A stretch of DNA of 54,661 nucleotides from an uncultured Eubacteriales bacterium. GTDB taxonomy: Bacteria > Bacillota > Clostridia > Peptostreptococcales > Anaerovoracaceae. Shown piece by piece: positions 1 to 54,661 of this stretch (position 1 is its first letter; each line of letters begins with the position of its first letter). The DNA is taken from assembly GCA_902763505.1 (NCBI GenBank), contig CACWSO010000015.1, positions 1 through 54,661 on the forward strand, in the 5' to 3' direction. The translations under genes were made by a program, and so were the position numbers. The notes under the pieces were generated by a model. The model searched no databases. It was not told the origin of the DNA and saw only the letters and a program-made list of their open reading frames with translations.

Positions 1-233
1 CCCTGCGGGAGGTGAGAGCCTCATGAGGGAATCTAGCCATTTCCTGCCTGGTTGTTTCCCGGTGATCGGGGGTGTCGAGGACAAATGCAGATCGAATAAT
101 GAGTTATATAATCCGGCGCGGCAGGGATGCAGTGCGTCTCTGAGCGCCGGTTATGTTACATCGGTTCGATTTGCAACCAAGCCGCTCCTGACACTGGGAA
201 AGTGTGTATCGGAGAAAACGGAGGTAAGGAAAA
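1..233. other. Hairpin-rich stretch at left edge, no convincing gene
   Basis: This stretch precedes the first clear gene and looks structured rather than coding. A perfect 7-bp inverted repeat (CCGGCGC 113-119 with GCGCCGG 144-150) is the clearest element. There are also CCC/GGG and CCTC/GAGG mini-hairpins within 1-30, a CCCG/CGGG hairpin near 58-70, and an ACACT/AGTGT hairpin near 190-205. A 73-codon open frame (23-244) lacks a good ribosome binding site and overlaps the better-supported next gene, so I do not call it. It may be a leader RNA or the end of a gene cluster of the integrative element lying to the left. Confidence 0.4.
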
Positions 234-485
234 ATGAGATTTGATACGGAGTATGGCTATGAATCACTCGCACTCAATATCGTGGTTCAGGCAGCAAAAG
301 ATTACAGAAAAGCATTGAGAGACCTTAAAAAGGATCCGGATGACTTTGATGCAAACGTAAATATGGACGATTGTGAACGTTTTTTTCGTTCGGTCTGGTG
401 TGAAACGATCATCAGCGTTGATCCGGAGATTCTGATGAAGAAACTGCAGAAGGAGGCGGGATTCGATGGAATACAGCAGATGTGA
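234..485 (+). CDS. Small hypothetical protein of integrative element
   Basis: The product is an 83-residue acidic protein of unknown function. It starts at ATG 234 behind a good ribosome binding site (GGAGG about 10 nt upstream). Its last 20 bases overlap the next gene, so the two are probably translationally coupled. I see no signal peptide, membrane segment or known motif; the middle is rich in Asp, Asn and Lys (a KKDPDDFDANVNMDD-like stretch) and the ends look helical. Small ORFs of this kind commonly sit next to the sigma-like regulator of Tn916-type elements. A role in regulation or transfer is inference from position only. Confidence 0.6.
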   Translation: MRFDTEYGYESLALNIVVQAAKDYRKALRDLKKDPDDFDANVNMDDCERFFRSVWCETIISVDPEILMKKLQKEAGFDGIQQM

Positions 486-780
486 TGGAATGATCCTCTT
501 TGATGATCAGATAAGTGAACTGATCGACTTTCTCATCAGTCAGGATTGCGTAAGGCTGACCTATATAAATAGAAGGAACCGTTTGTGGATTCGGTTTGTA
601 GGTGATGAGAACTTAAGAGACGGTCTTTTACAGTTGACCGAGATGCAGATCAGAATTATCGAAGCAGTAGCCTTTGACGGAGTCAGCGCCATGAATCTCA
701 AGTATGAGCTGGGACTGTCCGTCAGAGAGATTCGCATGGAGGTTCGCGAGATGAGAAAAACGCTCCTCAAAGCGATGTAG
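466..780 (+). CDS. Sigma-70 region 4-like regulatory protein
   Basis: The product is 104 residues. The C-terminal half (about residues 56-104, beginning LTEMQIRIIEAV) reads like a sigma region 4 / LuxR-type helix-turn-helix, with the turn around ELGLSVREIR. The N-terminal half has no recognisable region 2, so it is a short sigma-like regulator as found in Tn916-family elements (orf7-like) rather than a full sigma factor. It starts at ATG 466 behind a strong AGGAGG site and overlaps the upstream ORF by 20 bases. It probably controls expression of the element's transfer or excision genes; this is inferred from family and context. Confidence 0.6.
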   Translation: MEYSRCDGMILFDDQISELIDFLISQDCVRLTYINRRNRLWIRFVGDENLRDGLLQLTEMQIRIIEAVAFDGVSAMNLKYELGLSVREIRMEVREMRKTLLKAM

Positions 781-789
781 GGGGCTGTC

Positions 790-1179
790 ATGAAGAAGAA
801 AAAGAAACCCTTCGATGTGCTTCGCGGAGATGTGTTCTATGCAGACCTGGGAAAAGAGGAAGATGTGATCGGCTCTGAACAATTTGGGGTACGCCCGATT
901 TTGGTCACCCAATCTAATGATCAGAATGAAAAATCACCAACAATCATCGTGGCGATCATCACAAGCCAGATAAAAAAGGAAAAGATGGATTGCCACGTGA
1001 TTCTTCCCAAGATCAAAGGTCTTCCAAAACAGTCCATGGTCTGCTGTGAGCAGCGAAGGACCATTGATAAGCAAAGACTGCTCAGCTACTGCTGCACACT
1101 CGATAAAGAAACCATGAGGAAAGTAACCAGAGCGTGCCACAAAGCGGAAGAAGCCGATAAGGAGAGCAGAAACTGGTAA
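790..1179 (+). CDS. MazF/PemK-family toxin-like protein
   Basis: The product is 129 residues. The N-terminal hallmark GDVFYADLG is followed by GSEQFGVRPILV and a SPTIIVAIIT block, the usual order in MazF/PemK endoribonucleases. The family's catalytic Arg (in GVRP) and Thr (in IIT) are both kept, so it may be active as an mRNA interferase. The ATG lies 9 nt after the sigma-like gene. No recognisable antitoxin (MazE/PemI type) is adjacent: the upstream neighbour is a sigma-like HTH protein and the downstream one an excisionase-like protein. It may stabilise the element, act as an element regulator, or be neutralised by one of the neighbours. Confidence 0.75.
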   Translation: MKKKKKPFDVLRGDVFYADLGKEEDVIGSEQFGVRPILVTQSNDQNEKSPTIIVAIITSQIKKEKMDCHVILPKIKGLPKQSMVCCEQRRTIDKQRLLSYCCTLDKETMRKVTRACHKAEEADKESRNW

Positions 1180-1183
1180 AGCA

Positions 1184-1210
1184 ATGATGCGATGCAGGTT
1201 GCCGCATCAT
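1184..1210. repeat. Inverted repeat between toxin-like and xis-like genes
   Basis: A perfect 8-bp inverted repeat, ATGATGCG (1184-1191) and CGCATCAT (1203-1210), has an 11-nt loop in the 86-bp gap between the MazF-like and excisionase-like genes. No T-run follows, so it is not a typical terminator. It could be an operator or an RNA hairpin that sets relative expression of the int/xis pair. Confidence 0.4.
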
Positions 1211-1265
1211 AAACAAAAATGAAGACAAAGCATATGATTGGAACACCCGAAAGGAGATTGGGAAG

Positions 1266-1496
1266 ATGGAAAATACAAATATCAGAAAACTTTACGTGGC
1301 CAGTGAGGTTCGCTTCTATACAATCGCAGATCTTCAGAAGATGCTGGGATGGAGCGAGAACGTAGTGCAGAAACTCTTTAATGACCCGAAGTTTCCGGCA
1401 GCGGACTTCGGAAAGCGCAAGGTCGTGGAGGTTCACGCGCTGATCGATTACTTCTCAAAGAGACACGAAAAGGAGAATGAAAGGTATTGGCAGTAG
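1266..1496 (+). CDS. Excisionase-like helix-turn-helix protein
   Basis: The product is a 76-residue basic protein. Residues about 16-60 (YTIADLQKMLGWSENVVQKL, then a pocket around FPAADFGKRK and a helix VVEVHALIDYF) fit a winged-helix/MerR-like excisionase fold. Small proteins of this type usually sit directly before the integrase and bend DNA during excision. It starts at ATG 1266 with an AGGAGATTGGGAAG leader. Its stop codon lies just before the integrase's ribosome binding site, so the two genes should be co-expressed. Confidence 0.65.
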   Translation: MENTNIRKLYVASEVRFYTIADLQKMLGWSENVVQKLFNDPKFPAADFGKRKVVEVHALIDYFSKRHEKENERYWQ

Positions 1497-1507
1497 GAGG
1501 TCCAACA

Positions 1508-2674
1508 ATGGCAGATGAAAGCAAGAAGAAAAAGAAGAAACCGAATGGGAAGGGTACGTTCTGTACCACCGACGGAGGAAAACTTGAGTACAGGTTTTAC
1601 TACACCGATGAATATGGAGATAAGAAGAGAAAGTCTGTAACCGGAAAAAACAAACGGGAATGCTTTTTTAAGGCAGATCAATGGGTCGAACGCATGGAGA
1701 TGCTTAGAGCCGGAATAAACCCAGAAGCGACAATTCCATCGCTTCTGTATGAAAGATACCATTCAGATTATAAGAAGAACTATGTCAGAGAACAGGGGTA
1801 CGGACGTAATCTGGATAGTGTCAAAAGGATTGAAAACAGCATAATCGGCACCATCCCAATTGCTGAGCTGCGACCCCATGAGATAGACATGTTCCTCAGG
1901 AGCATGACAAAGTACTCAAACAGTTCAATTACAAAGATATACAGGCAGCTCCGTCTGGCCTTTGAGATTGCCATCGAAAAAGGAATCGTTGAGCAGAACC
2001 TGATGCTGTCAAGGGATCTAAGGTGTCCGAAGTCCAACAAAGAGGACGTAAACATTAGAGGTCTGACTGTGGAAGAACAGAAACGATTGGTCGAAGTCAT
2101 GGAAGCAAAGAAGCCCCCATGCGGGAGAAATGATTATCGTCTGCAGTTGTTCATTGAGCTATACAGCGGAATGCGTATGGGAGAGATCAATGCACTGCGA
2201 GCGGAGGACATCGATCTAAAGAAAAACGTAATACATGTCCGCGGAACCATTTCACATGGAATCGGGAATCGTATATTTGTGAAAAGAGGAGCGAAGACAA
2301 GAAACGGAGTCAGAGATATCCCGATTGGTGACAAGCTCAGACCATTTCTGAAGAAGGCTCTGGAGCAGCAGAAGGACAATCCGGAAGGATTAGTCTTCTA
2401 CGACTATAACAAGGACGCAGTGATACAGACGAGCCAGGTAAACTGCTACTATCACAGAATATGCGAAGCCGCAAACATTCCATGTATGGGACAGCACGCT
2501 TTGCGGCACACATTCGCTACAAGGTGCATCGAATCCGGTATTCCAGCAGTGGTGCTGAAGAACTGGCTCGGGCACAAGGATATCCATATGACGCTGGATG
2601 TCTATACAGATGTGTTCAGTTCCATGAACAATGGAGCCCTGGACAAATTCGATAAGTATATCAATGCAATATAA
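1508..2674 (+). CDS. Tyrosine-type site-specific integrase
   Basis: This 388-residue protein of the phage-integrase/tyrosine recombinase family catalyses integration and excision of the element. An N-terminal Lys-rich and AP2-like arm-binding part is followed by a SAM-like core-binding domain (about residues 60-165) and the catalytic domain. The catalytic set is visible: Arg in YSGMRMGEINALR, HALRHTFATR (His-x-x-Arg), WLGHKDIHMTLDVY with His and the Tyr nucleophile. I chose ATG 1508 over an upstream TTG at 1487 because GGAGG sits 7-8 nt before 1508. It is the last gene before a terminator, as expected next to an attachment site. Confidence 0.92.
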   Translation: MADESKKKKKKPNGKGTFCTTDGGKLEYRFYYTDEYGDKKRKSVTGKNKRECFFKADQWVERMEMLRAGINPEATIPSLLYERYHSDYKKNYVREQGYGRNLDSVKRIENSIIGTIPIAELRPHEIDMFLRSMTKYSNSSITKIYRQLRLAFEIAIEKGIVEQNLMLSRDLRCPKSNKEDVNIRGLTVEEQKRLVEVMEAKKPPCGRNDYRLQLFIELYSGMRMGEINALRAEDIDLKKNVIHVRGTISHGIGNRIFVKRGAKTRNGVRDIPIGDKLRPFLKKALEQQKDNPEGLVFYDYNKDAVIQTSQVNCYYHRICEAANIPCMGQHALRHTFATRCIESGIPAVVLKNWLGHKDIHMTLDVYTDVFSSMNNGALDKFDKYINAI

Positions 2675-2715
2675 GTTTGATGTGTTTACTGTGCTAACAT
2701 ATATCATCTCCTTTC

Positions 2716-2747
2716 GAAAAGCCTGTCCAAATGGATGGGCTTTTCTA
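2716..2747. terminator. Terminator after integrase
   Basis: An inverted repeat with GAAAAGCC outer arms (2716-2723 and the TTTTC side ending 2745), a 4-nt loop and a T-rich tail follows the integrase stop. The stem has a couple of mismatches or wobble pairs. A/T tracts on both sides could make it bidirectional. Confidence 0.6.
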
Positions 2748-2764
2748 CATCACACAAACAGGTA

Positions 2765-2773
2765 TGGTATAAT
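2765..2773 (+). promoter_or_regulatory. Extended -10 promoter of kinase gene
   Basis: TGG followed by TATAAT (2768-2773) makes an extended -10 element 43 bp before the GTG start of the kinase gene. No good -35 hexamer is seen, which is common with extended -10 promoters. Confidence 0.5.
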
Positions 2774-2816
2774 TCAGTAAATAGAAGAAAACAATACATC
2801 GCAAAGGATAAATAAA

Positions 2817-4337
2817 GTGATAATAACAATAGGAACAGACATTTTTGATTCTGAGGGAAACAAATATAGCTTAATTGAAGAAATCAACAAAGGGGGCTTT
2901 GCAAAAGTATTTAAAGCTCAGATAAATGATTCGGATGATAATTATGCGGTTAAAATACTTGATTCTTCCTTTGGAACACCTGAACAATATCAGTCATTCA
3001 AAAATGAAATAGAAATGGCTAAAAAAAACAATGATGAGCACGTTGTAAAATACTTTTATACACATGATGGAGAAGACAATCCTAATTTGCCACCATTTAT
3101 TGTAATGGAGTATTCAGAAGATGGAGATCTTTGCAATACACTTCAAAGCATAGATCATAATGATGTTCCAAAGATTGTTGATATCTGTACGCAATTAGCA
3201 TACGGAATGAAAGCTATCAATGAGCATATAGTACATCGTGATATAAAGCCTCAAAACGTGCTGGTTTTCCAGGACGTCTATAAGATATCTGACTTCGGTA
3301 TTTCGAAAACTGTTGACGAAAAAACAAGGACTCTAACTTTCAAGGGTTTTGGAACATCAATGTATTATCCACCAGAAGCGTGGGAAAAAGCTGTTTTTAC
3401 TATGCAGGGAGATATGTATTCGATGGGCATTGTATTTTATCAATTGATTACCGGCGAATATCCTTATGAAAACATTACAGATGAGAATGCTTACATGGAT
3501 GCACACATGTATCAGACGCCTACAGCGATTAAAACGTATAATCCTCATGTGTCGCCTAGAATCGTTTCAATGATTAATAAGATGCTTGAAAAATCCCCAG
3601 CAAGACGTTTTGACAGTTGGGATGAAATAATAGATTGTTTGGAAGAAGAAACTCAAAACGTGGAAATAACACCAGCTGTAAAAAACGCGGTTGAAAAGAA
3701 AATACTTGCTGATAATAAAAGGGAGACATACCTGAACAGAAAAAAACAATTGGAAGACTCAATCCGTGATATGAATAAAAAGGCTTGGAGTCAATTCAAC
3801 ACACAAATAAAAACACCCTTAATAGAGTTAATAGAAGAATTCAACAATCAGTACGCAGGTGAAGACAAAATTACGTACACTTTGCATGGGTATTCCCTTG
3901 AAAAAGATAGTAATGAAATGACAGTTTATTTGGGTAAGTTATGGGTCATGAGGATAAGTGTTGAAACGGTTCCATATGGAAGCATTGACCCTAGAAGTGG
4001 AATGCTGATGCGAGATTCGGATTGGTTACTATCTCAGAAAGGTGATTCGCCGAAATACAAGGGAAAGAATATTATCGCATGGGGAACACTAAATTATAAT
4101 GACGGGCGAGGCCATAATCTGTTATTGGTTGAAGAAGATGAAAGCGGATACGGCACTTGGTATCTAATGAGAAATACAGATATGGGTTTTGGTAGAAGTC
4201 AACATGGGCCAGGGCCTTTTGCATTCCGTTTTGAAGAACTATATCGAGAAATAGGTTACCTTAATGCATTGCACATATACAAGTCAGAAGTTATGGAGTT
4301 TGATGCTCAGATTTGTATAGAAGAGCTGCCATTCTGA
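2817..4337 (+). CDS. Cytosolic Hanks-type Ser/Thr kinase, novel C-terminus
   Basis: The product is 506 residues. Residues about 10-275 are a complete eukaryotic-like kinase domain: Gly loop NKGGFAKV, VAIK-type Lys in YAVKIL, catalytic loop HRDIKPQN, DFG in KISDFGISK, and an APE-like YYPPEAW. A Lys/Glu-rich helical linker (about 290-330) leads to a C-terminal domain of about 180 residues that I do not recognise. It has no transmembrane helix and no PASTA repeats, so it is not the PrkC-type cell-wall kinase. Base composition is visibly more AT-rich than neighbours, it starts at GTG, and it has its own promoter next to an integrase, all suggesting recent transfer. Phage defence (compare staphylococcal Stk2) is a possible role but inference. 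Confidence 0.85.
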   Translation: MIITIGTDIFDSEGNKYSLIEEINKGGFAKVFKAQINDSDDNYAVKILDSSFGTPEQYQSFKNEIEMAKKNNDEHVVKYFYTHDGEDNPNLPPFIVMEYSEDGDLCNTLQSIDHNDVPKIVDICTQLAYGMKAINEHIVHRDIKPQNVLVFQDVYKISDFGISKTVDEKTRTLTFKGFGTSMYYPPEAWEKAVFTMQGDMYSMGIVFYQLITGEYPYENITDENAYMDAHMYQTPTAIKTYNPHVSPRIVSMINKMLEKSPARRFDSWDEIIDCLEEETQNVEITPAVKNAVEKKILADNKRETYLNRKKQLEDSIRDMNKKAWSQFNTQIKTPLIELIEEFNNQYAGEDKITYTLHGYSLEKDSNEMTVYLGKLWVMRISVETVPYGSIDPRSGMLMRDSDWLLSQKGDSPKYKGKNIIAWGTLNYNDGRGHNLLLVEEDESGYGTWYLMRNTDMGFGRSQHGPGPFAFRFEELYREIGYLNALHIYKSEVMEFDAQICIEELPF

Positions 4338-4374
4338 AGCAAGGGGAAAACAAATCAAACAGGTAATAATGGGA

Positions 4375-4465
4375 GATTGGGTAGGAGATAGGTTAACACC
4401 CAATCGCCCGGGCCATTGGCATTACTGCGCCGTAGAGTTTTCGAATGATTATACCCTAGCCAATG
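4375..4465 (+). ncRNA. Possible structured RNA upstream of terminator
   Basis: Between the kinase stop and the terminator at 4468 there are two perfect inverted repeats: GATTGGGT/ACCCAATC (4375-4382 with 4398-4405) and CATTGGC/GCCAATG (4414-4420 with 4459-4465). With the following terminator this gives three consecutive stems in about 120 nt and no open frame. It could be a small RNA, the 3' part of the kinase transcript, or a remnant of the insertion site. I do not match it to a known RNA family. Confidence 0.35.
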
Positions 4466-4467
4466 CG

Positions 4468-4495
4468 AAAGACGAGCAAATGCTCGTCTTTTTAC
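4468..4495 (+). terminator. Rho-independent terminator
   Basis: A perfect 11-bp stem AAAGACGAGCA / TGCTCGTCTTT (4468-4478 with 4481-4491) with a very short loop and a T-rich tail. It ends the kinase/structured-RNA transcript. Confidence 0.8.
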
Positions 4496-4586
4496 TTTCT
4501 AAGGCAAAGCGAGGATGATTTGATGTTCGCTTCTGCTTTCTTGTGATAAAATGAATCTGATTTAGCTGGAAGGAGAGTGGTCAGAA

Positions 4587-5399
4587 GTGGCAACAGGAAG
4601 AATGGAGTTTCATGCGGATTCGATTATGCAGCACACGAATTTCTCATTCGTGTTTCCAAACGATGTGGAAATGGAAGAGGTGCGGGATCTTCGGTATTAT
4701 GATCGGGATGCCAGAAATCTGATTCTGCTTCATGGATTAACCGGCACGGATACAGACTGGCTGTACGGCGGTATCGCACAGCAAGTGTCAATTCAATATA
4801 ATTTGAATGTATTTATGCCGACAGCAGGAAACACATTCTACCTGGATCGCGGTTATTGCGGGGGCAACTATTGCACATTTATCGGCAAAGAACTTCCGGA
4901 GTATCTGAGAACGACCTTCGGCATAAAAATGGAACGGGAAAATACAATGATCGGAGGTCTGTCTATGGGAGGATATGGCGCGATCCATGTGGCACTGGCC
5001 TTCCCAGAGGCCTTTTCAGCGTGCATTGCGCTGTCGTCTGCGATTCATATGGAAGACATGGCGTCAATGATGCGCGCCGGATCAGAAGAAGCAATCCCGT
5101 TGAAGATGGCTAAGGAACTGTTTGGTGATCCTGACCAGTTAGTTTCATCGGATATGAACCCTCAGGTGCAGTATCGCAGGTTAAAAGAATCCGGGAGTGA
5201 GATTCCATTCATATACCTTGCATGTGGAACAGAAGATGATCTCTGTGGTGCGAACCGTGCATTTGCGGATTTCCTGCGCGCGGAAAAAGCGGATTATTAT
5301 TACGAAGACGGTCCAGGAAGACACGACTGGTTCTTCTGGAACGAGTATCTGGACCGAGGACTTAGATATACACTTCCGCATGTCTTTGATAAGCCGTGA
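4587..5399 (+). CDS. Esterase family alpha/beta hydrolase
   Basis: This 270-residue protein is of the esterase D / FrmB / tributyrin-esterase type. The nucleophile elbow is GLSMGGYGAIH (Ser about residue 126), a LLHGLTGTDTDW segment forms the N-terminal oxyanion/cap side, and the C-terminal GRHDWFFWNEYL supplies the catalytic His. No signal peptide, so it is cytosolic. It likely cleaves short acyl esters; the natural substrate is unknown. The GTG start at 4587 has AAGGAG 11 nt upstream; ATG 4602 is an alternative. It is followed at 39 bp by the P1 peptidase, possibly the same operon. Confidence 0.82.
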   Translation: MATGRMEFHADSIMQHTNFSFVFPNDVEMEEVRDLRYYDRDARNLILLHGLTGTDTDWLYGGIAQQVSIQYNLNVFMPTAGNTFYLDRGYCGGNYCTFIGKELPEYLRTTFGIKMERENTMIGGLSMGGYGAIHVALAFPEAFSACIALSSAIHMEDMASMMRAGSEEAIPLKMAKELFGDPDQLVSSDMNPQVQYRRLKESGSEIPFIYLACGTEDDLCGANRAFADFLRAEKADYYYEDGPGRHDWFFWNEYLDRGLRYTLPHVFDKP

Positions 5400-5438
5400 T
5401 ATACTATACAAAGATCATCGTGATGATAGGAGAACGAT

Positions 5439-6404
5439 ATGAAAGAAATATCAATCAATGAGATAGGACCAGTCAGAATCGGTCAGGTTGAAAACAGCGG
5501 AGCCGGAACAGGATGTACGGTGTTCGTTTGTCCGGAAGGTATGCGTGCCGGTTTGGATGTCAGAGGCGGCGGTCCTGCAGGCAGGGAGACGCAGCTGCTG
5601 AATCCACTGATGGCAGCGCAGGAAATCCACGCGGTCGTCCTGGCTGGTGGCAGCGCCTTTGGGCTGGAAGCCGCCAACGGCGTGATGAATTGTCTGGAGG
5701 AACGGGATATCGGTTTTGATGTGGGCGTAACAAAGGTGCCTCTGGTAGTACAGTCAAGCCTCTTCGATTTGACAGTGGGGGATACGTTCACCCGCCCGGA
5801 CGCGAAAATGGGCTATGAGGCGGCAAAACAGGCTCTGGAGAGCCCAAATTACCAAGACGGCAACTACGGCGCGGGATGCGGCTGCACCGTAGGAAAGATC
5901 AGCGGCATGGAAACCTGCATGAAGACCGGAATCGGAAGCTATGCAGTCCAGATTGAAGATCTTAAAATCGGGGCAGTTGTTGCAGTCAATGCCCTCGGTG
6001 ACATCTTTGACTGGAAGACCGGCGGGCAGATTGCGGGGCTTCTGACAGAGGATAGGAAGGGATTCCGCAGTACGGAAGAAGTGCTGAAGAGCAGTATTGA
6101 AGCAGTTGAGAACCGATTCGTGGAGAATACAACACTTGGAATCGTCATCACGAATGCCGCATTTGATAAGGCAGCCCTTTGCAAAATCGCAGGGATGGCC
6201 CATGACGGATACGCCAGATCGATCCGACCTGTGCACACATCAGCAGACGGCGACAGCATCTACGCTGTATCGGTCGGAGAGCTCAAAGCAGATCGCGATG
6301 TGATCGGCGTACTGGCTGCAGAAGTGATCAGTGAGGCGATCAAGAGAGCCGTCCAAAAGGCCGAAAGCGCCTATGGATTCCCATCAGCGGGAGGTTTGAA
6401 ATGA
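5439..6404 (+). CDS. P1 family peptidase (DmpA/S58 type)
   Basis: This 321-residue protein belongs to the self-cleaving N-terminal-nucleophile family that includes DmpA and BapA beta-peptidyl aminopeptidases. An N-terminal GAGTGCTVFV segment, LAGGSAFGLEAA, and the maturation region NYGAGCGCTVGK (about residues 145-156) fit the family. In the better-known members a Gly precedes a Ser or Thr nucleophile there; here the stretch carries two Cys and a Thr, so the nucleophile may be Cys or Thr. It starts at ATG 5439 with AGGAG. Its last 4 bases overlap the flavin-reductase gene. It probably cleaves small peptides or peptide-like amides; substrate unknown. Confidence 0.8.
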   Translation: MKEISINEIGPVRIGQVENSGAGTGCTVFVCPEGMRAGLDVRGGGPAGRETQLLNPLMAAQEIHAVVLAGGSAFGLEAANGVMNCLEERDIGFDVGVTKVPLVVQSSLFDLTVGDTFTRPDAKMGYEAAKQALESPNYQDGNYGAGCGCTVGKISGMETCMKTGIGSYAVQIEDLKIGAVVAVNALGDIFDWKTGGQIAGLLTEDRKGFRSTEEVLKSSIEAVENRFVENTTLGIVITNAAFDKAALCKIAGMAHDGYARSIRPVHTSADGDSIYAVSVGELKADRDVIGVLAAEVISEAIKRAVQKAESAYGFPSAGGLK

Positions 6405-7156
6405 AAACGATTACCATATTCCGCAGCAGCCCAAGAAAACAAGGGAATACCAACACCCTGACGGATGTTGTTGCCAAACGGCTCAGAGAACTCGAGTGCG
6501 ACGTGCGGGAGTTCGATCTGAGTGAAATGAATATCAAACCATGTCTGGCGTGCAGGGCGTGCCAGAGGGACTGGAGGGAAGTAAGCTGCGCACAGGATGA
6601 TGATATGCAGCAGATTTTTGATGCCATTATGGAAAGCGAACTTCTCATCCTGGCAACGCCGATCTACTCCTGGTACTGTACGCCGCCGATGAAGGCCATG
6701 CTGGATCGCCTGGTCTATGCCATGAACATGTACTACGGCGAAGAACGTGGTCCGTCACTATGGCAGGGCAAGCGTATAGCGCTCATTGCCACCAGCGGAT
6801 ACCCATCTGAAAAAGGACCGGATTTGCTGGAGGAAGGCATGCGTCGTTACTGCAAGCATTCTCAGTTGGAATACGAAGGGATGCTTTGGGGCAGGCACGA
6901 AGGATACACCATCGACTTTATGGACGAGGAAAAGCAAAGGCAGGCTGTTGCCTTTGCAGAGAAACTGCTTGCTGCCGACAGAATCTGCCCATGCTGCGGA
7001 CAGCATTACTTTACGGAGAAGAATGCCTATGAGATATGTCCGGTCTGCGGATGGGAGGATGATCCTGTCCAGAGAAGGGATCCGGATTTCGCAGGCGGAG
7101 CCAACGCGCTCAGCCTGAATGAAGCCAGAAGGGAATACCATGAAGACGAGGAATAA
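6401..7156 (+). CDS. NAD(P)H-dependent FMN reductase with CPCC domain
   Basis: The product is 251 residues. Residues 1-185 are a flavodoxin-fold FMN reductase: FRSSPRKQGNTNTL is the phosphate-binding loop, CLACRACQRD a Cys-rich segment as in iron-sulfur flavoproteins, and ATPIYSWYCTPPMKAMLDR the flavin-binding strand. Residues about 195-250 are a Cys-rich CPCC domain (ICPCCGQHYF ... ICPVCGWEDDP), expected to bind a metal and normally found as a stand-alone small protein. The fusion is unusual. It overlaps the P1 peptidase by 4 bases (ATGA), so the genes are translationally coupled. Likely a cytosolic redox enzyme acting on quinones, nitro compounds or metals; exact substrate unknown. Confidence 0.8.
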   Translation: MKTITIFRSSPRKQGNTNTLTDVVAKRLRELECDVREFDLSEMNIKPCLACRACQRDWREVSCAQDDDMQQIFDAIMESELLILATPIYSWYCTPPMKAMLDRLVYAMNMYYGEERGPSLWQGKRIALIATSGYPSEKGPDLLEEGMRRYCKHSQLEYEGMLWGRHEGYTIDFMDEEKQRQAVAFAEKLLAADRICPCCGQHYFTEKNAYEICPVCGWEDDPVQRRDPDFAGGANALSLNEARREYHEDEE

Positions 7157-7616
7157 TGCAAAGGCAGCGCTGACAGGACTGATCATCATTCTGGCAGTCA
7201 TGCTTTCTGTAATGCTGGTGTGCACAGGCTGCGGAAAGAAAAGCGGCAGTATGGCAGAAGAGGGTACGACTCAGTCTCTGCCGACTGAGACGATTCAAAC
7301 AGAGCAGACAACGACCGTTGAGCAGACAGAGACGCAGGCTGCGAAGACTGCTTACAAGTTCAGAAACTACGACCTGCTGAAGAGCCATTACAAGAAACAC
7401 GGAAAATATATGGGATTTGATTCGCCGGAAGAGTATCTTGCGGCGGCGAATGCTGTCATAGCTAATCCTGAAGCCCTGACAAAGACAGAGAAAGAAGATG
7501 GAGATATGGTCTATTATGTGGAGGACACCAACGAGTTTGTGGTACTTTCAACAGATGGATATATCAGGACCTATTTTTATCCGGACAGCGGAAAACGGTA
7601 CTTTGACAGGCAGTAA
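7140..7616 (+). CDS. Putative lipoprotein
   Basis: This 158-residue protein is probably exported and lipidated. After a short basic N-terminus and a hydrophobic helix (LTGLIIILAVMLSVMLV) comes CTGCGKK, whose second Cys fits a somewhat loose lipobox. A Thr/Gln/Glu-rich linker follows, then a globular part with YDLLKSHYKKHGKYMGF and SPEEYLAAANAV, a motif set seen in small clostridial surface proteins. ATG 7140 is chosen over 7119 because AGAAGGG precedes it at a good distance. It overlaps the reductase gene by 17 bases and ends the operon. Function unknown. Confidence 0.65.
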   Translation: MKTRNNAKAALTGLIIILAVMLSVMLVCTGCGKKSGSMAEEGTTQSLPTETIQTEQTTTVEQTETQAAKTAYKFRNYDLLKSHYKKHGKYMGFDSPEEYLAAANAVIANPEALTKTEKEDGDMVYYVEDTNEFVVLSTDGYIRTYFYPDSGKRYFDRQ

Positions 7617-7649
7617 CTGACTGCGTAATAATTGGATAAAGAAACACAA

Positions 7650-7675
7650 AAAGGAGCCCAAACGGCTCCTTTTGC
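7650..7675. terminator. Terminator between convergent genes
   Basis: AAAGGAGCC (7650-7658) pairs with GGCTCCTTT (7664-7672) around a 5-nt loop. A and T tracts on both sides let it serve both the lipoprotein gene and the convergent spoVG. Confidence 0.8.
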
Positions 7676-7702
7676 TTTACCAAAATTGAACTTCTTATAA
7701 TG

Positions 7703-7999
7703 CTATAACTCTGCCGGCGCTTCCGCTTCCTCTGAAGCTTTCTCAGCCAGCACTTTGTCGTATTCCTCAAAGATGGCGTCTCTGATTTTGTTTCTGGTTT
7801 CAGATACCAGTGGATGAGCGATATCTCTAAAATCGCCTTCTCCCATTTTCCTGCTAGGCATTGCGATGAACAGTCCGTTCTGTCCCTCGATGATCTTGAT
7901 GTCATGTACAACAAATTCGTCATCAAAGGTGATTGACACAACAGCTTTCATTTTACCTTCATCGCTAACCTTACGGATACGAACGTCTGTAATATTCAT
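7703..7999 (-). CDS. spoVG: Septation regulator SpoVG
   Basis: This 98-residue protein matches SpoVG along its length: [11 protein letters not shown] at the N-terminus, [20 protein letters not shown] in the middle and [17 protein letters not shown], the family signature, followed by an acidic C-terminal tail. SpoVG is a small cytosolic nucleic-acid-binding regulator that affects septation and sporulation in Bacillus and virulence genes in other Firmicutes. The start has an AAAGGCGG ribosome binding site. In many Firmicutes spoVG lies in the same direction next to glmU-prs; here it is flipped and divergent from murC, and glmU is absent. Confidence 0.95.
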
Positions 8000-8039
8000 C
8001 TTTTACCGCCTTTCATACCCCTTCCATAATAATAAAATG

Positions 8040-8068
8040 AGTATACATGCAAATCAGTAAAAAAACAA
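8040..8068 (-). promoter_or_regulatory. spoVG promoter
   Basis: On the minus strand TTGTTT (8063-8068) and TATACT (8040-8045) are 17 bp apart, a sigma-A-like promoter about 40 bp before the spoVG ATG. In Bacillus the gene uses SigH; I do not see a clear SigH box. Confidence 0.6.
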
Positions 8069-8117
8069 GTAATTATGCAAAAAATCTGACAATTATAAAA
8101 TAAGTGGTTTTACTTTT

Positions 8118-8147
8118 TTCACATAGAGACAGTTTTTATGATATACT
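8118..8147 (+). promoter_or_regulatory. murC operon promoter
   Basis: TTCACA (8118-8123) and TATACT (8142-8147) are 18 bp apart and lie 26 bp before the murC ATG. It likely drives murC-prs-pth-mfd. Confidence 0.55.
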
Positions 8148-8173
8148 TAACGTGCATAAATAGGGGGACATCG

Positions 8174-9613
8174 ATGATTAATTTATCTGAATATAGAAGA
8201 GTACATTGTATCGGCATCGGCGGTATCGGTTTATCCGCTGTTGCTGAAGTTTTCATGTCCAGAGGATTTGAAGTATCCGGATCGGACATGCGCGAAAGTG
8301 ATATCACAGAACGACTCCTGGAGCAGGGAGCGAAGATATTCCTCGGGCACAGAGCAAAGAACGTTGAGGATGCTGATCTCGTCGTATATACCGTTGCTGT
8401 TGGCGATGACAATCCTGAGCTCAAGAGAGCCCGGGAACTTGGCATACCGACGATCACAAGAGCTCAGGCACTTGGCGCACTTATGGGTCGTTACAAAAGC
8501 AGCATTGCCATTTCGGGCACCCACGGTAAGACGACAACCACATCTATGGTATCGCTGATTCTGAAGGACGCAGACAAGGAACCAACGATTCTCGTCGGCG
8601 GCAATCTGGATGAAATCGGCGGAAACTGCTACGTGGGAGGAGATGAATTCTTCGTCACAGAAGCCTGCGAATACAGGGATAGTTTCCTGGAACTGAGGCC
8701 GAACATCGAAATCATACTCAACATTGATTCCGACCATTTGGATTACTTTAAGGATGTAGGACATATTGCCAGATCCTTCAAGAAGTTTGCCAGTCTCGTT
8801 CCGGAAGACGGAGTTGTCATCGCATATGATGCAAACGCTTATGTCAGCAGTGCGACAGAAGGTCTCCCGAATGTTGTGACATTCGGTATCTCAAGAGGCT
8901 GTGATTACTATGCAAGCAACATCGGATTCGATACGGAAGGCATGCCGTACTTCAATGTGAATCACGGAGGAGAGTGCCTTTGCACCATAAAGCTGCAGAT
9001 TCCGGGAGAGCACAATATTCTCAATGCCCTGGCTGCCTTTGCATGCAGCCATATCCTCGGTGTGGAAGTCGACGACATCGTCAGAACATTGGAGAAATAT
9101 CACGGGACGCACAGAAGATTCGACGTTCTGGGAAGAACGAGTACGGACGTCAAAATTATTGATGACTACGCACACCATCCAACGGAAATCAAGGCAACAC
9201 TTGCAGCAGTCAAAAACATGAAGCATGAAACCCTCTGGTGCCTGTTCCAACCGCACACTTATACAAGGACAATGGCGCTGATGGACGATTTCGGGGCGGC
9301 TTTTGACAATGCGGATGAAATTATTCTCGCGGAGATTTACGCTGCAAGAGAGACGAATATATATAAGATCAGTTCAAAGTCATTGATGGAGAAGATACTG
9401 GAGCACGATCCATCCAAACATGTCTTCTACATTGAGGACTTTGAGGATATCGCCAGCTTCGTATATGAGAAGGCAGGTCCGGGGGATCTGGTTCTCACCA
9501 TGGGAGCAGGCGACATCAATAAAGTCGGAAAAATGATTCTCGACATGGACGCAGCAAGGATAGAAGCAATCAGAAAGACAAAGGTAAGGGAATTCAAGAA
9601 AATCGAAGACTAG
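8174..9613 (+). CDS. murC: UDP-N-acetylmuramate--L-alanine ligase
   Basis: MurC (479 residues) adds L-alanine to UDP-MurNAc, the first amino acid of the peptidoglycan stem peptide, in the cytosol. Visible are the N-terminal UDP-binding loop CIGIGGIGLSAV, the ATP P-loop SGTHGKTTTTSM (about residues 115-126), the central NIDSDHLDYF and the C-terminal DDYAHHPTEIKATL. I use ATG 8174, preceded by AGGGGG, rather than an upstream in-frame ATG without a ribosome binding site. prs follows after 15 bp. Finding murC at the head of a prs-pth-mfd run, where glmU is usual, is a local rearrangement. Confidence 0.96.
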   Translation: MINLSEYRRVHCIGIGGIGLSAVAEVFMSRGFEVSGSDMRESDITERLLEQGAKIFLGHRAKNVEDADLVVYTVAVGDDNPELKRARELGIPTITRAQALGALMGRYKSSIAISGTHGKTTTTSMVSLILKDADKEPTILVGGNLDEIGGNCYVGGDEFFVTEACEYRDSFLELRPNIEIILNIDSDHLDYFKDVGHIARSFKKFASLVPEDGVVIAYDANAYVSSATEGLPNVVTFGISRGCDYYASNIGFDTEGMPYFNVNHGGECLCTIKLQIPGEHNILNALAAFACSHILGVEVDDIVRTLEKYHGTHRRFDVLGRTSTDVKIIDDYAHHPTEIKATLAAVKNMKHETLWCLFQPHTYTRTMALMDDFGAAFDNADEIILAEIYAARETNIYKISSKSLMEKILEHDPSKHVFYIEDFEDIASFVYEKAGPGDLVLTMGAGDINKVGKMILDMDAARIEAIRKTKVREFKKIED

Positions 9614-9628
9614 GAAGGAGAAGGTCAG

Positions 9629-10594
9629 ATGATGAAGAACAGCTTATTTTCAAGCTACAAGGTATTTGCGTGCAACTCGCATCCGGAACTGGCAGAAGAA
9701 ATCGCATCCATTATGGGTAAACCTCTGGGTGATCTGGAAGTTAAGCAGTTCAGCGACGGAGAGATATGTGTGAATCTCGGCGAGACAGTCAGAGGCGTCG
9801 ACTGCTTCGTAATTCAGTCAACAAGTAATCCGGTCAATGATAACCTGATGGAGCTGCTGATTACCATCGACGCAATGAAGAGAGCTTCGGCCGGAAGAAT
9901 CACTGCAGTTGTTCCGTATTACGGATACGCCCGTCAGGATCGTAAGGCAAAGGCAAGAGATCCGATTACGGCCAAGCTCGTAGCTGATATGATCGTCAAG
10001 GCAGGCGCAGACAGAATCATCACGATGGATCTGCATGCAGCGCAGATACAGGGGTTCTTCACGATTCCTGTTGATCATCTGATTGGACAGCCGCTCCTTA
10101 CAGAATACTACAGAAAGCAGAACATAGAGGATTTGGTTATCGTATCTCCGGACCACGGCAGTGTACCAAGAGCCAGAAATATGGCGGAACCTCTCAACTG
10201 CCCGATCGCGATCGTCGACAAGAGACGTCCGAAACCGAATGTCAGTGAAATCATGAACATCATCGGTGATATAGAAGGCAAGAACTGCGTACTGCTGGAT
10301 GATATGATCGATACAGCGGGCACAATCACGAACGCGGCAAACGCCATCAAGGAGATGGGAGCAAAGAGCGTCAAGGCGTGCGCGACACATCCTGTTCTTT
10401 CAGGCCCGGCGATCGAACGTATCGAGGCGTCAGCAATTGAAGAACTGGTTATCCTCAACACCATGCCGGTTCCGAAGGAAAAGATGCTGGATAAGATCAA
10501 AGTGCTCTCCGTCGGTCCTGTATTCGCAGAGGCGCTGACGAGAATCCACTGCAACGAGTCCATCAGTAAGATATTCGCAGGAAACAGATTCTAA
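9629..10594 (+). CDS. prs: Ribose-phosphate pyrophosphokinase
   Basis: Prs (321 residues) makes PRPP from ribose 5-phosphate and ATP, feeding purine, pyrimidine, histidine, tryptophan and NAD synthesis. Family marks are [10 protein letters not shown] (flexible/regulatory loop), YARQDRKAK (ATP binding), the divalent-cation site [12 protein letters not shown] and the PRPP loop [11 protein letters not shown]. There are two adjacent ATGs (9629, 9632) behind an AAGGAG site; either is possible. pth follows with no gap. Confidence 0.97.
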
Positions 10595-11185
10595 ATGTAT
10601 GTAATAGCCGGCCTGGGCAATCCGGGCAGACAATATGAAAAAACACGTCATAACATGGGCTTTCTTGTGGTGGATGAATTCGCCGCAGCCCATGGTATTG
10701 ACGTACGCAGAATAAAACACAAGGCGCTGATCGGGGAAGGAAGGATCGCAGGCGAGAAGATCCTGCTTGTCAAACCGCAGACCTACATGAACCTGAGCGG
10801 AGAATCACTTCGGGAAGTGATGTCGTACTACGATGTTCCCATGGAGAATCTGATCGTTGTTTACGATGATATGGATCTGGAAACCGGGACCCTTCGCATA
10901 CGGAAGAAGGGAAGCTCAGGAAGTCACAACGGTATGAAGTCGGTGATATACCAACTCCAGTCCGACGAGTTTCCCCGCATCCGCATTGGAATAGGATCCA
11001 CCTCCGGTGACGAATGGAAGGACTATGTCACAGGACAGGTCACCGAAAAGGAAGCCGGAATTCTGGCGGAGACGATCAGAAATGCCGCAGCTGCTTTGGA
11101 ATGCATTCTCACAGATGGCATCGACATCGCCATGAACAGGTTCAATACCAGCAAAAAGCATGACGAAGAGCATGCAGAGAAGTAA
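10595..11185 (+). CDS. pth: Peptidyl-tRNA hydrolase
   Basis: Pth (196 residues) cleaves peptidyl-tRNAs that drop off ribosomes, recycling tRNA. The N-terminal signature GLGNPGRQYEKTRHNMGF carries the catalytic His; PQTYMNLSGES, VYDDMDLETGTLR and GSSGSHNGMKS are further family blocks. The ATG follows the prs stop codon directly, and mfd starts 3 nt after the pth stop, so the three are one transcription unit with coupled translation. Confidence 0.97.
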   Translation: MYVIAGLGNPGRQYEKTRHNMGFLVVDEFAAAHGIDVRRIKHKALIGEGRIAGEKILLVKPQTYMNLSGESLREVMSYYDVPMENLIVVYDDMDLETGTLRIRKKGSSGSHNGMKSVIYQLQSDEFPRIRIGIGSTSGDEWKDYVTGQVTEKEAGILAETIRNAAAALECILTDGIDIAMNRFNTSKKHDEEHAEK

Positions 11186-11188
11186 GAA

Positions 11189-14100
11189 ATGAAGATGATC
11201 AATATAGCCGGTGCGTCCGAAGGACGCATCGCGCCGTATATAGCTGAATCAAGAAGGGAAAGTGACGGTCAGTGCCTGATCGTGGTACCTACACTGAACA
11301 GGGCGCGCAGACTGCAGAGCGACCTTTCTTTTTTTAATGGAGAAGAACCGGTCTATATTCTGCCGCCTGATGAAGACAGCGCCATTGCTTACGAAGCGAA
11401 GAGTAACGACTCCCTCCTTGAGCGTATGCGTGTGCTCAAGGCGCTGACAAATGGTGTTAAATGCACCGTCATCGCGCCTGTCACAGGAGCCATCCGCAGG
11501 ATTCCTCCGAAAGAAGTCTTCACGGAGAACACACTGGAGCTTTCACTGGGAGAGGATCTGGATATTTCCGGGCTGCGCAGCAAGCTGTCCCTTCTGGGGT
11601 ATGAACGGGCTACTATGGTAGAAGCGCGCGGAGAATACAGCATCAGGGGCGGCATCATCGACATTTTCACGCCGGAAGGAGAAGACCCTTACCGGATCGA
11701 GCTCTTCGATACGGAAATCGATTCCATCAGATCTTTTGATATCGATTCCCAGCGTTCCATTGAAAACCTGGAGCATCTTACTGTTTTTCCGTGCTCCCAG
11801 ATCACCAGGGACGAAGAGATATTTGCAAAGGCAGCCGGGTGCATCCGGCGAGCCTATGACAGAGCAATCAAACGGGCAAAAGGCAAAAACAGCACAGAAG
11901 ACGATCACAGCGTCAATATAGCGGCAGAACTGGAAAAGCGCAGAAATCAGCTGCTGGAGTACGCTGACGGAATGATCAATCTCCAGTATCTGGAGAGGTT
12001 TCTGGGATACTTCTATGATGAAACAGCGTACATCTGGGACTATATGGACCGCCCGCAGCTGATGGTAGACGATCCATCCAGAATACTGGAAACTCTGGAA
12101 GCGTCCATCAAAGAGCGTAATTATGAAATCGAGAGCATTCTCGAGAGCGGCAGGGGAATCAAAGAGGATTTCGCGGCGCTCTATGATGAGGATGACTTTT
12201 TCAAGATATACAGACTGGCGGAAGAGCGGGATTTGGAGTGCACCATCTTCACGCCTTTTGTCATGACCATCAGAGGCAGTAAGGATTCCGCGGAAGGTCC
12301 GGCCCTCACGGAACTGAGGCAGGTCGAAACCAGACAGATGCCGCAGTATGACGGGCATATGGATCAGCTGCGGGCGGATCTGGAAGGGTACATCGCCAGA
12401 GGATTCGACGTGCGCATCGTCTGCAGTACGGATGACAGAATGAAGAACATGCTGGAATTCGTGCAGCATGAGGAGTTCAATGAACGCATCCTGCCGGGAC
12501 GGTATGAAACAGGTCATGTCAGCGTTGAAAACGGCGTTCTCACGGCCGGCATGGAACTCACGGATCAAAAGCTCTGCTACATATGGGAAGGTGATATCTT
12601 CGGGGGCAGCCGCAAGACAAAAAGACGTTCAAAGTCTGTCAGGGGCGGTAATCCGATCAAGAGTTTTGCCGATGTGCAGAAAGGGGATTACGTCGTACAC
12701 GAGAGCCATGGCATCGGAAAGTTCACAGGGATACAGCAGCTGATCGTCCAAGGCATTAAACAGGATTTTCTGAAGGTGGAATACGCAGGAACTGACATGC
12801 TGTACATTCCGGTGGATCAGCTGGACAGTCTGCAGAAGTATATCGGCGGGGAAGGAATATCTCCGAAGCTCAACAAGCTATCCGGAAGCGAATGGAAGGC
12901 GACAAAGGCGAGGGCACAGGCGGCTGTTTCCGATCTGGCAAATGAACTGATTCGGGTAGCCAACGTCAGACGCAATACGGGCGGTTATGCTTTTGCAGAA
13001 GATACGGTCTGGCAGAAGGAATTTGAGGAGTCTTTCCCATATACGGAAACAGACGATCAGCTTCGGTGCATCAGTGAAATCAAAGAGGACATGGAGAGAC
13101 CTTATCCCATGGACAGACTGCTCTGCGGGGATGTAGGCTTCGGCAAGACAGAGGTTGCTGCCAGAGCACTGTTCAAATGTGTCATAGAAGGCAAACAGGC
13201 GGCGGTGCTCGTCCCTACGACACTATTAGCGAATCAGCATTATTACACGCTGAAGGAACGGTTCGAGAAATTCCCGGTCAGGGTGGAGATGCTGTCGCGT
13301 TTTCGGAGCGCGGCACAGCAGAAAAAAATCGTCAAAGATATCGCACATGGAGATGTAGATCTCGTCATAGGAACCCATAGAATTCTGTCAGCCGATATGA
13401 AATTCAACGATCTCGGACTCCTCGTCATCGATGAAGAGCAGCGGTTCGGTGTGAGACACAAGGAGAAGATCAAACAGCTCCGTGAAAATGTGGATGTGCT
13501 GACCTTATCCGCCACGCCGATTCCGAGAACACTGCACATGTCTCTTTCCGGTATGAAAGACATGAGCACCATAGAAGAGCCGCCGGAAGGGCGGTATCCG
13601 GTCCAGACATACGTGATGGAGGAGGATTCCTTCCTGATTCGCGAAGCCATCGAGAAAGAACTGGCCAGAGGCGGGCAGGTCTATGTCTTGAGCAACAGAG
13701 TCAGCTCCATAAGACGAACGGCCTCTGCCATTCAGGAACTGGTGCCGAACGCCAGCATCGCTGTCGGACACGGCCAGATGAAAGAGACAGAGCTTGAGAA
13801 CATCATCATGGATTTCGCTGCAGGTGAATATGACGTGCTAGTTTCAACGACCATCATTGAATCGGGTACAGATATTCCGAACGTCAACACGATGATCATA
13901 CTGGACGCAGACAGATTCGGTCTGGCGCAGCTTTACCAGCTGCGGGGACGTGTTGGACGGTCCGGAAGGATCGCGTATACATATCTCATGTACCGGAAGG
14001 ATAAAGTGCTCTCAGAAATTGCGGAGAAACGCCTCAAGGCCATTCGTGACTTCACGGAGTTCGGTTCCGGGTTCAAAATCGCCATGCGCGATCTGGAACT

Positions 14101-14764
14101 GCGCGGGGCGGGAAATGTCCTGGGACGCGAGCAGTCGGGTCATATGCTGGAAATCGGATATGAACTCTACTGCAAACTGCTGGGAGAAGCACTGCATGAA
14201 GCAGAACGCGCCGGTGAAGCAGGGGAGGCAGCTCCTGCCGGCGATATTGGATCAGACGCAACCGAAGCAGAGGCGACTGCAGTCAATCTGCCGATACAGG
14301 CGATCATTCCAAGCCGCTACATCGACGATGAAGTTTTGAAACTGCAGATGTACAAGAAAATCGCAATGATCGAGTCGGAGGAAGATGCGTCAGATCTCAT
14401 GGATGAATTCATCGACAGATTCGGGGATCCTCCGCTGCGCACGCAGAATCTCATCAGATTGTCCCTCATTCGATCGAAGGCGAAGAAGCTTGGTATTACA
14501 GAGATCTCCCAGGATGGATTTAAACTCAAGTTTTCACTGATGCCTGAAGTTCGTTTCGGCCCGGATGTCATCCCTAATCTCGTGGAAGCGTATGGCGACC
14601 GCATCAGGTTTAACGGCGGTAACAGACCATTCATCAGGCTGACAAGCGCAGTGCGGTCAGGGGCGGCAGGCAGACCCGCCAGTGAGGACTACACACAGGG
14701 GATACTCAAGGAACTGGAACAGTTCTTCAAGACTGCAGAAGGAAAAAACGGAAAGGTCAATTAA
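11189..14764 (+). CDS. mfd: Transcription-repair coupling factor Mfd
   Basis: Mfd (1191 residues, a normal length) removes RNA polymerase stalled at DNA damage and recruits UvrABC. An N-terminal UvrB-homology part (about 1-330) is followed by the RNAP-interaction domain (around GDYVVHESHGIGKFTGIQQ, about 495-515), then the RecG-like helicase: Walker A CGDVGFGKTE, DEEQ in LVIDEEQRFG, SATPIPRT, and RGRVGRSGR. The C-terminal TRCF domain is present. It is the last tightly spaced gene of the murC operon; dapB lies 62 bp further on with its own strong ribosome binding site. Confidence 0.97.
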   Translation: MKMINIAGASEGRIAPYIAESRRESDGQCLIVVPTLNRARRLQSDLSFFNGEEPVYILPPDEDSAIAYEAKSNDSLLERMRVLKALTNGVKCTVIAPVTGAIRRIPPKEVFTENTLELSLGEDLDISGLRSKLSLLGYERATMVEARGEYSIRGGIIDIFTPEGEDPYRIELFDTEIDSIRSFDIDSQRSIENLEHLTVFPCSQITRDEEIFAKAAGCIRRAYDRAIKRAKGKNSTEDDHSVNIAAELEKRRNQLLEYADGMINLQYLERFLGYFYDETAYIWDYMDRPQLMVDDPSRILETLEASIKERNYEIESILESGRGIKEDFAALYDEDDFFKIYRLAEERDLECTIFTPFVMTIRGSKDSAEGPALTELRQVETRQMPQYDGHMDQLRADLEGYIARGFDVRIVCSTDDRMKNMLEFVQHEEFNERILPGRYETGHVSVENGVLTAGMELTDQKLCYIWEGDIFGGSRKTKRRSKSVRGGNPIKSFADVQKGDYVVHESHGIGKFTGIQQLIVQGIKQDFLKVEYAGTDMLYIPVDQLDSLQKYIGGEGISPKLNKLSGSEWKATKARAQAAVSDLANELIRVANVRRNTGGYAFAEDTVWQKEFEESFPYTETDDQLRCISEIKEDMERPYPMDRLLCGDVGFGKTEVAARALFKCVIEGKQAAVLVPTTLLANQHYYTLKERFEKFPVRVEMLSRFRSAAQQKKIVKDIAHGDVDLVIGTHRILSADMKFNDLGLLVIDEEQRFGVRHKEKIKQLRENVDVLTLSATPIPRTLHMSLSGMKDMSTIEEPPEGRYPVQTYVMEEDSFLIREAIEKELARGGQVYVLSNRVSSIRRTASAIQELVPNASIAVGHGQMKETELENIIMDFAAGEYDVLVSTTIIESGTDIPNVNTMIILDADRFGLAQLYQLRGRVGRSGRIAYTYLMYRKDKVLSEIAEKRLKAIRDFTEFGSGFKIAMRDLELRGAGNVLGREQSGHMLEIGYELYCKLLGEALHEAERAGEAGEAAPAGDIGSDATEAEATAVNLPIQAIIPSRYIDDEVLKLQMYKKIAMIESEEDASDLMDEFIDRFGDPPLRTQNLIRLSLIRSKAKKLGITEISQDGFKLKFSLMPEVRFGPDVIPNLVEAYGDRIRFNGGNRPFIRLTSAVRSGAAGRPASEDYTQGILKELEQFFKTAEGKNGKVN

Positions 14765-14826
14765 GACAATTAAGTCAATGAAACAATTCAGATATACCAG
14801 AAATAGAGAATGAAGGAGGCTTTTGC

Positions 14827-15609
14827 ATGGTCAAAGTTGTTATTACGGCGCCGCGGGGCGCAATGGACAGTCTCATCGTCCAGGAAGCATTCAAAAACGA
14901 AAACATTGAAGTCATCGGATGCGTAGGCACGCCGGGAAGAGATTACATCGGAAAGGATGCCGGACAGGTCTGCGGGCTCGGACAGGACATCGGTGCGCTG
15001 GTCTACGACAGTCTTGAAACAGAGACCGGAAACGGCATGCTCATCGATTTGTGCGATGTCGTCGTGGATTATTCCAGAATCGAAGTCAGCATGGATACAC
15101 TGGCAAAATGTGTGAATCACGGCAAGGCTTATCTCTGCGGCACGACAGGATTCTCCGACGAGCAGTTTGATGCTTTTGCAAAGGCATCCCAGAGCATTGC
15201 GCTCATGCAGACGGCGAACACATCCTATGTTGTCACTGTGATGAAGAAGCTTCTGCGTGAAGCAGCGGCGCTTCTGGAAGAGAAAGCAGGCATGGAGATC
15301 ATCGAGCTCCATTCCGATACGAAGCTGGATGCACCGAGTGGTACTGCGATTGAGCTTGCAGAGGAGATGGCTTCGGGAATGAAGAATAAAGGATATGAAG
15401 ATATCACATTCCATTCCGTCCGCGCCGGAAACACGCCGAGCAGCCATCATGTGCTCTTCGGATGTCAGGGAGAGATGTTCCAGATCACCCATGATGCTTA
15501 CGATTGGCGCTGCTACGCCATCGGTGCATGTGATGCGATTCTCTATCTGGCTGCGCGCCGGGAAGCGGGAGAATCAGGCTCTTACACCATGTTCGATGTC
15601 ATCGGTTGA
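14827..15609 (+). CDS. dapB: 4-hydroxy-tetrahydrodipicolinate reductase
   Basis: DapB (260 residues) makes tetrahydrodipicolinate for lysine and diaminopimelate, and so for peptidoglycan. CGTTGFSDEQ and the catalytic stretch LHSDTKLDAPSGTA (His and Lys of the HxDxK motif, substrate-binding PSGTA) are clear. The N-terminal cofactor loop reads VVITAPRGAMDS instead of the usual GxxGxMG type, so it belongs to a divergent DapB branch and nucleotide preference may differ. Start ATG 14827 follows AAGGAGG. No other dap gene is in the window. Confidence 0.88.
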   Translation: MVKVVITAPRGAMDSLIVQEAFKNENIEVIGCVGTPGRDYIGKDAGQVCGLGQDIGALVYDSLETETGNGMLIDLCDVVVDYSRIEVSMDTLAKCVNHGKAYLCGTTGFSDEQFDAFAKASQSIALMQTANTSYVVTVMKKLLREAAALLEEKAGMEIIELHSDTKLDAPSGTAIELAEEMASGMKNKGYEDITFHSVRAGNTPSSHHVLFGCQGEMFQITHDAYDWRCYAIGACDAILYLAARREAGESGSYTMFDVIG

Positions 15610-15611
15610 TG

Positions 15612-15640
15612 TTGACGAAAAGGGCAGGATATGAGATACT
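15612..15640 (+). promoter_or_regulatory. Promoter of first ArsB/NhaD-type gene
   Basis: TTGACG (15612-15617), 17-bp spacer, GATACT (15635-15640). It lies 51 bp before the ATG of the first transporter, immediately after dapB. Confidence 0.5.
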
Positions 15641-15691
15641 TATGGCACTTGCGTATCGCTACTAGATTATTTGTTTTGGAGGACATTTGAT

Positions 15692-16972
15692 ATGACTGCT
15701 TCGCAGATTATTGCACTGGCTATTTTTGTAGCCGTAATCGCGGTTATCGTATCCGAGAAGCTTCACAGAGCAGCCTGTGCCCTCATTGGCGCGGTACTTC
15801 TGATACTGATCGGCATTCTTGAACCGCATGAGGCTTTGGGATTTATTGATTTTAACACCATCGGCGTACTGATCGGCATGATGATGTTCGTTGCTGTTGT
15901 CAAAAATTCCGGAATATTCGAATATCTCGCTGTGAAATCAGCGAAGATAGCGAAAGGAAATCCATGGAAGATCATGGTCTACTTCATGATCATCACCGCG
16001 GTGCTTTCCGCTTTCCTGGACAATGTAACAACAGTACTGCTCATCGGACCGATGACCTTCAGTATCTGCAAGACGCTGGAACTGAATCCGATTCCTTACC
16101 TGATGACACAGATCATCGCCTCTAATGTAGGTGGAACCGGCACACTCATCGGAGACCCGCCTAACATCATGATCGGCAGTGCGGCGGATATTCCGTTCAT
16201 TTCATTTATCATTTATGACGGACCGATTGTTGTCATCACAATGATTGCAACGATTTTCGCGTTCAAGTTCATCTACAAGAAGGGCCTTTCTGTTGCGCCT
16301 GAAAAGATGGATTTGATCATGCAGATGGACGAGAAGGCAGAGATCAGGGATCAGGTGCTGTTCTACAAGAGCATCGTGATGATCTTCCTGGTTGCGCTGG
16401 CATTCATCCTGCATGATACACTCGAACTGAAGACAAGCGTTATCGCGCTTTCCTGTGCAGCGCTCATGATTCTGATCGGCAAGCAGGATGTGGAAGAGAC
16501 TGTTCATGATGTAGAATGGCCGACCATCGTATTCTTCGCATTCCTGTTCATCGTCGTCGGCGGACTGGAGAAGGTTGGCCTGATCCACATGCTGGCGGTA
16601 ACCCTCATGGATGCAACAGGAACACATTACGTCATTCTCATGATCGTGCTTCTGTGGGTATCAGCAATCTGCTCCGCAGTACTGGACAACATTCCGTTCG
16701 TAGCAACGCTGATTCCGCTGATCCAGCAGATGGAAGAGGCAGGTCTGGATGTATGGCCGCTTTGGTGGGCAGTATCCATCGGCGCATGCTTCGGTGGAAA
16801 CGGAACAGTCATAGGCGCGTCAGCAAACGTTGTTCTGACTGGTATTGCCAACAGAAGAGGATATCCGATCACATTCATCGACTTCCTGAAGATTGGCGGA
16901 CCGATGATGATTATGTCCATCATTCTGGCAACGATTTATCTGCTCATACTCTTCGGAAGATACTGGGCATAG
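15692..16972 (+). CDS. ArsB/NhaD-type ion transporter, copy 1
   Basis: This 426-residue integral membrane protein with about 10-12 helices is of the ion-transporter superfamily (CitMHS/ArsB/NhaD, SLC13-like permeases). Two pseudo-symmetric motifs, FLDNVTTVLLIGP and VLDNIPFVATLIP, with NVGGTGTLIGDPPNIM and GGNGTVIGASANVV, match the hairpin substrate sites of this superfamily. Start ATG 15692 has GGAGGA; an upstream extension to 15671 is unlikely. The substrate cannot be told from sequence (Na+/H+, arsenite or organic anion). It is followed by a terminator and then by a near-identical paralogue. Confidence 0.82.
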   Translation: MTASQIIALAIFVAVIAVIVSEKLHRAACALIGAVLLILIGILEPHEALGFIDFNTIGVLIGMMMFVAVVKNSGIFEYLAVKSAKIAKGNPWKIMVYFMIITAVLSAFLDNVTTVLLIGPMTFSICKTLELNPIPYLMTQIIASNVGGTGTLIGDPPNIMIGSAADIPFISFIIYDGPIVVITMIATIFAFKFIYKKGLSVAPEKMDLIMQMDEKAEIRDQVLFYKSIVMIFLVALAFILHDTLELKTSVIALSCAALMILIGKQDVEETVHDVEWPTIVFFAFLFIVVGGLEKVGLIHMLAVTLMDATGTHYVILMIVLLWVSAICSAVLDNIPFVATLIPLIQQMEEAGLDVWPLWWAVSIGACFGGNGTVIGASANVVLTGIANRRGYPITFIDFLKIGGPMMIMSIILATIYLLILFGRYWA

Positions 16973-17010
16973 AAGACACTGCAAATAATGCAAATGTGCA
17001 AATAAAGATC

Positions 17011-17045
17011 AAAAAAGAACAAGTCTATGACTTGTTCTTTTTTTT
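17011..17045 (+). terminator. Terminator between the two transporter copies
   Basis: A perfect 15-bp stem, AAAAAAGAACAAGTC (17011-17025) with its complement at 17029-17043, with a 3-nt loop and a run of T. Confidence 0.9.
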
Positions 17046-17088
17046 CTAAGTAGTATAATTACACTTGTGTATTGAACATTGTATACAC
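17032..17088 (+). promoter_or_regulatory. Promoter and possible operator of copy 2
   Basis: TTGTTC (17032-17037), lying inside the preceding terminator, and TATAAT (17054-17059) are 16 bp apart. Just downstream, near the expected transcript start, is an inverted repeat GTGTAT/ATACAC (17067-17072 with 17083-17088) that could bind a repressor. Copy 1 has no such repeat, so the paralogues are probably regulated differently. Confidence 0.5.
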
Positions 17089-17130
17089 GATGAGGCAATC
17101 ATAATTATTATCATATATGGAGGCAAACAA

Positions 17131-18411
17131 ATGACCGCATCACAAATTATTGCACTAGCTATTTTCGTTGCTGTGATAGGTGTCATTGTATCCGAAAAAC
17201 TGCACAGAGCAGCCTGCGCGCTCATCGGCGCGATGCTGCTCGTTTTAATTGGGATACTTGAACCTGCAGAGGCACTGGGATTCATCGACTTCAACACCAT
17301 CGGCGTTCTGATTGGCATGATGATGTTCGTCGCCGTTGTCAAGAATTCAGGTATTTTCGAATATCTTGCTGTCAAGGCAGCCAGGATAGCGAAAGGAAAC
17401 CCTTGGAGGATCATGGTTTACTTCATGATCATCACAGCAGTATTATCTGCATTTCTCGACAATGTTACAACAGTACTCCTGATTGGGCCGATGACATTCA
17501 GCATCTGCAAGACGCTGGAACTGAATCCGATTCCGTTCCTGATGACGCAGATCATATCATCCAACGTCGGCGGAACCGCAACATTGATCGGAGATCCACC
17601 AAACATCATGCTGGGAAGCGCAGCGGATATTACATTCCTGCAGTTCATCCTCTATGATGGACCAATCGTCGTTATCGTCATGATCGCAACGATTCTTGGA
17701 TTCAGACTGCTGTATCACAAAGGACTTACCGTCACCCCGGAAAAGATGGAACTCATCATGAAGATGGATGAGAAAGAAGAAATCAGAGATGTGGTTCTGT
17801 TCTACAAGAGCATCATTATGATTTGTCTGGTTGCTCTGGCGTTCATTCTGCACGATACTCTGGGACTGAAAACAAGCGTTATTGCGCTTTCATGCGCAGC
17901 TCTCATGATTCTGATCGGCAAGCAGGATGTGGAAGAGACCGTTCATGATGTAGAATGGCCGACCATCGTGTTCTTCGCATTTCTGTTCATCGTCGTTGGA
18001 GGATTGGAGAAAGTAGGTATTATCCATATGATGGCAGAGGCTATGATCAGCGCTACAGGGTCCCATTACGTCATCCTGATGATCGTCATTCTCTGGGTAT
18101 CAGCACTCTGTTCTGCAGTACTGGACAATATTCCGTTTGTCGCAACACTGATCCCGCTGATCCAGACAATGTCTTCAGAGGGAATCGATGTATGGCCGCT
18201 TTGGTGGGCTGTATCCATCGGCGCGTGCTTCGGCGGAAACGGAACGATCATCGGCGCATCTGCCAACGTCGTTCTGACAGGCATTTCCAACAGAAGAGGA
18301 TATCCAATCACATTCATCGACTTCCTGAAGATCGGTGGACCGATGATGATCATGTCCATCGTTCTGGCTACCATTTATCTCCTCATACGTTTCGGAGGAT
18401 ACTGGAACTAG
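17131..18411 (+). CDS. ArsB/NhaD-type ion transporter, copy 2
   Basis: This 426-residue paralogue has exactly the same length as the preceding gene and by eye well over 80% identical residues, starting with the shared MTASQIIALAIFVAVI. The same motifs (FLDNVTTVLLIGP, NVGGTATLIGDPPNIM, VLDNIPFVATLIP, GGNGTIIGASANVV) are intact, so both copies look functional. Differences cluster in the middle hydrophilic loop, the region after GLEKVG and the C-terminal helix. Start ATG 17131 has GGAGG; the open frame upstream to 17065 has no start signal. A tandem gene duplication with separate promoters is the simplest reading. Confidence 0.82.
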   Translation: MTASQIIALAIFVAVIGVIVSEKLHRAACALIGAMLLVLIGILEPAEALGFIDFNTIGVLIGMMMFVAVVKNSGIFEYLAVKAARIAKGNPWRIMVYFMIITAVLSAFLDNVTTVLLIGPMTFSICKTLELNPIPFLMTQIISSNVGGTATLIGDPPNIMLGSAADITFLQFILYDGPIVVIVMIATILGFRLLYHKGLTVTPEKMELIMKMDEKEEIRDVVLFYKSIIMICLVALAFILHDTLGLKTSVIALSCAALMILIGKQDVEETVHDVEWPTIVFFAFLFIVVGGLEKVGIIHMMAEAMISATGSHYVILMIVILWVSALCSAVLDNIPFVATLIPLIQTMSSEGIDVWPLWWAVSIGACFGGNGTIIGASANVVLTGISNRRGYPITFIDFLKIGGPMMIMSIVLATIYLLIRFGGYWN

Positions 18412-18422
18412 CATGAGAACTG

Positions 18423-18431
18423 TGGTATAAT
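18423..18431 (+). promoter_or_regulatory. pta extended -10 promoter
   Basis: TGG plus TATAAT (18426-18431) begins 60 bp before the pta ATG and shortly after the transporter stop. A weak -35 (TGGAAC, 18403-18408) is at 17 bp. Confidence 0.55.
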
Positions 18432-18482
18432 ATTTCCGCTTTGTTTAAGCTATTTAGAACATAGAAAGGAATGTAAAGAAAA

Positions 18483-19460
18483 ATGTTTGAGAACCTTATT
18501 GAAATCCTGAAAGCAAACCCAAGAAAGATCGTATTCACAGAAGGTCCGGATCCAAGAATCCTCGAAGCTTCAGACAGACTGAAGAAGGGCGGATTCCTGA
18601 CACCTGTTCTTATTGGTAAAGTAGACGAAGTAAAGGCAGCCGCAGCAGAAGGCGGATTCGACATCGAAGGCCTTGAAATCATCGATCCTGCAGAATATCC
18701 GGAAATGGATGCAATGGTAGCCAAGATGGTTGAACTGAGAAAAGGCAAGATGGACGAAGAGCAGTGCAGAGCAGCACTTGCTAAGGGAAACTACTTCGGT
18801 ACCATGCTCGTTAAAATGGGATATGCAGATGCACTGCTGGGCGGAGCTACCTATTCAACAGCAGACACAGTAAGACCGGCACTGCAGTTGATCAAGACTA
18901 AGCCTGGCAACAAGAGCGTATCTTCCGTGTTTATCATGGTAAGAGAACACGAAGATGGAAGCGCTCCTGAGATTCTGGGAATGGGTGACTGCGCAATCAA
19001 CATCAAACCATCCGTAGAGGAAATCGCAGAGTGCGCAGTTGAATCAGCAAGAACAGCGAAGATCTTCGGCGTTGACCCTAAGGTTGCAATGCTTTCCTAT
19101 TCCACAAAGGGATCAGGCGCTGGCGAAGATGTTGATAAGATGGTTGAAGCTACCAAGCTTGCTCAGGAAGCAGCTCCTGAACTGGATATCGACGGCGAGC
19201 TGCAGTTCGACGCAGCAGTATCACCAGTCGTTGCAAAGACAAAGTGCAAGGATTCCAAGGTTGCAGGTCAGGCCAACGTATTTATCTTCCCTGACATCAA
19301 CGCAGGAAACATCGGATACAAGATTGCACAGAGACTGGGCGGATTCGATGCTTATGGACCAGTACTCCAGGGCCTGAACGCACCGATCAACGACCTTTCA
19401 AGAGGTTGCAATGCTGAAGAAGTTTACACAATGGCTATCATTACAGCAGCACTCGCATAA
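18483..19460 (+). CDS. pta: Phosphate acetyltransferase
   Basis: Pta (325 residues, the short form without the N-terminal regulatory domains) converts acetyl-CoA and phosphate to acetyl phosphate and CoA, for ATP formation during fermentation. KIVFTEGPDPRILEA at the N-terminus, GATYSTADTVRPALQ, YSTKGSGAG and FPDINAGNIGYKI are family blocks. Its partner acetate kinase, often adjacent, is not in the window. A good promoter precedes it and a strong terminator follows, so it is a single-gene unit. Confidence 0.95.
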   Translation: MFENLIEILKANPRKIVFTEGPDPRILEASDRLKKGGFLTPVLIGKVDEVKAAAAEGGFDIEGLEIIDPAEYPEMDAMVAKMVELRKGKMDEEQCRAALAKGNYFGTMLVKMGYADALLGGATYSTADTVRPALQLIKTKPGNKSVSSVFIMVREHEDGSAPEILGMGDCAINIKPSVEEIAECAVESARTAKIFGVDPKVAMLSYSTKGSGAGEDVDKMVEATKLAQEAAPELDIDGELQFDAAVSPVVAKTKCKDSKVAGQANVFIFPDINAGNIGYKIAQRLGGFDAYGPVLQGLNAPINDLSRGCNAEEVYTMAIITAALA

Positions 19461-19482
19461 GGGAAACAAAACATTATATAAG

Positions 19483-19512
19483 AAAGCCCCGGATCATCCG
19501 GGGCTTTTTGAT
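19483..19512. terminator. Terminator after pta
   Basis: AAAGCCCCGGA (19483-19493) pairs with TCCGGGGCTTT (19497-19507), followed by TT. It ends pta and may also protect against read-through from the convergent EamA gene. Confidence 0.85.
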
Positions 19513-19573
19513 GCGTTGGCTTTTATGCGTTGGTATTTGTGTACTGTTTTTTCACTGCGTCACTCCCGCCATG

Positions 19574-20464
19574 TCACTCCCGCGGTTTCCGTTCCGGCAG
19601 GTTGGTGATCAGCACCGCTGCGACAACGAGGGCAGAACCAATCAACATGACATGGGTCAGAACATCACCGACCAGGAAGTGGCCGAAGATACAGGCCAGT
19701 ACAGGCTCCATGGTATTGACCAGCGCTGCGTTGCCGGGACCGATGAGTCTGACGCCGATGGCATAGAACAGGATGGCCATGAAGACACATACTACTGAGA
19801 GAAGAATCATCATGCCGATCTGGTTCGGTTCTGTTGCAAAGAGCGGCTTTCCGCTCATCAGACATCTGACGAAGTTCACAGCGGCTGCTGAGGCCATGAC
19901 ATAGCCTGCCACGGCGAAACTGTCCACGTGCTTTATTGATTTGGCGGAGAGTCCGAAGATGTAAATGACATAGCCGACCGCTGCGCCAAAGGCAAACAGG
20001 ACGCCGATGAAATTGGCGTGCATATCAGGATCCCATACGATGAGAACAAGTCCGCCAAAAGACAGGATCACAGCCAGAATCTTCGCAAACCGAACGGGTT
20101 CCATCTTCGTGATCATCTCAATGGCAACGATCATAGCCGGAAAGGTGAAGGAAATGATCGTCGCAAGAGATCCGGAAATGTAGTCAAAGGACACATAAAG
20201 AGAAGTAGACATGCCGATGTAACCTGCGCACGTGATCATCATGGTGATCGCGGCGCGGCGTGTAAGCTTGAAGTCTACTTTCCTTATCAAGAGGTAGGCC
20301 CACATGATGATCGCGGCATACAGGAATTTGTCGAACAGCAGTGTAGCAGTTTCAACTCCCATGCCGAATGCGATGAACGAAAACGAAGGAACGAGTCCAT
20401 AGCATATGGAAGTGATCGTGACACATATGACGCCTAGTATTTTTGTGTTCTTTGTCAGTCTCAT
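19574..20464 (-). CDS. EamA/DMT-superfamily transporter
   Basis: This 296-residue membrane protein has about 10 helices in two EamA repeats; each repeat ends in the type of helix seen here as YISGSLATIISFTFPAMIVAIE and LIGPGNAALVNTMEPVLACI. DMT transporters move amino acids and other small metabolites across the inner membrane. I use ATG 20464, 8 nt after the stop of the upstream acyl-CoA ligase; an earlier TTG (20488) would overlap that gene and its AAGGA is too close. Lying behind the same T-box promoter as the ligase suggests a cargo related to tyrosine or aromatic acids, which is inference. Confidence 0.85.
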   Translation of the reverse strand: MRLTKNTKILGVICVTITSICYGLVPSFSFIAFGMGVETATLLFDKFLYAAIIMWAYLLIRKVDFKLTRRAAITMMITCAGYIGMSTSLYVSFDYISGSLATIISFTFPAMIVAIEMITKMEPVRFAKILAVILSFGGLVLIVWDPDMHANFIGVLFAFGAAVGYVIYIFGLSAKSIKHVDSFAVAGYVMASAAAVNFVRCLMSGKPLFATEPNQIGMMILLSVVCVFMAILFYAIGVRLIGPGNAALVNTMEPVLACIFGHFLVGDVLTHVMLIGSALVVAAVLITNLPERKPRE

Positions 20465-20471
20465 TCGAGTA

Positions 20472-22115
20472 TTATTCTGTCTTTTCAATTTCCTTCGCTA
20501 CGATGCCTTCGGCATTGTACATTTTGCGGAGGAGCGGTTTTTCGATTTTACCGGTTGGATTACGCGGTACGTCAGCGAAGATGATCTTGCGCGGACGCTT
20601 ATAACGAGGCAGTGCGACGCAGAAGTCTTCGATCGCTTCTTCATATACATCGCGGCCTTCTTTCAGTTCGATGATCGCTGCGGCGATTTCGCCAAGACGA
20701 GGATCCGGGAGTCCGATAACGGCGACATCCTTGATATCGTCATTGGTACGCAGGAAGTCTTCAATCTGAACAGGGTAGATGTTCTCGCCACCTGAGATGA
20801 TGACATCTTTCTTTCTGTCGACAAGATAGATGAATCCGTCTTCGTCCATTTCAGCCATGTCCCCGGTGTAGAGCCATCCTTCATCATCCAGTACCTCTGC
20901 GGTAGCTTCAGGGTCATTGTAGTAACACTCCATGACGCCAGGACCGGCTACTGCCAGTTCACCAACAGAACCCTGCGGTACATCGTTTCTTTCAGAGTCG
21001 ACGATGCGGGTGTGCCAGCCGAAACCGGCCTTGCCGATGGCGCCGACTTTATGGATGTTCTCCACGCCGAGGTGAACACATCCCGGTCCGATGGACTCTG
21101 AAAGACCGTAGTTCGTATCATAATCATGATGCGGGAAGATTTCCTTCCAGCGTTTGATCAGGCTTGGCGGTACAGGCTGTGCGCCGATGTGCATGAGCCT
21201 CCACTGATCCAGTTCATACTGTGAGAGGTTGACCTCTCCGCTGTCGATGGCATCCAGGATGTCCTGTGCCCAAGGAACCAGAAGCCATACGATGGTGCAG
21301 CGTTCATCTGAAACCGCTTTGAGTATAAACTCAGGCTTGGTGCCTTTGAGCACGACAGCCTTGCTTCCGGAGAAGAGACTGCCGAACCAGTGCATCTTAG
21401 CTCCTGTATGGTAGAACGGAGGGATGCAGAGGAATACGTCGCTCTTGGTCTGTCCGTGATGGTTCTGCTCGCATCTTGCGGAATGCGTGAGTGATCTATG
21501 TCTGTGAAGAATCGCCTTCGGGAATCCTGTTGTTCCTGAAGAGAAATAAATCGCGCCGTAATCGTTATCTGTCAGATGAATATCAGGTTTCTTGTCGGAG
21601 CAGTACTCAATGTACTCGTCATAACTGTCTGCGAAGGAAGGACAGTCATCTCCAACGTACAGGAGAGTGCGTACATGAGGAATGGAATCACAGATGCTCT
21701 CCATTCTTCCTACGAATTCAGATCCGAACACCAGTCCGGAGCAATCTGCCTTTTTCAGACAGTATTTGATTTCATCTGCTGTATATCTGAAGTTAAGCGG
21801 AACGGCCAGGGCGCCTGTCTTCAGCACACCGAAGTAAACAGGAAGCCACTCCAGACAGTTCATCATCAGAATTGCGATCTTATCACCTTTCTTGACACCT
21901 CTGGTCAAAAGCAGGTTTGCTGTCTTGTTGGCTCTTTCATCGAACTGCTTCCAGGTCATCTCGCGGCGACCTGCTTCGTGTGGATTGGACTCGATGAGCT
22001 CATAATCCTTCCAGGTGCGTCTGTCGCGCTCCAGATTCTCAGGATTCAATTCCACAAGACTGATGTCAAAAGGGAATTCTCTAGCGTTTCTTTCAAGCAA
22101 ATCAGTAATCGGCAT
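20472..22115 (-). CDS. AMP-forming acyl-CoA ligase under T-box control
   Basis: This 547-residue protein is of the ANL (acyl/aryl-CoA synthetase) family. The P-loop-like AIYFSSGTTGFPKAILH, NYGLSESIG (A5), LYTGDMAEMDEDGFIYLVDRKKD (A7-A8) and C-terminal NPTGKIEKPLLR with the catalytic Lys are all intact, so it should adenylate a carboxylic acid and join it to CoA. The start ATG 22115 follows AAAGGA and the terminator of a tyrosine T-box. That control suggests a substrate tied to tyrosine, such as 4-hydroxyphenylacetate, activated for reductive carboxylation to the keto acid; this is inference. Fatty-acid or benzoate-type substrates cannot be excluded. Confidence 0.85.
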   Translation of the reverse strand: MPITDLLERNAREFPFDISLVELNPENLERDRRTWKDYELIESNPHEAGRREMTWKQFDERANKTANLLLTRGVKKGDKIAILMMNCLEWLPVYFGVLKTGALAVPLNFRYTADEIKYCLKKADCSGLVFGSEFVGRMESICDSIPHVRTLLYVGDDCPSFADSYDEYIEYCSDKKPDIHLTDNDYGAIYFSSGTTGFPKAILHRHRSLTHSARCEQNHHGQTKSDVFLCIPPFYHTGAKMHWFGSLFSGSKAVVLKGTKPEFILKAVSDERCTIVWLLVPWAQDILDAIDSGEVNLSQYELDQWRLMHIGAQPVPPSLIKRWKEIFPHHDYDTNYGLSESIGPGCVHLGVENIHKVGAIGKAGFGWHTRIVDSERNDVPQGSVGELAVAGPGVMECYYNDPEATAEVLDDEGWLYTGDMAEMDEDGFIYLVDRKKDVIISGGENIYPVQIEDFLRTNDDIKDVAVIGLPDPRLGEIAAAIIELKEGRDVYEEAIEDFCVALPRYKRPRKIIFADVPRNPTGKIEKPLLRKMYNAEGIVAKEIEKTE

Positions 22116-22140
22116 TTTGTTTTGTTCCTTTCTTCCAAAA

Positions 22141-22448
22141 ATAAAAGCCCTCTTTCCCGTAAGGGATAGAGGGCGAATCATCGCGGTACCACCTCTATTC
22201 GCATACTGCCTCACAGCAGCAGCCTCATCAGGTACGGCAGTTCCTTCCGTCTAAGCGGAGCCATTGCTTATACCTTCGCGCTGTCACGGGCGCTCCCGTC
22301 GTACCTTTGAAGTACGCAGCTCGCGGAATGTATTCGGTCTGATATCACCTTTGCCTCGCACCACCCGGCATTTCTCTGGACGGATACCTTCAGACTTACT
22401 TCTTCCCGGTCATAGCCTTTGACTTATTCCGTTGCCTTTGCAACCACG
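22141..22448 (-). promoter_or_regulatory. T-box riboswitch, UAC (Tyr) specifier
   Basis: A complete T-box leader is read on the minus strand. Stem I carries the AGUA-like 5' side of the specifier loop next to a GTCTGA/TCAGAC helix; the 3' side reads GAA-TAC-A, putting the codon UAC at 22330-22332 (+ strand GTA). The apical part has CAGAGA and GGTG, as is typical. The antiterminator T-box sequence AGGTGGTACCGCG is at 22182-22194. The terminator stem GCCCTCT/AGAGGGC with a T-run is at 22147-22174. Uncharged tRNA-Tyr should switch transcription on. It governs the acyl-CoA ligase and probably the EamA gene. Confidence 0.92.
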
Positions 22449-22454
22449 AATAGA

Positions 22455-22482
22455 ATTATACCATCTATTTGGAAAACGTCAA
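22455..22482 (-). promoter_or_regulatory. Promoter of T-box leader
   Basis: On the minus strand TTGACG (22477-22482) and TATAAT (22455-22460) are 16 bp apart. Transcription would start near 22448, at the 5' end of the T-box. Confidence 0.75.
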
Positions 22483-22525
22483 ATGGTTTTATTGCATTCG
22501 CCTCTGTTAACATCATTGCTTTAAC

Positions 22526-22550
22526 GCAATAATAGTGATACTATTATTGC
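22526..22550. promoter_or_regulatory. 25-bp perfect palindrome, likely operator
   Basis: GCAATAATAGT (22526-22536), a GAT spacer, and ACTATTATTGC (22540-22550) form a perfect palindrome 58 bp before the DUF6506 gene. It overlaps a possible promoter (TTTAAC 22520-22525, TATTAT 22542-22547, 16-bp spacer). An outer imperfect repeat (TTAACATCATTG near 22507 and CAATAATGTTA near 22563) surrounds it. Such symmetry fits a dimeric repressor site; a transcribed hairpin is the alternative. Confidence 0.55.
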
Positions 22551-22608
22551 ATCTTGAGAAACAATAATGTTACAAAGGCATTTAGTAATCGTTTAGAGGA
22601 GGTATGAA

Positions 22609-23154
22609 ATGCTTAAATATGCTTTTCTGATCAATGTTCCGGGGCAGAATCCGGATGAGTACAAGGGTGTTTATGAGAACAGCGAGAGCTACAATGTGAT
22701 TGCGGGTACGGACAACATGGACATGGCCAAGGAGTATGTCGGCAAACTGGCGGCCGACGGATTTACACTGCTGAACCTGTGCGGTGATTTTGATGACGCG
22801 ATTACTGCTGAGCTCCGTGAGATTGCAGGACCTGATGTTAAAATCGTGCACGCTGACTATCTGCCTGAGCAGGGTGCCATGGTGGAAGCACTGCCTGAGT
22901 TTTCAAAGTACGGCATCGTTGTCGTCATGAGAGGCGTTGAAGAGCCTACAGAAGTGGTTGTTGACAAACCGGAGCTTTATACAAAGGCAATCTTCGTCAA
23001 GGATCAGGATCAGGCAAATGCAGCAGCGAAGAAGCTGGCTGACGAGGGCATGCACGATATTGAACTGTGCAGCTGGTTTGACAAAGAGAGAACAGAGTCA
23101 GTCATTGCAGCAGTTGGAGGTATTTGCCCGGTAGGAACCTGCGGGGCTCTGTAA
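22609..23154 (+). CDS. DUF6506 family protein
   Basis: This 181-residue protein starts MLKYAFLINVPGQNPDEYKG and ends with GGICPVGTCGAL, the pattern of the DUF6506 family. The sequence reads as two similar halves: LNLCGDFDDAITAELREIAG in the first and ELCSWFDKERTESVIAAVGG in the second. No signal peptide or membrane segment, so cytosolic. Function is not known to me. It is a single gene with AGGAGG before the ATG and a striking palindrome in its promoter region, which suggests tight control by a ligand- or metal-sensing regulator. It converges on the radical SAM gene with only 21 bp between them. Confidence 0.7.
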   Translation: MLKYAFLINVPGQNPDEYKGVYENSESYNVIAGTDNMDMAKEYVGKLAADGFTLLNLCGDFDDAITAELREIAGPDVKIVHADYLPEQGAMVEALPEFSKYGIVVVMRGVEEPTEVVVDKPELYTKAIFVKDQDQANAAAKKLADEGMHDIELCSWFDKERTESVIAAVGGICPVGTCGAL

Positions 23155-23175
23155 GGAGCAAAGGCAACACATCAG

Positions 23176-24285
23176 CTAGGATTCGCTGACTTGGAAGGTC
23201 ATATCCGGCAGACTGTCATCGACCGTGAAACGGATTGAGAGATCAGGGTAATGGGTCTCGAAGTAATTACGGTTGCAGGCGCTGTTGCCAATCATATTGG
23301 AGAAGGAAACGCCGTTGCTGGAAACAGTGATACGGCGTTTTTTATTGGCACTGTCCTGTGCGCAGGCAGCAGTTGATTCATGAAACTGTGCTGTTGCTTC
23401 AGAAAGCTGTGCTGTTGCTTCAAGAAGCCGGTTGATCTGCGCCTCGATATCCTCCCGTGCGATTTCGCCTTCCACAAGCTGACGGAAGGCAGGATGGTAG
23501 GTGTGACCCCAGGTCTGGTCGGATTCTTCGCCTGAACCGCTGATCAGATCAGTGGATTTCAGCCCTACACGGATGATATTGATGCCGGCGCCGGTCAGAA
23601 TACGGTACATTTCCTTGGTGATGACAACGGCTTCTTCCGTCGTAAGAGGGTGGTAGAGACCGGCCTTGTACATCTCAAACAGTGCCGTATCCCGAAGCAC
23701 GATGGTAGGGTAAAGTCGCGCAATGGAAGGCTTCATTCTGACCGTTTCGCGTGAGGAATAGAGGCATTTCTCCAGAGAATCACCAGGCAGACCAATCATG
23801 AGTTGGATGCCCAGTTCAAAACCGTATTCATGGATGAGATCACAAGCGCGGTAAACATCTTCTGCCGTGTGTCCGCGGCCTGCAGCAACTAAAACAGCGT
23901 CATCAAAGCTCTGCACGCCCAATTCGATGGTATCAGCACCGTACTGGCGCAGGTTATCCAAGATATCTCGATCAATATAATCAGGTCTGGTAGACATGTG
24001 AATCTTGTCGATAAGGCCTTTGTGTTTGTATTCCGCCGCAACTTCCAGAAAAGCAGACTGTTCCTCGATAGGAAGCCCAGTGAAACTGCCCCCGAAGAAA
24101 GCCACCTCAATAGTCTGAAGCCCACGGCCGGAGAGGGTGGGAAGATAGGTGTCGATGATACTGCGAACGTCCGATGGGTTCACATCAGGCTGACGGGCAG
24201 TGATTGCCTTCTGATTGCAGAAGACACAGTCATTGGGACAGCCGCGGTGAGGTATGAATACTGGAATGATAGCGTGTTTCTTCAT
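23176..24285 (-). CDS. Elp3-like radical SAM protein
   Basis: The product is 369 residues. PHRGCPNDCVFCNQ gives the CxxxCxxC cluster motif that binds the 4Fe-4S cluster and SAM; VAFFGGSFTGLP, STRPDYI, TIELGVQSFDD and LGIQLMIGLPGD are the core strands of Elp3/HemN-type radical SAM enzymes. No acetyltransferase domain follows, so it is a short Elp3-related form. Residues about 290-315 hold a heptad-like repeat (EATAQLS, EATAQFH) from a 21-bp duplication, probably a flexible linker. It starts 20 bp after the upstream gene with GGAG, so the two are an operon. Substrate unknown; tRNA modification is plausible for the family. Confidence 0.8.
   Translation of the reverse strand: MKKHAIIPVFIPHRGCPNDCVFCNQKAITARQPDVNPSDVRSIIDTYLPTLSGRGLQTIEVAFFGGSFTGLPIEEQSAFLEVAAEYKHKGLIDKIHMSTRPDYIDRDILDNLRQYGADTIELGVQSFDDAVLVAAGRGHTAEDVYRACDLIHEYGFELGIQLMIGLPGDSLEKCLYSSRETVRMKPSIARLYPTIVLRDTALFEMYKAGLYHPLTTEEAVVITKEMYRILTGAGINIIRVGLKSTDLISGSGEESDQTWGHTYHPAFRQLVEGEIAREDIEAQINRLLEATAQLSEATAQFHESTAACAQDSANKKRRITVSSNGVSFSNMIGNSACNRNYFETHYPDLSIRFTVDDSLPDMTFQVSES
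23386..23422. repeat. 21-bp in-frame tandem repeat
   Basis: CTGTGCTGTTGCTTCA occurs at 23386-23401 and again at 23407-23422, a period of 21 bp (7 codons) inside the radical SAM gene. It encodes the EATAQ repeat and may vary in copy number between strains. Confidence 0.7.
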
Positions 24286-24305
24286 AATCGACTCCGTAAT
24301 GCGAC

Positions 24306-25115
24306 CTATTCGACAGCGAGAATGCTCCCGATATCCTCCAGAGCGTAGTCCTCGAACCAGACGGGCAGAATATTGCGGCTTCTGATGAATTCCGTGATTG
24401 CTTCGAAATCAGGGTGGACGCTGAGATCGCCGTTGAAGACGATGGCTCGCTGATCCGTCAACTCTTCGTTGCTTACATAGATATGTCCGGCAGTTCCGCC
24501 GATAAATCCCGTCTTGAAGCCCTTGAGTTTGATGCTCCCGTCTCTGATTTTGAGCACCTTCGCGCCATTGGCTTCCAGTGGTTTAGCAATGGCATCATCG
24601 GAGACAATAAAAGAGTTATCGTCAACCGGAAGACACATGCATCTCGTGTATCCCTGACGTACGCCGAGAATCTTAATATCTCTGTGATCGCCTTCGCCCG
24701 GCAGTCTGCGAAGGCTTTGGTGCCACGTGATCATGGCTTCTTTCAGCTCCGGATCTGTGCGCTCGACAAGGTGGATCACATAGTTTCTGGTGCAGACAGC
24801 ATTGTAGATGATGTCCTGCGGATATGCCACTGCCAGTTTTTCGGCGTCACCAAAAAATATGCCCGCTTCACTCCAGAGTCCAAGCTGGCACATGTAGATG
24901 TCCGGGTGTGTAGCAATACGGGGATCCACATGGACGGGACGCGTCGGGTGCAGCCTGCCGTCTTCCGACCGCTCAAGTCCCAAAGCTGCATTGATATCCG
25001 ATGTGTGTTCATTGATCAGCCCGTATTCTGTTACCGTATTCAATTCATACCCTTGCATGGCGAGAAACCGGGCGAGGGATCTCCCTGCATGGCGTGAAAT
25101 ATATACTTTCTTCAT
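24306..25115 (-). CDS. DUF6873-like GME-fold protein
   Basis: The product is 269 residues. THPDIYMCQLG, VRQGYTRCMCLPVDDNSFIVSDDAI and KTGFIGGTAGHIYV resemble the clostridial DUF6873 family, predicted to have a guanidine-modifying-enzyme-type fold (arginine deiminase/amidinotransferase relatives). I cannot confirm a catalytic Cys/His pair, so activity is open. It has no membrane segment. The -10 box (TATAAT 25122-25127) ends 6 nt before the ATG and there is no Shine-Dalgarno sequence, so the mRNA should be leaderless. It is divergent from ung (55 bp between the ATGs) and leads the radical SAM gene. Confidence 0.6.
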   Translation of the reverse strand: MKKVYISRHAGRSLARFLAMQGYELNTVTEYGLINEHTSDINAALGLERSEDGRLHPTRPVHVDPRIATHPDIYMCQLGLWSEAGIFFGDAEKLAVAYPQDIIYNAVCTRNYVIHLVERTDPELKEAMITWHQSLRRLPGEGDHRDIKILGVRQGYTRCMCLPVDDNSFIVSDDAIAKPLEANGAKVLKIRDGSIKLKGFKTGFIGGTAGHIYVSNEELTDQRAIVFNGDLSVHPDFEAITEFIRSRNILPVWFEDYALEDIGSILAVE

Positions 25116-25121
25116 GGCTTT

Positions 25122-25150
25122 ATTATAAAAGGAACAGTCTGCCTTTGCAA
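25122..25150 (-). promoter_or_regulatory. Leaderless-type promoter of DUF6873 gene
   Basis: Minus-strand TTGCAA (25145-25150), 17-bp spacer, TATAAT (25122-25127), then 6 nt to the ATG at 25115. The predicted transcript start coincides with the start codon. Confidence 0.65.
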
Positions 25151-25155
25151 ATCTG

Positions 25156-25164
25156 TGTTATACT
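25156..25164 (+). promoter_or_regulatory. Leaderless-type promoter of ung
   Basis: An extended -10, TGT plus TATACT (25159-25164), ends 6 nt before the ung ATG at 25171. No ribosome binding site fits between them. Confidence 0.6.
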
Positions 25165-25170
25165 GTAGCC

Positions 25171-25842
25171 ATGGTTAAAATAGGCAACAGTTGGGACGAT
25201 GTTCTCAGAGGAGAATTCGAAAAAGAGTACTATCAGGAACTCAGGGCGTTCCTGAAGCAGGAGTATGCGGCGCATACGGTTTATCCGCCTATGGACAGCA
25301 TATTTCGCGCGCTCAAGGAGACACCGTACGATAAGGTCAAAGCCGTCATCATCGGGCAGGATCCCTATCATGAGCCGGGACAGGCGCAGGGGCTCTGTTT
25401 TTCTGTGCCAAAAGGCATCAAACAGCCGCCTTCTCTCGTGAATATCTTCAAGGAAATGAGGGCAGATCTCGGTATTACACCTCCGTCCCACGGCAATCTT
25501 GAAAGTTGGGCAAGAGAAGGGGTACTTCTTCTCAACGCCGTTCTCACAGTGCGTGAACATGAGGCCAATTCTCACAAAGGCAAAGGCTGGGAACAGTTCA
25601 CCGACAGAGTGATCAGTCTGCTCAACGACAGAGAAGATCCCGTCGTATTTATTCTCTGGGGCGCCAATGCAAAGGCAAAAGCCGCCCTTGTCACCAATGA
25701 CAGACATTGCATCATTACCGGAGCCCACCCGAGTCCTCTTTCGGCACACAATGGATTCTGGGGCGGCAGATACTTCTCCAGAACCAACGAATTTCTGGAA
25801 GAGAGAGGATTCGAACCAATCAACTGGAGGATTGCCGAGTAA
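25171..25842 (+). CDS. ung: Uracil-DNA glycosylase
   Basis: Ung (223 residues, family 1) removes uracil from DNA by base excision. The water-activating loop IIGQDPYHEPGQAQGL, the phosphate/minor-groove block PPSLVNIFKEM, LLLNAVLTV and the His loop GAHPSPLSAHNGFWG are all intact. The ATG at 25171 has no ribosome binding site and lies 6 nt after a -10 box, so translation probably begins on a leaderless mRNA. The stop codon overlaps the ATG of lysO by one base (TAATG). Confidence 0.97.
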   Translation: MVKIGNSWDDVLRGEFEKEYYQELRAFLKQEYAAHTVYPPMDSIFRALKETPYDKVKAVIIGQDPYHEPGQAQGLCFSVPKGIKQPPSLVNIFKEMRADLGITPPSHGNLESWAREGVLLLNAVLTVREHEANSHKGKGWEQFTDRVISLLNDREDPVVFILWGANAKAKAALVTNDRHCIITGAHPSPLSAHNGFWGGRYFSRTNEFLEERGFEPINWRIAE

Positions 25843-26837
25843 TGAAACTGCTGATTCTCTACTGGAGCTTTCTCGTCATAGGTTATATTCTGTCCTGGAA
25901 CGCAGCGAAAAAAGGCAAGTCATTCCCATGGGTCGCGAGAGCGATGATGGGAACGGTGTATGGCCTTTGTTTTATCATGGGGCTGCGGATGGGCGCCAAC
26001 GAACAGGTCATATCCAATCTCGGATCCATCGGCGTCATGGCTCTCGTAATCACGTTATGCTGTATTTTAGGAAGCATGGGCGCCATTTTCCTGACACGGA
26101 AGATGCTCCGCATGGACAGATACGGCGAGTTTATCAACGATGCAAACGCTTCCGGTACAAAGGAAATCTCTTCATCTGAGAACAAGAAGGATCAGAAGGG
26201 AATGGATCTGAAAAGCACCTTCATCATCCTGGGAATAGTTGCCTGCGGCATGCTGATTGGCGCGCTTTTGATACTAAAGCGGCTGCCGCAGATACTGGGA
26301 CAGTTTGATGTGGCGTCAAATTACACGCTGATCGTGCTTCTGTGCATCCTCATGTTCTTCGTCGGTCTAGATTTGGGCGGGTCCGGAACGGTGATAGAAA
26401 GCATCAGGAAGGCGGGATTCAGAGTTCTGGCGATTCCTGTTGCGACTATGGTCGGAACTATGATTGCAGGTGTCGCAGCGTGCCTTGTGATGGGATTCAC
26501 ACTGAAGGAAGGCTCCGCCATCTGCATTGGCTACGGTTGGTACACCTATGCGCCTATTGTCATCGCAAATGCAGGACAACAGTACATGATCGCCAGCGCG
26601 GTATCATTCATGCACAACGTCATCAGGGAAGTGACGGGAATCATATTTATCCCGTTGGCTGCAAAGAAAATCGGATATCTGGAATCGACAGGAATTCCGG
26701 GTATTGCTGCCATGGACGTGTGTCTGCCGATCGTTGAGAGATCCTGCGGTCCAAACATCGTCGTTTATGCCTTTGCGACAGGTCTTATCATGTGCGTCGT
26801 AACGTCTGTCGGCGTACCTCTCATCATGGGTCTTTAA
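25842..26837 (+). CDS. lysO: LysO-type lysine exporter
   Basis: This 331-residue membrane protein has two hydrophobic blocks joined by a hydrophilic stretch (about residues 85-125): the first (about 1-84) matches the N-terminal LysO part with GLRMGAN, the second the C-terminal domain with GLDLGG, GYGWYTYAPIVIANAG and MDVCLPIVERSCGPN. LysO (YbjE) exports lysine in E. coli. The ATG overlaps the ung stop (TAATG), so expression is coupled to ung, with GGAGG 12 nt upstream. Lysine as substrate is from family knowledge. There is no clear terminator before the feo promoter. Confidence 0.85.
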   Translation: MKLLILYWSFLVIGYILSWNAAKKGKSFPWVARAMMGTVYGLCFIMGLRMGANEQVISNLGSIGVMALVITLCCILGSMGAIFLTRKMLRMDRYGEFINDANASGTKEISSSENKKDQKGMDLKSTFIILGIVACGMLIGALLILKRLPQILGQFDVASNYTLIVLLCILMFFVGLDLGGSGTVIESIRKAGFRVLAIPVATMVGTMIAGVAACLVMGFTLKEGSAICIGYGWYTYAPIVIANAGQQYMIASAVSFMHNVIREVTGIIFIPLAAKKIGYLESTGIPGIAAMDVCLPIVERSCGPNIVVYAFATGLIMCVVTSVGVPLIMGL

Positions 26838-26871
26838 AAACCCCAAGAGCAATGAATAAAACAAAAAAAGG

Positions 26872-26900
26872 TTGACAGGTTAGGTCATGCTAACTAAAAT
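26872..26900 (+). promoter_or_regulatory. feo operon promoter
   Basis: TTGACA (26872-26877), 17-bp spacer, TAAAAT (26895-26900): a near-consensus sigma-A promoter. The first of three operator sites fills its spacer, so a bound repressor would block RNA polymerase. Confidence 0.85.
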
Positions 26901-26946
26901 AACTACAGGAGTTAGAATAAGCTAACTTTTGTTAGCAGTGTCTAAC
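26879..26946. promoter_or_regulatory. Triple GTTAG-N6-CTAAC operator array
   Basis: Three perfect palindromes of the form GTTAG-N6-CTAAC lie at 26879-26894, 26911-26926 and 26931-26946, starting 32 and then 20 bp apart. The sequence resembles DtxR/IdeR/MntR-type boxes (TTAGG..CCTAA) and lies at an iron-uptake operon, so an iron-sensing DtxR-family repressor is the likely reader. No regulator gene is in the window. Confidence 0.8.
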
Positions 26947-26980
26947 CATGTTCAAGGAAGTAAAGGTAAAGGAGGCGATT

Positions 26981-27211
26981 ATGGTGACTCTGATAGAAGC
27001 CGAAGCAGGAAAGACATACGAAGTAAGTGGTATCAATACCGGCGATGATGAAATGAGATCCTTTTTATTCAGACTCGGTTGTTATGAAGGTGAACCGATT
27101 ACCCTGATTTCAAAGAAGAGAAAGGGTTGTGTCGTAGTAATCAAGGATGGCAGATACAGTTTTGACAACCAGCTTGCCGAGGCTGTTTCGCTCAGGAATA
27201 TTGCTCAGTAG
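26981..27211 (+). CDS. feoA: Ferrous iron transport protein FeoA
   Basis: FeoA (76 residues) is a small SH3-like cytosolic partner of FeoB. VSGINTGDDEMRSFLFRLGCYEGEPITLISKK is the family core (here split as read: LFRLGCYEGEPITL). I use ATG 26981, which has AAAGGAGG just upstream, over ATG 26948, which would begin directly after the third operator with no ribosome binding site. It is the first gene of feoA-feoB-Feo membrane protein. Confidence 0.88.
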   Translation: MVTLIEAEAGKTYEVSGINTGDDEMRSFLFRLGCYEGEPITLISKKRKGCVVVIKDGRYSFDNQLAEAVSLRNIAQ

Positions 27212-27278
27212 AGCATCGTTAATCGCAATTTCGTTAATAATAATCAATAAAGATTTTCAAGATATGAGGAGGTAATTT

Positions 27279-29294
27279 ATGAGAATTGCATTTGCCGGCA
27301 ACCCGAACAGCGGAAAGACAACCATGTACAATCTGCTGACGGGTGAAAACGAAAGAGTCGGTAACTGGGGCGGCGTTACCGTAGGCAAGAAGGAAGCCCC
27401 GTTTGCAGAGACCTACACAAAGGGCAAGAATGTTACGGCAGTGGATCTGCCAGGTGCATACTCCATGTCACCGTTCACACCGGAAGAAGGTATCACCAGT
27501 GAGTTCGTACGTGAAGAGCATCCGGATGCGATCATCAACATCGTTGACGCAACGAATTTGAACAGAAGTCTCTTCTTCACGACGCAGCTGCTGGAGCTGG
27601 GTATTCCGGTTGTTGTCGCGCTCAACAAGAGCGATATCAACGAAAAGGAAGGAACGACGATCGATATCGCAGCATTGGAACAGAAACTGGGATGTCCGGT
27701 CGTCAAGACAGTATCAACAGAAAAGACCAACAACGGACTCAATGAGGTCGTAGAGAAGGCACTGGCTCTGGAAGGCAAGGGGCAGAAAGCTCCTTATTTG
27801 CAGGCTGACATCGATTTGCATGATAAAGCGGCCGTTGATGCAGAAGACAGAAAGCGTTTCGCATTCGTAAACAGTATTGTCGACGAAGTGGAAACACGCA
27901 GAACTGCATCCAGTGAAACAACAAAAGCTGATAAACTGGACAGTGTGCTGACAAATCCTGTCGCAGGCATCATCATCTTCGCCGCAGTTATGTGGTGTGT
28001 ATTCGCCATTTCACAGACTTACCTCGGAACCTGGATTGCAGACTGGCTCGTAGGCTGGATCGAAACATTCCAGGAATTCGTAGGCGGCGCAATGGAAAAC
28101 AGCCCGGCGCTTCTTTCAACGATCATCGGCGACGGTATCATCGGCGGTGTTGGAGCCGTTGTAGGATTCCTGCCTTTGATCATGGTCATGTTCTTCCTCA
28201 TTGCACTGTTGGAAGACTGTGGCTATATGGCCCGTGTCAGTGCAGTACTTGACCCGATCTTCAAGAGAGTCGGACTTTCAGGAAAATCCATCATTCCGAT
28301 CATCGTCGGTACAGGATGCGGTGTTCCTGGCATCATGGCTTCCAGAACCATCAGAGATGAGCGTGAGAGAAGAGCGACAGCCATGCTGACCACATTCATC
28401 CCATGCGGCGCGAAGATTCCTGTCATCGCACTGTTCGCAGGAGCATTCTTCGCCGGAGCCGGCTGGGTAACATTCGTTTCCTACTTCTCAGGTCTGCTGC
28501 TCATCTTCCTCTGCGCACTGCTCGTAAAAGCAGTTACAGGAGCGAAGTTCAGAAAGTCATTCTTCATTATGGAACTGCCGAAGTGGAAGGCGCCTAGTCT
28601 GAAGAGAGCATTCTGGTCCATGATGGAACGTGCGAAAGCATACATCATCAAGGCGGCGACCATCATCCTGGTCTGCAATCTGATCGTAACTCTGATGCAG
28701 ACATTCAACTGGAGATTCCAGGTCGTACCGGAAGGTATGGAAGACACTTCTATTCTGGCAACCATCGCAACACCGTTCGCATTCCTGCTGATTCCGCTTG
28801 GATTCGGCGTCTGGCAGCTGGCAGCGGCAGCAGTAACCGGCTTTATTGCAAAGGAAAACGTAGTTGGAACGCTGGCAGTAGTATATGGACTGACAAGATT
28901 CATCGATACAGAGGAACTCGCAATGACAGGCGATGCCAACACAATCGCGGTAACAATGGGGCTGACCGGAGTCAGCGCTATGGCATTCCTGTTCTTCAAT
29001 CTGTTCACACCGCCATGCTTCGCGGCAATCGGCGCGATGAACTCAGAGATGAGAAGCAAAGGCTGGCTGTGGAGCGCTATCGGACTTCAGATGTGCGTTG
29101 GTTATACGGTAGCATTCCTGATCAATCAGGTAGGAACGCTCGTTACGACGGGACATTTCGCAGCAGGATTTATCCCTGGCGCAATCGCAGTACTGGTCAT
29201 GGTTTTAGCAGTCATCATGATTTCCAGAAAAATCAGAGCGCACTTCGATCAGAAGTACCAGCTCCACGCAAATGCTGCAGCAAACGCCGCATAA
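27279..29294 (+). CDS. feoB: Ferrous iron transporter FeoB
   Basis: FeoB (671 residues) takes up Fe2+ through the membrane with a G-protein domain at its N-terminus. G1 GNPNSGKTT, G2/G3 region NWGGVTVGKKE and DLPGAYSM, G4 NKSD (VVALNKSDINE) are clear. Membrane half: Gate motifs VGTGCGVPGIMASRT and FIPCGAKIPVI each carry the conserved Cys. Start ATG 27279 follows GAGGAGG. It is iron-repressed if the upstream operators act as proposed. Confidence 0.97.
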   Translation: MRIAFAGNPNSGKTTMYNLLTGENERVGNWGGVTVGKKEAPFAETYTKGKNVTAVDLPGAYSMSPFTPEEGITSEFVREEHPDAIINIVDATNLNRSLFFTTQLLELGIPVVVALNKSDINEKEGTTIDIAALEQKLGCPVVKTVSTEKTNNGLNEVVEKALALEGKGQKAPYLQADIDLHDKAAVDAEDRKRFAFVNSIVDEVETRRTASSETTKADKLDSVLTNPVAGIIIFAAVMWCVFAISQTYLGTWIADWLVGWIETFQEFVGGAMENSPALLSTIIGDGIIGGVGAVVGFLPLIMVMFFLIALLEDCGYMARVSAVLDPIFKRVGLSGKSIIPIIVGTGCGVPGIMASRTIRDERERRATAMLTTFIPCGAKIPVIALFAGAFFAGAGWVTFVSYFSGLLLIFLCALLVKAVTGAKFRKSFFIMELPKWKAPSLKRAFWSMMERAKAYIIKAATIILVCNLIVTLMQTFNWRFQVVPEGMEDTSILATIATPFAFLLIPLGFGVWQLAAAAVTGFIAKENVVGTLAVVYGLTRFIDTEELAMTGDANTIAVTMGLTGVSAMAFLFFNLFTPPCFAAIGAMNSEMRSKGWLWSAIGLQMCVGYTVAFLINQVGTLVTTGHFAAGFIPGAIAVLVMVLAVIMISRKIRAHFDQKYQLHANAAANAA

Positions 29295-29349
29295 GCTTTT
29301 GCAGAATAGCATAGTGTGATAAAATAACCTACAGAAAGGAGGCAGCTGA

Positions 29350-29508
29350 ATGAATATCGCAACATTGATCGCAGTGCTGGCACTGGCAGTTGTCCTCTTC
29401 CTGGTCATCAGATATCTGGTGAGAGAAAAGAAAAAGGGGAACAAATGCATTGGGTGCCCATATGCAGGAGAATGCCACAAGTATTCTGACTGCAGCAAAG
29501 GGCAGTGA
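29350..29508 (+). CDS. FeoB-associated Cys-rich membrane protein
   Basis: This 52-residue protein has one N-terminal membrane helix (IATLIAVLALAVVLFLVI), a basic segment, and a short tail with four Cys in KCIGCPYAGECHKYSDC. This is the usual small partner gene after feoB in Firmicutes, probably helping iron delivery or FeoB assembly. ATG 29350 has AAAGGAGG. It is easily missed because of its size. A terminator follows, closing the feo operon. Confidence 0.88.
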   Translation: MNIATLIAVLALAVVLFLVIRYLVREKKKGNKCIGCPYAGECHKYSDCSKGQ

Positions 29509-29544
29509 TTATGAAACAAATCGTTTATGAAACGTAGAAGGAAT

Positions 29545-29585
29545 ACTGCAGCGTCCGAAAAATCGGATGCTGCAGTTTCTTTTGT
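29545..29585 (+). terminator. feo operon terminator
   Basis: A 14-bp stem, 29545-29558 with 29563-29576, centred on CTGCAGC/GCTGCAG with one G-T wobble, followed by TTTCTTTT. Confidence 0.85.
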
Positions 29586-29598
29586 GCGGAAAAAGTAG

Positions 29599-29604
29599 TA
29601 TACT
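29599..29604 (+). promoter_or_regulatory. Candidate typA -10 box
   Basis: TATACT lies 55 bp before the typA ATG, right after the feo terminator. The -35 region (TTTCTT, 29576-29581) is poor. Confidence 0.4.
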
Positions 29605-29658
29605 GTTCCATGTGCTGTCAAGAGGCAGCGGCAAAAAAACAGCAAGGGAGAGACATAG

Positions 29659-31575
29659 ATGTCAGAGAAACAGAAGATCATTAATATAGCAGTAATCGCC
29701 CATGTCGATGCAGGAAAATCCACTTTGGTGGATGCATTCCTTAATCAGAGCGGTGTTTTCAGAGAGAACCAGCAGGTTGTGGACTGCGTCATGGACAGCG
29801 ATGACATAGAAAGAGAAAGAGGAATTACCATCTACTCCAAGAACTGCTCCGTCATGTACGGCGACACAAAGATCAACATCGTGGACACACCGGGACATGC
29901 GGATTTCAGTTCAGAAGTGGAGCGTATCATGAGGACAGTAGATACGGTCATTCTGCTGGTGGATTCCAGTGAAGGGCCAATGCCGCAGACCAGATTTGTG
30001 TTGAAGAAATCCCTTGAACAGGGTATCAACCCGATTCTGCTGATCAACAAAATCGACAAGAAGGATGCCCGTATCGATGAAGTCGTCGACGAGGTATACG
30101 AGCTGTTCATGGATCTGGAAGCCAACGACGAGCAGCTGGACTTCCCGATCCTCTACGGAATCGCCCGTCAGGGGATCGTCGTCAGAGATCCTGCGGAAGT
30201 CGAGGGACTTTCCGTGGAACTGACGGGAGGATACACAGACAATGAAGGCAAACCGATGAAGCTGAAGAAATCAGCAAAAGGCATGAATGGACTGGATATC
30301 AAGCCTTTGTTCGAAACAATCATCGAACACTGCAGTCCATATCCTTCCGAACTTGCTGATGAGCCTCTGCAACTGCAGATCTCTGCTCTTGCATACGATG
30401 ACTACATTGGAAGACTGGGAATCGGCCGTGTGACAAAAGGCGTGGTCCGTGAGGCATCCGTCGTTTCTGTCTGCAAAGAAGGCGGCGCAGTAGAACAGCG
30501 CAAGATCAATCAGGTCTTCGTCTACAGAGGACTGAAGAGAGTGCCGGTTGAGGAAGCGGTTGCAGGTGATATCGTCGTGGTTTCCGGGATATCCGATATT
30601 TCCATCGGCGAGACGATCTGCGAAGAAGGCAAGGAAGATCCGATGCCGATGATTTCCATTGAAGAGCCGACCCTGTCCATGTATTTCATGGTCAACAAGT
30701 CACCATTCGCCGGCAAAGCAGGTAAGTATGTGACATCCCGCCACATCCGCGAGCGGCTGAACAAGGAACTCGAAGTCAATGTCGGTCTCAAAGTCGAGGA
30801 GACGGATTCGACAGACAGCTTTAAGGTGAGCGGAAGAGGCGAACTCCATCTGTCGATTCTCATTGAGAATATGCGCCGGGAGGGCTATGAGCTTGCCGTT
30901 TCAAAACCGGAAGTCATCATGAGAAAAGCGGAAGACGGCAGGACGCTGGAGCCGATCGAGGAAGTCGTGCTGAGCGTCCCGGATATCTACACCGGTTCCG
31001 TCATCAGCAAACTGAATCTGCGCAAAGGCCTCATGCAGCAGATGAACAGCGAGAACGGCTACACCAGGATGGAGTATCTGGTGCCGACGAGAGGTCTTCT
31101 CGGATACCGAAGCGAATTCATCAATGATACTCATGGAGAGGGTACGATGGTCAGACGATTCGACCGCTTTGATGAGTTTACCGGCGAGATTCCGCAGAGA
31201 ACTAATGGGGTCGCCATCGCTCAGGAGGCGGGCGTTACCACACCATACGCCATCTTCAACATCCAGGAGAGAGTGCAGATGTTCGTCGAACCGCAGGTCA
31301 AAGTCTATGAAGGCATGATCGTCGGCATGAATTCGCGCAGCGACGATATGGTGGTCAATCCATGCAAGGAGAAGAAGCAGACCAACATGCGTGCGGCAGG
31401 AAGTGATGAAAACGTGAAACTGACGCCGCCGAGGGTGTTCACATTGGAAGAAGCGCTGGAGTTTATCGATGATGATGAGCTGGTGGAAATCGTTCCCGGA
31501 GATATCCGTCTGCGCAAAAAGATTCTAAGCGAACTCGACCGTCGCAGACAGGCACGGAAGGAACGGTACGAATAA
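29659..31575 (+). CDS. typA: Translational GTPase TypA/BipA
   Basis: TypA (638 residues; slightly longer than usual) is a ribosome-binding GTPase needed for 50S assembly and stress adaptation. G1 AHVDAGKST, switch region ERERGITI, G3 DTPGHADF, G4 NKIDKKDA, and the BipA-specific C-terminal part with VPTRGLLGYRSEF and TPPRVFTLEEALEFI are present. An insert of some 20 residues after the G5 region (around AEVEGLSVELTGG) adds length. ATG 29659 has AAGGGAG. It lies alone between the feo terminator and the pyc promoter. Confidence 0.95.
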   Translation: MSEKQKIINIAVIAHVDAGKSTLVDAFLNQSGVFRENQQVVDCVMDSDDIERERGITIYSKNCSVMYGDTKINIVDTPGHADFSSEVERIMRTVDTVILLVDSSEGPMPQTRFVLKKSLEQGINPILLINKIDKKDARIDEVVDEVYELFMDLEANDEQLDFPILYGIARQGIVVRDPAEVEGLSVELTGGYTDNEGKPMKLKKSAKGMNGLDIKPLFETIIEHCSPYPSELADEPLQLQISALAYDDYIGRLGIGRVTKGVVREASVVSVCKEGGAVEQRKINQVFVYRGLKRVPVEEAVAGDIVVVSGISDISIGETICEEGKEDPMPMISIEEPTLSMYFMVNKSPFAGKAGKYVTSRHIRERLNKELEVNVGLKVEETDSTDSFKVSGRGELHLSILIENMRREGYELAVSKPEVIMRKAEDGRTLEPIEEVVLSVPDIYTGSVISKLNLRKGLMQQMNSENGYTRMEYLVPTRGLLGYRSEFINDTHGEGTMVRRFDRFDEFTGEIPQRTNGVAIAQEAGVTTPYAIFNIQERVQMFVEPQVKVYEGMIVGMNSRSDDMVVNPCKEKKQTNMRAAGSDENVKLTPPRVFTLEEALEFIDDDELVEIVPGDIRLRKKILSELDRRRQARKERYE

Positions 31576-31616
31576 ATAACGCGTGCAACTTTAGTGTAGT
31601 AAATCATATGGATTTG

Positions 31617-31660
31617 TGGTAAAATAACTATGTATATTTTTTGATATGCATAGTTATTTT
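31617..31660. promoter_or_regulatory. pyc promoter with overlapping hairpin
   Basis: An extended -10 (TGG plus TAAAAT, 31620-31625) lies inside a perfect 12-bp inverted repeat AAAATAACTATG/CATAGTTATTTT (31621-31632 with 31649-31660). The repeat can end typA transcripts (T-run follows) and, by covering the -10 and likely start site, could also act as an operator or a 5' stem of the pyc mRNA. Confidence 0.5.
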
Positions 31661-31679
31661 TGAAAGAGGTATTAACATC

Positions 31680-34600
31680 ATGGCAGAACAGAAAAAATTC
31701 AAGAGAGTACTGGTCGCAAACCGAGGTGAAATCGCGATCAGAATATTCAGAGCCTGCAAGGAACTGGATATCAGAAGCATCGCGATTTACTCCGAAGAAG
31801 ATAAGAACACTCTGTTCCGAACAAAGTCAGACCGGTCTTATCAGATAGGCAGAGGCAAGGCGCCTGTAGATGCCTATCTGGCAATAGATGAAATCATTGA
31901 ACTGGCAAAGACAAAGGGCATCGATGCAATCCATCCGGGATATGGTTTTCTTGCTGAGAACTCAGACTTTGCAAGAGCCTGCGAGGCAAACGGAATCGTA
32001 TTCATAGGGCCGAGCGGTGACATGATGGATCAGCTGGGTGATAAGGTACAGTCCAAGATCGTCGCCAAGTCCGTCGGCGTTCCGACGATTCCGGGAATCG
32101 CGGAAAAGATTCCGGATGTTGAGACTGCACTGAAGTTTGCCGATGAGTGCGGTTATCCAGTCATGCTCAAAGCAGCAGCAGGCGGCGGCGGACGCGGAAT
32201 GAGAATCGTAAGAAGCAAAGAAGAACTACCGCCCCAGTTTGAGAGCGCCAGATCCGAGTCAGTCAAAGCCTTTGGGTCAGACGAGATATTCATTGAGAAG
32301 TATATTGAAAGACCGAAACATATAGAAGTGCAGGTACTCGGCGATAACTATGGCAATGTCGTTCATCTCGGCGAGCGTGACTGCTCTATTCAGAGACGTC
32401 ATCAGAAAGTTATCGAATTCACACCGGCTCTCAGCATCACCAATGAACTCAGAAAGAAGCTCTGCGAAGATGCAATCAAGATTGCAAAAGCAGTCAACTA
32501 CAAGAGTGCAGGTACGGTTGAGTTCCTCATCGACAGAGACGGAAATCACTACTTCATAGAGATGAACCCGAGAATCCAGGTCGAGCATACGGTTACGGAG
32601 ATGACAACCGGAATCGATATTGTACAGGCTCAGATTCTGATCGCAGAGGGTTACAGACTGTCATCAAAAGAACTGAACATCAAGCAGAGCAAGATCAAAC
32701 CGACAGGATATGCAATCCAGTGCCGTGTCACAACAGAAGATCCAGAGAACGGATTTGCGCCTGATACAGGTCAGATCACAAGATACATCAGCCCGGGCGG
32801 ATACGGCATCAGACTTGACGCAGGAAACGCACAGGCCGGTGCTGTCATTTCACCTTACTATGATAGTCTGCTGGTTAAGGTCACAGCATGGTCAAGAAAC
32901 TGGGACGATGCTGCTAATAAGGCCAGAAGAGCCCTCAGAGAGCTGAAGGTTCAGGGTGTCAAGACGAACAGAAACTTCCTGATGAACGTGCTCAACCATC
33001 CGACATTCCGTGCTGGCGAGTGCGATACGGGATTCATCGCAGATAATCCACAGCTTCTCCACAGCAGACAGCGTGCGGAATCAGAGACGAAGGTGCTCCG
33101 CTTCCTGGGTGAGAAATATGTTAATGGAAACAGAGGTCTCAAGCCGAACTTCGATAAGCCGGTCATTCCGAATGTCAGCATGAAGGAAGTGGCGCGGCTC
33201 AAAGGCACCAAGCAGCTTTTGGATGCCAAAGGACCTGAAGGCGTCGTTGAATGGGTCAAAAACCAGAACAAACTTCTGCTTACTGATACATCTATGCGTG
33301 ACGCACAGCAGTCACTCATGGCAACCCGTGTACGTACGGTCGATATGGAGAAAATCGCTCCGGCTGTCGCGAAATACGGCAAGGATCTGTTCTCCCTTGA
33401 AATGTGGGGAGGAGCCACCTTTGATACAGCCTACAGATTCCTCAAGGAATCACCTTGGGAGAGACTGACAACACTCCGTGAGCTCATTCCGAACATCATG
33501 TTCCAGATGCTCATCAGAGGCGCTAATGCAGTAGGATACAAAAACTACCCGGACAATGTCATCAGACGATTCGTCAAAGAGAGCGCACGTTCCGGAATCG
33601 ATGTATTCAGAATATTTGACTCACTGAACTGGATTCAGGGAATGGAAGTTGCCCTTGATGAAACGCTGAATCAGGGCAAGGTTGCCGAGGCGTGCATCTG
33701 CTACACCGGTGACATTCTGGATAAATCAAGAACGAAATACAATCTTCAGTACTATGTCAAGATGGCCAAAGAACTGGAGAAACGAGGCACTCATATTCTC
33801 GGCATCAAGGATATGTCAGGCTTGCTGAAGCCTATGGCCGCCAAGGTTTTGATCGAAGCGCTGAAGAACGAGATTGAGATTCCGATTCATCTCCATACTC
33901 ACGACACGTCAGGAAACGGCGTAGCCAGCTTGATGATGGCTGCCAACGCCGGATGCGACATCGTGGATGCAGCATTCAACAGCATGTCAGGACTGACTTC
34001 ACAGCCGGCTCTGAACTCTATTGCGGCAGCTCTTGAGGGTGCCCAGAGAGATACCGGCATCGATTTGGACGGTATTCAGGAGATTTCCGATTATTGGGCA
34101 GCAGTCAGACCTGTATATAAGCAGTTCGAATCAGATATGGTGACCGGATCTGCTGAAATCTACAAATACGAGATGCCGGGAGGACAGTATTCGAATCTGA
34201 AATCACAGGTAGAGTCCTTCGGCCTTGGTCATAAGTTCAAGGAAGTGAAGGAGATGTACAGAACGGTAAACCAGATGCTGGGTGACATCGTCAAGGTTAC
34301 ACCATCCTCCAAGGCAGTAGGAGACATGGCGATCTTCATGGTGCAGAATGATCTGACGCCGGAAAACATATACGAAAAGGCAGCTAATATGGACTTCCCT
34401 GACTCCATCGTTTCCTTCTTTGAGGGCATGATGGGACAGCCAGAGGGAGGATTCCCGGAAAAACTCCAGAAGCTGGTTCTTCACGGCAGAGAACCGATTA
34501 CATGCAGACCGGGAGAGCTGCTGCCGGATGAAGACTTTGATGCGATCAAGAAGTATCTCGATGAGACCTACGATATGGACGCAGATGAACAGCAGTGCCT

Positions 34601-35129
34601 GGCATATGCTCTCTATTCGAAGGTTTATGATGACTTCAGGGTCAGCATGAGAGACGAAGGATACTTCAGGTTCATGGGATCCGACATCTTCTTCCACGGC
34701 CTATCTGAAGATGAAACCTGTGAGGTCAAGGTCCGCGAAGGAAGAGAACTCGTCATCAGGCTTGTCAGTGCCGGTGAGCCGGACAATGAAGGCTACAGAC
34801 AGATCGTGTTTGAAGTCAACGGCAACAGAAGTGCTGTCAAGATCAAAGACAAAGCTGCAGCAAGTTATGCATCCGCAGCATCGCAAGTTGTCTTTGCTGA
34901 CTCAGAAGATCCTATGGAAATCGGCGCCAACATTCCGGGAAACATCGTCAAGGTGCTCGTGAAAGAAGGAGAGAAAGTCGAAGAAAAGCAGCCAATCGCC
35001 GTTATCGAAGCCATGAAAATGGAGACAAACATCTTGGCTACAGCAAGCGGCATCGTTGATAAAATCGTCGTTAGAGAAGGCCAGCAGGTCGAAGCAGGCG
35101 AGTTGATCGCAAGATTGAAGGAAGAATAA
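31680..35129 (+). CDS. pyc: Pyruvate carboxylase
   Basis: Pyc (1149 residues, full single-chain type) makes oxaloacetate from pyruvate, bicarbonate and ATP using biotin. Biotin carboxylase domain: AAAGGGGRGMR and EMNPRIQVEHTVTE (about 1-455). Carboxyltransferase: DTSMRDAQQSLMATRVRT, EMWGGATFD and the metal-binding HLHTHDTSG (about 530-800). The C-terminal biotinyl domain carries EAMKMETN with the biotinylated Lys. Start ATG 31680 follows AAAGAGG. It links glycolysis to oxaloacetate and, with ppdK further on, to the PEP-pyruvate-oxaloacetate node. A small membrane protein gene follows after 11 bp. Confidence 0.97.
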   Translation: MAEQKKFKRVLVANRGEIAIRIFRACKELDIRSIAIYSEEDKNTLFRTKSDRSYQIGRGKAPVDAYLAIDEIIELAKTKGIDAIHPGYGFLAENSDFARACEANGIVFIGPSGDMMDQLGDKVQSKIVAKSVGVPTIPGIAEKIPDVETALKFADECGYPVMLKAAAGGGGRGMRIVRSKEELPPQFESARSESVKAFGSDEIFIEKYIERPKHIEVQVLGDNYGNVVHLGERDCSIQRRHQKVIEFTPALSITNELRKKLCEDAIKIAKAVNYKSAGTVEFLIDRDGNHYFIEMNPRIQVEHTVTEMTTGIDIVQAQILIAEGYRLSSKELNIKQSKIKPTGYAIQCRVTTEDPENGFAPDTGQITRYISPGGYGIRLDAGNAQAGAVISPYYDSLLVKVTAWSRNWDDAANKARRALRELKVQGVKTNRNFLMNVLNHPTFRAGECDTGFIADNPQLLHSRQRAESETKVLRFLGEKYVNGNRGLKPNFDKPVIPNVSMKEVARLKGTKQLLDAKGPEGVVEWVKNQNKLLLTDTSMRDAQQSLMATRVRTVDMEKIAPAVAKYGKDLFSLEMWGGATFDTAYRFLKESPWERLTTLRELIPNIMFQMLIRGANAVGYKNYPDNVIRRFVKESARSGIDVFRIFDSLNWIQGMEVALDETLNQGKVAEACICYTGDILDKSRTKYNLQYYVKMAKELEKRGTHILGIKDMSGLLKPMAAKVLIEALKNEIEIPIHLHTHDTSGNGVASLMMAANAGCDIVDAAFNSMSGLTSQPALNSIAAALEGAQRDTGIDLDGIQEISDYWAAVRPVYKQFESDMVTGSAEIYKYEMPGGQYSNLKSQVESFGLGHKFKEVKEMYRTVNQMLGDIVKVTPSSKAVGDMAIFMVQNDLTPENIYEKAANMDFPDSIVSFFEGMMGQPEGGFPEKLQKLVLHGREPITCRPGELLPDEDFDAIKKYLDETYDMDADEQQCLAYALYSKVYDDFRVSMRDEGYFRFMGSDIFFHGLSEDETCEVKVREGRELVIRLVSAGEPDNEGYRQIVFEVNGNRSAVKIKDKAAASYASAASQVVFADSEDPMEIGANIPGNIVKVLVKEGEKVEEKQPIAVIEAMKMETNILATASGIVDKIVVREGQQVEAGELIARLKEE

Positions 35130-35140
35130 GGAGGTACCGG

Positions 35141-35386
35141 ATGGGCGGAGGAGTCATAAGCAAAATCATATATTTCTGGGCCTTTATCATTGGTGTCATC
35201 ATCTTCGGGAAAATTTTCGGCTTCATGAATGACACGAAGACCTCAGTCATCATTCTGATTGCCGCAGCACTCGTGTATATCGTATGGACCGTCGGCCGCA
35301 CCATGGCTGTAAGACGGCGTGAAGAGCAGCAGTGGCAGGCGCAGCAGGCACAGCTTGCGAAAAAGAAGGGAAACAAGCGTCGCTAG
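35141..35386 (+). CDS. Small membrane protein of unknown function
   Basis: This 81-residue protein has two predicted membrane helices (about residues 8-28 and 36-54) and a highly basic, Gln-rich tail (REEQQWQAQQAQLAKKKG). No family recognised. ATG 35141 has AAGGAGG 10 nt upstream, 11 bp after pyc, so it is co-transcribed with pyc. The repeat element at 35393 begins just after its stop codon and probably terminates the transcript. Confidence 0.65.
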   Translation: MGGGVISKIIYFWAFIIGVIIFGKIFGFMNDTKTSVIILIAAALVYIVWTVGRTMAVRRREEQQWQAQQAQLAKKKGNKRR

Positions 35387-35392
35387 AAACTT

Positions 35393-35606
35393 TTTCAGAG
35401 ACGCGGTTATCGGGCGTCAGCCCGACTAGGTCCTCGTCGCAGACAACTGCATAAACTCGTTCATATGAAACAGAACGTCAGGCAAACTCGCAGCAAAGGC
35501 TGCTCAGACATGCCTGACGTTTTTCTGTTTCATTGATTCACTTCGTTTGCAGTTGTTTCTGCTCCTGCGGAAATGTCGGGCTGACGCCCGATAACCGCAT
35601 CTGAAA
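35393..35606. repeat. Long structured element, copy 1
   Basis: One nested hairpin of about 214 bp between convergent genes. The outer arms are a perfect 24-bp inverted repeat (35403-35426 with 35575-35598), extended by TTTCAGA/TCTGAAA. Next inside come conserved blocks shared with the copy at 53729-53932: GTCCTCGT and AACTGCATAAACT on the left (35427-35463), TTCGTTTGCAGTT and CTGCGGAAAT on the right (35538-35574). The innermost stem (ATGAAACAGA and CGTCAGGCA arms, 35465-35484 with 35511-35533) carries a T-run and can act as a terminator. No open frame. It has no resemblance that I recognise to a known RNA or insertion sequence. Confidence 0.85.
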
Positions 35607-35633
35607 GAGCCTGCGGCATTCTCTCATGCAAAT

Positions 35634-35670
35634 AGAAAAGAGCCGTTGCATTCTTGCTTGCAACGACTCT
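35634..35670 (-). terminator. Terminator of L,D-transpeptidase gene
   Basis: Read on the minus strand, AGAGTCGTTGCA (35659-35670) pairs with TGCAACGGCTCT (35639-35650), one wobble pair, followed by TTTTCT. Confidence 0.85.
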
Positions 35671-35693
35671 GTGAAGTTCATATTATGTGCGTC

Positions 35694-37106
35694 TTAATAG
35701 TGGACGATGACAACAGTTCCGACGCTTACCATCTTGTACAGTTCGCCGGCCTTTGCAGGAGGCAGGTTGACGCATCCGTGGCTGCCGCTGTAGATGTAGA
35801 TGTCGCCTCCGAAATTGGATCTCCAGCTGGCGTCATGCAGACCATAGCTGCCGCCGATAAACGGCATCCAGTAGCTGACGAAACTCTCGTAGTATGTCTT
35901 GCTTTTTTTCTTGCCGCCGCCTCTTAGAATAACGTTACGGGACATCCCGCCATTGATGCTGTAGACGCCGGTCGGTGTGCTGTGACCAGCCACTTTGCAT
36001 CCGGATACACAGTCGCATTCAAATCGTTTTTTTCCGTTTTCAAAGTAGACGACATGCTGTTTGGACAGATCAACGTCGATATAAGTGTTGCCAATTTCAA
36101 GTGTCTTGGAGTATTCGCCTTGTCCCTTTTGTGAGAAGACCGGTTCGCGGTCAACATCTTTGTGGGAGTTGATATCTTCTGCCAGCTGCTTGGCTTCGGC
36201 TTCTTCATCGACGAGCCAGCCGTAGTTACCGCCGCTGACCTTAAAGGTCTTTCCGGTCAAGGACGTGAATTCAAGCTCAGAGCCGATGACGTCATATTCG
36301 GCCTTTAATGCTTTTGCGAAATTAGCGACTTTTTCAGGATCGGCTTCGCCGGAGAAGTCATCCTTCATCAGATTTTTCAGCTCAACGGCGCTCAAAGTGA
36401 AGCTCTCTTTTCCAAGCTGATAATGAATCTTCTGGTTCAGATAGTTCTGGCAGAAGGCCTGTTCCTTGAGCAACTCCGGATCATCACTCTTGACTTCCGG
36501 CGTCGAGTAATAAGCGTTTTCATCGAATTCGAATCTTGTATTACCTATAGAAATGGCATGGAGAATATCGTTCAGATAAGCATCCTCGTCCGTCTTGTTT
36601 CCATATACTTCAGGAATGATCGGGAAGGATGGATCGTCCATATCGATATATGCATCCTGCGTTTCTGTAATGGTTCCGTGCTGTAGAAAAGCAGAATTTT
36701 TGACTCTGTCTGCGAAGTCATCGCTGCATTCAGACACATTCATCGCGATACGGGCGCTGATCGGCAGACGGAAATAGTGGCCGAGCGCAGCTGCTATGAG
36801 ATGATCCTTTTTGACGTCTTTCAGTTGCTCTTCGATATCATAGGTGCAGTCGAAATCGGTGTAATCTGCGAGAGTTTCACCGAGCTTTCCTACAACCTGC
36901 AGATGACTGGCGTTCTGAGCCTCTGTCAGAGCGGCTTCAGCCTCTTCATAGGTGAGACCGGAACAGTCCACACCATTGATGGTCATTCTGTCAGGCATGC
37001 TGTCCGCCTGATATTCATCGGAAAATGCGTATACAATTGTGGCTACGCCTGCTGCTGCAGCCAGACAAACTACAATAGCGGCTAAAATCAAAAGTGTCTT
37101 TTTCAT
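35694..37106 (-). CDS. L,D-transpeptidase with PG-binding domain
   Basis: This 470-residue protein starts with a short cytoplasmic tail and one membrane anchor (LLILAAIVVCLAAAAGVATIVYAF is the hydrophobic stretch, about residues 4-27). A long extracellular part with a peptidoglycan-binding-4-type domain follows (about 60-330), then a YkuD catalytic domain. The active-site motif is YSGSHGCVNLPP with the nucleophile Cys; YGLHDASWR supplies the usual upstream His. It should make 3-3 cross-links in the wall or attach proteins. The -10 box lies 7 nt before the ATG with no ribosome binding site, so the mRNA is probably leaderless. It is divergent from dnaE. Confidence 0.9.
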   Translation of the reverse strand: MKKTLLILAAIVVCLAAAAGVATIVYAFSDEYQADSMPDRMTINGVDCSGLTYEEAEAALTEAQNASHLQVVGKLGETLADYTDFDCTYDIEEQLKDVKKDHLIAAALGHYFRLPISARIAMNVSECSDDFADRVKNSAFLQHGTITETQDAYIDMDDPSFPIIPEVYGNKTDEDAYLNDILHAISIGNTRFEFDENAYYSTPEVKSDDPELLKEQAFCQNYLNQKIHYQLGKESFTLSAVELKNLMKDDFSGEADPEKVANFAKALKAEYDVIGSELEFTSLTGKTFKVSGGNYGWLVDEEAEAKQLAEDINSHKDVDREPVFSQKGQGEYSKTLEIGNTYIDVDLSKQHVVYFENGKKRFECDCVSGCKVAGHSTPTGVYSINGGMSRNVILRGGGKKKSKTYYESFVSYWMPFIGGSYGLHDASWRSNFGGDIYIYSGSHGCVNLPPAKAGELYKMVSVGTVVIVHY

Positions 37107-37113
37107 AATGTAT

Positions 37114-37119
37114 AGTATA
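37114..37119 (-). promoter_or_regulatory. Leaderless-type promoter of L,D-transpeptidase
   Basis: Minus-strand TATACT (37114-37119), with a weak TTTATT -35 (37137-37142) at 17 bp, ends 7 nt before the ATG at 37106. Confidence 0.55.
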
Positions 37120-37150
37120 TTTTATTTGCGCGAAAAAATAAAGCGAAATG

Positions 37151-37159
37151 TGGTATAAT
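37151..37159 (+). promoter_or_regulatory. Leaderless-type promoter of dnaE
   Basis: An extended -10, TGG plus TATAAT (37154-37159), ends 6 nt before ATG 37166. An in-frame ATG at 37148 lies upstream of this -10 and has no ribosome binding site. Confidence 0.65.
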
Positions 37160-37165
37160 CTCACC

Positions 37166-40100
37166 ATGGCTTTTACACATTTACACGTACACACTGAATA
37201 CAGCCTTCTGGACGGCGCGGCGCGCATCAAAGATGTCGTGGCACGGGCGAAGGAACTAGGTATGGACTCCCTGGCGATTACGGACCACGGGGTCATGTTT
37301 GGCGTGATCGATTTCTATCGAGCCTGTAAAGCGGAAGGCATCAAACCGATCATAGGATGTGAAGTCTACACAGCTGCGCGGACAAGATTCGACAAGGATG
37401 CAGAAAAAGACAAAGTCATGAATCATCTGATTCTCCTTGCCGAGGACAACACCGGTTACAAAAATCTGATGAAAATCGTTTCTGAAGGGTTCAGAAACGG
37501 ATTTTACTATAAGCCGAGAGTGGATAAGGAAGTCCTGCGACAGTACAGCGAAGGACTGATCGCCACATCAGCCTGTCTGGCAGGCGCTGTACAGAGAAAT
37601 CTCCTGAATGGGGATTATGAGAGCGCCAAGCGAGAAGTTCTGGAAATGTTGGACATCTTCGGAGAAGGGAACTACTTCCTAGAGCTGCAGGACCAGGGCC
37701 TTGAGGAGGAAGCGAGAATCCTGCCCGATATGAAGAGACTCCATGAGGAGACGGGCATTCCGTTTATCGCCACCAATGACGTGCACTATGTGAGACAGGA
37801 AGATGCAGAGGCGCAGGATGTACTCATGTGCATTCAGACGGCAACCACCATTGATGAAGAGAACAGAATGCGCTTTGCAAACGATCAGTTCTATCTCAAA
37901 TCGGAAGAGGAGATGAGACGGATTTTCTCCAACACCCCGGAAGCCATAGACAACACGGCGAAGATCGCGGAGCGCTGCAACGTGGAATTCACTTTCGGCG
38001 AACTTCATCTGCCGGAATTCCATGCGCCGGACGGCAAAACCAACAAAGAATATCTGAGGGAGCTCTGTCAGAAGGGACTGATGGAGAGATACCCTCAGTC
38101 GCATATCATACATCAGGAGCGTCTTGACTACGAGCTTGAGACCATAGAGAACATGGGGTACGTGGAGTACTTCCTTATCGTCTGGGATTTCATCAACTAC
38201 GCCAAGAGCCAGGGCATCATGGTCGGACCGGGCAGAGGCTCTGCCGCCGGGTCCATCGTTGCCTACACACTGCGGATCACCGACATCGATCCTGTGAAGT
38301 ATGGGCTGATTTTCGAACGTTTCCTCAATCCGGAGCGCGTCAGCATGCCGGATATCGACATCGACTTCTGCTATGAGAGACGCGGCGAAGTCATCGATTA
38401 CGTTACGGAGAAATACGGTAAGGACAACGTATCCCAGATCATCACTTTCGGTACCATGAAAGCCAAGCAGGCCGTCAGGGATGTCGGCCGCGTGCTCAAT
38501 GTCAGCTACCAGGATACGGATGCCATTGCAAAGGCAATCCCGTTCGCCCTGAAGATGACCATAGACAAAGCGCTTCAGACCAGTCCGGACTTTAAGAAGA
38601 TGTACGATGAGGATGAGACGACTCATAGGGTCGTGGATATGGCAAGAGCCATTGAAGGCATGCCTCGTCATGCATCTACCCATGCAGCGGGCGTAGTAAT
38701 CTCGAGACTGCCGTTGGATGAATACGTGCCGCTCTATCTTTCGGATAAAGGACTTTCTACCCAGTTCAACATGACAACGATCGAAGAACTGGGGCTTCTG
38801 AAGATGGACTTTCTGGGATTGAGAAACCTGACGATCATCAGGGATGCTCTGGAGATGATAAAAGAAAATCACGGTGTCGATATTGATTTTGCATCCATGG
38901 AATATGACGATCCTGCCGTATATGATACAATAGCGAGGGGTAATACACAGGGAATCTTCCAGCTGGAAAGCGGAGGTATGACCTCCTTCATGAAGAATCT
39001 CAAACCGGACTGCTTTGAGGATATCGTTGCAGGAATCGCACTCTATCGTCCGGGTCCGATGGCATCCATACCGACGTACATAGACAACAAAAAGAACCCG
39101 GGACATGTTCAGTATGTCCATGAGTCTCTTAAACCGATACTCGGCGTCACATATGGGTGTATGGTATACCAGGAACAGGTTATGCAGATCGTACGCGATC
39201 TAGGTGGATACTCATACGGACGTTCGGATCTGGTGCGTCGCGCCATGTCCAAGAAGAAGATGGACGTCATGCTCGAGGAGAAGGAGTACTTTATCAACGG
39301 CAAGACAGATGAAAACGGAAACGTCGAGATTCCTGGCTGCGTCAGGAACGGCGTACCGCGCCATGCAGCCGAAGAAATCTTCAATCAGATGATTTCCTTC
39401 GCTGAGTATGCCTTCAATAAATCCCATGCTGCCGCATACGCGGTGCTGGCTTATGAGACAAGCTATCTGAAGACACATTATCCTGTAGAGTTCATGGCGG
39501 CGCTCATGACTTCCGTAATGGGTGATACCAAGGCCATGTCCATGTACATCAGAAACTGCAGGGAGATGGGTATCGATGTTCTTCCGCCGGATGTCAATGA
39601 AAGCGGCAAGAAGTTTACCGTAGTCTATGACCCTGAGGATACAGAAAAGAAACACGGAAAGATACGTTTTGGCCTTCTGGGCGTCAAAAATATGGGTGAA
39701 GGCCCGATCGATGCCATCGTCGAAGCGAGGGAGCAGAAAGGGAAACCTTCCGACATCTTCCGGTTCATCGAGAACCTCGATATACATCGTATCAATAAGA
39801 AGGCAGTTGAGAGTCTGATCAAATCCGGAGCTATGGATTGCCTGAACAAAAACAGGGCTGCTCACTTCGGAATCTATGAATCTCTCATGGATGCGGCCCA
39901 GAGCTCTGCGAAGCACAACATCGCAGGACAGCTTTCGCTGTTCCAGACGAATGCGGAAGCGCTGGACGAGTCTGTGAGCCGCAGGCTTCCGGATGTGAAG
40001 AACTTCCCGCCGGAAGAGCTTCTGGCGCAGGAGAAGGAAGTGCTGGGTGTATACCTGACGGCGCATCCGCTGGATGAGTACGCGGATATCATCAGCCGCA

Positions 40101-40777
40101 CGGTCAATGTCACATCGGCGGATCTGGCAGAGGTGCTGGCCAACGAAGAAGAAGGTTATTCCGGAAGAATCGAGGACGGTATGAAAGCCGTCATGGCCGG
40201 TATCATAACAGGCAAGAAGAACCTGATCACAAAGAACGGAAAGATGATGTCCTTTGTGGATCTGGAGGATATGTACGGAGCCGTTGAGGTTGTCGTCTTC
40301 CCGAATGTCTATGAACTCTGCAGTTCACTCATCGATGAGGATAAAATCATCAAGGTAAGCGGAAGAATCAACTTCAAGGAAGGTGAGGTGCCAAAACTGC
40401 TGGCGGACAGCATAGCAGATATCCGACAGCCGGAGGAGCCTTCACAGCCTCAGTACGAGGAACGACCGCCGGCACCGCCTCAGCACGAAGAACGACCGCC
40501 GGCACCGGTTCAGCAGACTGCGGTTAAAGAGCCGGAGGGACTGGTGAAAATCAGACTGCCGGAAGGAGACGGCATCCACAATATAGACGGACAGAACAAG
40601 AGAAACCTGGAAGCGATCAGCGAGATCATGAGGCGGCATCCGGGAAACTATCAGGCGATCATCTACTATCCGCAGGGCGGGAGCAGAAGAACGAGTCCGG
40701 ATCTTTGGGTAACGCCTGATGATGATTTTGCAAAAGAAATTGAAACTATAGTAGGAGAGGGGAATTACAAATCATGA
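37166..40777 (+). CDS. dnaE: DNA polymerase III subunit alpha (DnaE)
   Basis: DnaE (1203 residues) is a replicative C-family DNA polymerase. PHP domain THLHVHTEYSLLDGAAR at the N-terminus, catalytic core with GPGRGSAAGSIVAY and the Asp triad in MPDIDIDFCYERR, then HhH and OB domains. It lacks the internal exonuclease of PolC, so it is the DnaE1/DnaE3 type. A Pro-rich linker near residue 1100 holds two copies of a 10-residue unit (EERPPAP core) before a C-terminal domain. I choose ATG 37166 (leaderless) over ATG 37148. Its stop overlaps the pfkA ATG by 4 bases, the common dnaE-pfkA arrangement. Confidence 0.96.
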   Translation: MAFTHLHVHTEYSLLDGAARIKDVVARAKELGMDSLAITDHGVMFGVIDFYRACKAEGIKPIIGCEVYTAARTRFDKDAEKDKVMNHLILLAEDNTGYKNLMKIVSEGFRNGFYYKPRVDKEVLRQYSEGLIATSACLAGAVQRNLLNGDYESAKREVLEMLDIFGEGNYFLELQDQGLEEEARILPDMKRLHEETGIPFIATNDVHYVRQEDAEAQDVLMCIQTATTIDEENRMRFANDQFYLKSEEEMRRIFSNTPEAIDNTAKIAERCNVEFTFGELHLPEFHAPDGKTNKEYLRELCQKGLMERYPQSHIIHQERLDYELETIENMGYVEYFLIVWDFINYAKSQGIMVGPGRGSAAGSIVAYTLRITDIDPVKYGLIFERFLNPERVSMPDIDIDFCYERRGEVIDYVTEKYGKDNVSQIITFGTMKAKQAVRDVGRVLNVSYQDTDAIAKAIPFALKMTIDKALQTSPDFKKMYDEDETTHRVVDMARAIEGMPRHASTHAAGVVISRLPLDEYVPLYLSDKGLSTQFNMTTIEELGLLKMDFLGLRNLTIIRDALEMIKENHGVDIDFASMEYDDPAVYDTIARGNTQGIFQLESGGMTSFMKNLKPDCFEDIVAGIALYRPGPMASIPTYIDNKKNPGHVQYVHESLKPILGVTYGCMVYQEQVMQIVRDLGGYSYGRSDLVRRAMSKKKMDVMLEEKEYFINGKTDENGNVEIPGCVRNGVPRHAAEEIFNQMISFAEYAFNKSHAAAYAVLAYETSYLKTHYPVEFMAALMTSVMGDTKAMSMYIRNCREMGIDVLPPDVNESGKKFTVVYDPEDTEKKHGKIRFGLLGVKNMGEGPIDAIVEAREQKGKPSDIFRFIENLDIHRINKKAVESLIKSGAMDCLNKNRAAHFGIYESLMDAAQSSAKHNIAGQLSLFQTNAEALDESVSRRLPDVKNFPPEELLAQEKEVLGVYLTAHPLDEYADIISRTVNVTSADLAEVLANEEEGYSGRIEDGMKAVMAGIITGKKNLITKNGKMMSFVDLEDMYGAVEVVVFPNVYELCSSLIDEDKIIKVSGRINFKEGEVPKLLADSIADIRQPEEPSQPQYEERPPAPPQHEERPPAPVQQTAVKEPEGLVKIRLPEGDGIHNIDGQNKRNLEAISEIMRRHPGNYQAIIYYPQGGSRRTSPDLWVTPDDDFAKEIETIVGEGNYKS
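40451..40510. repeat. 30-bp in-frame tandem repeat in dnaE
   Basis: Two near-identical 30-bp units (40451-40480 and 40481-40510) encode QYEERPPAPP and QHEERPPAPV in the linker of DnaE. They differ at only a few bases, so the duplication is recent or kept uniform. Confidence 0.75.
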
Positions 40778-41742
40778 AAAAGATCGGAATACTGACAAGC
40801 GGCGGAGATGCGCCGGGAATGAACGCCGCAATCAGAGCTGCAGTAAGGTGCGGCATCGACAGAGGAATGGAGGTCTACGGGATTCAGAGAGGGTATGAAG
40901 GCCTTCTGGATGGGGATATCAAAATGATGGAGTGGCATTCTGTCGGCGATATTCTCCAAAGGGGCGGAACCATTCTCAGAACAGCGCGCAGTGAACGGTT
41001 TATGGAGGACAAATGGGTAGAACACGCCGCAAAGATGCTCAACACCTTCGGGATAGAAGGGTTGATCGTCGTCGGCGGGGATGGATCTTTCAGAGGCGGT
41101 GTTGAACTGTCCAAAAAAGGAGTTCCTGTCATGGGTGTTCCGGGAACCATAGACAATGATCTGGCATATACAGATTACACGATCGGGTTTGATACTGCAG
41201 TGAACACGATTCTCGGTCTGATTACGAACATCAGAGACACATCATCCTCTCACCAGAGAACAACCATCATAGAAGTGATGGGAAGACGGTGCGGAGATCT
41301 GGCGCTCTATTCAGGCCTGGGCGGCGGTGCCGATGTCATACTCGTTCCTGAAGTCGATATTGACATCAACGAAGTATGTGTCAGAGTGCTGCAGGGACAG
41401 TCATCAGGAAAGGCCCACAGTCTGATTGTCAAGGCTGAAGGTTTCAGAGTGGATACCGCGGAGCTCGCAAAGATTCTGGAAGAAATGACCGGAAGAGAGG
41501 CACGTGCCGTTGTTCCAGGATATATTCAGAGAGGCGGCGGTCCTTCACAGGCAGACAGAACGTTGGCTACACTGACGGCCGCAAAGGCAGTCGAACTGCT
41601 GTATGACGATTCTGACAGCAAGGCGATCGGTGTTTCCAATGGAAAGATCATAGCCATGGATCTTGAGGAGTCCCTGAATGTAAAGGCGGAGTTCAAAAGA
41701 GACCTGTATGACATTGCCAATTTGCTGGGCAAAGGCAAATAA
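40774..41742 (+). CDS. pfkA: 6-phosphofructokinase
   Basis: PfkA (322 residues) phosphorylates fructose 6-phosphate, the committed step of glycolysis. GILTSGGDAPGMNAAIR (ATP site), VVGGDGSFRGG with the Gly pattern of ATP-dependent enzymes, catalytic GVPGTIDNDL and the substrate block EVMGRRCGDLAL are intact; PPi-type substitutions are not seen. It overlaps dnaE by 4 bases (ATGA) with AGGAGAGGGG upstream, so glycolysis and replication genes share a transcript, as in many Firmicutes. Confidence 0.95.
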   Translation: MKKIGILTSGGDAPGMNAAIRAAVRCGIDRGMEVYGIQRGYEGLLDGDIKMMEWHSVGDILQRGGTILRTARSERFMEDKWVEHAAKMLNTFGIEGLIVVGGDGSFRGGVELSKKGVPVMGVPGTIDNDLAYTDYTIGFDTAVNTILGLITNIRDTSSSHQRTTIIEVMGRRCGDLALYSGLGGGADVILVPEVDIDINEVCVRVLQGQSSGKAHSLIVKAEGFRVDTAELAKILEEMTGREARAVVPGYIQRGGGPSQADRTLATLTAAKAVELLYDDSDSKAIGVSNGKIIAMDLEESLNVKAEFKRDLYDIANLLGKGK

Positions 41743-41783
41743 TTATGATAAAATATCCTTTACTTAAGTAAGGGGAAACGATT

Positions 41784-41927
41784 ATGATACAGAAATTGAA
41801 CCGTTTATTGAGAACACTCTTCATCGTCTGCGGAGCATTATTCCTGCTTTTGGACCTGCTGCCGAAAAAAATCGTGCAGAGCAACAAGGAAGGCTTCGAC
41901 AACGAAGAGTTCGACGATATCTGGTAA
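41784..41927 (+). CDS. Small single-helix membrane protein
   Basis: This 47-residue protein starts MIQKLNRLLRTLFIVCGALF, with one hydrophobic helix (about residues 10-26) and an acidic tail ending FDDIW. ATG 41784 has AAGGGG. An extended -10 (TGA plus TAAAAT, 41749-41754) lies after pfkA and could start a transcript covering this gene and the DUF308 gene 23 bp downstream. Family unknown. Confidence 0.6.
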   Translation: MIQKLNRLLRTLFIVCGALFLLLDLLPKKIVQSNKEGFDNEEFDDIW

Positions 41928-41950
41928 TCACAGAATAGAGGAGTTATTGA

Positions 41951-42682
41951 ATGAGAGTTATTACGCTAGCCGGCGGCTTTCTTATGGTTGCCACCGGTGC
42001 TTTCTGCTTTATAAATCCGGGACAGACTTTTATGACAATGGCATTTGTCATCGGCAGTGTCATGGTCATCAACGGGGTAATCCATGCTTTGGGATTTCTC
42101 CTTGCGAGAGGTAGTTTCGGCATAGGAGACAACAACGGGTGGATTCTGATCGACGCCATATTGACGTTGCTTTTGGGTATTCTGATACTCTGCAATCAGT
42201 TGACGGTCGACATGGCGATTCCGATGATCTTCGGCATGTGGGTACTTGTTTCGGGTCTGCTCCGTTTCGAGGCTGCGACCAGAATCAACAGACAGAAGAA
42301 ACCAGGCAATTTCAAAGCTGCTTTTATCACAGGCGTCGTTACCATTCTGGTCGGCCTGATTGGGTTCATCAATCCGTTTGTTACATACGTATCGATCATT
42401 ATTACGCTTGGTATCTTCCTTGTCGTGCAGGGGATCAACTCCATTGAACTTGGCATCAACATGCCGCATAAAGTCAAAGAAGATGCTAAGGTATTTGTTC
42501 CTTCCCGTACAGCAGTCAAAATTGAGGACGAGGATGAGACGGAAGAGGCCGTTGCTGAAAGAATCCAGGCGCAGAAGGAATTTGAGCAGAAAAAAGAATT
42601 CACGATGGCCCTGGGCGAAGGCAATTTCGGCCTTACGAAGGAAGAAGTGGAGAAAGCAGTACAGGAGCTTAAGAAAGAATGA
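41951..42682 (+). CDS. DUF308/HdeD-like membrane protein
   Basis: This 243-residue protein has six membrane helices in three repeated two-helix units (for example LAGGFLMVATGAFCFINPGQ, IDAILTLLLGILILCNQ, FITGVVTILVGLIGFINPF), the HdeD/DUF308 pattern. A cytosolic tail rich in Glu/Lys follows, ending LTKEEVEKAVQELKKE. HdeD helps acid resistance in E. coli, but the role in Firmicutes is not known. ATG 41951 has GAGGAG. It is followed at 18 bp by the FAD enzyme pair. Confidence 0.8.
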   Translation: MRVITLAGGFLMVATGAFCFINPGQTFMTMAFVIGSVMVINGVIHALGFLLARGSFGIGDNNGWILIDAILTLLLGILILCNQLTVDMAIPMIFGMWVLVSGLLRFEAATRINRQKKPGNFKAAFITGVVTILVGLIGFINPFVTYVSIIITLGIFLVVQGINSIELGINMPHKVKEDAKVFVPSRTAVKIEDEDETEEAVAERIQAQKEFEQKKEFTMALGEGNFGLTKEEVEKAVQELKKE

Positions 42683-42700
42683 TCAGGAGCTTGAATCGGC

Positions 42701-43876
42701 ATGATGAAGTATGATCTTGTAATTGCAGGAGGCGGCGCGGCAGGACTGGCTGCAGCTGCTTCTTTTATTGAAGAACAGAAAAAGAAGGGGGCAGGGGAGT
42801 CCGCCAGCGTCTGCATCCTGGAGAAGAACGAATATCCAGGCCGCAAAATCAACGCGACAGGCGGCGGCAGATGCAACCTCACCAACAAGGCGTGTCCCGG
42901 CAAAGAGGAAACACTGGATTTCTTCCGGAACATCGGAATCGAGACGTGGCAGGACAGTGAAGGAAGATACTATCCTTATACGAACAAGGCTTCGGATGTA
43001 TCAAAGGCGTTGATCGATGCAGTCAGCGGTGCCGATATCAAATGCGGGTTTACCGTTAAGGTCATTTCCAGAATACAGCCTGACGACGGAAGCGAAGGAT
43101 GCTTTATGATCACTGGGATGCAGGGATCTGCTATGGAAATGGTGTTTGCAGATAAAGTCCTCATCGCTATGGGCGGCAAGGCGGGTCCCCAGTTCGGAAC
43201 GACAGGGGATGGGTATACCATCGCCAGGACACTGGGACATACCGTTACCCGTGTATTTCCGATTCTCACAGGCATAGAATGCCGGGCAGAGGGGGTTGAT
43301 TTTGCATCCCTGAAAGGAATCAGAGCGAAGGGCACTGTGATTCTCACCAAGGACGGTGCGCCGATCGTGCGCGATACTGGGGAGATACAGTTCACCGAGG
43401 ACGGCGTCTCCGGAATCTGTGTATTCAATCTGACGCCGCACATCAAAGCGGATAAGCGCGAGCGGTTTGAAGACGCTCTCAAACGTTTCAAAATCGTGGT
43501 TGATCTGGCTCCGGATTTCACAGAGGAGCAGCTGGCTTCCCGGGAAAGTGCCTTCGGTATACTGACAGAAAAACTGGCGGCGGTATTTGACCGGGTAGGC
43601 GCTGACAGTGAATCTGGGGCTGCTGATACGGCACGCATCAAGCATTGGGAACTTGATATCACCGGCATCAAAGGCTGGCGTGATGCCCAGGCTACGTTCG
43701 GCGGCGTCGCACTGGATGAAATTAATATGGATACGATGGAATCCCGATTGGTTCCGGGACTCTATTTCGCAGGTGAAATCATCGACGCCCAGGGACCATG
43801 CGGCGGATTCAATCTGCAGAATGCATGGGAAACCGGAATCAAAGCAGCGAGAGGAATCATAGACGGTGAGATATAG
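42701..43876 (+). CDS. HI0933/BaiN-family FAD-binding oxidoreductase
   Basis: This 391-residue flavoprotein has an N-terminal Rossmann GGGAAGLAAAAS, then the family signature KINATGGGRCNLTN. A C-terminal FAGEIIDAQGPCGGFNLQNAWETG closes the FAD site, as in the HI0933 / 'aminoacetone oxidase' family (BaiN is a bile-acid relative). The substrate cannot be named. Two start ATGs are adjacent (42701, 42704). Its end overlaps the next gene by 11 bases. Confidence 0.85.
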   Translation: MMKYDLVIAGGGAAGLAAAASFIEEQKKKGAGESASVCILEKNEYPGRKINATGGGRCNLTNKACPGKEETLDFFRNIGIETWQDSEGRYYPYTNKASDVSKALIDAVSGADIKCGFTVKVISRIQPDDGSEGCFMITGMQGSAMEMVFADKVLIAMGGKAGPQFGTTGDGYTIARTLGHTVTRVFPILTGIECRAEGVDFASLKGIRAKGTVILTKDGAPIVRDTGEIQFTEDGVSGICVFNLTPHIKADKRERFEDALKRFKIVVDLAPDFTEEQLASRESAFGILTEKLAAVFDRVGADSESGAADTARIKHWELDITGIKGWRDAQATFGGVALDEINMDTMESRLVPGLYFAGEIIDAQGPCGGFNLQNAWETGIKAARGIIDGEI

Positions 43877-45539
43877 ACTCAGCCAACTAAAAATCGATCC
43901 GCGGAGCACGGTTGAACAGGATCTGGAGAAACTGCTCGAAGCAGCTGTGCGCAGGGAGATAGGACGGAGCACGCATCGGAAGGGGATGCGTGATGCGAAG
44001 ATCAATGCTCTCGAAATCATTCGGGAGTCTATTGATGCGCGCAAGAAACCGGATGTGAAGCTTGTCTATACTGTTGATTTTGACTGCGATGAGCAGCTGC
44101 CTTTTGACGAAGCAAAGCGCCGGCAGTATACGATTCCACCACTTGGGGAGAGGTGGACGATGCCTGATGGACAGCAGGGGGCCTCGGAACGGCCTGTCGT
44201 CGTTGGATTCGGTCCATGCGGCATGTTTGCTGCACTCATATTAGCAGAGGCGGGACTGAAGCCGATTGTTATTGAGCGGGGCAAATGCGTGGAGGAACGC
44301 GTTGCCGATGTAGAACAGTTTTGGACGCAGTGCGCAGCGCCTGATCCGGAATCCAATGTTCAGTTCGGAGAAGGCGGAGCGGGAACTTTTTCGGACGGAA
44401 AACTGACCACCGGCATCAAGGACATACGCATCAGAAAGGTGTTGGAAGAACTGGTGGAAGCGGGAGCCGATCTGAAGATTTTGTATCAGCACAGACCTCA
44501 TATCGGGACAGATAAACTGAGAGAAATCGTTCCTGTCATCAGGAGAAAGATAGAACGTCTTGGCGGGGAAGTAAGATTCTGCACAAGACTAGAAGATTTT
44601 GAATATGAAGAAGGGCAGATTAAGCACATCAAGGTGGTTAGCCATGCAGATCCATCCGGCAACGCCGGTTGTACGGATGCTCATATCGATTACATAGAAA
44701 CCAGCTGCGTCATTCTGGCGATTGGTCACAGCGCCAGAGATACCTTCGAAATGCTGTATGAACGCGGTTTCCAGATGGAACAGAAGCCTTTTTCCATCGG
44801 CGTCAGAATCGAACATCCTCAGAAAATGATCGACGAAAACCAGTACGGCGATCCGGAACTTGCGAAGATACTGGGACCGGCGGATTACAAGCTGAGCTAC
44901 CGCTGTACAGGAAGCAAAGGCAGGGCAGACGTTGAGAACCGCGGTGTATATACCTTCTGCATGTGTCCGGGAGGGCAGGTCATCAACGCATCGACGGAAG
45001 CGGATACCTCGGTGACGAATGGCATGAGCGTCAGCAACAGAGACAGCGGAATCGCGAACAGCGGATTGTTGGTGGACGTAAGAACAGAGGATTTTGCCGA
45101 TGAGCATCCTCTGTCCGGCATAGAGTTCCAGAGAAAGTATGAGAAACTGGCATGGGAGAACAGAACAGAAGGCGGCATGGCACGATCAACATACGGACAG
45201 TTTCGGCAGAACACAGGCGATGGTCTGCCCGGCGCATCCGACGAGGATCCGGTCAGAAAGAGCCTTCCTGCCTTTGCATCAGAGGCCATCATGGAGGCGA
45301 TGCCGGTGTTTGGACGAAGGATCAAGGGATTCGATGGGGATGATGCGAAACTTACCGCTGTCGAGTCGAGAAGCTCCTCGCCGGTACGCGTGCTGAGAGA
45401 TGAGACGATGCAGGCGATTGGCTTCCAAGGTGTCATTCCAGCGGGAGAAGGTCCTGGATACGCGGGAGGCATTATGTCCGCGGCGGTCGACGGCATCAGG
45501 GCGGCGGAAAAGATCATTACAGGTCTTCCGCAGAGATAA
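43866..45539 (+). CDS. FAD-dependent dehydrogenase (COG2509 type)
   Basis: The product is 557 residues. An N-terminal basic domain (about 1-100) of the kind seen before the FAD fold in this family is followed by VVVGFGPCGMFAALILAEAG (dinucleotide loop), QFGEGGAGTFSDGKLTTGI and LAIGHSARDTFEMLYERG, then TYGQFRQNTGDG-like substrate blocks and the C-terminal PAGEGPGYAGGIMSAAVDGI. The GTG start at 43866 overlaps the upstream FAD gene by 11 bases, so the two are coupled. Reaction unknown. The phoH promoter lies just after its stop. Confidence 0.82.
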   Translation: MRYRLSQLKIDPRSTVEQDLEKLLEAAVRREIGRSTHRKGMRDAKINALEIIRESIDARKKPDVKLVYTVDFDCDEQLPFDEAKRRQYTIPPLGERWTMPDGQQGASERPVVVGFGPCGMFAALILAEAGLKPIVIERGKCVEERVADVEQFWTQCAAPDPESNVQFGEGGAGTFSDGKLTTGIKDIRIRKVLEELVEAGADLKILYQHRPHIGTDKLREIVPVIRRKIERLGGEVRFCTRLEDFEYEEGQIKHIKVVSHADPSGNAGCTDAHIDYIETSCVILAIGHSARDTFEMLYERGFQMEQKPFSIGVRIEHPQKMIDENQYGDPELAKILGPADYKLSYRCTGSKGRADVENRGVYTFCMCPGGQVINASTEADTSVTNGMSVSNRDSGIANSGLLVDVRTEDFADEHPLSGIEFQRKYEKLAWENRTEGGMARSTYGQFRQNTGDGLPGASDEDPVRKSLPAFASEAIMEAMPVFGRRIKGFDGDDAKLTAVESRSSSPVRVLRDETMQAIGFQGVIPAGEGPGYAGGIMSAAVDGIRAAEKIITGLPQR

Positions 45540-45553
45540 TTGTCTGATAAGTG

Positions 45554-45582
45554 TGGAAAACGGCGGCGAAGATTCGTATAAT
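45554..45582 (+). promoter_or_regulatory. Leaderless-type promoter of phoH
   Basis: TGGAAA (45554-45559), 17-bp spacer, TATAAT (45577-45582), then 6 nt to ATG 45589. No Shine-Dalgarno sequence. Confidence 0.65.
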
Positions 45583-45588
45583 AATGAT

Positions 45589-46653
45589 ATGGAAAGAAAG
45601 ATAGATTTAAACATGGAAAGAGCAGCGATTGAAACCATCCCGCTCGATGACAGCGTAGACAGACGGGAACTTTTTGGTGGGATGGATCAGAACCTTCGAA
45701 ACATAGAGGATCTGCTCGGCGTAACAATTATACAGCGCAGCGACGGCCTGCTCATCAAAGACGGGCAGGGCGCAGCAGATGGCGCACCGGCAGGTCATGA
45801 AGCTGCCGAAAGAGTGCAACGGGCAGCTGCGATACTGAAGGAAATGGTTGAGACAGTAAGAAAAGGAGAAGTATTGGATCAGCAGAAAGCAGGATATATC
45901 ACAGATCTGGCGGAGAACGGCATCTCCTACAGCAGACAGGCAGAAAGCAGCCATCTGGACAAGGAGATCATCTGTTTCACACATGACGGCAAGCCGCTCA
46001 GACCGAAGACCATCGGACAGAAGGAATACGTTAAGACCATCAGAAACAAAGACATCGTATTCGGCATCGGACCGGCAGGAACAGGCAAGACCTATATTGC
46101 CGTTGCGATGGCGGTTCAGGCGTTCAAGAATAAGGATGTGCAGAAAATCATATTGGCCAGGCCTGCGGTGGAAGCAGGAGAGAGGCTGGGTTTTTTGCCT
46201 GGAGATCTTCAGGAGAAGGTCGATCCGTACCTCAGACCACTTTATGATGCGCTTTATGATGTGCTGGGCAGAGAGAGTGCGCTCAGATTGAAGGAAAAGG
46301 AAATCATTGAGGTCGTTCCGCTAGCCTACATGAGGGGAAGAACACTGGACAATTCCTTTATCATCCTGGATGAAGCACAGAACACGACACCGGAACAGAT
46401 GAAGATGTTCCTGACCAGAATGGGATTCGGATCAAAGGTCGTCGTAACCGGAGACATCACCCAGATTGACCTTCCGAGAGGGAAGAAATCAGGACTCATT
46501 GAAGCACGTAAAGTTCTGAGAGACGTTGAAGATATCGGATTCTGTTATCTGAAGGAAGTGGACGTCGTAAGACATCAGCTCGTCAAGAAAGTCATCAGTG
46601 CATATGACAAGTATTACAGAGCTCATCCGCCTGTTGAAGAAGAGGAGAAGTAA
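45589..46653 (+). CDS. PhoH family ATPase
   Basis: This 354-residue PhoH-like protein has Walker A FGIGPAGTGKTYIAV (about residue 160), Walker B NSFIILDEAQNTT and VVTGDITQIDLP. It has an N-terminal KH-like part. PhoH is an ATPase, probably an RNA-linked factor, and its gene commonly sits before ybeY. I start at ATG 45589, directly after a -10 box; the open frame extends further upstream but into the previous gene and without a start signal. The stop overlaps the ybeY ATG (TAATG). The HD-domain (YqfF) gene often between them is absent. Confidence 0.9.
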   Translation: MERKIDLNMERAAIETIPLDDSVDRRELFGGMDQNLRNIEDLLGVTIIQRSDGLLIKDGQGAADGAPAGHEAAERVQRAAAILKEMVETVRKGEVLDQQKAGYITDLAENGISYSRQAESSHLDKEIICFTHDGKPLRPKTIGQKEYVKTIRNKDIVFGIGPAGTGKTYIAVAMAVQAFKNKDVQKIILARPAVEAGERLGFLPGDLQEKVDPYLRPLYDALYDVLGRESALRLKEKEIIEVVPLAYMRGRTLDNSFIILDEAQNTTPEQMKMFLTRMGFGSKVVVTGDITQIDLPRGKKSGLIEARKVLRDVEDIGFCYLKEVDVVRHQLVKKVISAYDKYYRAHPPVEEEEK

Positions 46654-47150
46654 TGGAAATCATAGTGAACAACGAGGATGCAGTGAATGAGCAGATGATG
46701 GATAAACTGAGAGAGGCAGCTTCCGCATGTGTTGGAATGGATGTGGAAATAAGCCTTTCTTTTGTTTCTCTTGATGAGATTCATGAGCTCAATCGTGATT
46801 ACAGGGGTGTGGACAGACCGACGGATGTGCTGTCTTTTCCGATGTTCGAGAGCATGGAAGAACTGGAGGAGGCCTGTGCGAATATGGATGAAGAGGGACA
46901 GAATGTGCCGCTCGGCGATGTCGTTATCTGCATGGACAAAGTAATTGAGCAGGCGGAGCAATTCGGGCATTCCCGCGAAAGGGAGACGGTCTATCTGTTC
47001 ACTCACAGCATTCTTCATCTGCTTGGATATGATCACGAAACAGAAGAAGATAAAGCAGAGATGAGGCAGAGGGAAGAAGAGATTATGGAAGAGCTGGGTC
47101 TTGGAAGAGAAGAGACACAGAGCAACAGAGAGGAGACAGAAGTACAGTGA
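46653..47150 (+). CDS. ybeY: rRNA maturation RNase YbeY
   Basis: YbeY (165 residues) is a zinc endoribonuclease for 16S rRNA 3' end maturation and ribosome quality control. The zinc-binding HSILHLLGYDHE (His-x3-His-x5-His) and DRPTDVLSFPM are the family marks. Its Glu-rich tail (EEIMEELGLG...) is a little longer than usual. ATG overlaps the phoH stop by one base; its stop overlaps the era GTG. dgkA and cdd, often placed before era, are missing here. Confidence 0.95.
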   Translation: MEIIVNNEDAVNEQMMDKLREAASACVGMDVEISLSFVSLDEIHELNRDYRGVDRPTDVLSFPMFESMEELEEACANMDEEGQNVPLGDVVICMDKVIEQAEQFGHSRERETVYLFTHSILHLLGYDHETEEDKAEMRQREEEIMEELGLGREETQSNREETEVQ

Positions 47151-48046
47151 AATCAGGATTCGTCGGAATAATCGGAAGACCCAATGTAGGCAAATCAACT
47201 CTGCTCAACGCAATATTGGGCGAGAAGATTGCCATTACCACTGAAAAACCACAGACGACAAGAAACATCATCCGTGGCATTTACACCCATTATGGGGAGG
47301 AAGAAGGCGAGGATGATGTACAGATCGTCTTTATCGATACACCTGGCATCCACAAGCCGCGCAACAAACTGGGCGAGTACATGACGGAGTCAGCTATTGC
47401 GACCTTTGGCGAAGTTGATGCAATCATTTTTATTGTCGATGACGCTCTGAGCAAAGGTCCCGGCGACAAGTACATTCTCCAGCTCCTGAAGGAGACGGAT
47501 ACGCCGAAGATACTGGTCATCAACAAAATCGACAGAATCGGGCCGGATGCTTTTGCAGAAATCTACAGAGAGTATGAAGAGACGGGAGTGTTCGATACGA
47601 TTCTCGGCACAGCGGCTATAGAGGGAACGAATGTCGATGATGTCATCAAGGCAGCGGCCGGTTATATGGAAGAAGGACCGATGTTCTTTCCTGACGACAT
47701 CGTGACAGAGAATCCTGCTAGATTCATCGTCAGTGAGATCATCAGAGAGAAGATTCTGCTGTACCTGCAGGATGAAGTACCGCATGGGGTGGCCGTTGAG
47801 ATCGAACAGTATGAAGAAGAGGATGATCTGACGAGAATCGGTGCTGTGATCTACTGCGAACGCAAATCCCATAAAGGAATGATCATTGGCAAAGGCGGCA
47901 GAAAGCTCAAAGGCATAGGCAAGAGCGCCCGTCAGGAGATCGAGGCCTTGCTCGGAACCAAGGTGTTCCTGGAGACATGGGTCAAAGTCAGGGAAAACTG
48001 GAGAGACAGCGATATTGCGCTGACGAATTTCGGATACAGAGATTGA
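47147..48046 (+). CDS. era: GTPase Era
   Basis: Era (299 residues) binds the 3' end of 16S rRNA and aids 30S assembly. G1 GRPNVGKSTL, G2 TTRNIIRGI, G3 DTPGIHKPR, G4 NKIDRIG, and a C-terminal KH domain with ERKSHKGMIIGKGGRKLKG are intact. The GTG start (47147) overlaps the ybeY stop (GTGA), with GAGGAGA upstream, so translation is coupled. recO follows. Confidence 0.97.
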   Translation: MKSGFVGIIGRPNVGKSTLLNAILGEKIAITTEKPQTTRNIIRGIYTHYGEEEGEDDVQIVFIDTPGIHKPRNKLGEYMTESAIATFGEVDAIIFIVDDALSKGPGDKYILQLLKETDTPKILVINKIDRIGPDAFAEIYREYEETGVFDTILGTAAIEGTNVDDVIKAAAGYMEEGPMFFPDDIVTENPARFIVSEIIREKILLYLQDEVPHGVAVEIEQYEEEDDLTRIGAVIYCERKSHKGMIIGKGGRKLKGIGKSARQEIEALLGTKVFLETWVKVRENWRDSDIALTNFGYRD

Positions 48047-48067
48047 TTGAGGAACCTGCAGAGCAAG

Positions 48068-48826
48068 ATGAAAGCAGATACAGAGGGGATTGTCCTCAGA
48101 GAGACAAAAACTTCATACAACAGGCGCATGATACACCTGTTCACCCGGGAGTACGGCAAGATCAGCGCCGGAACCAGTCTGGGGGAGCGGGGCAAAAGCA
48201 AGAGCGCCCTGGCACTCCAGCATTTTACCTTCGGGCGCTATGCCCTTCACAGGGGGAGAGACAGCTACAATATCGATGCGGCAGAAGTCATCAAGAGCTT
48301 CTATGGCATCGGTGAGAACGTGGATAAGTACTTCAACGGAGCGTATGTGCTGGAGTTCACCTCCAAGGTGCTCCATCCGGAGGTGCCAGCGCCTGCCGTA
48401 TTCGATATGCTCATCGACTTTTTTGAGATGCTCGAACGGCGTGAAAAGGGGTTCGGGACTTTGGTTCTGGCTTACCAGACAAGGCTCTTCAGGTTTATGG
48501 GAATCGCCCCTGTGCTTGACAAATGCGCTGTCTGCGGGAGCCCTGCCGGAAACTGGTTCAGCATTGAGGACGGCGGTCTGATTTGCGATGAATGCCGCAG
48601 CAGAATCATCGCGGATGAAGGGGAGAATTCGGCTCGCAGTGCATTGATTTACCCTGTGAGTTTTGATATAATCAATGCATTAAAATATTTTAATAATCAT
48701 TCATTGAAACAGCTTGAAAATATTGCGCTAAGTGAGGATACAGGCAAAGCGCTGCAGAAGATTGTAAGAGAGTACGCAGCGTATCATCTGGATGCCTCGA
48801 ATATAAAGAGTGAAACCATGATTTAA
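48068..48826 (+). CDS. recO: DNA repair protein RecO
   Basis: RecO (252 residues) loads RecA with RecR in RecF-pathway recombination. An N-terminal OB fold (about 1-80, DTEGIVLRETKTSYNRRMIHLFT) is followed by a helical domain and a zinc knuckle CAVCGSP ... GGLICDECR. ATG 48068 is preferred to TTG 48047; a GAGG lies about 14 nt before it, so initiation is probably aided by coupling to era, whose stop is 22 nt upstream. Confidence 0.92.
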   Translation: MKADTEGIVLRETKTSYNRRMIHLFTREYGKISAGTSLGERGKSKSALALQHFTFGRYALHRGRDSYNIDAAEVIKSFYGIGENVDKYFNGAYVLEFTSKVLHPEVPAPAVFDMLIDFFEMLERREKGFGTLVLAYQTRLFRFMGIAPVLDKCAVCGSPAGNWFSIEDGGLICDECRSRIIADEGENSARSALIYPVSFDIINALKYFNNHSLKQLENIALSEDTGKALQKIVREYAAYHLDASNIKSETMI

Positions 48827-48844
48827 AAAGGGAGGATTACAACA

Positions 48845-49639
48845 ATGGAAATCACACTGGAAAAGATTGAATTAGTAAAAGACAGAACAGGCGTTACATA
48901 TGCCGAAGCAAAAAAAGCACTGGAAGATGCGGATGGCAGTGTTGTAGATGCTATCATCGCAATTGAGGAAACGGTTAATTCAGGCGACAAGAAGAGAGCC
49001 TTCGGTGAAAAGGGAGAAGCGCTTTTCGCAAGTCTCAAGAGCCTCATCAAGAAGGGTAATGTTGCAAGAATCCAGGTCAAGAAAGACGGCGACGGCATCC
49101 TCAACGTTCCTGTTAACGCAGGAATCCTGGGAATCTGCATCGCACCGCTGGCATCCGTAGTTGCAATCGTTGCTGCTTTTGGATTCAAATGCACAATTGA
49201 AGTAGTAAAGACTGACGGAACGATCATTGATGTAAGCGACGCTGTTTCCGATAAGGTTTCACAGGCTGCAGAATTCGGAAGCGATACATTTGAATCACTC
49301 AAGGGAAAAGGCAAGGACTTCTACGACAAGGCGAAGGACAGTGACATCTATGATAAGGCAAAGGATGCTGCAGGCGGTCTGAAGGACAAGGCTGAGGATA
49401 TCTACGATAAGGCGAAGGAAACCGATTTCTACGATAAGGCGAAGGACGCTGCCGGCGGTCTGAAGGACAAGGCTGAAGATCTGAAAGACAGAGCGGAAGA
49501 CTTCAGAGATGAGTTCAAAGAAAGAGTTGCCAAAGAAGCAGAAGAAGCTGAGGAAGCAGTAGAAGAAGCTGCAGAAGAAGCTGTAGAAGTTAAAGCAGAG
49601 TTTGAAGCAGAAGTAGAAGAAAAGGGCGAAGAAGAATAA
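48845..49639 (+). CDS. UBA/DUF4342 protein with LEA-like repeats
   Basis: The product is 264 residues. Residues 1-45 ([24 protein letters not shown]) form a UBA/TS-N-like domain. A DUF4342-type domain (about 55-125) contains a hydrophobic segment [20 protein letters not shown] that may touch the membrane. From about 155 on, amphipathic Lys/Asp/Ala-rich repeats ([17 protein letters not shown], two copies in an 81-bp duplication) resemble late-embryogenesis-abundant or apolipoprotein helices, ending in a Glu/Ala-rich acidic tail. ATG has GGGAGG. It lies between recO and glyS and its stop overlaps the glyS ATG. Function unknown; a desiccation or membrane-stress role is a guess. Confidence 0.75.
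49331..49492. repeat. 81-bp tandem repeat encoding LEA-like motif
   Basis: Two 81-bp units (49331-49411 and 49412-49492) encode 27 residues each around [15 protein letters not shown]. The first part is nearly identical at the DNA level; the second unit diverges at its end. Confidence 0.75.
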
Positions 49640-51042
49640 TGACAACAGAAGTTACAATGGAGAAAATCACCGCCCTTGCAAAGAACAGAGGGTTCATCTT
49701 TCCGGGTTCTGAAATATACGGCGGACTGGCAAATACTTGGGACTACGGTCCTCTTGGCGTTGAACTGAAGAACAACATCAAGGATGCATGGCGTCAGAAG
49801 TTCGTTCGTGAATCAGAATACAATGTGGGACTTGATGCAGCAATCCTGATGAATCCCGAGACATGGGTCGCGTCAGGACATGTAGGTGGATTCGCAGATC
49901 CTCTGATCGATTGCAAAGCCTGCAAGGCCCGTTTTCGTGCAGACAAGCTGATCGAAGACCATCTTCATGCACAGGGACAGATGGATGTACAGGTAGATGG
50001 CTGGTCAAACGAAAAGCTGGAGCAGTTCATCGCTGAAAACGGCGTCAAGTGTCCGGAATGCGGCAAATCTGATTTCACAGGGATTCGTCAGTTCAACCTG
50101 ATGTTCAAGACGTTCCAGGGAGTTACAGAAGATTCAAAGGCAGAGATTTATCTCAGACCTGAGACTGCTCAGGGCATATTTGTTAACTTCAAAAATGTTC
50201 AGAGAACAGCGAGAAAGAAGATTCCGTTCGGAATCGCACAGGTAGGAAAATCTTTCAGAAACGAAATCACGCCGGGAAACTTCATCTTCAGAACGAGAGA
50301 GTTCGAGCAGATGGAACTGGAATTTTTCTGCAAGCCAGGGACAGAACTTGACTGGTTTGCATACTGGAAGGACTACTGTGCTGATTTTCTGAGGAATCTG
50401 GGCATCAAGGAAGAGCATATGAGACTGAGGGATCATGATCCTGAGGAACTGTCTCACTACAGCAACGCCACAACAGATATCGAATTCCTGTTCCCATTCG
50501 GATGGGGCGAGCTCTGGGGCGTTGCTTCGAGAACAGATTTCGACCTGATGGCGCATCAGAACCATTCAGGTCAGGACATGCTGTACCTTGATCCGGAGAC
50601 CAATGAGAAGTACGTGCCTTACTGTATCGAACCATCCGTAGGTGTTGAGAGAATGCTCCTGGCATTCCTGGTCGATGCCTATGATGAAGAGATTCTGACA
50701 GATGACAAAGGTAAGGAGGACGTGCGTAAAGTATTACGGCTTCACCCGGCTCTGGCACCGTTCAAAGCGGCAGTGCTGCCACTCAGCAAAAAGCTTGGAG
50801 ACGTTGCAGAGCCTGTTTACCATGAACTGAAGAAATACTTCATGGTCGACTACGATACAGCAGGTTCTATCGGTAAGAGATACAGAAGGGAAGACGAGAT
50901 CGGTACTCCATTCTGCATTTGTGTTGACTTTGATACAGCTGAAGATGGATGTGTTACCATCAGAGACCGTGACACAATGGAACAGGTAAGAATTCCTGTC
51001 GGCGAGGTCAGGACGTATATCGAGGAGAGACTCGAGTTTTAA
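49639..51042 (+). CDS. glyS: Glycyl-tRNA synthetase, dimeric type
   Basis: GlyS (467 residues) charges tRNA-Gly and is the alpha2 class II enzyme found in many Gram-positives, archaea and eukaryotes. Class II motifs: motif 1 around [18 protein letters not shown], motif 2 [21 protein letters not shown], motif 3 [13 protein letters not shown], and a C-terminal anticodon-binding domain with the [13 protein letters not shown] block. A zinc-like set CKACKARF and CPECGKSD lies about residues 93-135. ATG 49639 overlaps the upstream stop (TAATG). Confidence 0.96.
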
Positions 51043-51091
51043 TATACTGTCAATTAATTGTTTTAGTTAAATATGAGGAGAGTAAAGAAAA

Positions 51092-53713
51092 ATGGGAAAG
51101 TTTGTTTATTCATTCAATGAAGGCTCCAAGGACATGAGAGACCTTCTGGGTGGTAAGGGTGCCAATCTGGCAGAGATGACAAAAATCGGACTTCCGGTAC
51201 CGTTTGGCTTCACTGTAACAACAGAGGCATGCACAAGGTATTATCAGGAAGGACAGACAATCGGTCAGGATATCGTAGATGACATCTACGTTAAGCTGGC
51301 TGATCTGGAAGCTGTAACAGAGAAGAAGTTCGGCGATGCATCAAATCCGCTTCTCGTTTCAGTTCGTTCCGGAGCAAAGATCTCAATGCCGGGCATGATG
51401 GATACCATTCTGAATCTGGGACTTAATGACGAGACAGTTGAAGGACTTTCAGCGCTTACTGGAAATCCTCGTTTCGCATATGACTCCTATAGAAGATTCA
51501 TCCAGATGTTCGGTGACGTTGTAATGGGCATCAGCAAGAGCAAATTTGATGAAATCTTCGACGGACAGAAGGACAAGAAGGGCGTCATGTTTGACGTTGA
51601 TCTGGACACAGATGACCTGAAAGAAATCATCGTTGGCTACAAGGCAATGTACAAGGAAGAAATCGGCAACGACTTCCCACAGGAACCGAAAGAACAGCTG
51701 ATGGAAGCAATCAAGGCAGTATTCAGATCATGGAATACTGAAAGAGCAATTCTTTACAGACAGCTGAACGAGATCCCTGATGACATTGGAACTGCTGTGA
51801 ACGTTCAGTCTATGGTATTTGGTAACATGGGCGACACTTCAGGTACAGGCGTAGCGTTCACTAGATCTCCTGTAAATGGCGAAAAGGCTATCTTCGGTGA
51901 GTTCCTCGTTAACGCACAGGGCGAAGACGTAGTAGCCGGAATCAGAACACCGCAGCCGATTGCTGAGATGGCAGAGGCATTCCCTGAAGTATACGGAGAC
52001 TTCGTAAGAATTGCCGACGTACTGGAAAATCACTACAAAGATATGCAGGACATGGAGTTTACCGTAGAGAGAGGCAAGCTCTTCATGCTGCAGACCAGAA
52101 ATGGTAAGAGAACTGCTCCTTCCGCTGTCAAGATTGCAGTAGATATGGTTGGCGAAGGCCTGATCACAAAGGAAGAAGCAATCATGAGAATCGAGCCTGG
52201 TCAGATCGGTCAGCTGCTTCACCCGATGTTCGATGCAAATGAACTGGAAGCGGCAGAGAAACTGACAAAGGGACTTCCTGCTTCACCGGGCGCTGCCTGC
52301 GGACAGATCTATTTCAACGCAGCTGATGCTGAGGCAGCTGTTGCTGAAGGAAAGAAGGTTATTCTGGTAAGATTGGAAACTTCTCCGGAAGACCTGGCAG
52401 GTATGGTAGCTGCTGAAGGTATTCTGACGGCAAGAGGCGGTATGACATCCCACGCTGCAGTAGTTGCCAGAGGCATGGGCAAGTGCTGCGTATCAGGATG
52501 TTCAGAGATCAAGGTTGACGAAGCTTCTAAGTTCCTGGGAATCGGTGAGTATGAGTTCAAGGAAGGCGACTTCATCTCACTGAACGGAACGACAGGCGAC
52601 GTTCTGAAGGGCGAAGTCAAGACGGTTCCACCTGAACTGTCAGGCGATTTCGGAACAATCATGAACTGGGCTGATGACATCAGAACACTCAAGGTAAGAA
52701 CAAATGCTGACAATCCTAGAGATGCGAAGCAGGCTGTAGAGTTCGGAGCACAGGGTATTGGCCTCTGCAGAACTGAGCACATGTTCTTCGAAGAAGAGAG
52801 AATCCCTGCAATCAGAAGAATGATCATGGCTGATACTGAAGAAGAGAGAAGAGAAGCACTGAGCTTCCTGCTCCCTTATCAGAAGGGCGACTTCAAGGGT
52901 ATCTATGAGGCAATGGAAGAGAGACCTGTTACGATCAGACTCCTCGACCCACCTCTCCATGAGTTCATTCCGCATACTGATGAAGAACTGCATGAACTGG
53001 CAGACCTCATCGGCAAGCCATATGAGAAGCTGGCCAAGAAGGCAGAAGAACTCCATGAGTTCAACCCAATGCTGGGACACAGAGGATGCAGACTTGCTGT
53101 AACATATCCTGAAATCGCTGAGATGCAGGCTGAAGCAATCATCACAGCCGCTATCGAAGTAAGAAAAGAAAAAGGTTATGATATCGTCCCTGAAATCATG
53201 GTTCCGCTCGTAGGAAGCAAGACAGAGCTGACCAATGTTAAGAAGACTGTTGTTGATACAATTACAAGAGTCTTCGAGAGAGAAGGCGTAGAATTCCCTT
53301 ATCTGGTAGGTACAATGATTGAGATTCCGAGAGCTGCTCTGACAGCTGACGAGATTGCAGAAGAAGCAGAATTCTTCTCATTCGGAACCAACGACCTGAC
53401 ACAGATGGGATTCGGATTCTCCAGAGACGATACAGGCAACATCATCAAGGAATACAAGGAAAAGGGTATCTTCGAAGACGATCCGTTCCAGAGCCTTGAT
53501 CAGACAGGCATCGGCAAACTGGTCAAAATGGCTGTAGAGCTTGGTAAGAAGACCAGACCTGACATCCACCTTGGTATCTGCGGCGAGCACGGCGGCGATC
53601 CTAAGTCCATCGACTTCTGCCACAGAGTTGGTCTGCAGTACGTATCATGCTCACCGTTCAGAGTTCCTATCGCAAGACTGTCAGCAGCACAGGCAGCGAT
53701 TCGCAACAAGTAA
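51092..53713 (+). CDS. ppdK: Pyruvate, phosphate dikinase
   Basis: PpdK (873 residues) interconverts pyruvate, ATP and phosphate with PEP, AMP and PPi, giving PPi-linked glycolysis or gluconeogenesis. N-terminal nucleotide domain (LLGGKGANLAEM, VRSGAKISMPGMMDTILNLG), central phospho-His GGMTSHAAVVARGMG, and the C-terminal TIM barrel with GTNDLTQM and GICGEHGG (catalytic Cys) are intact. ATG has GAGGAG; TATACT (51043-51048) is a possible -10. The regulatory kinase/phosphorylase (PpsR type), often adjacent in Firmicutes, is absent. The downstream repeat element acts as terminator. Confidence 0.97.
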   Translation: MGKFVYSFNEGSKDMRDLLGGKGANLAEMTKIGLPVPFGFTVTTEACTRYYQEGQTIGQDIVDDIYVKLADLEAVTEKKFGDASNPLLVSVRSGAKISMPGMMDTILNLGLNDETVEGLSALTGNPRFAYDSYRRFIQMFGDVVMGISKSKFDEIFDGQKDKKGVMFDVDLDTDDLKEIIVGYKAMYKEEIGNDFPQEPKEQLMEAIKAVFRSWNTERAILYRQLNEIPDDIGTAVNVQSMVFGNMGDTSGTGVAFTRSPVNGEKAIFGEFLVNAQGEDVVAGIRTPQPIAEMAEAFPEVYGDFVRIADVLENHYKDMQDMEFTVERGKLFMLQTRNGKRTAPSAVKIAVDMVGEGLITKEEAIMRIEPGQIGQLLHPMFDANELEAAEKLTKGLPASPGAACGQIYFNAADAEAAVAEGKKVILVRLETSPEDLAGMVAAEGILTARGGMTSHAAVVARGMGKCCVSGCSEIKVDEASKFLGIGEYEFKEGDFISLNGTTGDVLKGEVKTVPPELSGDFGTIMNWADDIRTLKVRTNADNPRDAKQAVEFGAQGIGLCRTEHMFFEEERIPAIRRMIMADTEEERREALSFLLPYQKGDFKGIYEAMEERPVTIRLLDPPLHEFIPHTDEELHELADLIGKPYEKLAKKAEELHEFNPMLGHRGCRLAVTYPEIAEMQAEAIITAAIEVRKEKGYDIVPEIMVPLVGSKTELTNVKKTVVDTITRVFEREGVEFPYLVGTMIEIPRAALTADEIAEEAEFFSFGTNDLTQMGFGFSRDDTGNIIKEYKEKGIFEDDPFQSLDQTGIGKLVKMAVELGKKTRPDIHLGICGEHGGDPKSIDFCHRVGLQYVSCSPFRVPIARLSAAQAAIRNK

Positions 53714-53728
53714 TTGAAATAGTGAAAT

Positions 53729-53932
53729 GCGGGACTTACGGCACTGTCCGGAACGATTTCCGCAGTGGACGTAATAACTGCAAACGAAACGAGCAAAGAA
53801 AATAGTAAAACCCCGGGGTTGTCCGAGCGGCTATAGCCGTGAGTTCTCCCCGGGGTTCTATTTTTTTGTGAGTAAGTTTATACAGTTATACGTTCACGAG
53901 GACTAAGTGCCGGACAGTGCCGTAAGCCCCGC
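53729..53932. repeat. Long structured element, copy 2
   Basis: A 204-bp nested hairpin, inverted in orientation relative to copy 1 at 35393. Outer arms are a 23-bp inverted repeat (53729-53751 with 53910-53932; the single mismatch becomes G-U if the minus strand is RNA) with a sequence unlike copy 1. On the minus strand the conserved blocks reappear in the same order: GTCCTCGT and AACTGTATAAACT (within 53868-53906), TTCGTTTGCAGTT and CTGCGGAAAT (within 53756-53792). The inner stem (CCCCGGGG arms with T-run on both sides, about 53811-53867) serves as a terminator for ppdK. It lies between convergent genes, like copy 1. Confidence 0.85.
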
Positions 53933-53958
53933 ATGCACTTGTGTTAATTAATGGGTGG

Positions 53959-54435
53959 TTACGCCACCGTGACGACTCCATAGGTGACCAGGAATACGAC
54001 GATTCCGGCGGCAACGACGCCTGCGAAAATAATAGGAACGGCATTCCGCAGACGAAGGTCGAAGAAGGCAGCTACGAGAGAACCTGTCCATGCGCCGGTT
54101 CCAGGCAGAGGAACAGCGACGAGAAGGAACAATCCGAACATCTCATACTTAACGATTTTCTCACCGCCTTTGGCTGCTTTTTCTTCCATTCTCGTGGCGA
54201 TCCTGTCAAACTTCTCAAAGCGATGCATCCAGTTCAGGATCCGCCGGATAAATATTATGATGAATGGTACCGGAACCATGTTGCCGATGATACTGATGAT
54301 CAGAGCAGTTACAGGGGACAGTCCCATACCTACGCCAATAGGTAGCGCGCCCCTGAGTTCTATGACCGGAACCATTGATATTAGAAATGTTGCAAGAAGC
54401 TTTCCTGCGTAAGTTGTCGTAAACCAAGTAATCAT
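53959..54435 (-). CDS. Small multidrug export-like protein (COG2426)
   Basis: This 158-residue membrane protein has four or five helices. VPVIELRGALPIGV near the N-terminus, NMVPVPFIIIF and the loop LLVAVPLPGTGAWTGSLVA are the family signatures of PF06695 ('small multi-drug export'). The true substrate is not established. The ATG lies 6 nt after a -10 box on the minus strand with no ribosome binding site, so it is another likely leaderless mRNA. It converges on ppdK with the structured element between them. Confidence 0.85.
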   Translation of the reverse strand: MITWFTTTYAGKLLATFLISMVPVIELRGALPIGVGMGLSPVTALIISIIGNMVPVPFIIIFIRRILNWMHRFEKFDRIATRMEEKAAKGGEKIVKYEMFGLFLLVAVPLPGTGAWTGSLVAAFFDLRLRNAVPIIFAGVVAAGIVVFLVTYGVVTVA

Positions 54436-54441
54436 AGGCAG

Positions 54442-54450
54442 ATTATATCA
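54442..54450 (-). promoter_or_regulatory. Leaderless-type promoter of COG2426 gene
   Basis: On the minus strand TGA plus TATAAT (54442-54447) forms an extended -10 that ends 6 nt before the ATG at 54435. Confidence 0.6.
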
Positions 54451-54490
54451 TAAATACAAGAAAAAACATAACTGCTTGATTGTTTCGGTG

Positions 54491-54496
54491 TATAAT
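54491..54496 (+). promoter_or_regulatory. -10 box of a rightward gene beyond the window
   Basis: TATAAT lies on the plus strand; a clear -35 is not seen. The remaining 165 bases to the window end (54497-54661) contain no open frame that I can support, only a ribosome-binding-like GAGAGG near 54562 and a short frame that stops after about a dozen codons. It is probably a long 5' leader. Confidence 0.4.
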
Positions 54497-54661
54497 GAAG
54501 CCAACAAATATAGCGAATTTTGCGAAAGAAAAGCAGCAATTATTGTTATTCTGAAAGTAAGAGAGGTGACTAGCTATTAAAAGTCAAGGTATTTTTGAAA
54601 GAATGAAAATGTAAAAAAGAGTATAGCAAATAAGCCCTTCAAGGCTGCTGCTTTGAAAAGC

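Follow-up and report, generated by a model that had tools for sequence, protein, structure and literature searches.

REPs are moved by Y1 transposases. The attC sites act as a folded single strand with extrahelical bases and keep their structure while their sequence drifts, and bcr1 and similar folded repeats, dispersed and of ~150 nt, are known from the B. cereus group. In the main text of PMC3733652, the GTAG/CGTC-tagged repeats (REP/REPIN) are single stem-loops of 20-40 bp with GTAG or CGTC at one end; the CGTC type is presented there as having no dedicated transposase, and neither 'Firmicutes' nor 'Clostridium' is mentioned. MRSC-65-2, as outlined in PMC11109978, is a multi-copy long stem with strong covariation, present in diverse phyla and proposed to be selfish and possibly to act as DNA. 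A variant of attC is mentioned in a passage of PMC8632094.

Here we characterize a repeat family represented twice in the window, meaning the whole 54,661-nt stretch that was analysed, from an uncultured Eubacteriales bacterium. Its members share with attC a foldable strand with extrahelical bases and a structure kept as the sequence changes, but differ from it in where conserved and variable parts lie, and no cassette array is seen in the loci read here. They can be likened to bcr1 of the Bacillus cereus group as dispersed foldable repeats, by description and not by sequence. Unlike the REP/RAYT system, the family is not associated with a Y1 transposase, whose domain PF01797 occurs in 8 of 41 genus genomes, and its CGTC lies inside the left motif of a 144-nt core flanked by arms, not at a terminus. 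According to the main text of PMC3733652, REPs and REPINs are likewise dispersed palindromes behind genes, in convergent or codirectional settings, with heterogeneous stems, and they also form inverted pairs (here, 16 of 17 neighbouring copies ≤1.5 kb apart face each other); the present element differs in being about 200 bp long and nested, with conserved internal loops. It resembles MRSC-65-2 as a multi-copy long stem with strong covariation, but the conserved UYCCGG repeat described for the latter (PMC11109978, in part) has a counterpart, TYCCGG or CCGGRA, in 18 of 120 cores, which sets the two apart by description. A literature search by element sequence strings, covering papers without their supplements, found no paper. 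If folded DNA is the relevant form, the element is an outsized relative of the palindromic repeats known from bacteria.

Results

Two nested hairpins in the window

Two elements in opposite orientation share four sequence blocks in the same order, as the original prediction had described. Each is flanked by convergent ORFs. The outer arms, given there as 24 and 23 bp, are seen by eye as 24 bp and as 25 positions of which one is mismatched. The replacement of GCAGA/TCTGC by ACGT/ACGT in the middle stem is equally visible. A third conserved block pair, AACTC ... CTCRRACA, had been overlooked in the inner hairpin. The features are as follows.

35393-35606: copy 1, element as placed by the original prediction, orientation opposite to copy 2
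35403..35426 (+): copy 1, left outer arm (P1), 24 nt, pairs with the right arm; from the sequence and the arm test over 117 copies
35430..35573 (+): copy 1, conserved core, 144 nt, GTCCTCGTCGC ... GCTCCTGCGGAAA; models R1 and R2
35439..35450 (+): copy 1, P2 left strand; from fold and alignment
35465..35484 (+): copy 1, P3 left strand; terminator-like with its partner strand and T-run
35490..35503 (+): copy 1, apical hairpin P4, flanked by conserved AACTC and CTCAGACA
35511..35533 (+): copy 1, P3 right strand, including the GTTTTTCTG T-run
35549..35562 (+): copy 1, P2 right strand, with extrahelical bases
35575..35598 (+): copy 1, right outer arm (P1'); from the sequence
53729-53932: copy 2, element as placed by the original prediction, orientation opposite to copy 1
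53727..53751 (-): copy 2, outer arm on the element's 3' side; from the sequence
53757..53903 (-): copy 2, conserved core, 147 nt; models R1 and R2
53910..53934 (-): copy 2, outer arm on the element's 5' side; from the sequence

Both cores are recovered by the covariance models R1 (copy 1, 168.3 bits, E 6.4e-38; copy 2, 121.3 bits, E 2.7e-26; each copy is itself in R1) and R2 (E 4.7e-36 and 2.2e-26). Both cores fold much more stably than shuffled sequence, with z = -6.8 for copy 1 and -5.9 for copy 2. The copies belong to a family that folds into long nested hairpins (P1 arms, P2, P3, P4) close behind genes.

Copies in related genomes

The family had been taken for a two-copy one, and searching 197 family genomes with an exact pattern had found it in the host only; R1 corrects this impression, with 6 copies in the host genome and further copies in relatives. 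Copies occur in 27 of 41 sampled genomes of the genus (25 of these 27 are not among the three genomes used to build R1), in 36 of 257 of the family and in 46 of 393 of the order, with up to 31 copies in one genome of the genus sample. G224 and G215 are rich in copies, whereas G190 and G218 have none. The repeat family is widespread among Clostridia-type bacteria. Alignment A6 was limited to 100 sources at E <= 1e-8 and left out matching loci such as L036, L037, L045, L048, L051, L054, L070-L074, L092 and L093.

The core has no match in phage and plasmid records, nor do the elements of L303 and L324. A distant relative has none in phage records and a single weak match of 55 nt in plasmid records. 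A strict pattern found nothing in viral contigs; L202 and L203, picked up by a looser pattern, have no hit with the covariance model. No Rfam family reached its gathering score on an element, at either the gathering or a weak threshold, in keeping with the earlier statement that no family matches.

Pairing and loop conservation

Across 120 copies, 4,566 of 4,819 pair cells are Watson-Crick (94.7%). In a second set of 81 distinct rows, all 41 pairs show two-sided changes, and the covariation score of 0.641 compares with a mean of 0.197 after shuffling and a maximum of 0.096 after sliding. Pairing by chance is excluded; both alignments had been fitted to the structure, and such figures rise as a result. 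Asymmetric loop motifs of the 144-nt core are kept while the stems are altered on both sides, and 23 of the 61 unpaired columns are nearly invariant, with one letter in at least 90% of copies. The combination of conserved unpaired blocks with covarying stems proposed from the two copies is borne out. Among 19 orthologue pairs there are 25 two-sided Watson-Crick changes, 17 of them from three pairs, versus 21 one-sided.

The outer arms are self-complementary and locus-specific in sequence. In the arm test, which covered 117 copies (the other three of the 120 have flanks that are too short), ~7% of arm pairs score no better than mixed arms. Copy 1 and L005 have ~95% identical cores and mostly different arms, which plain copy-and-paste does not explain.

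Substitution pattern in the stems

Wobble pairs separate the elements from nearby terminators. The core stems of the 120 copies contain 54 G-T versus 71 A-C mispairs and the outer arms 121 versus 201, whereas 45 ordinary terminators of the same DNA, used as a control, have 20 versus 4 (element stems against terminators, p=0.0003). In the 19 copies that have codirectional ORFs on both sides and are in sense to them, the counts are 9 and 8, compared with 11 and 1 in one-way terminators (p=0.04, small numbers); P3 alone has 4 and 9. Because G-T is not above A-C in the stems, unlike in nearby terminators, pairing seems to be maintained at the DNA level. The way in which the stems vary points to folded DNA rather than RNA as the form that counts. 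The original prediction had offered a structured RNA or a folded single-stranded DNA; the latter fits better, and the former is disfavoured since G-U is not commoner than A-C, also in the 19 sense codirectional copies.

Position relative to genes

Contexts could be resolved for 97 of the 120 copies (23 have no resolved ORF on one side): 60 are convergent, 32 codirectional and 5 divergent. The core begins a median of 55 nt past the stop codon in the 91 copies with a same-strand ORF upstream, and mechanically called ORFs overlap 16 of the 120. Most copies are single. When orthologues are merged by hand, 12 of 13 loci with close neighbours have facing pairs (p=6e-7). The G+C-rich P3 hairpin with its GTTTT T-run, placed behind stop codons, has the features of an intrinsic terminator, and from this sequence pattern it probably serves as one.

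Comparison of loci among relatives

Empty sites, for which the original prediction had advised a look in sister strains, do exist: at five loci relatives lack the element, and at four of these (PPDK, L026, L018, L222) they have an ordinary terminator; gene names, including PPDK, argH, hypA, ACT and others, are putative and assigned by reading. At PPDK, L026 and L222 the element stands, by eye, where relatives have the terminator. At L018 the terminator is kept downstream of the element copy, and in G000 the empty hypA/ACT site has no terminator, so take-over of terminators is not general. Both core and arms are missing from this hypA/ACT site, the one sharp empty site, where there is a CTGTAG/CTGCAG near-repeat. 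That near-repeat would fit palindrome deletion by slippage equally well and is no clear target-site duplication; no consistent duplication was found at the two aligned junctions (hypA/ACT and L222, the latter too diverged to be informative). At one locus the orthologous core is inverted between G162 and G127, with flanks 89-90% identical.

The idea that the arms are pre-existing terminators with a core inserted in the loop was rejected. Just two simple hairpins in the window are comparable in strength, and these have 15-17 bp and are A/T-flanked; the sharp empty site also lacks arms.

Among the eight genus genomes with PF01797 (Y1), six have copies and two do not; among the 33 without it, 21 have copies, including G224, G162 and G127. 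The host PF01797 gene is in two pieces with a stop. Mobilization by a Y1/RAYT enzyme is not supported, PF01797 being absent from 21 genomes that carry copies, and the PF01797 search of the 41 genus genomes found no mobilizing enzyme.

Tip motif in viral sequences

The tip motif, AACTCGC...GCTCAAACA, occurs in at least 80 viral stretches. The 79 analysed form 20 flank clusters; 39 of them represent one context, in which the motif is not enclosed by the predicted fold. Eight of the 20 clusters have z below -2.5 against simple shuffles, six of these with stems closing around the motif, and four more (z -1.8 to -2.4) have closing stems by eye. R2 matches 11 of 26 viral sources at E <= 0.05 and has no match at E <= 1 in the other 15, including the Neisseria-like L289, L290 and L309, E-values that are biased by the motif-based choice except for two extra copies in L303. 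It is possible, though we lean against it, that the Clostridia-type elements form one lineage within a superfamily of mobile folded-DNA hairpins that spans phyla and shares this tip. Such a superfamily would be spread by an enzyme reading the folded strand, while local remaking or exchange of the arms would let them evolve independently of the core.

Discussion

We favour, with a probability of about 0.58, the reading that these repeats are large non-autonomous REP/REPIN-like elements that act as folded DNA and carry a terminator-like hairpin. They are dispersed palindromes of about 200-230 bp, much larger analogues of REP/REPIN, and would be selected as a folded DNA strand in the form of a single nested hairpin of P1 arms, P2, P3 and P4. 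A DNA-binding protein would read the conserved asymmetric internal loops. The element settles close behind stop codons, sometimes in facing pairs, where the P3 hairpin and T-run probably terminate transcription. It may spread by transposition, and strand-switching across the arms may underlie the inversion and many of the two-sided changes.

The strong covariation, the placement behind stop codons and between convergent genes, the P3 hairpin with its T-run, and the ordinary terminators of relatives at four of the five compared loci would also suit a structured RNA, such as a 3'-UTR element, a small RNA or a bidirectional terminator, with selection acting on its folded transcript, perhaps for both strands. 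Two-sided transcription would suppress G-U and A-C alike. However, the 19 sense codirectional copies show no excess of G-T such as one-way terminators have, P3 itself shows none, and Rfam offers no match; we regard a structured RNA as unlikely.

Dispersal, a palindromic form and presence or absence at the same locus recall an ordinary insertion-sequence MITE with the arms as terminal inverted repeats, but a transposase would need constant ends, whereas the arms differ between loci, and no consistent target duplication is seen in the two aligned junctions, one of them strongly diverged; we regard this reading as improbable. The original prediction had pointed to attC and IS200/IS605 ends, and a recombination site of that kind, served by a known enzyme class, would explain foldable DNA with extrahelical bases, conserved loops and free stems behind genes. 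It is nevertheless very improbable, as the Y1 transposase is missing from some copy-rich genomes, no cassette array is seen in the loci read and the outer arms vary where attC has conserved core sites. Least probable is a passive, functionless palindrome kept symmetric by replication strand-switching: two-sided changes among orthologues and the one inversion agree with it, but strand-switching alone would erase the asymmetric loop motifs, which are conserved.

If the folded-DNA reading is right, the family represents a class of large structured-DNA repeats in bacteria, one that pipelines for RNA motifs would classify as RNA. The count of G-T against A-C mispairs is a simple aid, using sequence only, in telling folded DNA from folded RNA. 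The family poses a clear question, namely what reads the loops, and it lets sister genomes be compared at single loci for presence or absence of the element, its inversion, changes of its arms and the replacement of terminators.

A widespread, covarying repeat family

The two elements of the window (core of copy 1 at 35430..35573, forward strand; core of copy 2 at 53757..53903, reverse strand, downstream of PPDK) are present as described in the original prediction, with folds far below shuffled controls. The element family is a real, widespread and strongly covarying structured repeat. It had been taken for a two-copy family, but a covariance model, R1, built on 13 aligned cores from three genomes (the host G000 and its relatives G197 and G198), puts the host count at six: the window holds two, contig 1 has a pair pointing towards each other, and contigs 16 and 19 contribute a single copy apiece. 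A pattern scan detected relatives in two assemblies, one a Bacillota from goat jejunum and the other a Clostridiales, and when copy 1 was used as a BLAST query, additional copies came up in both and in the host. Covariance-model searching, proposed earlier as a check, likewise yielded further copies in host and relatives: R1 is positive in 27 of 41 genomes of the genus (maximum 31 copies per genome), 36 of 257 of the family, spanning 15 of 92 genera, and 46 of 393 of the order, nine of these outside the family, the three samples overlapping one another. Because G211 is, by its coordinates, the G197 assembly, 25 of the 27 positive genus genomes lie outside the R1 training set.

The element is built of nested layers.

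Layers of the element, from the outside inward
P1: outermost layer, arms specific to each locus
Next layer inward: TCC/GGA with motifs GTCCTCGTCGC / GCTCCTGCGGA
P2: inward of the TCC/GGA layer, extrahelical bases on the 3' side
Loop between P2 and P3: type ACTCRTTCAYA / TTCAYTTCG
P3: inside that loop, T-run after the stem
Loop between P3 and P4: AACTC / CTCARACA
P4: innermost stem

The covariation claimed from two copies extends across the family: in A4, a set with 81 distinct rows, all 41 pairs show a two-sided change somewhere (823 cells), and standard pairs make up 96.7% of cells. In A6, an alignment of 120 copies, a single letter occupies at least 90% of copies in 23 of 61 unpaired versus 12 of 82 paired columns. 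P1 arms, testable in 117 copies, have a median of 36 aligned positions, 84% of them Watson-Crick, and, judged against arms swapped among copies, 93% of these copies exceed the 95th percentile.

Distant relatives

Matches from the order's other families have the tip AACTCGC...GCTCAAACA or a near version in common, and R2, a covariance model built on genus copies, scores ten stretches fetched from those families at E 6.5e-7 or better. The tip motif also occurs in at least 80 viral contigs, part of its contexts being nested hairpins; across 26 motif-bearing viral sources, R2 matched 11 at E up to 0.05 and missed 15. Phylum labels such as Neisseria-like are presumptive, taken from an impression of sequence style. 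The motif alone is no proof of membership, since in the viral stretch L291 and 38 similar ones the 19-nt tip motif sits in a single recurring context, where the predicted fold fails to enclose it. The 10.9-kb viral contig L303, with ORFs read as terminase-, portal- and capsid-like, carries three R2 matches at E 5e-6 to 2e-4; the motif played no part in selecting two of these.

Distant relatives in L303, in one orientation (R2)
1084-1222, reverse strand
7025-7166, reverse strand
7855-7996, reverse strand

A short ORF at 10280-10579 looks by eye like the ORF over 7025-7166, hinting at a fourth relative.

Genomic context and comparison with known systems

By mechanical ORF calls, both neighbours are resolved for 97 copies: 60 lie between convergent ORFs, 32 between codirectional ones (19 sense, 13 antisense) and five between divergent ones; in an earlier run with fewer copies the corresponding figures were 41, 21, 11 and 1. 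The median distance from stop codon to core start is 55 nt in the 91 copies preceded by an ORF on the same strand. Of 17 cases of neighbouring copies at most 1.5 kb apart, 16 have the two facing each other, and some of these cases were fetched because the pair was already visible in the genus search; among the genus-search matches listed, 12 of 13 pairs face each other and none points outward.

The claim that no known family matches held at the Rfam gathering threshold, where neither the window nor 15 tip-motif stretches gave a match; at a weak threshold copy 1 produced a sole score, DUF2800 (E 4.3), at chance level. A literature search of main texts found no description of the family. As PMC3733652 describes them, REPs share the element's placement and inverted pairing, but they are 20-40 bp long; the element is much longer and lacks agreement with REPs in size and tag and, separately, in the RAYT test. 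It is REP-like in behaviour, yet fails two tests of REP membership. MRSC-65-2, described in PMC11109978, is a long multi-copy stem with covariation, possibly functioning as DNA, but its UYCCGG repeat is not characteristic of the element. Y1 transposases (PF01797), a candidate mobiliser, are present in eight of the 41 genomes of the genus: two of these lack copies and six have them, the host included, its match broken into two pieces with a stop. PF01797 was not found in 21 copy-bearing genomes of the 41, including G224 (31 copies, 98% complete), G162 and G127.

Folded DNA or folded RNA

The original prediction allowed for either a structured RNA or a folded single-strand DNA. G-U pairs are stable in RNA and A-C pairs are not, so RNA stems carry G-U well above A-C. 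Core stems hold 54 G-T and 71 A-C among 4,819 cells (120 cores), and outer arms 121 and 201 among 4,121, whereas ordinary terminators of the same loci, outside the elements and with both mismatches allowed equally, hold 20 and 4 (45 hairpins). Cores differ from this control at Fisher p=0.0003, p-values here being guides because related copies are not independent. The terminator-like P3 has 4 G-T and 9 A-C; P2 by itself has 24 and 18. For convergent copies, a rival account of these counts is that both strands are transcribed; in the 19 sense copies flanked by codirectional ORFs the counts are 9 and 8. With no G-T excess over A-C, RNA is disfavoured, and the element is better explained by folded DNA.

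Empty sites, possible core exchange and stem turnover

Empty sites in relatives, sought as the original prediction had proposed and possibly due to either gain or loss of the element, occur at the PPDK, hypA/ACT, L026, L018 and L222 loci. Downstream of PPDK, the site of copy 2, some 72-89 nt with an ordinary terminator separate the matched flanks in G205, G216 and one G217 contig; in G211, G202 and a second G217 contig the spacer is longer and contains other hairpins. In these last three (L163 in G211, L166 in G217, L168 in G202), another nested terminator-like hairpin occupies the place of copy 2, with a stem, an AGATTTC-type loop, an inner GTGC/GCAC-type stem and TGATTTCT; its stem sequence varies from genome to genome. 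At hypA/ACT, G198 and G211 carry the element, the host reads straight through with neither core nor arms, and G216, G202 and G205 also lack it. L026 holds the element in G198, G202, G211 and G229 and a terminator instead in G000, G216 and G205; L222 holds it in G127 and a terminator in G162. At L018, G198 has the element with the terminator retained downstream, G211 has the terminator, and in the host the terminator hairpin is split by an insertion of ~1.4 kb (L201, G000:C2, about 10337-11750), which reads as IS-like.

Core and arms may part company. The locus L019 has the right arm in common with copy 1 (94% identical; left arm 80%) while its core is only 72% identical, which suggests that cores were exchanged between copies; L213 and L220 are the opposite case, 96% identical in the core and about half identical in the arms. 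At one locus (L079 and L221/L266), the cores of the sister genomes G162 and G127 are clearly related but point in opposite directions relative to flanks 89-90% identical. Across 19 orthologue pairs there are 25 two-sided Watson-Crick, two other two-sided and 21 one-sided changes; three pairs account for 17 of the 25, and some members belong to more than one pair. Both flips and paired changes might arise by strand-switching across the arms, and some of them by gene conversion between copies. Ordinary terminator stems at L018 likewise differ on both sides among sister genomes (G198 versus G000 and G211), so rapid two-sided change of stems may be a general feature of the lineage.
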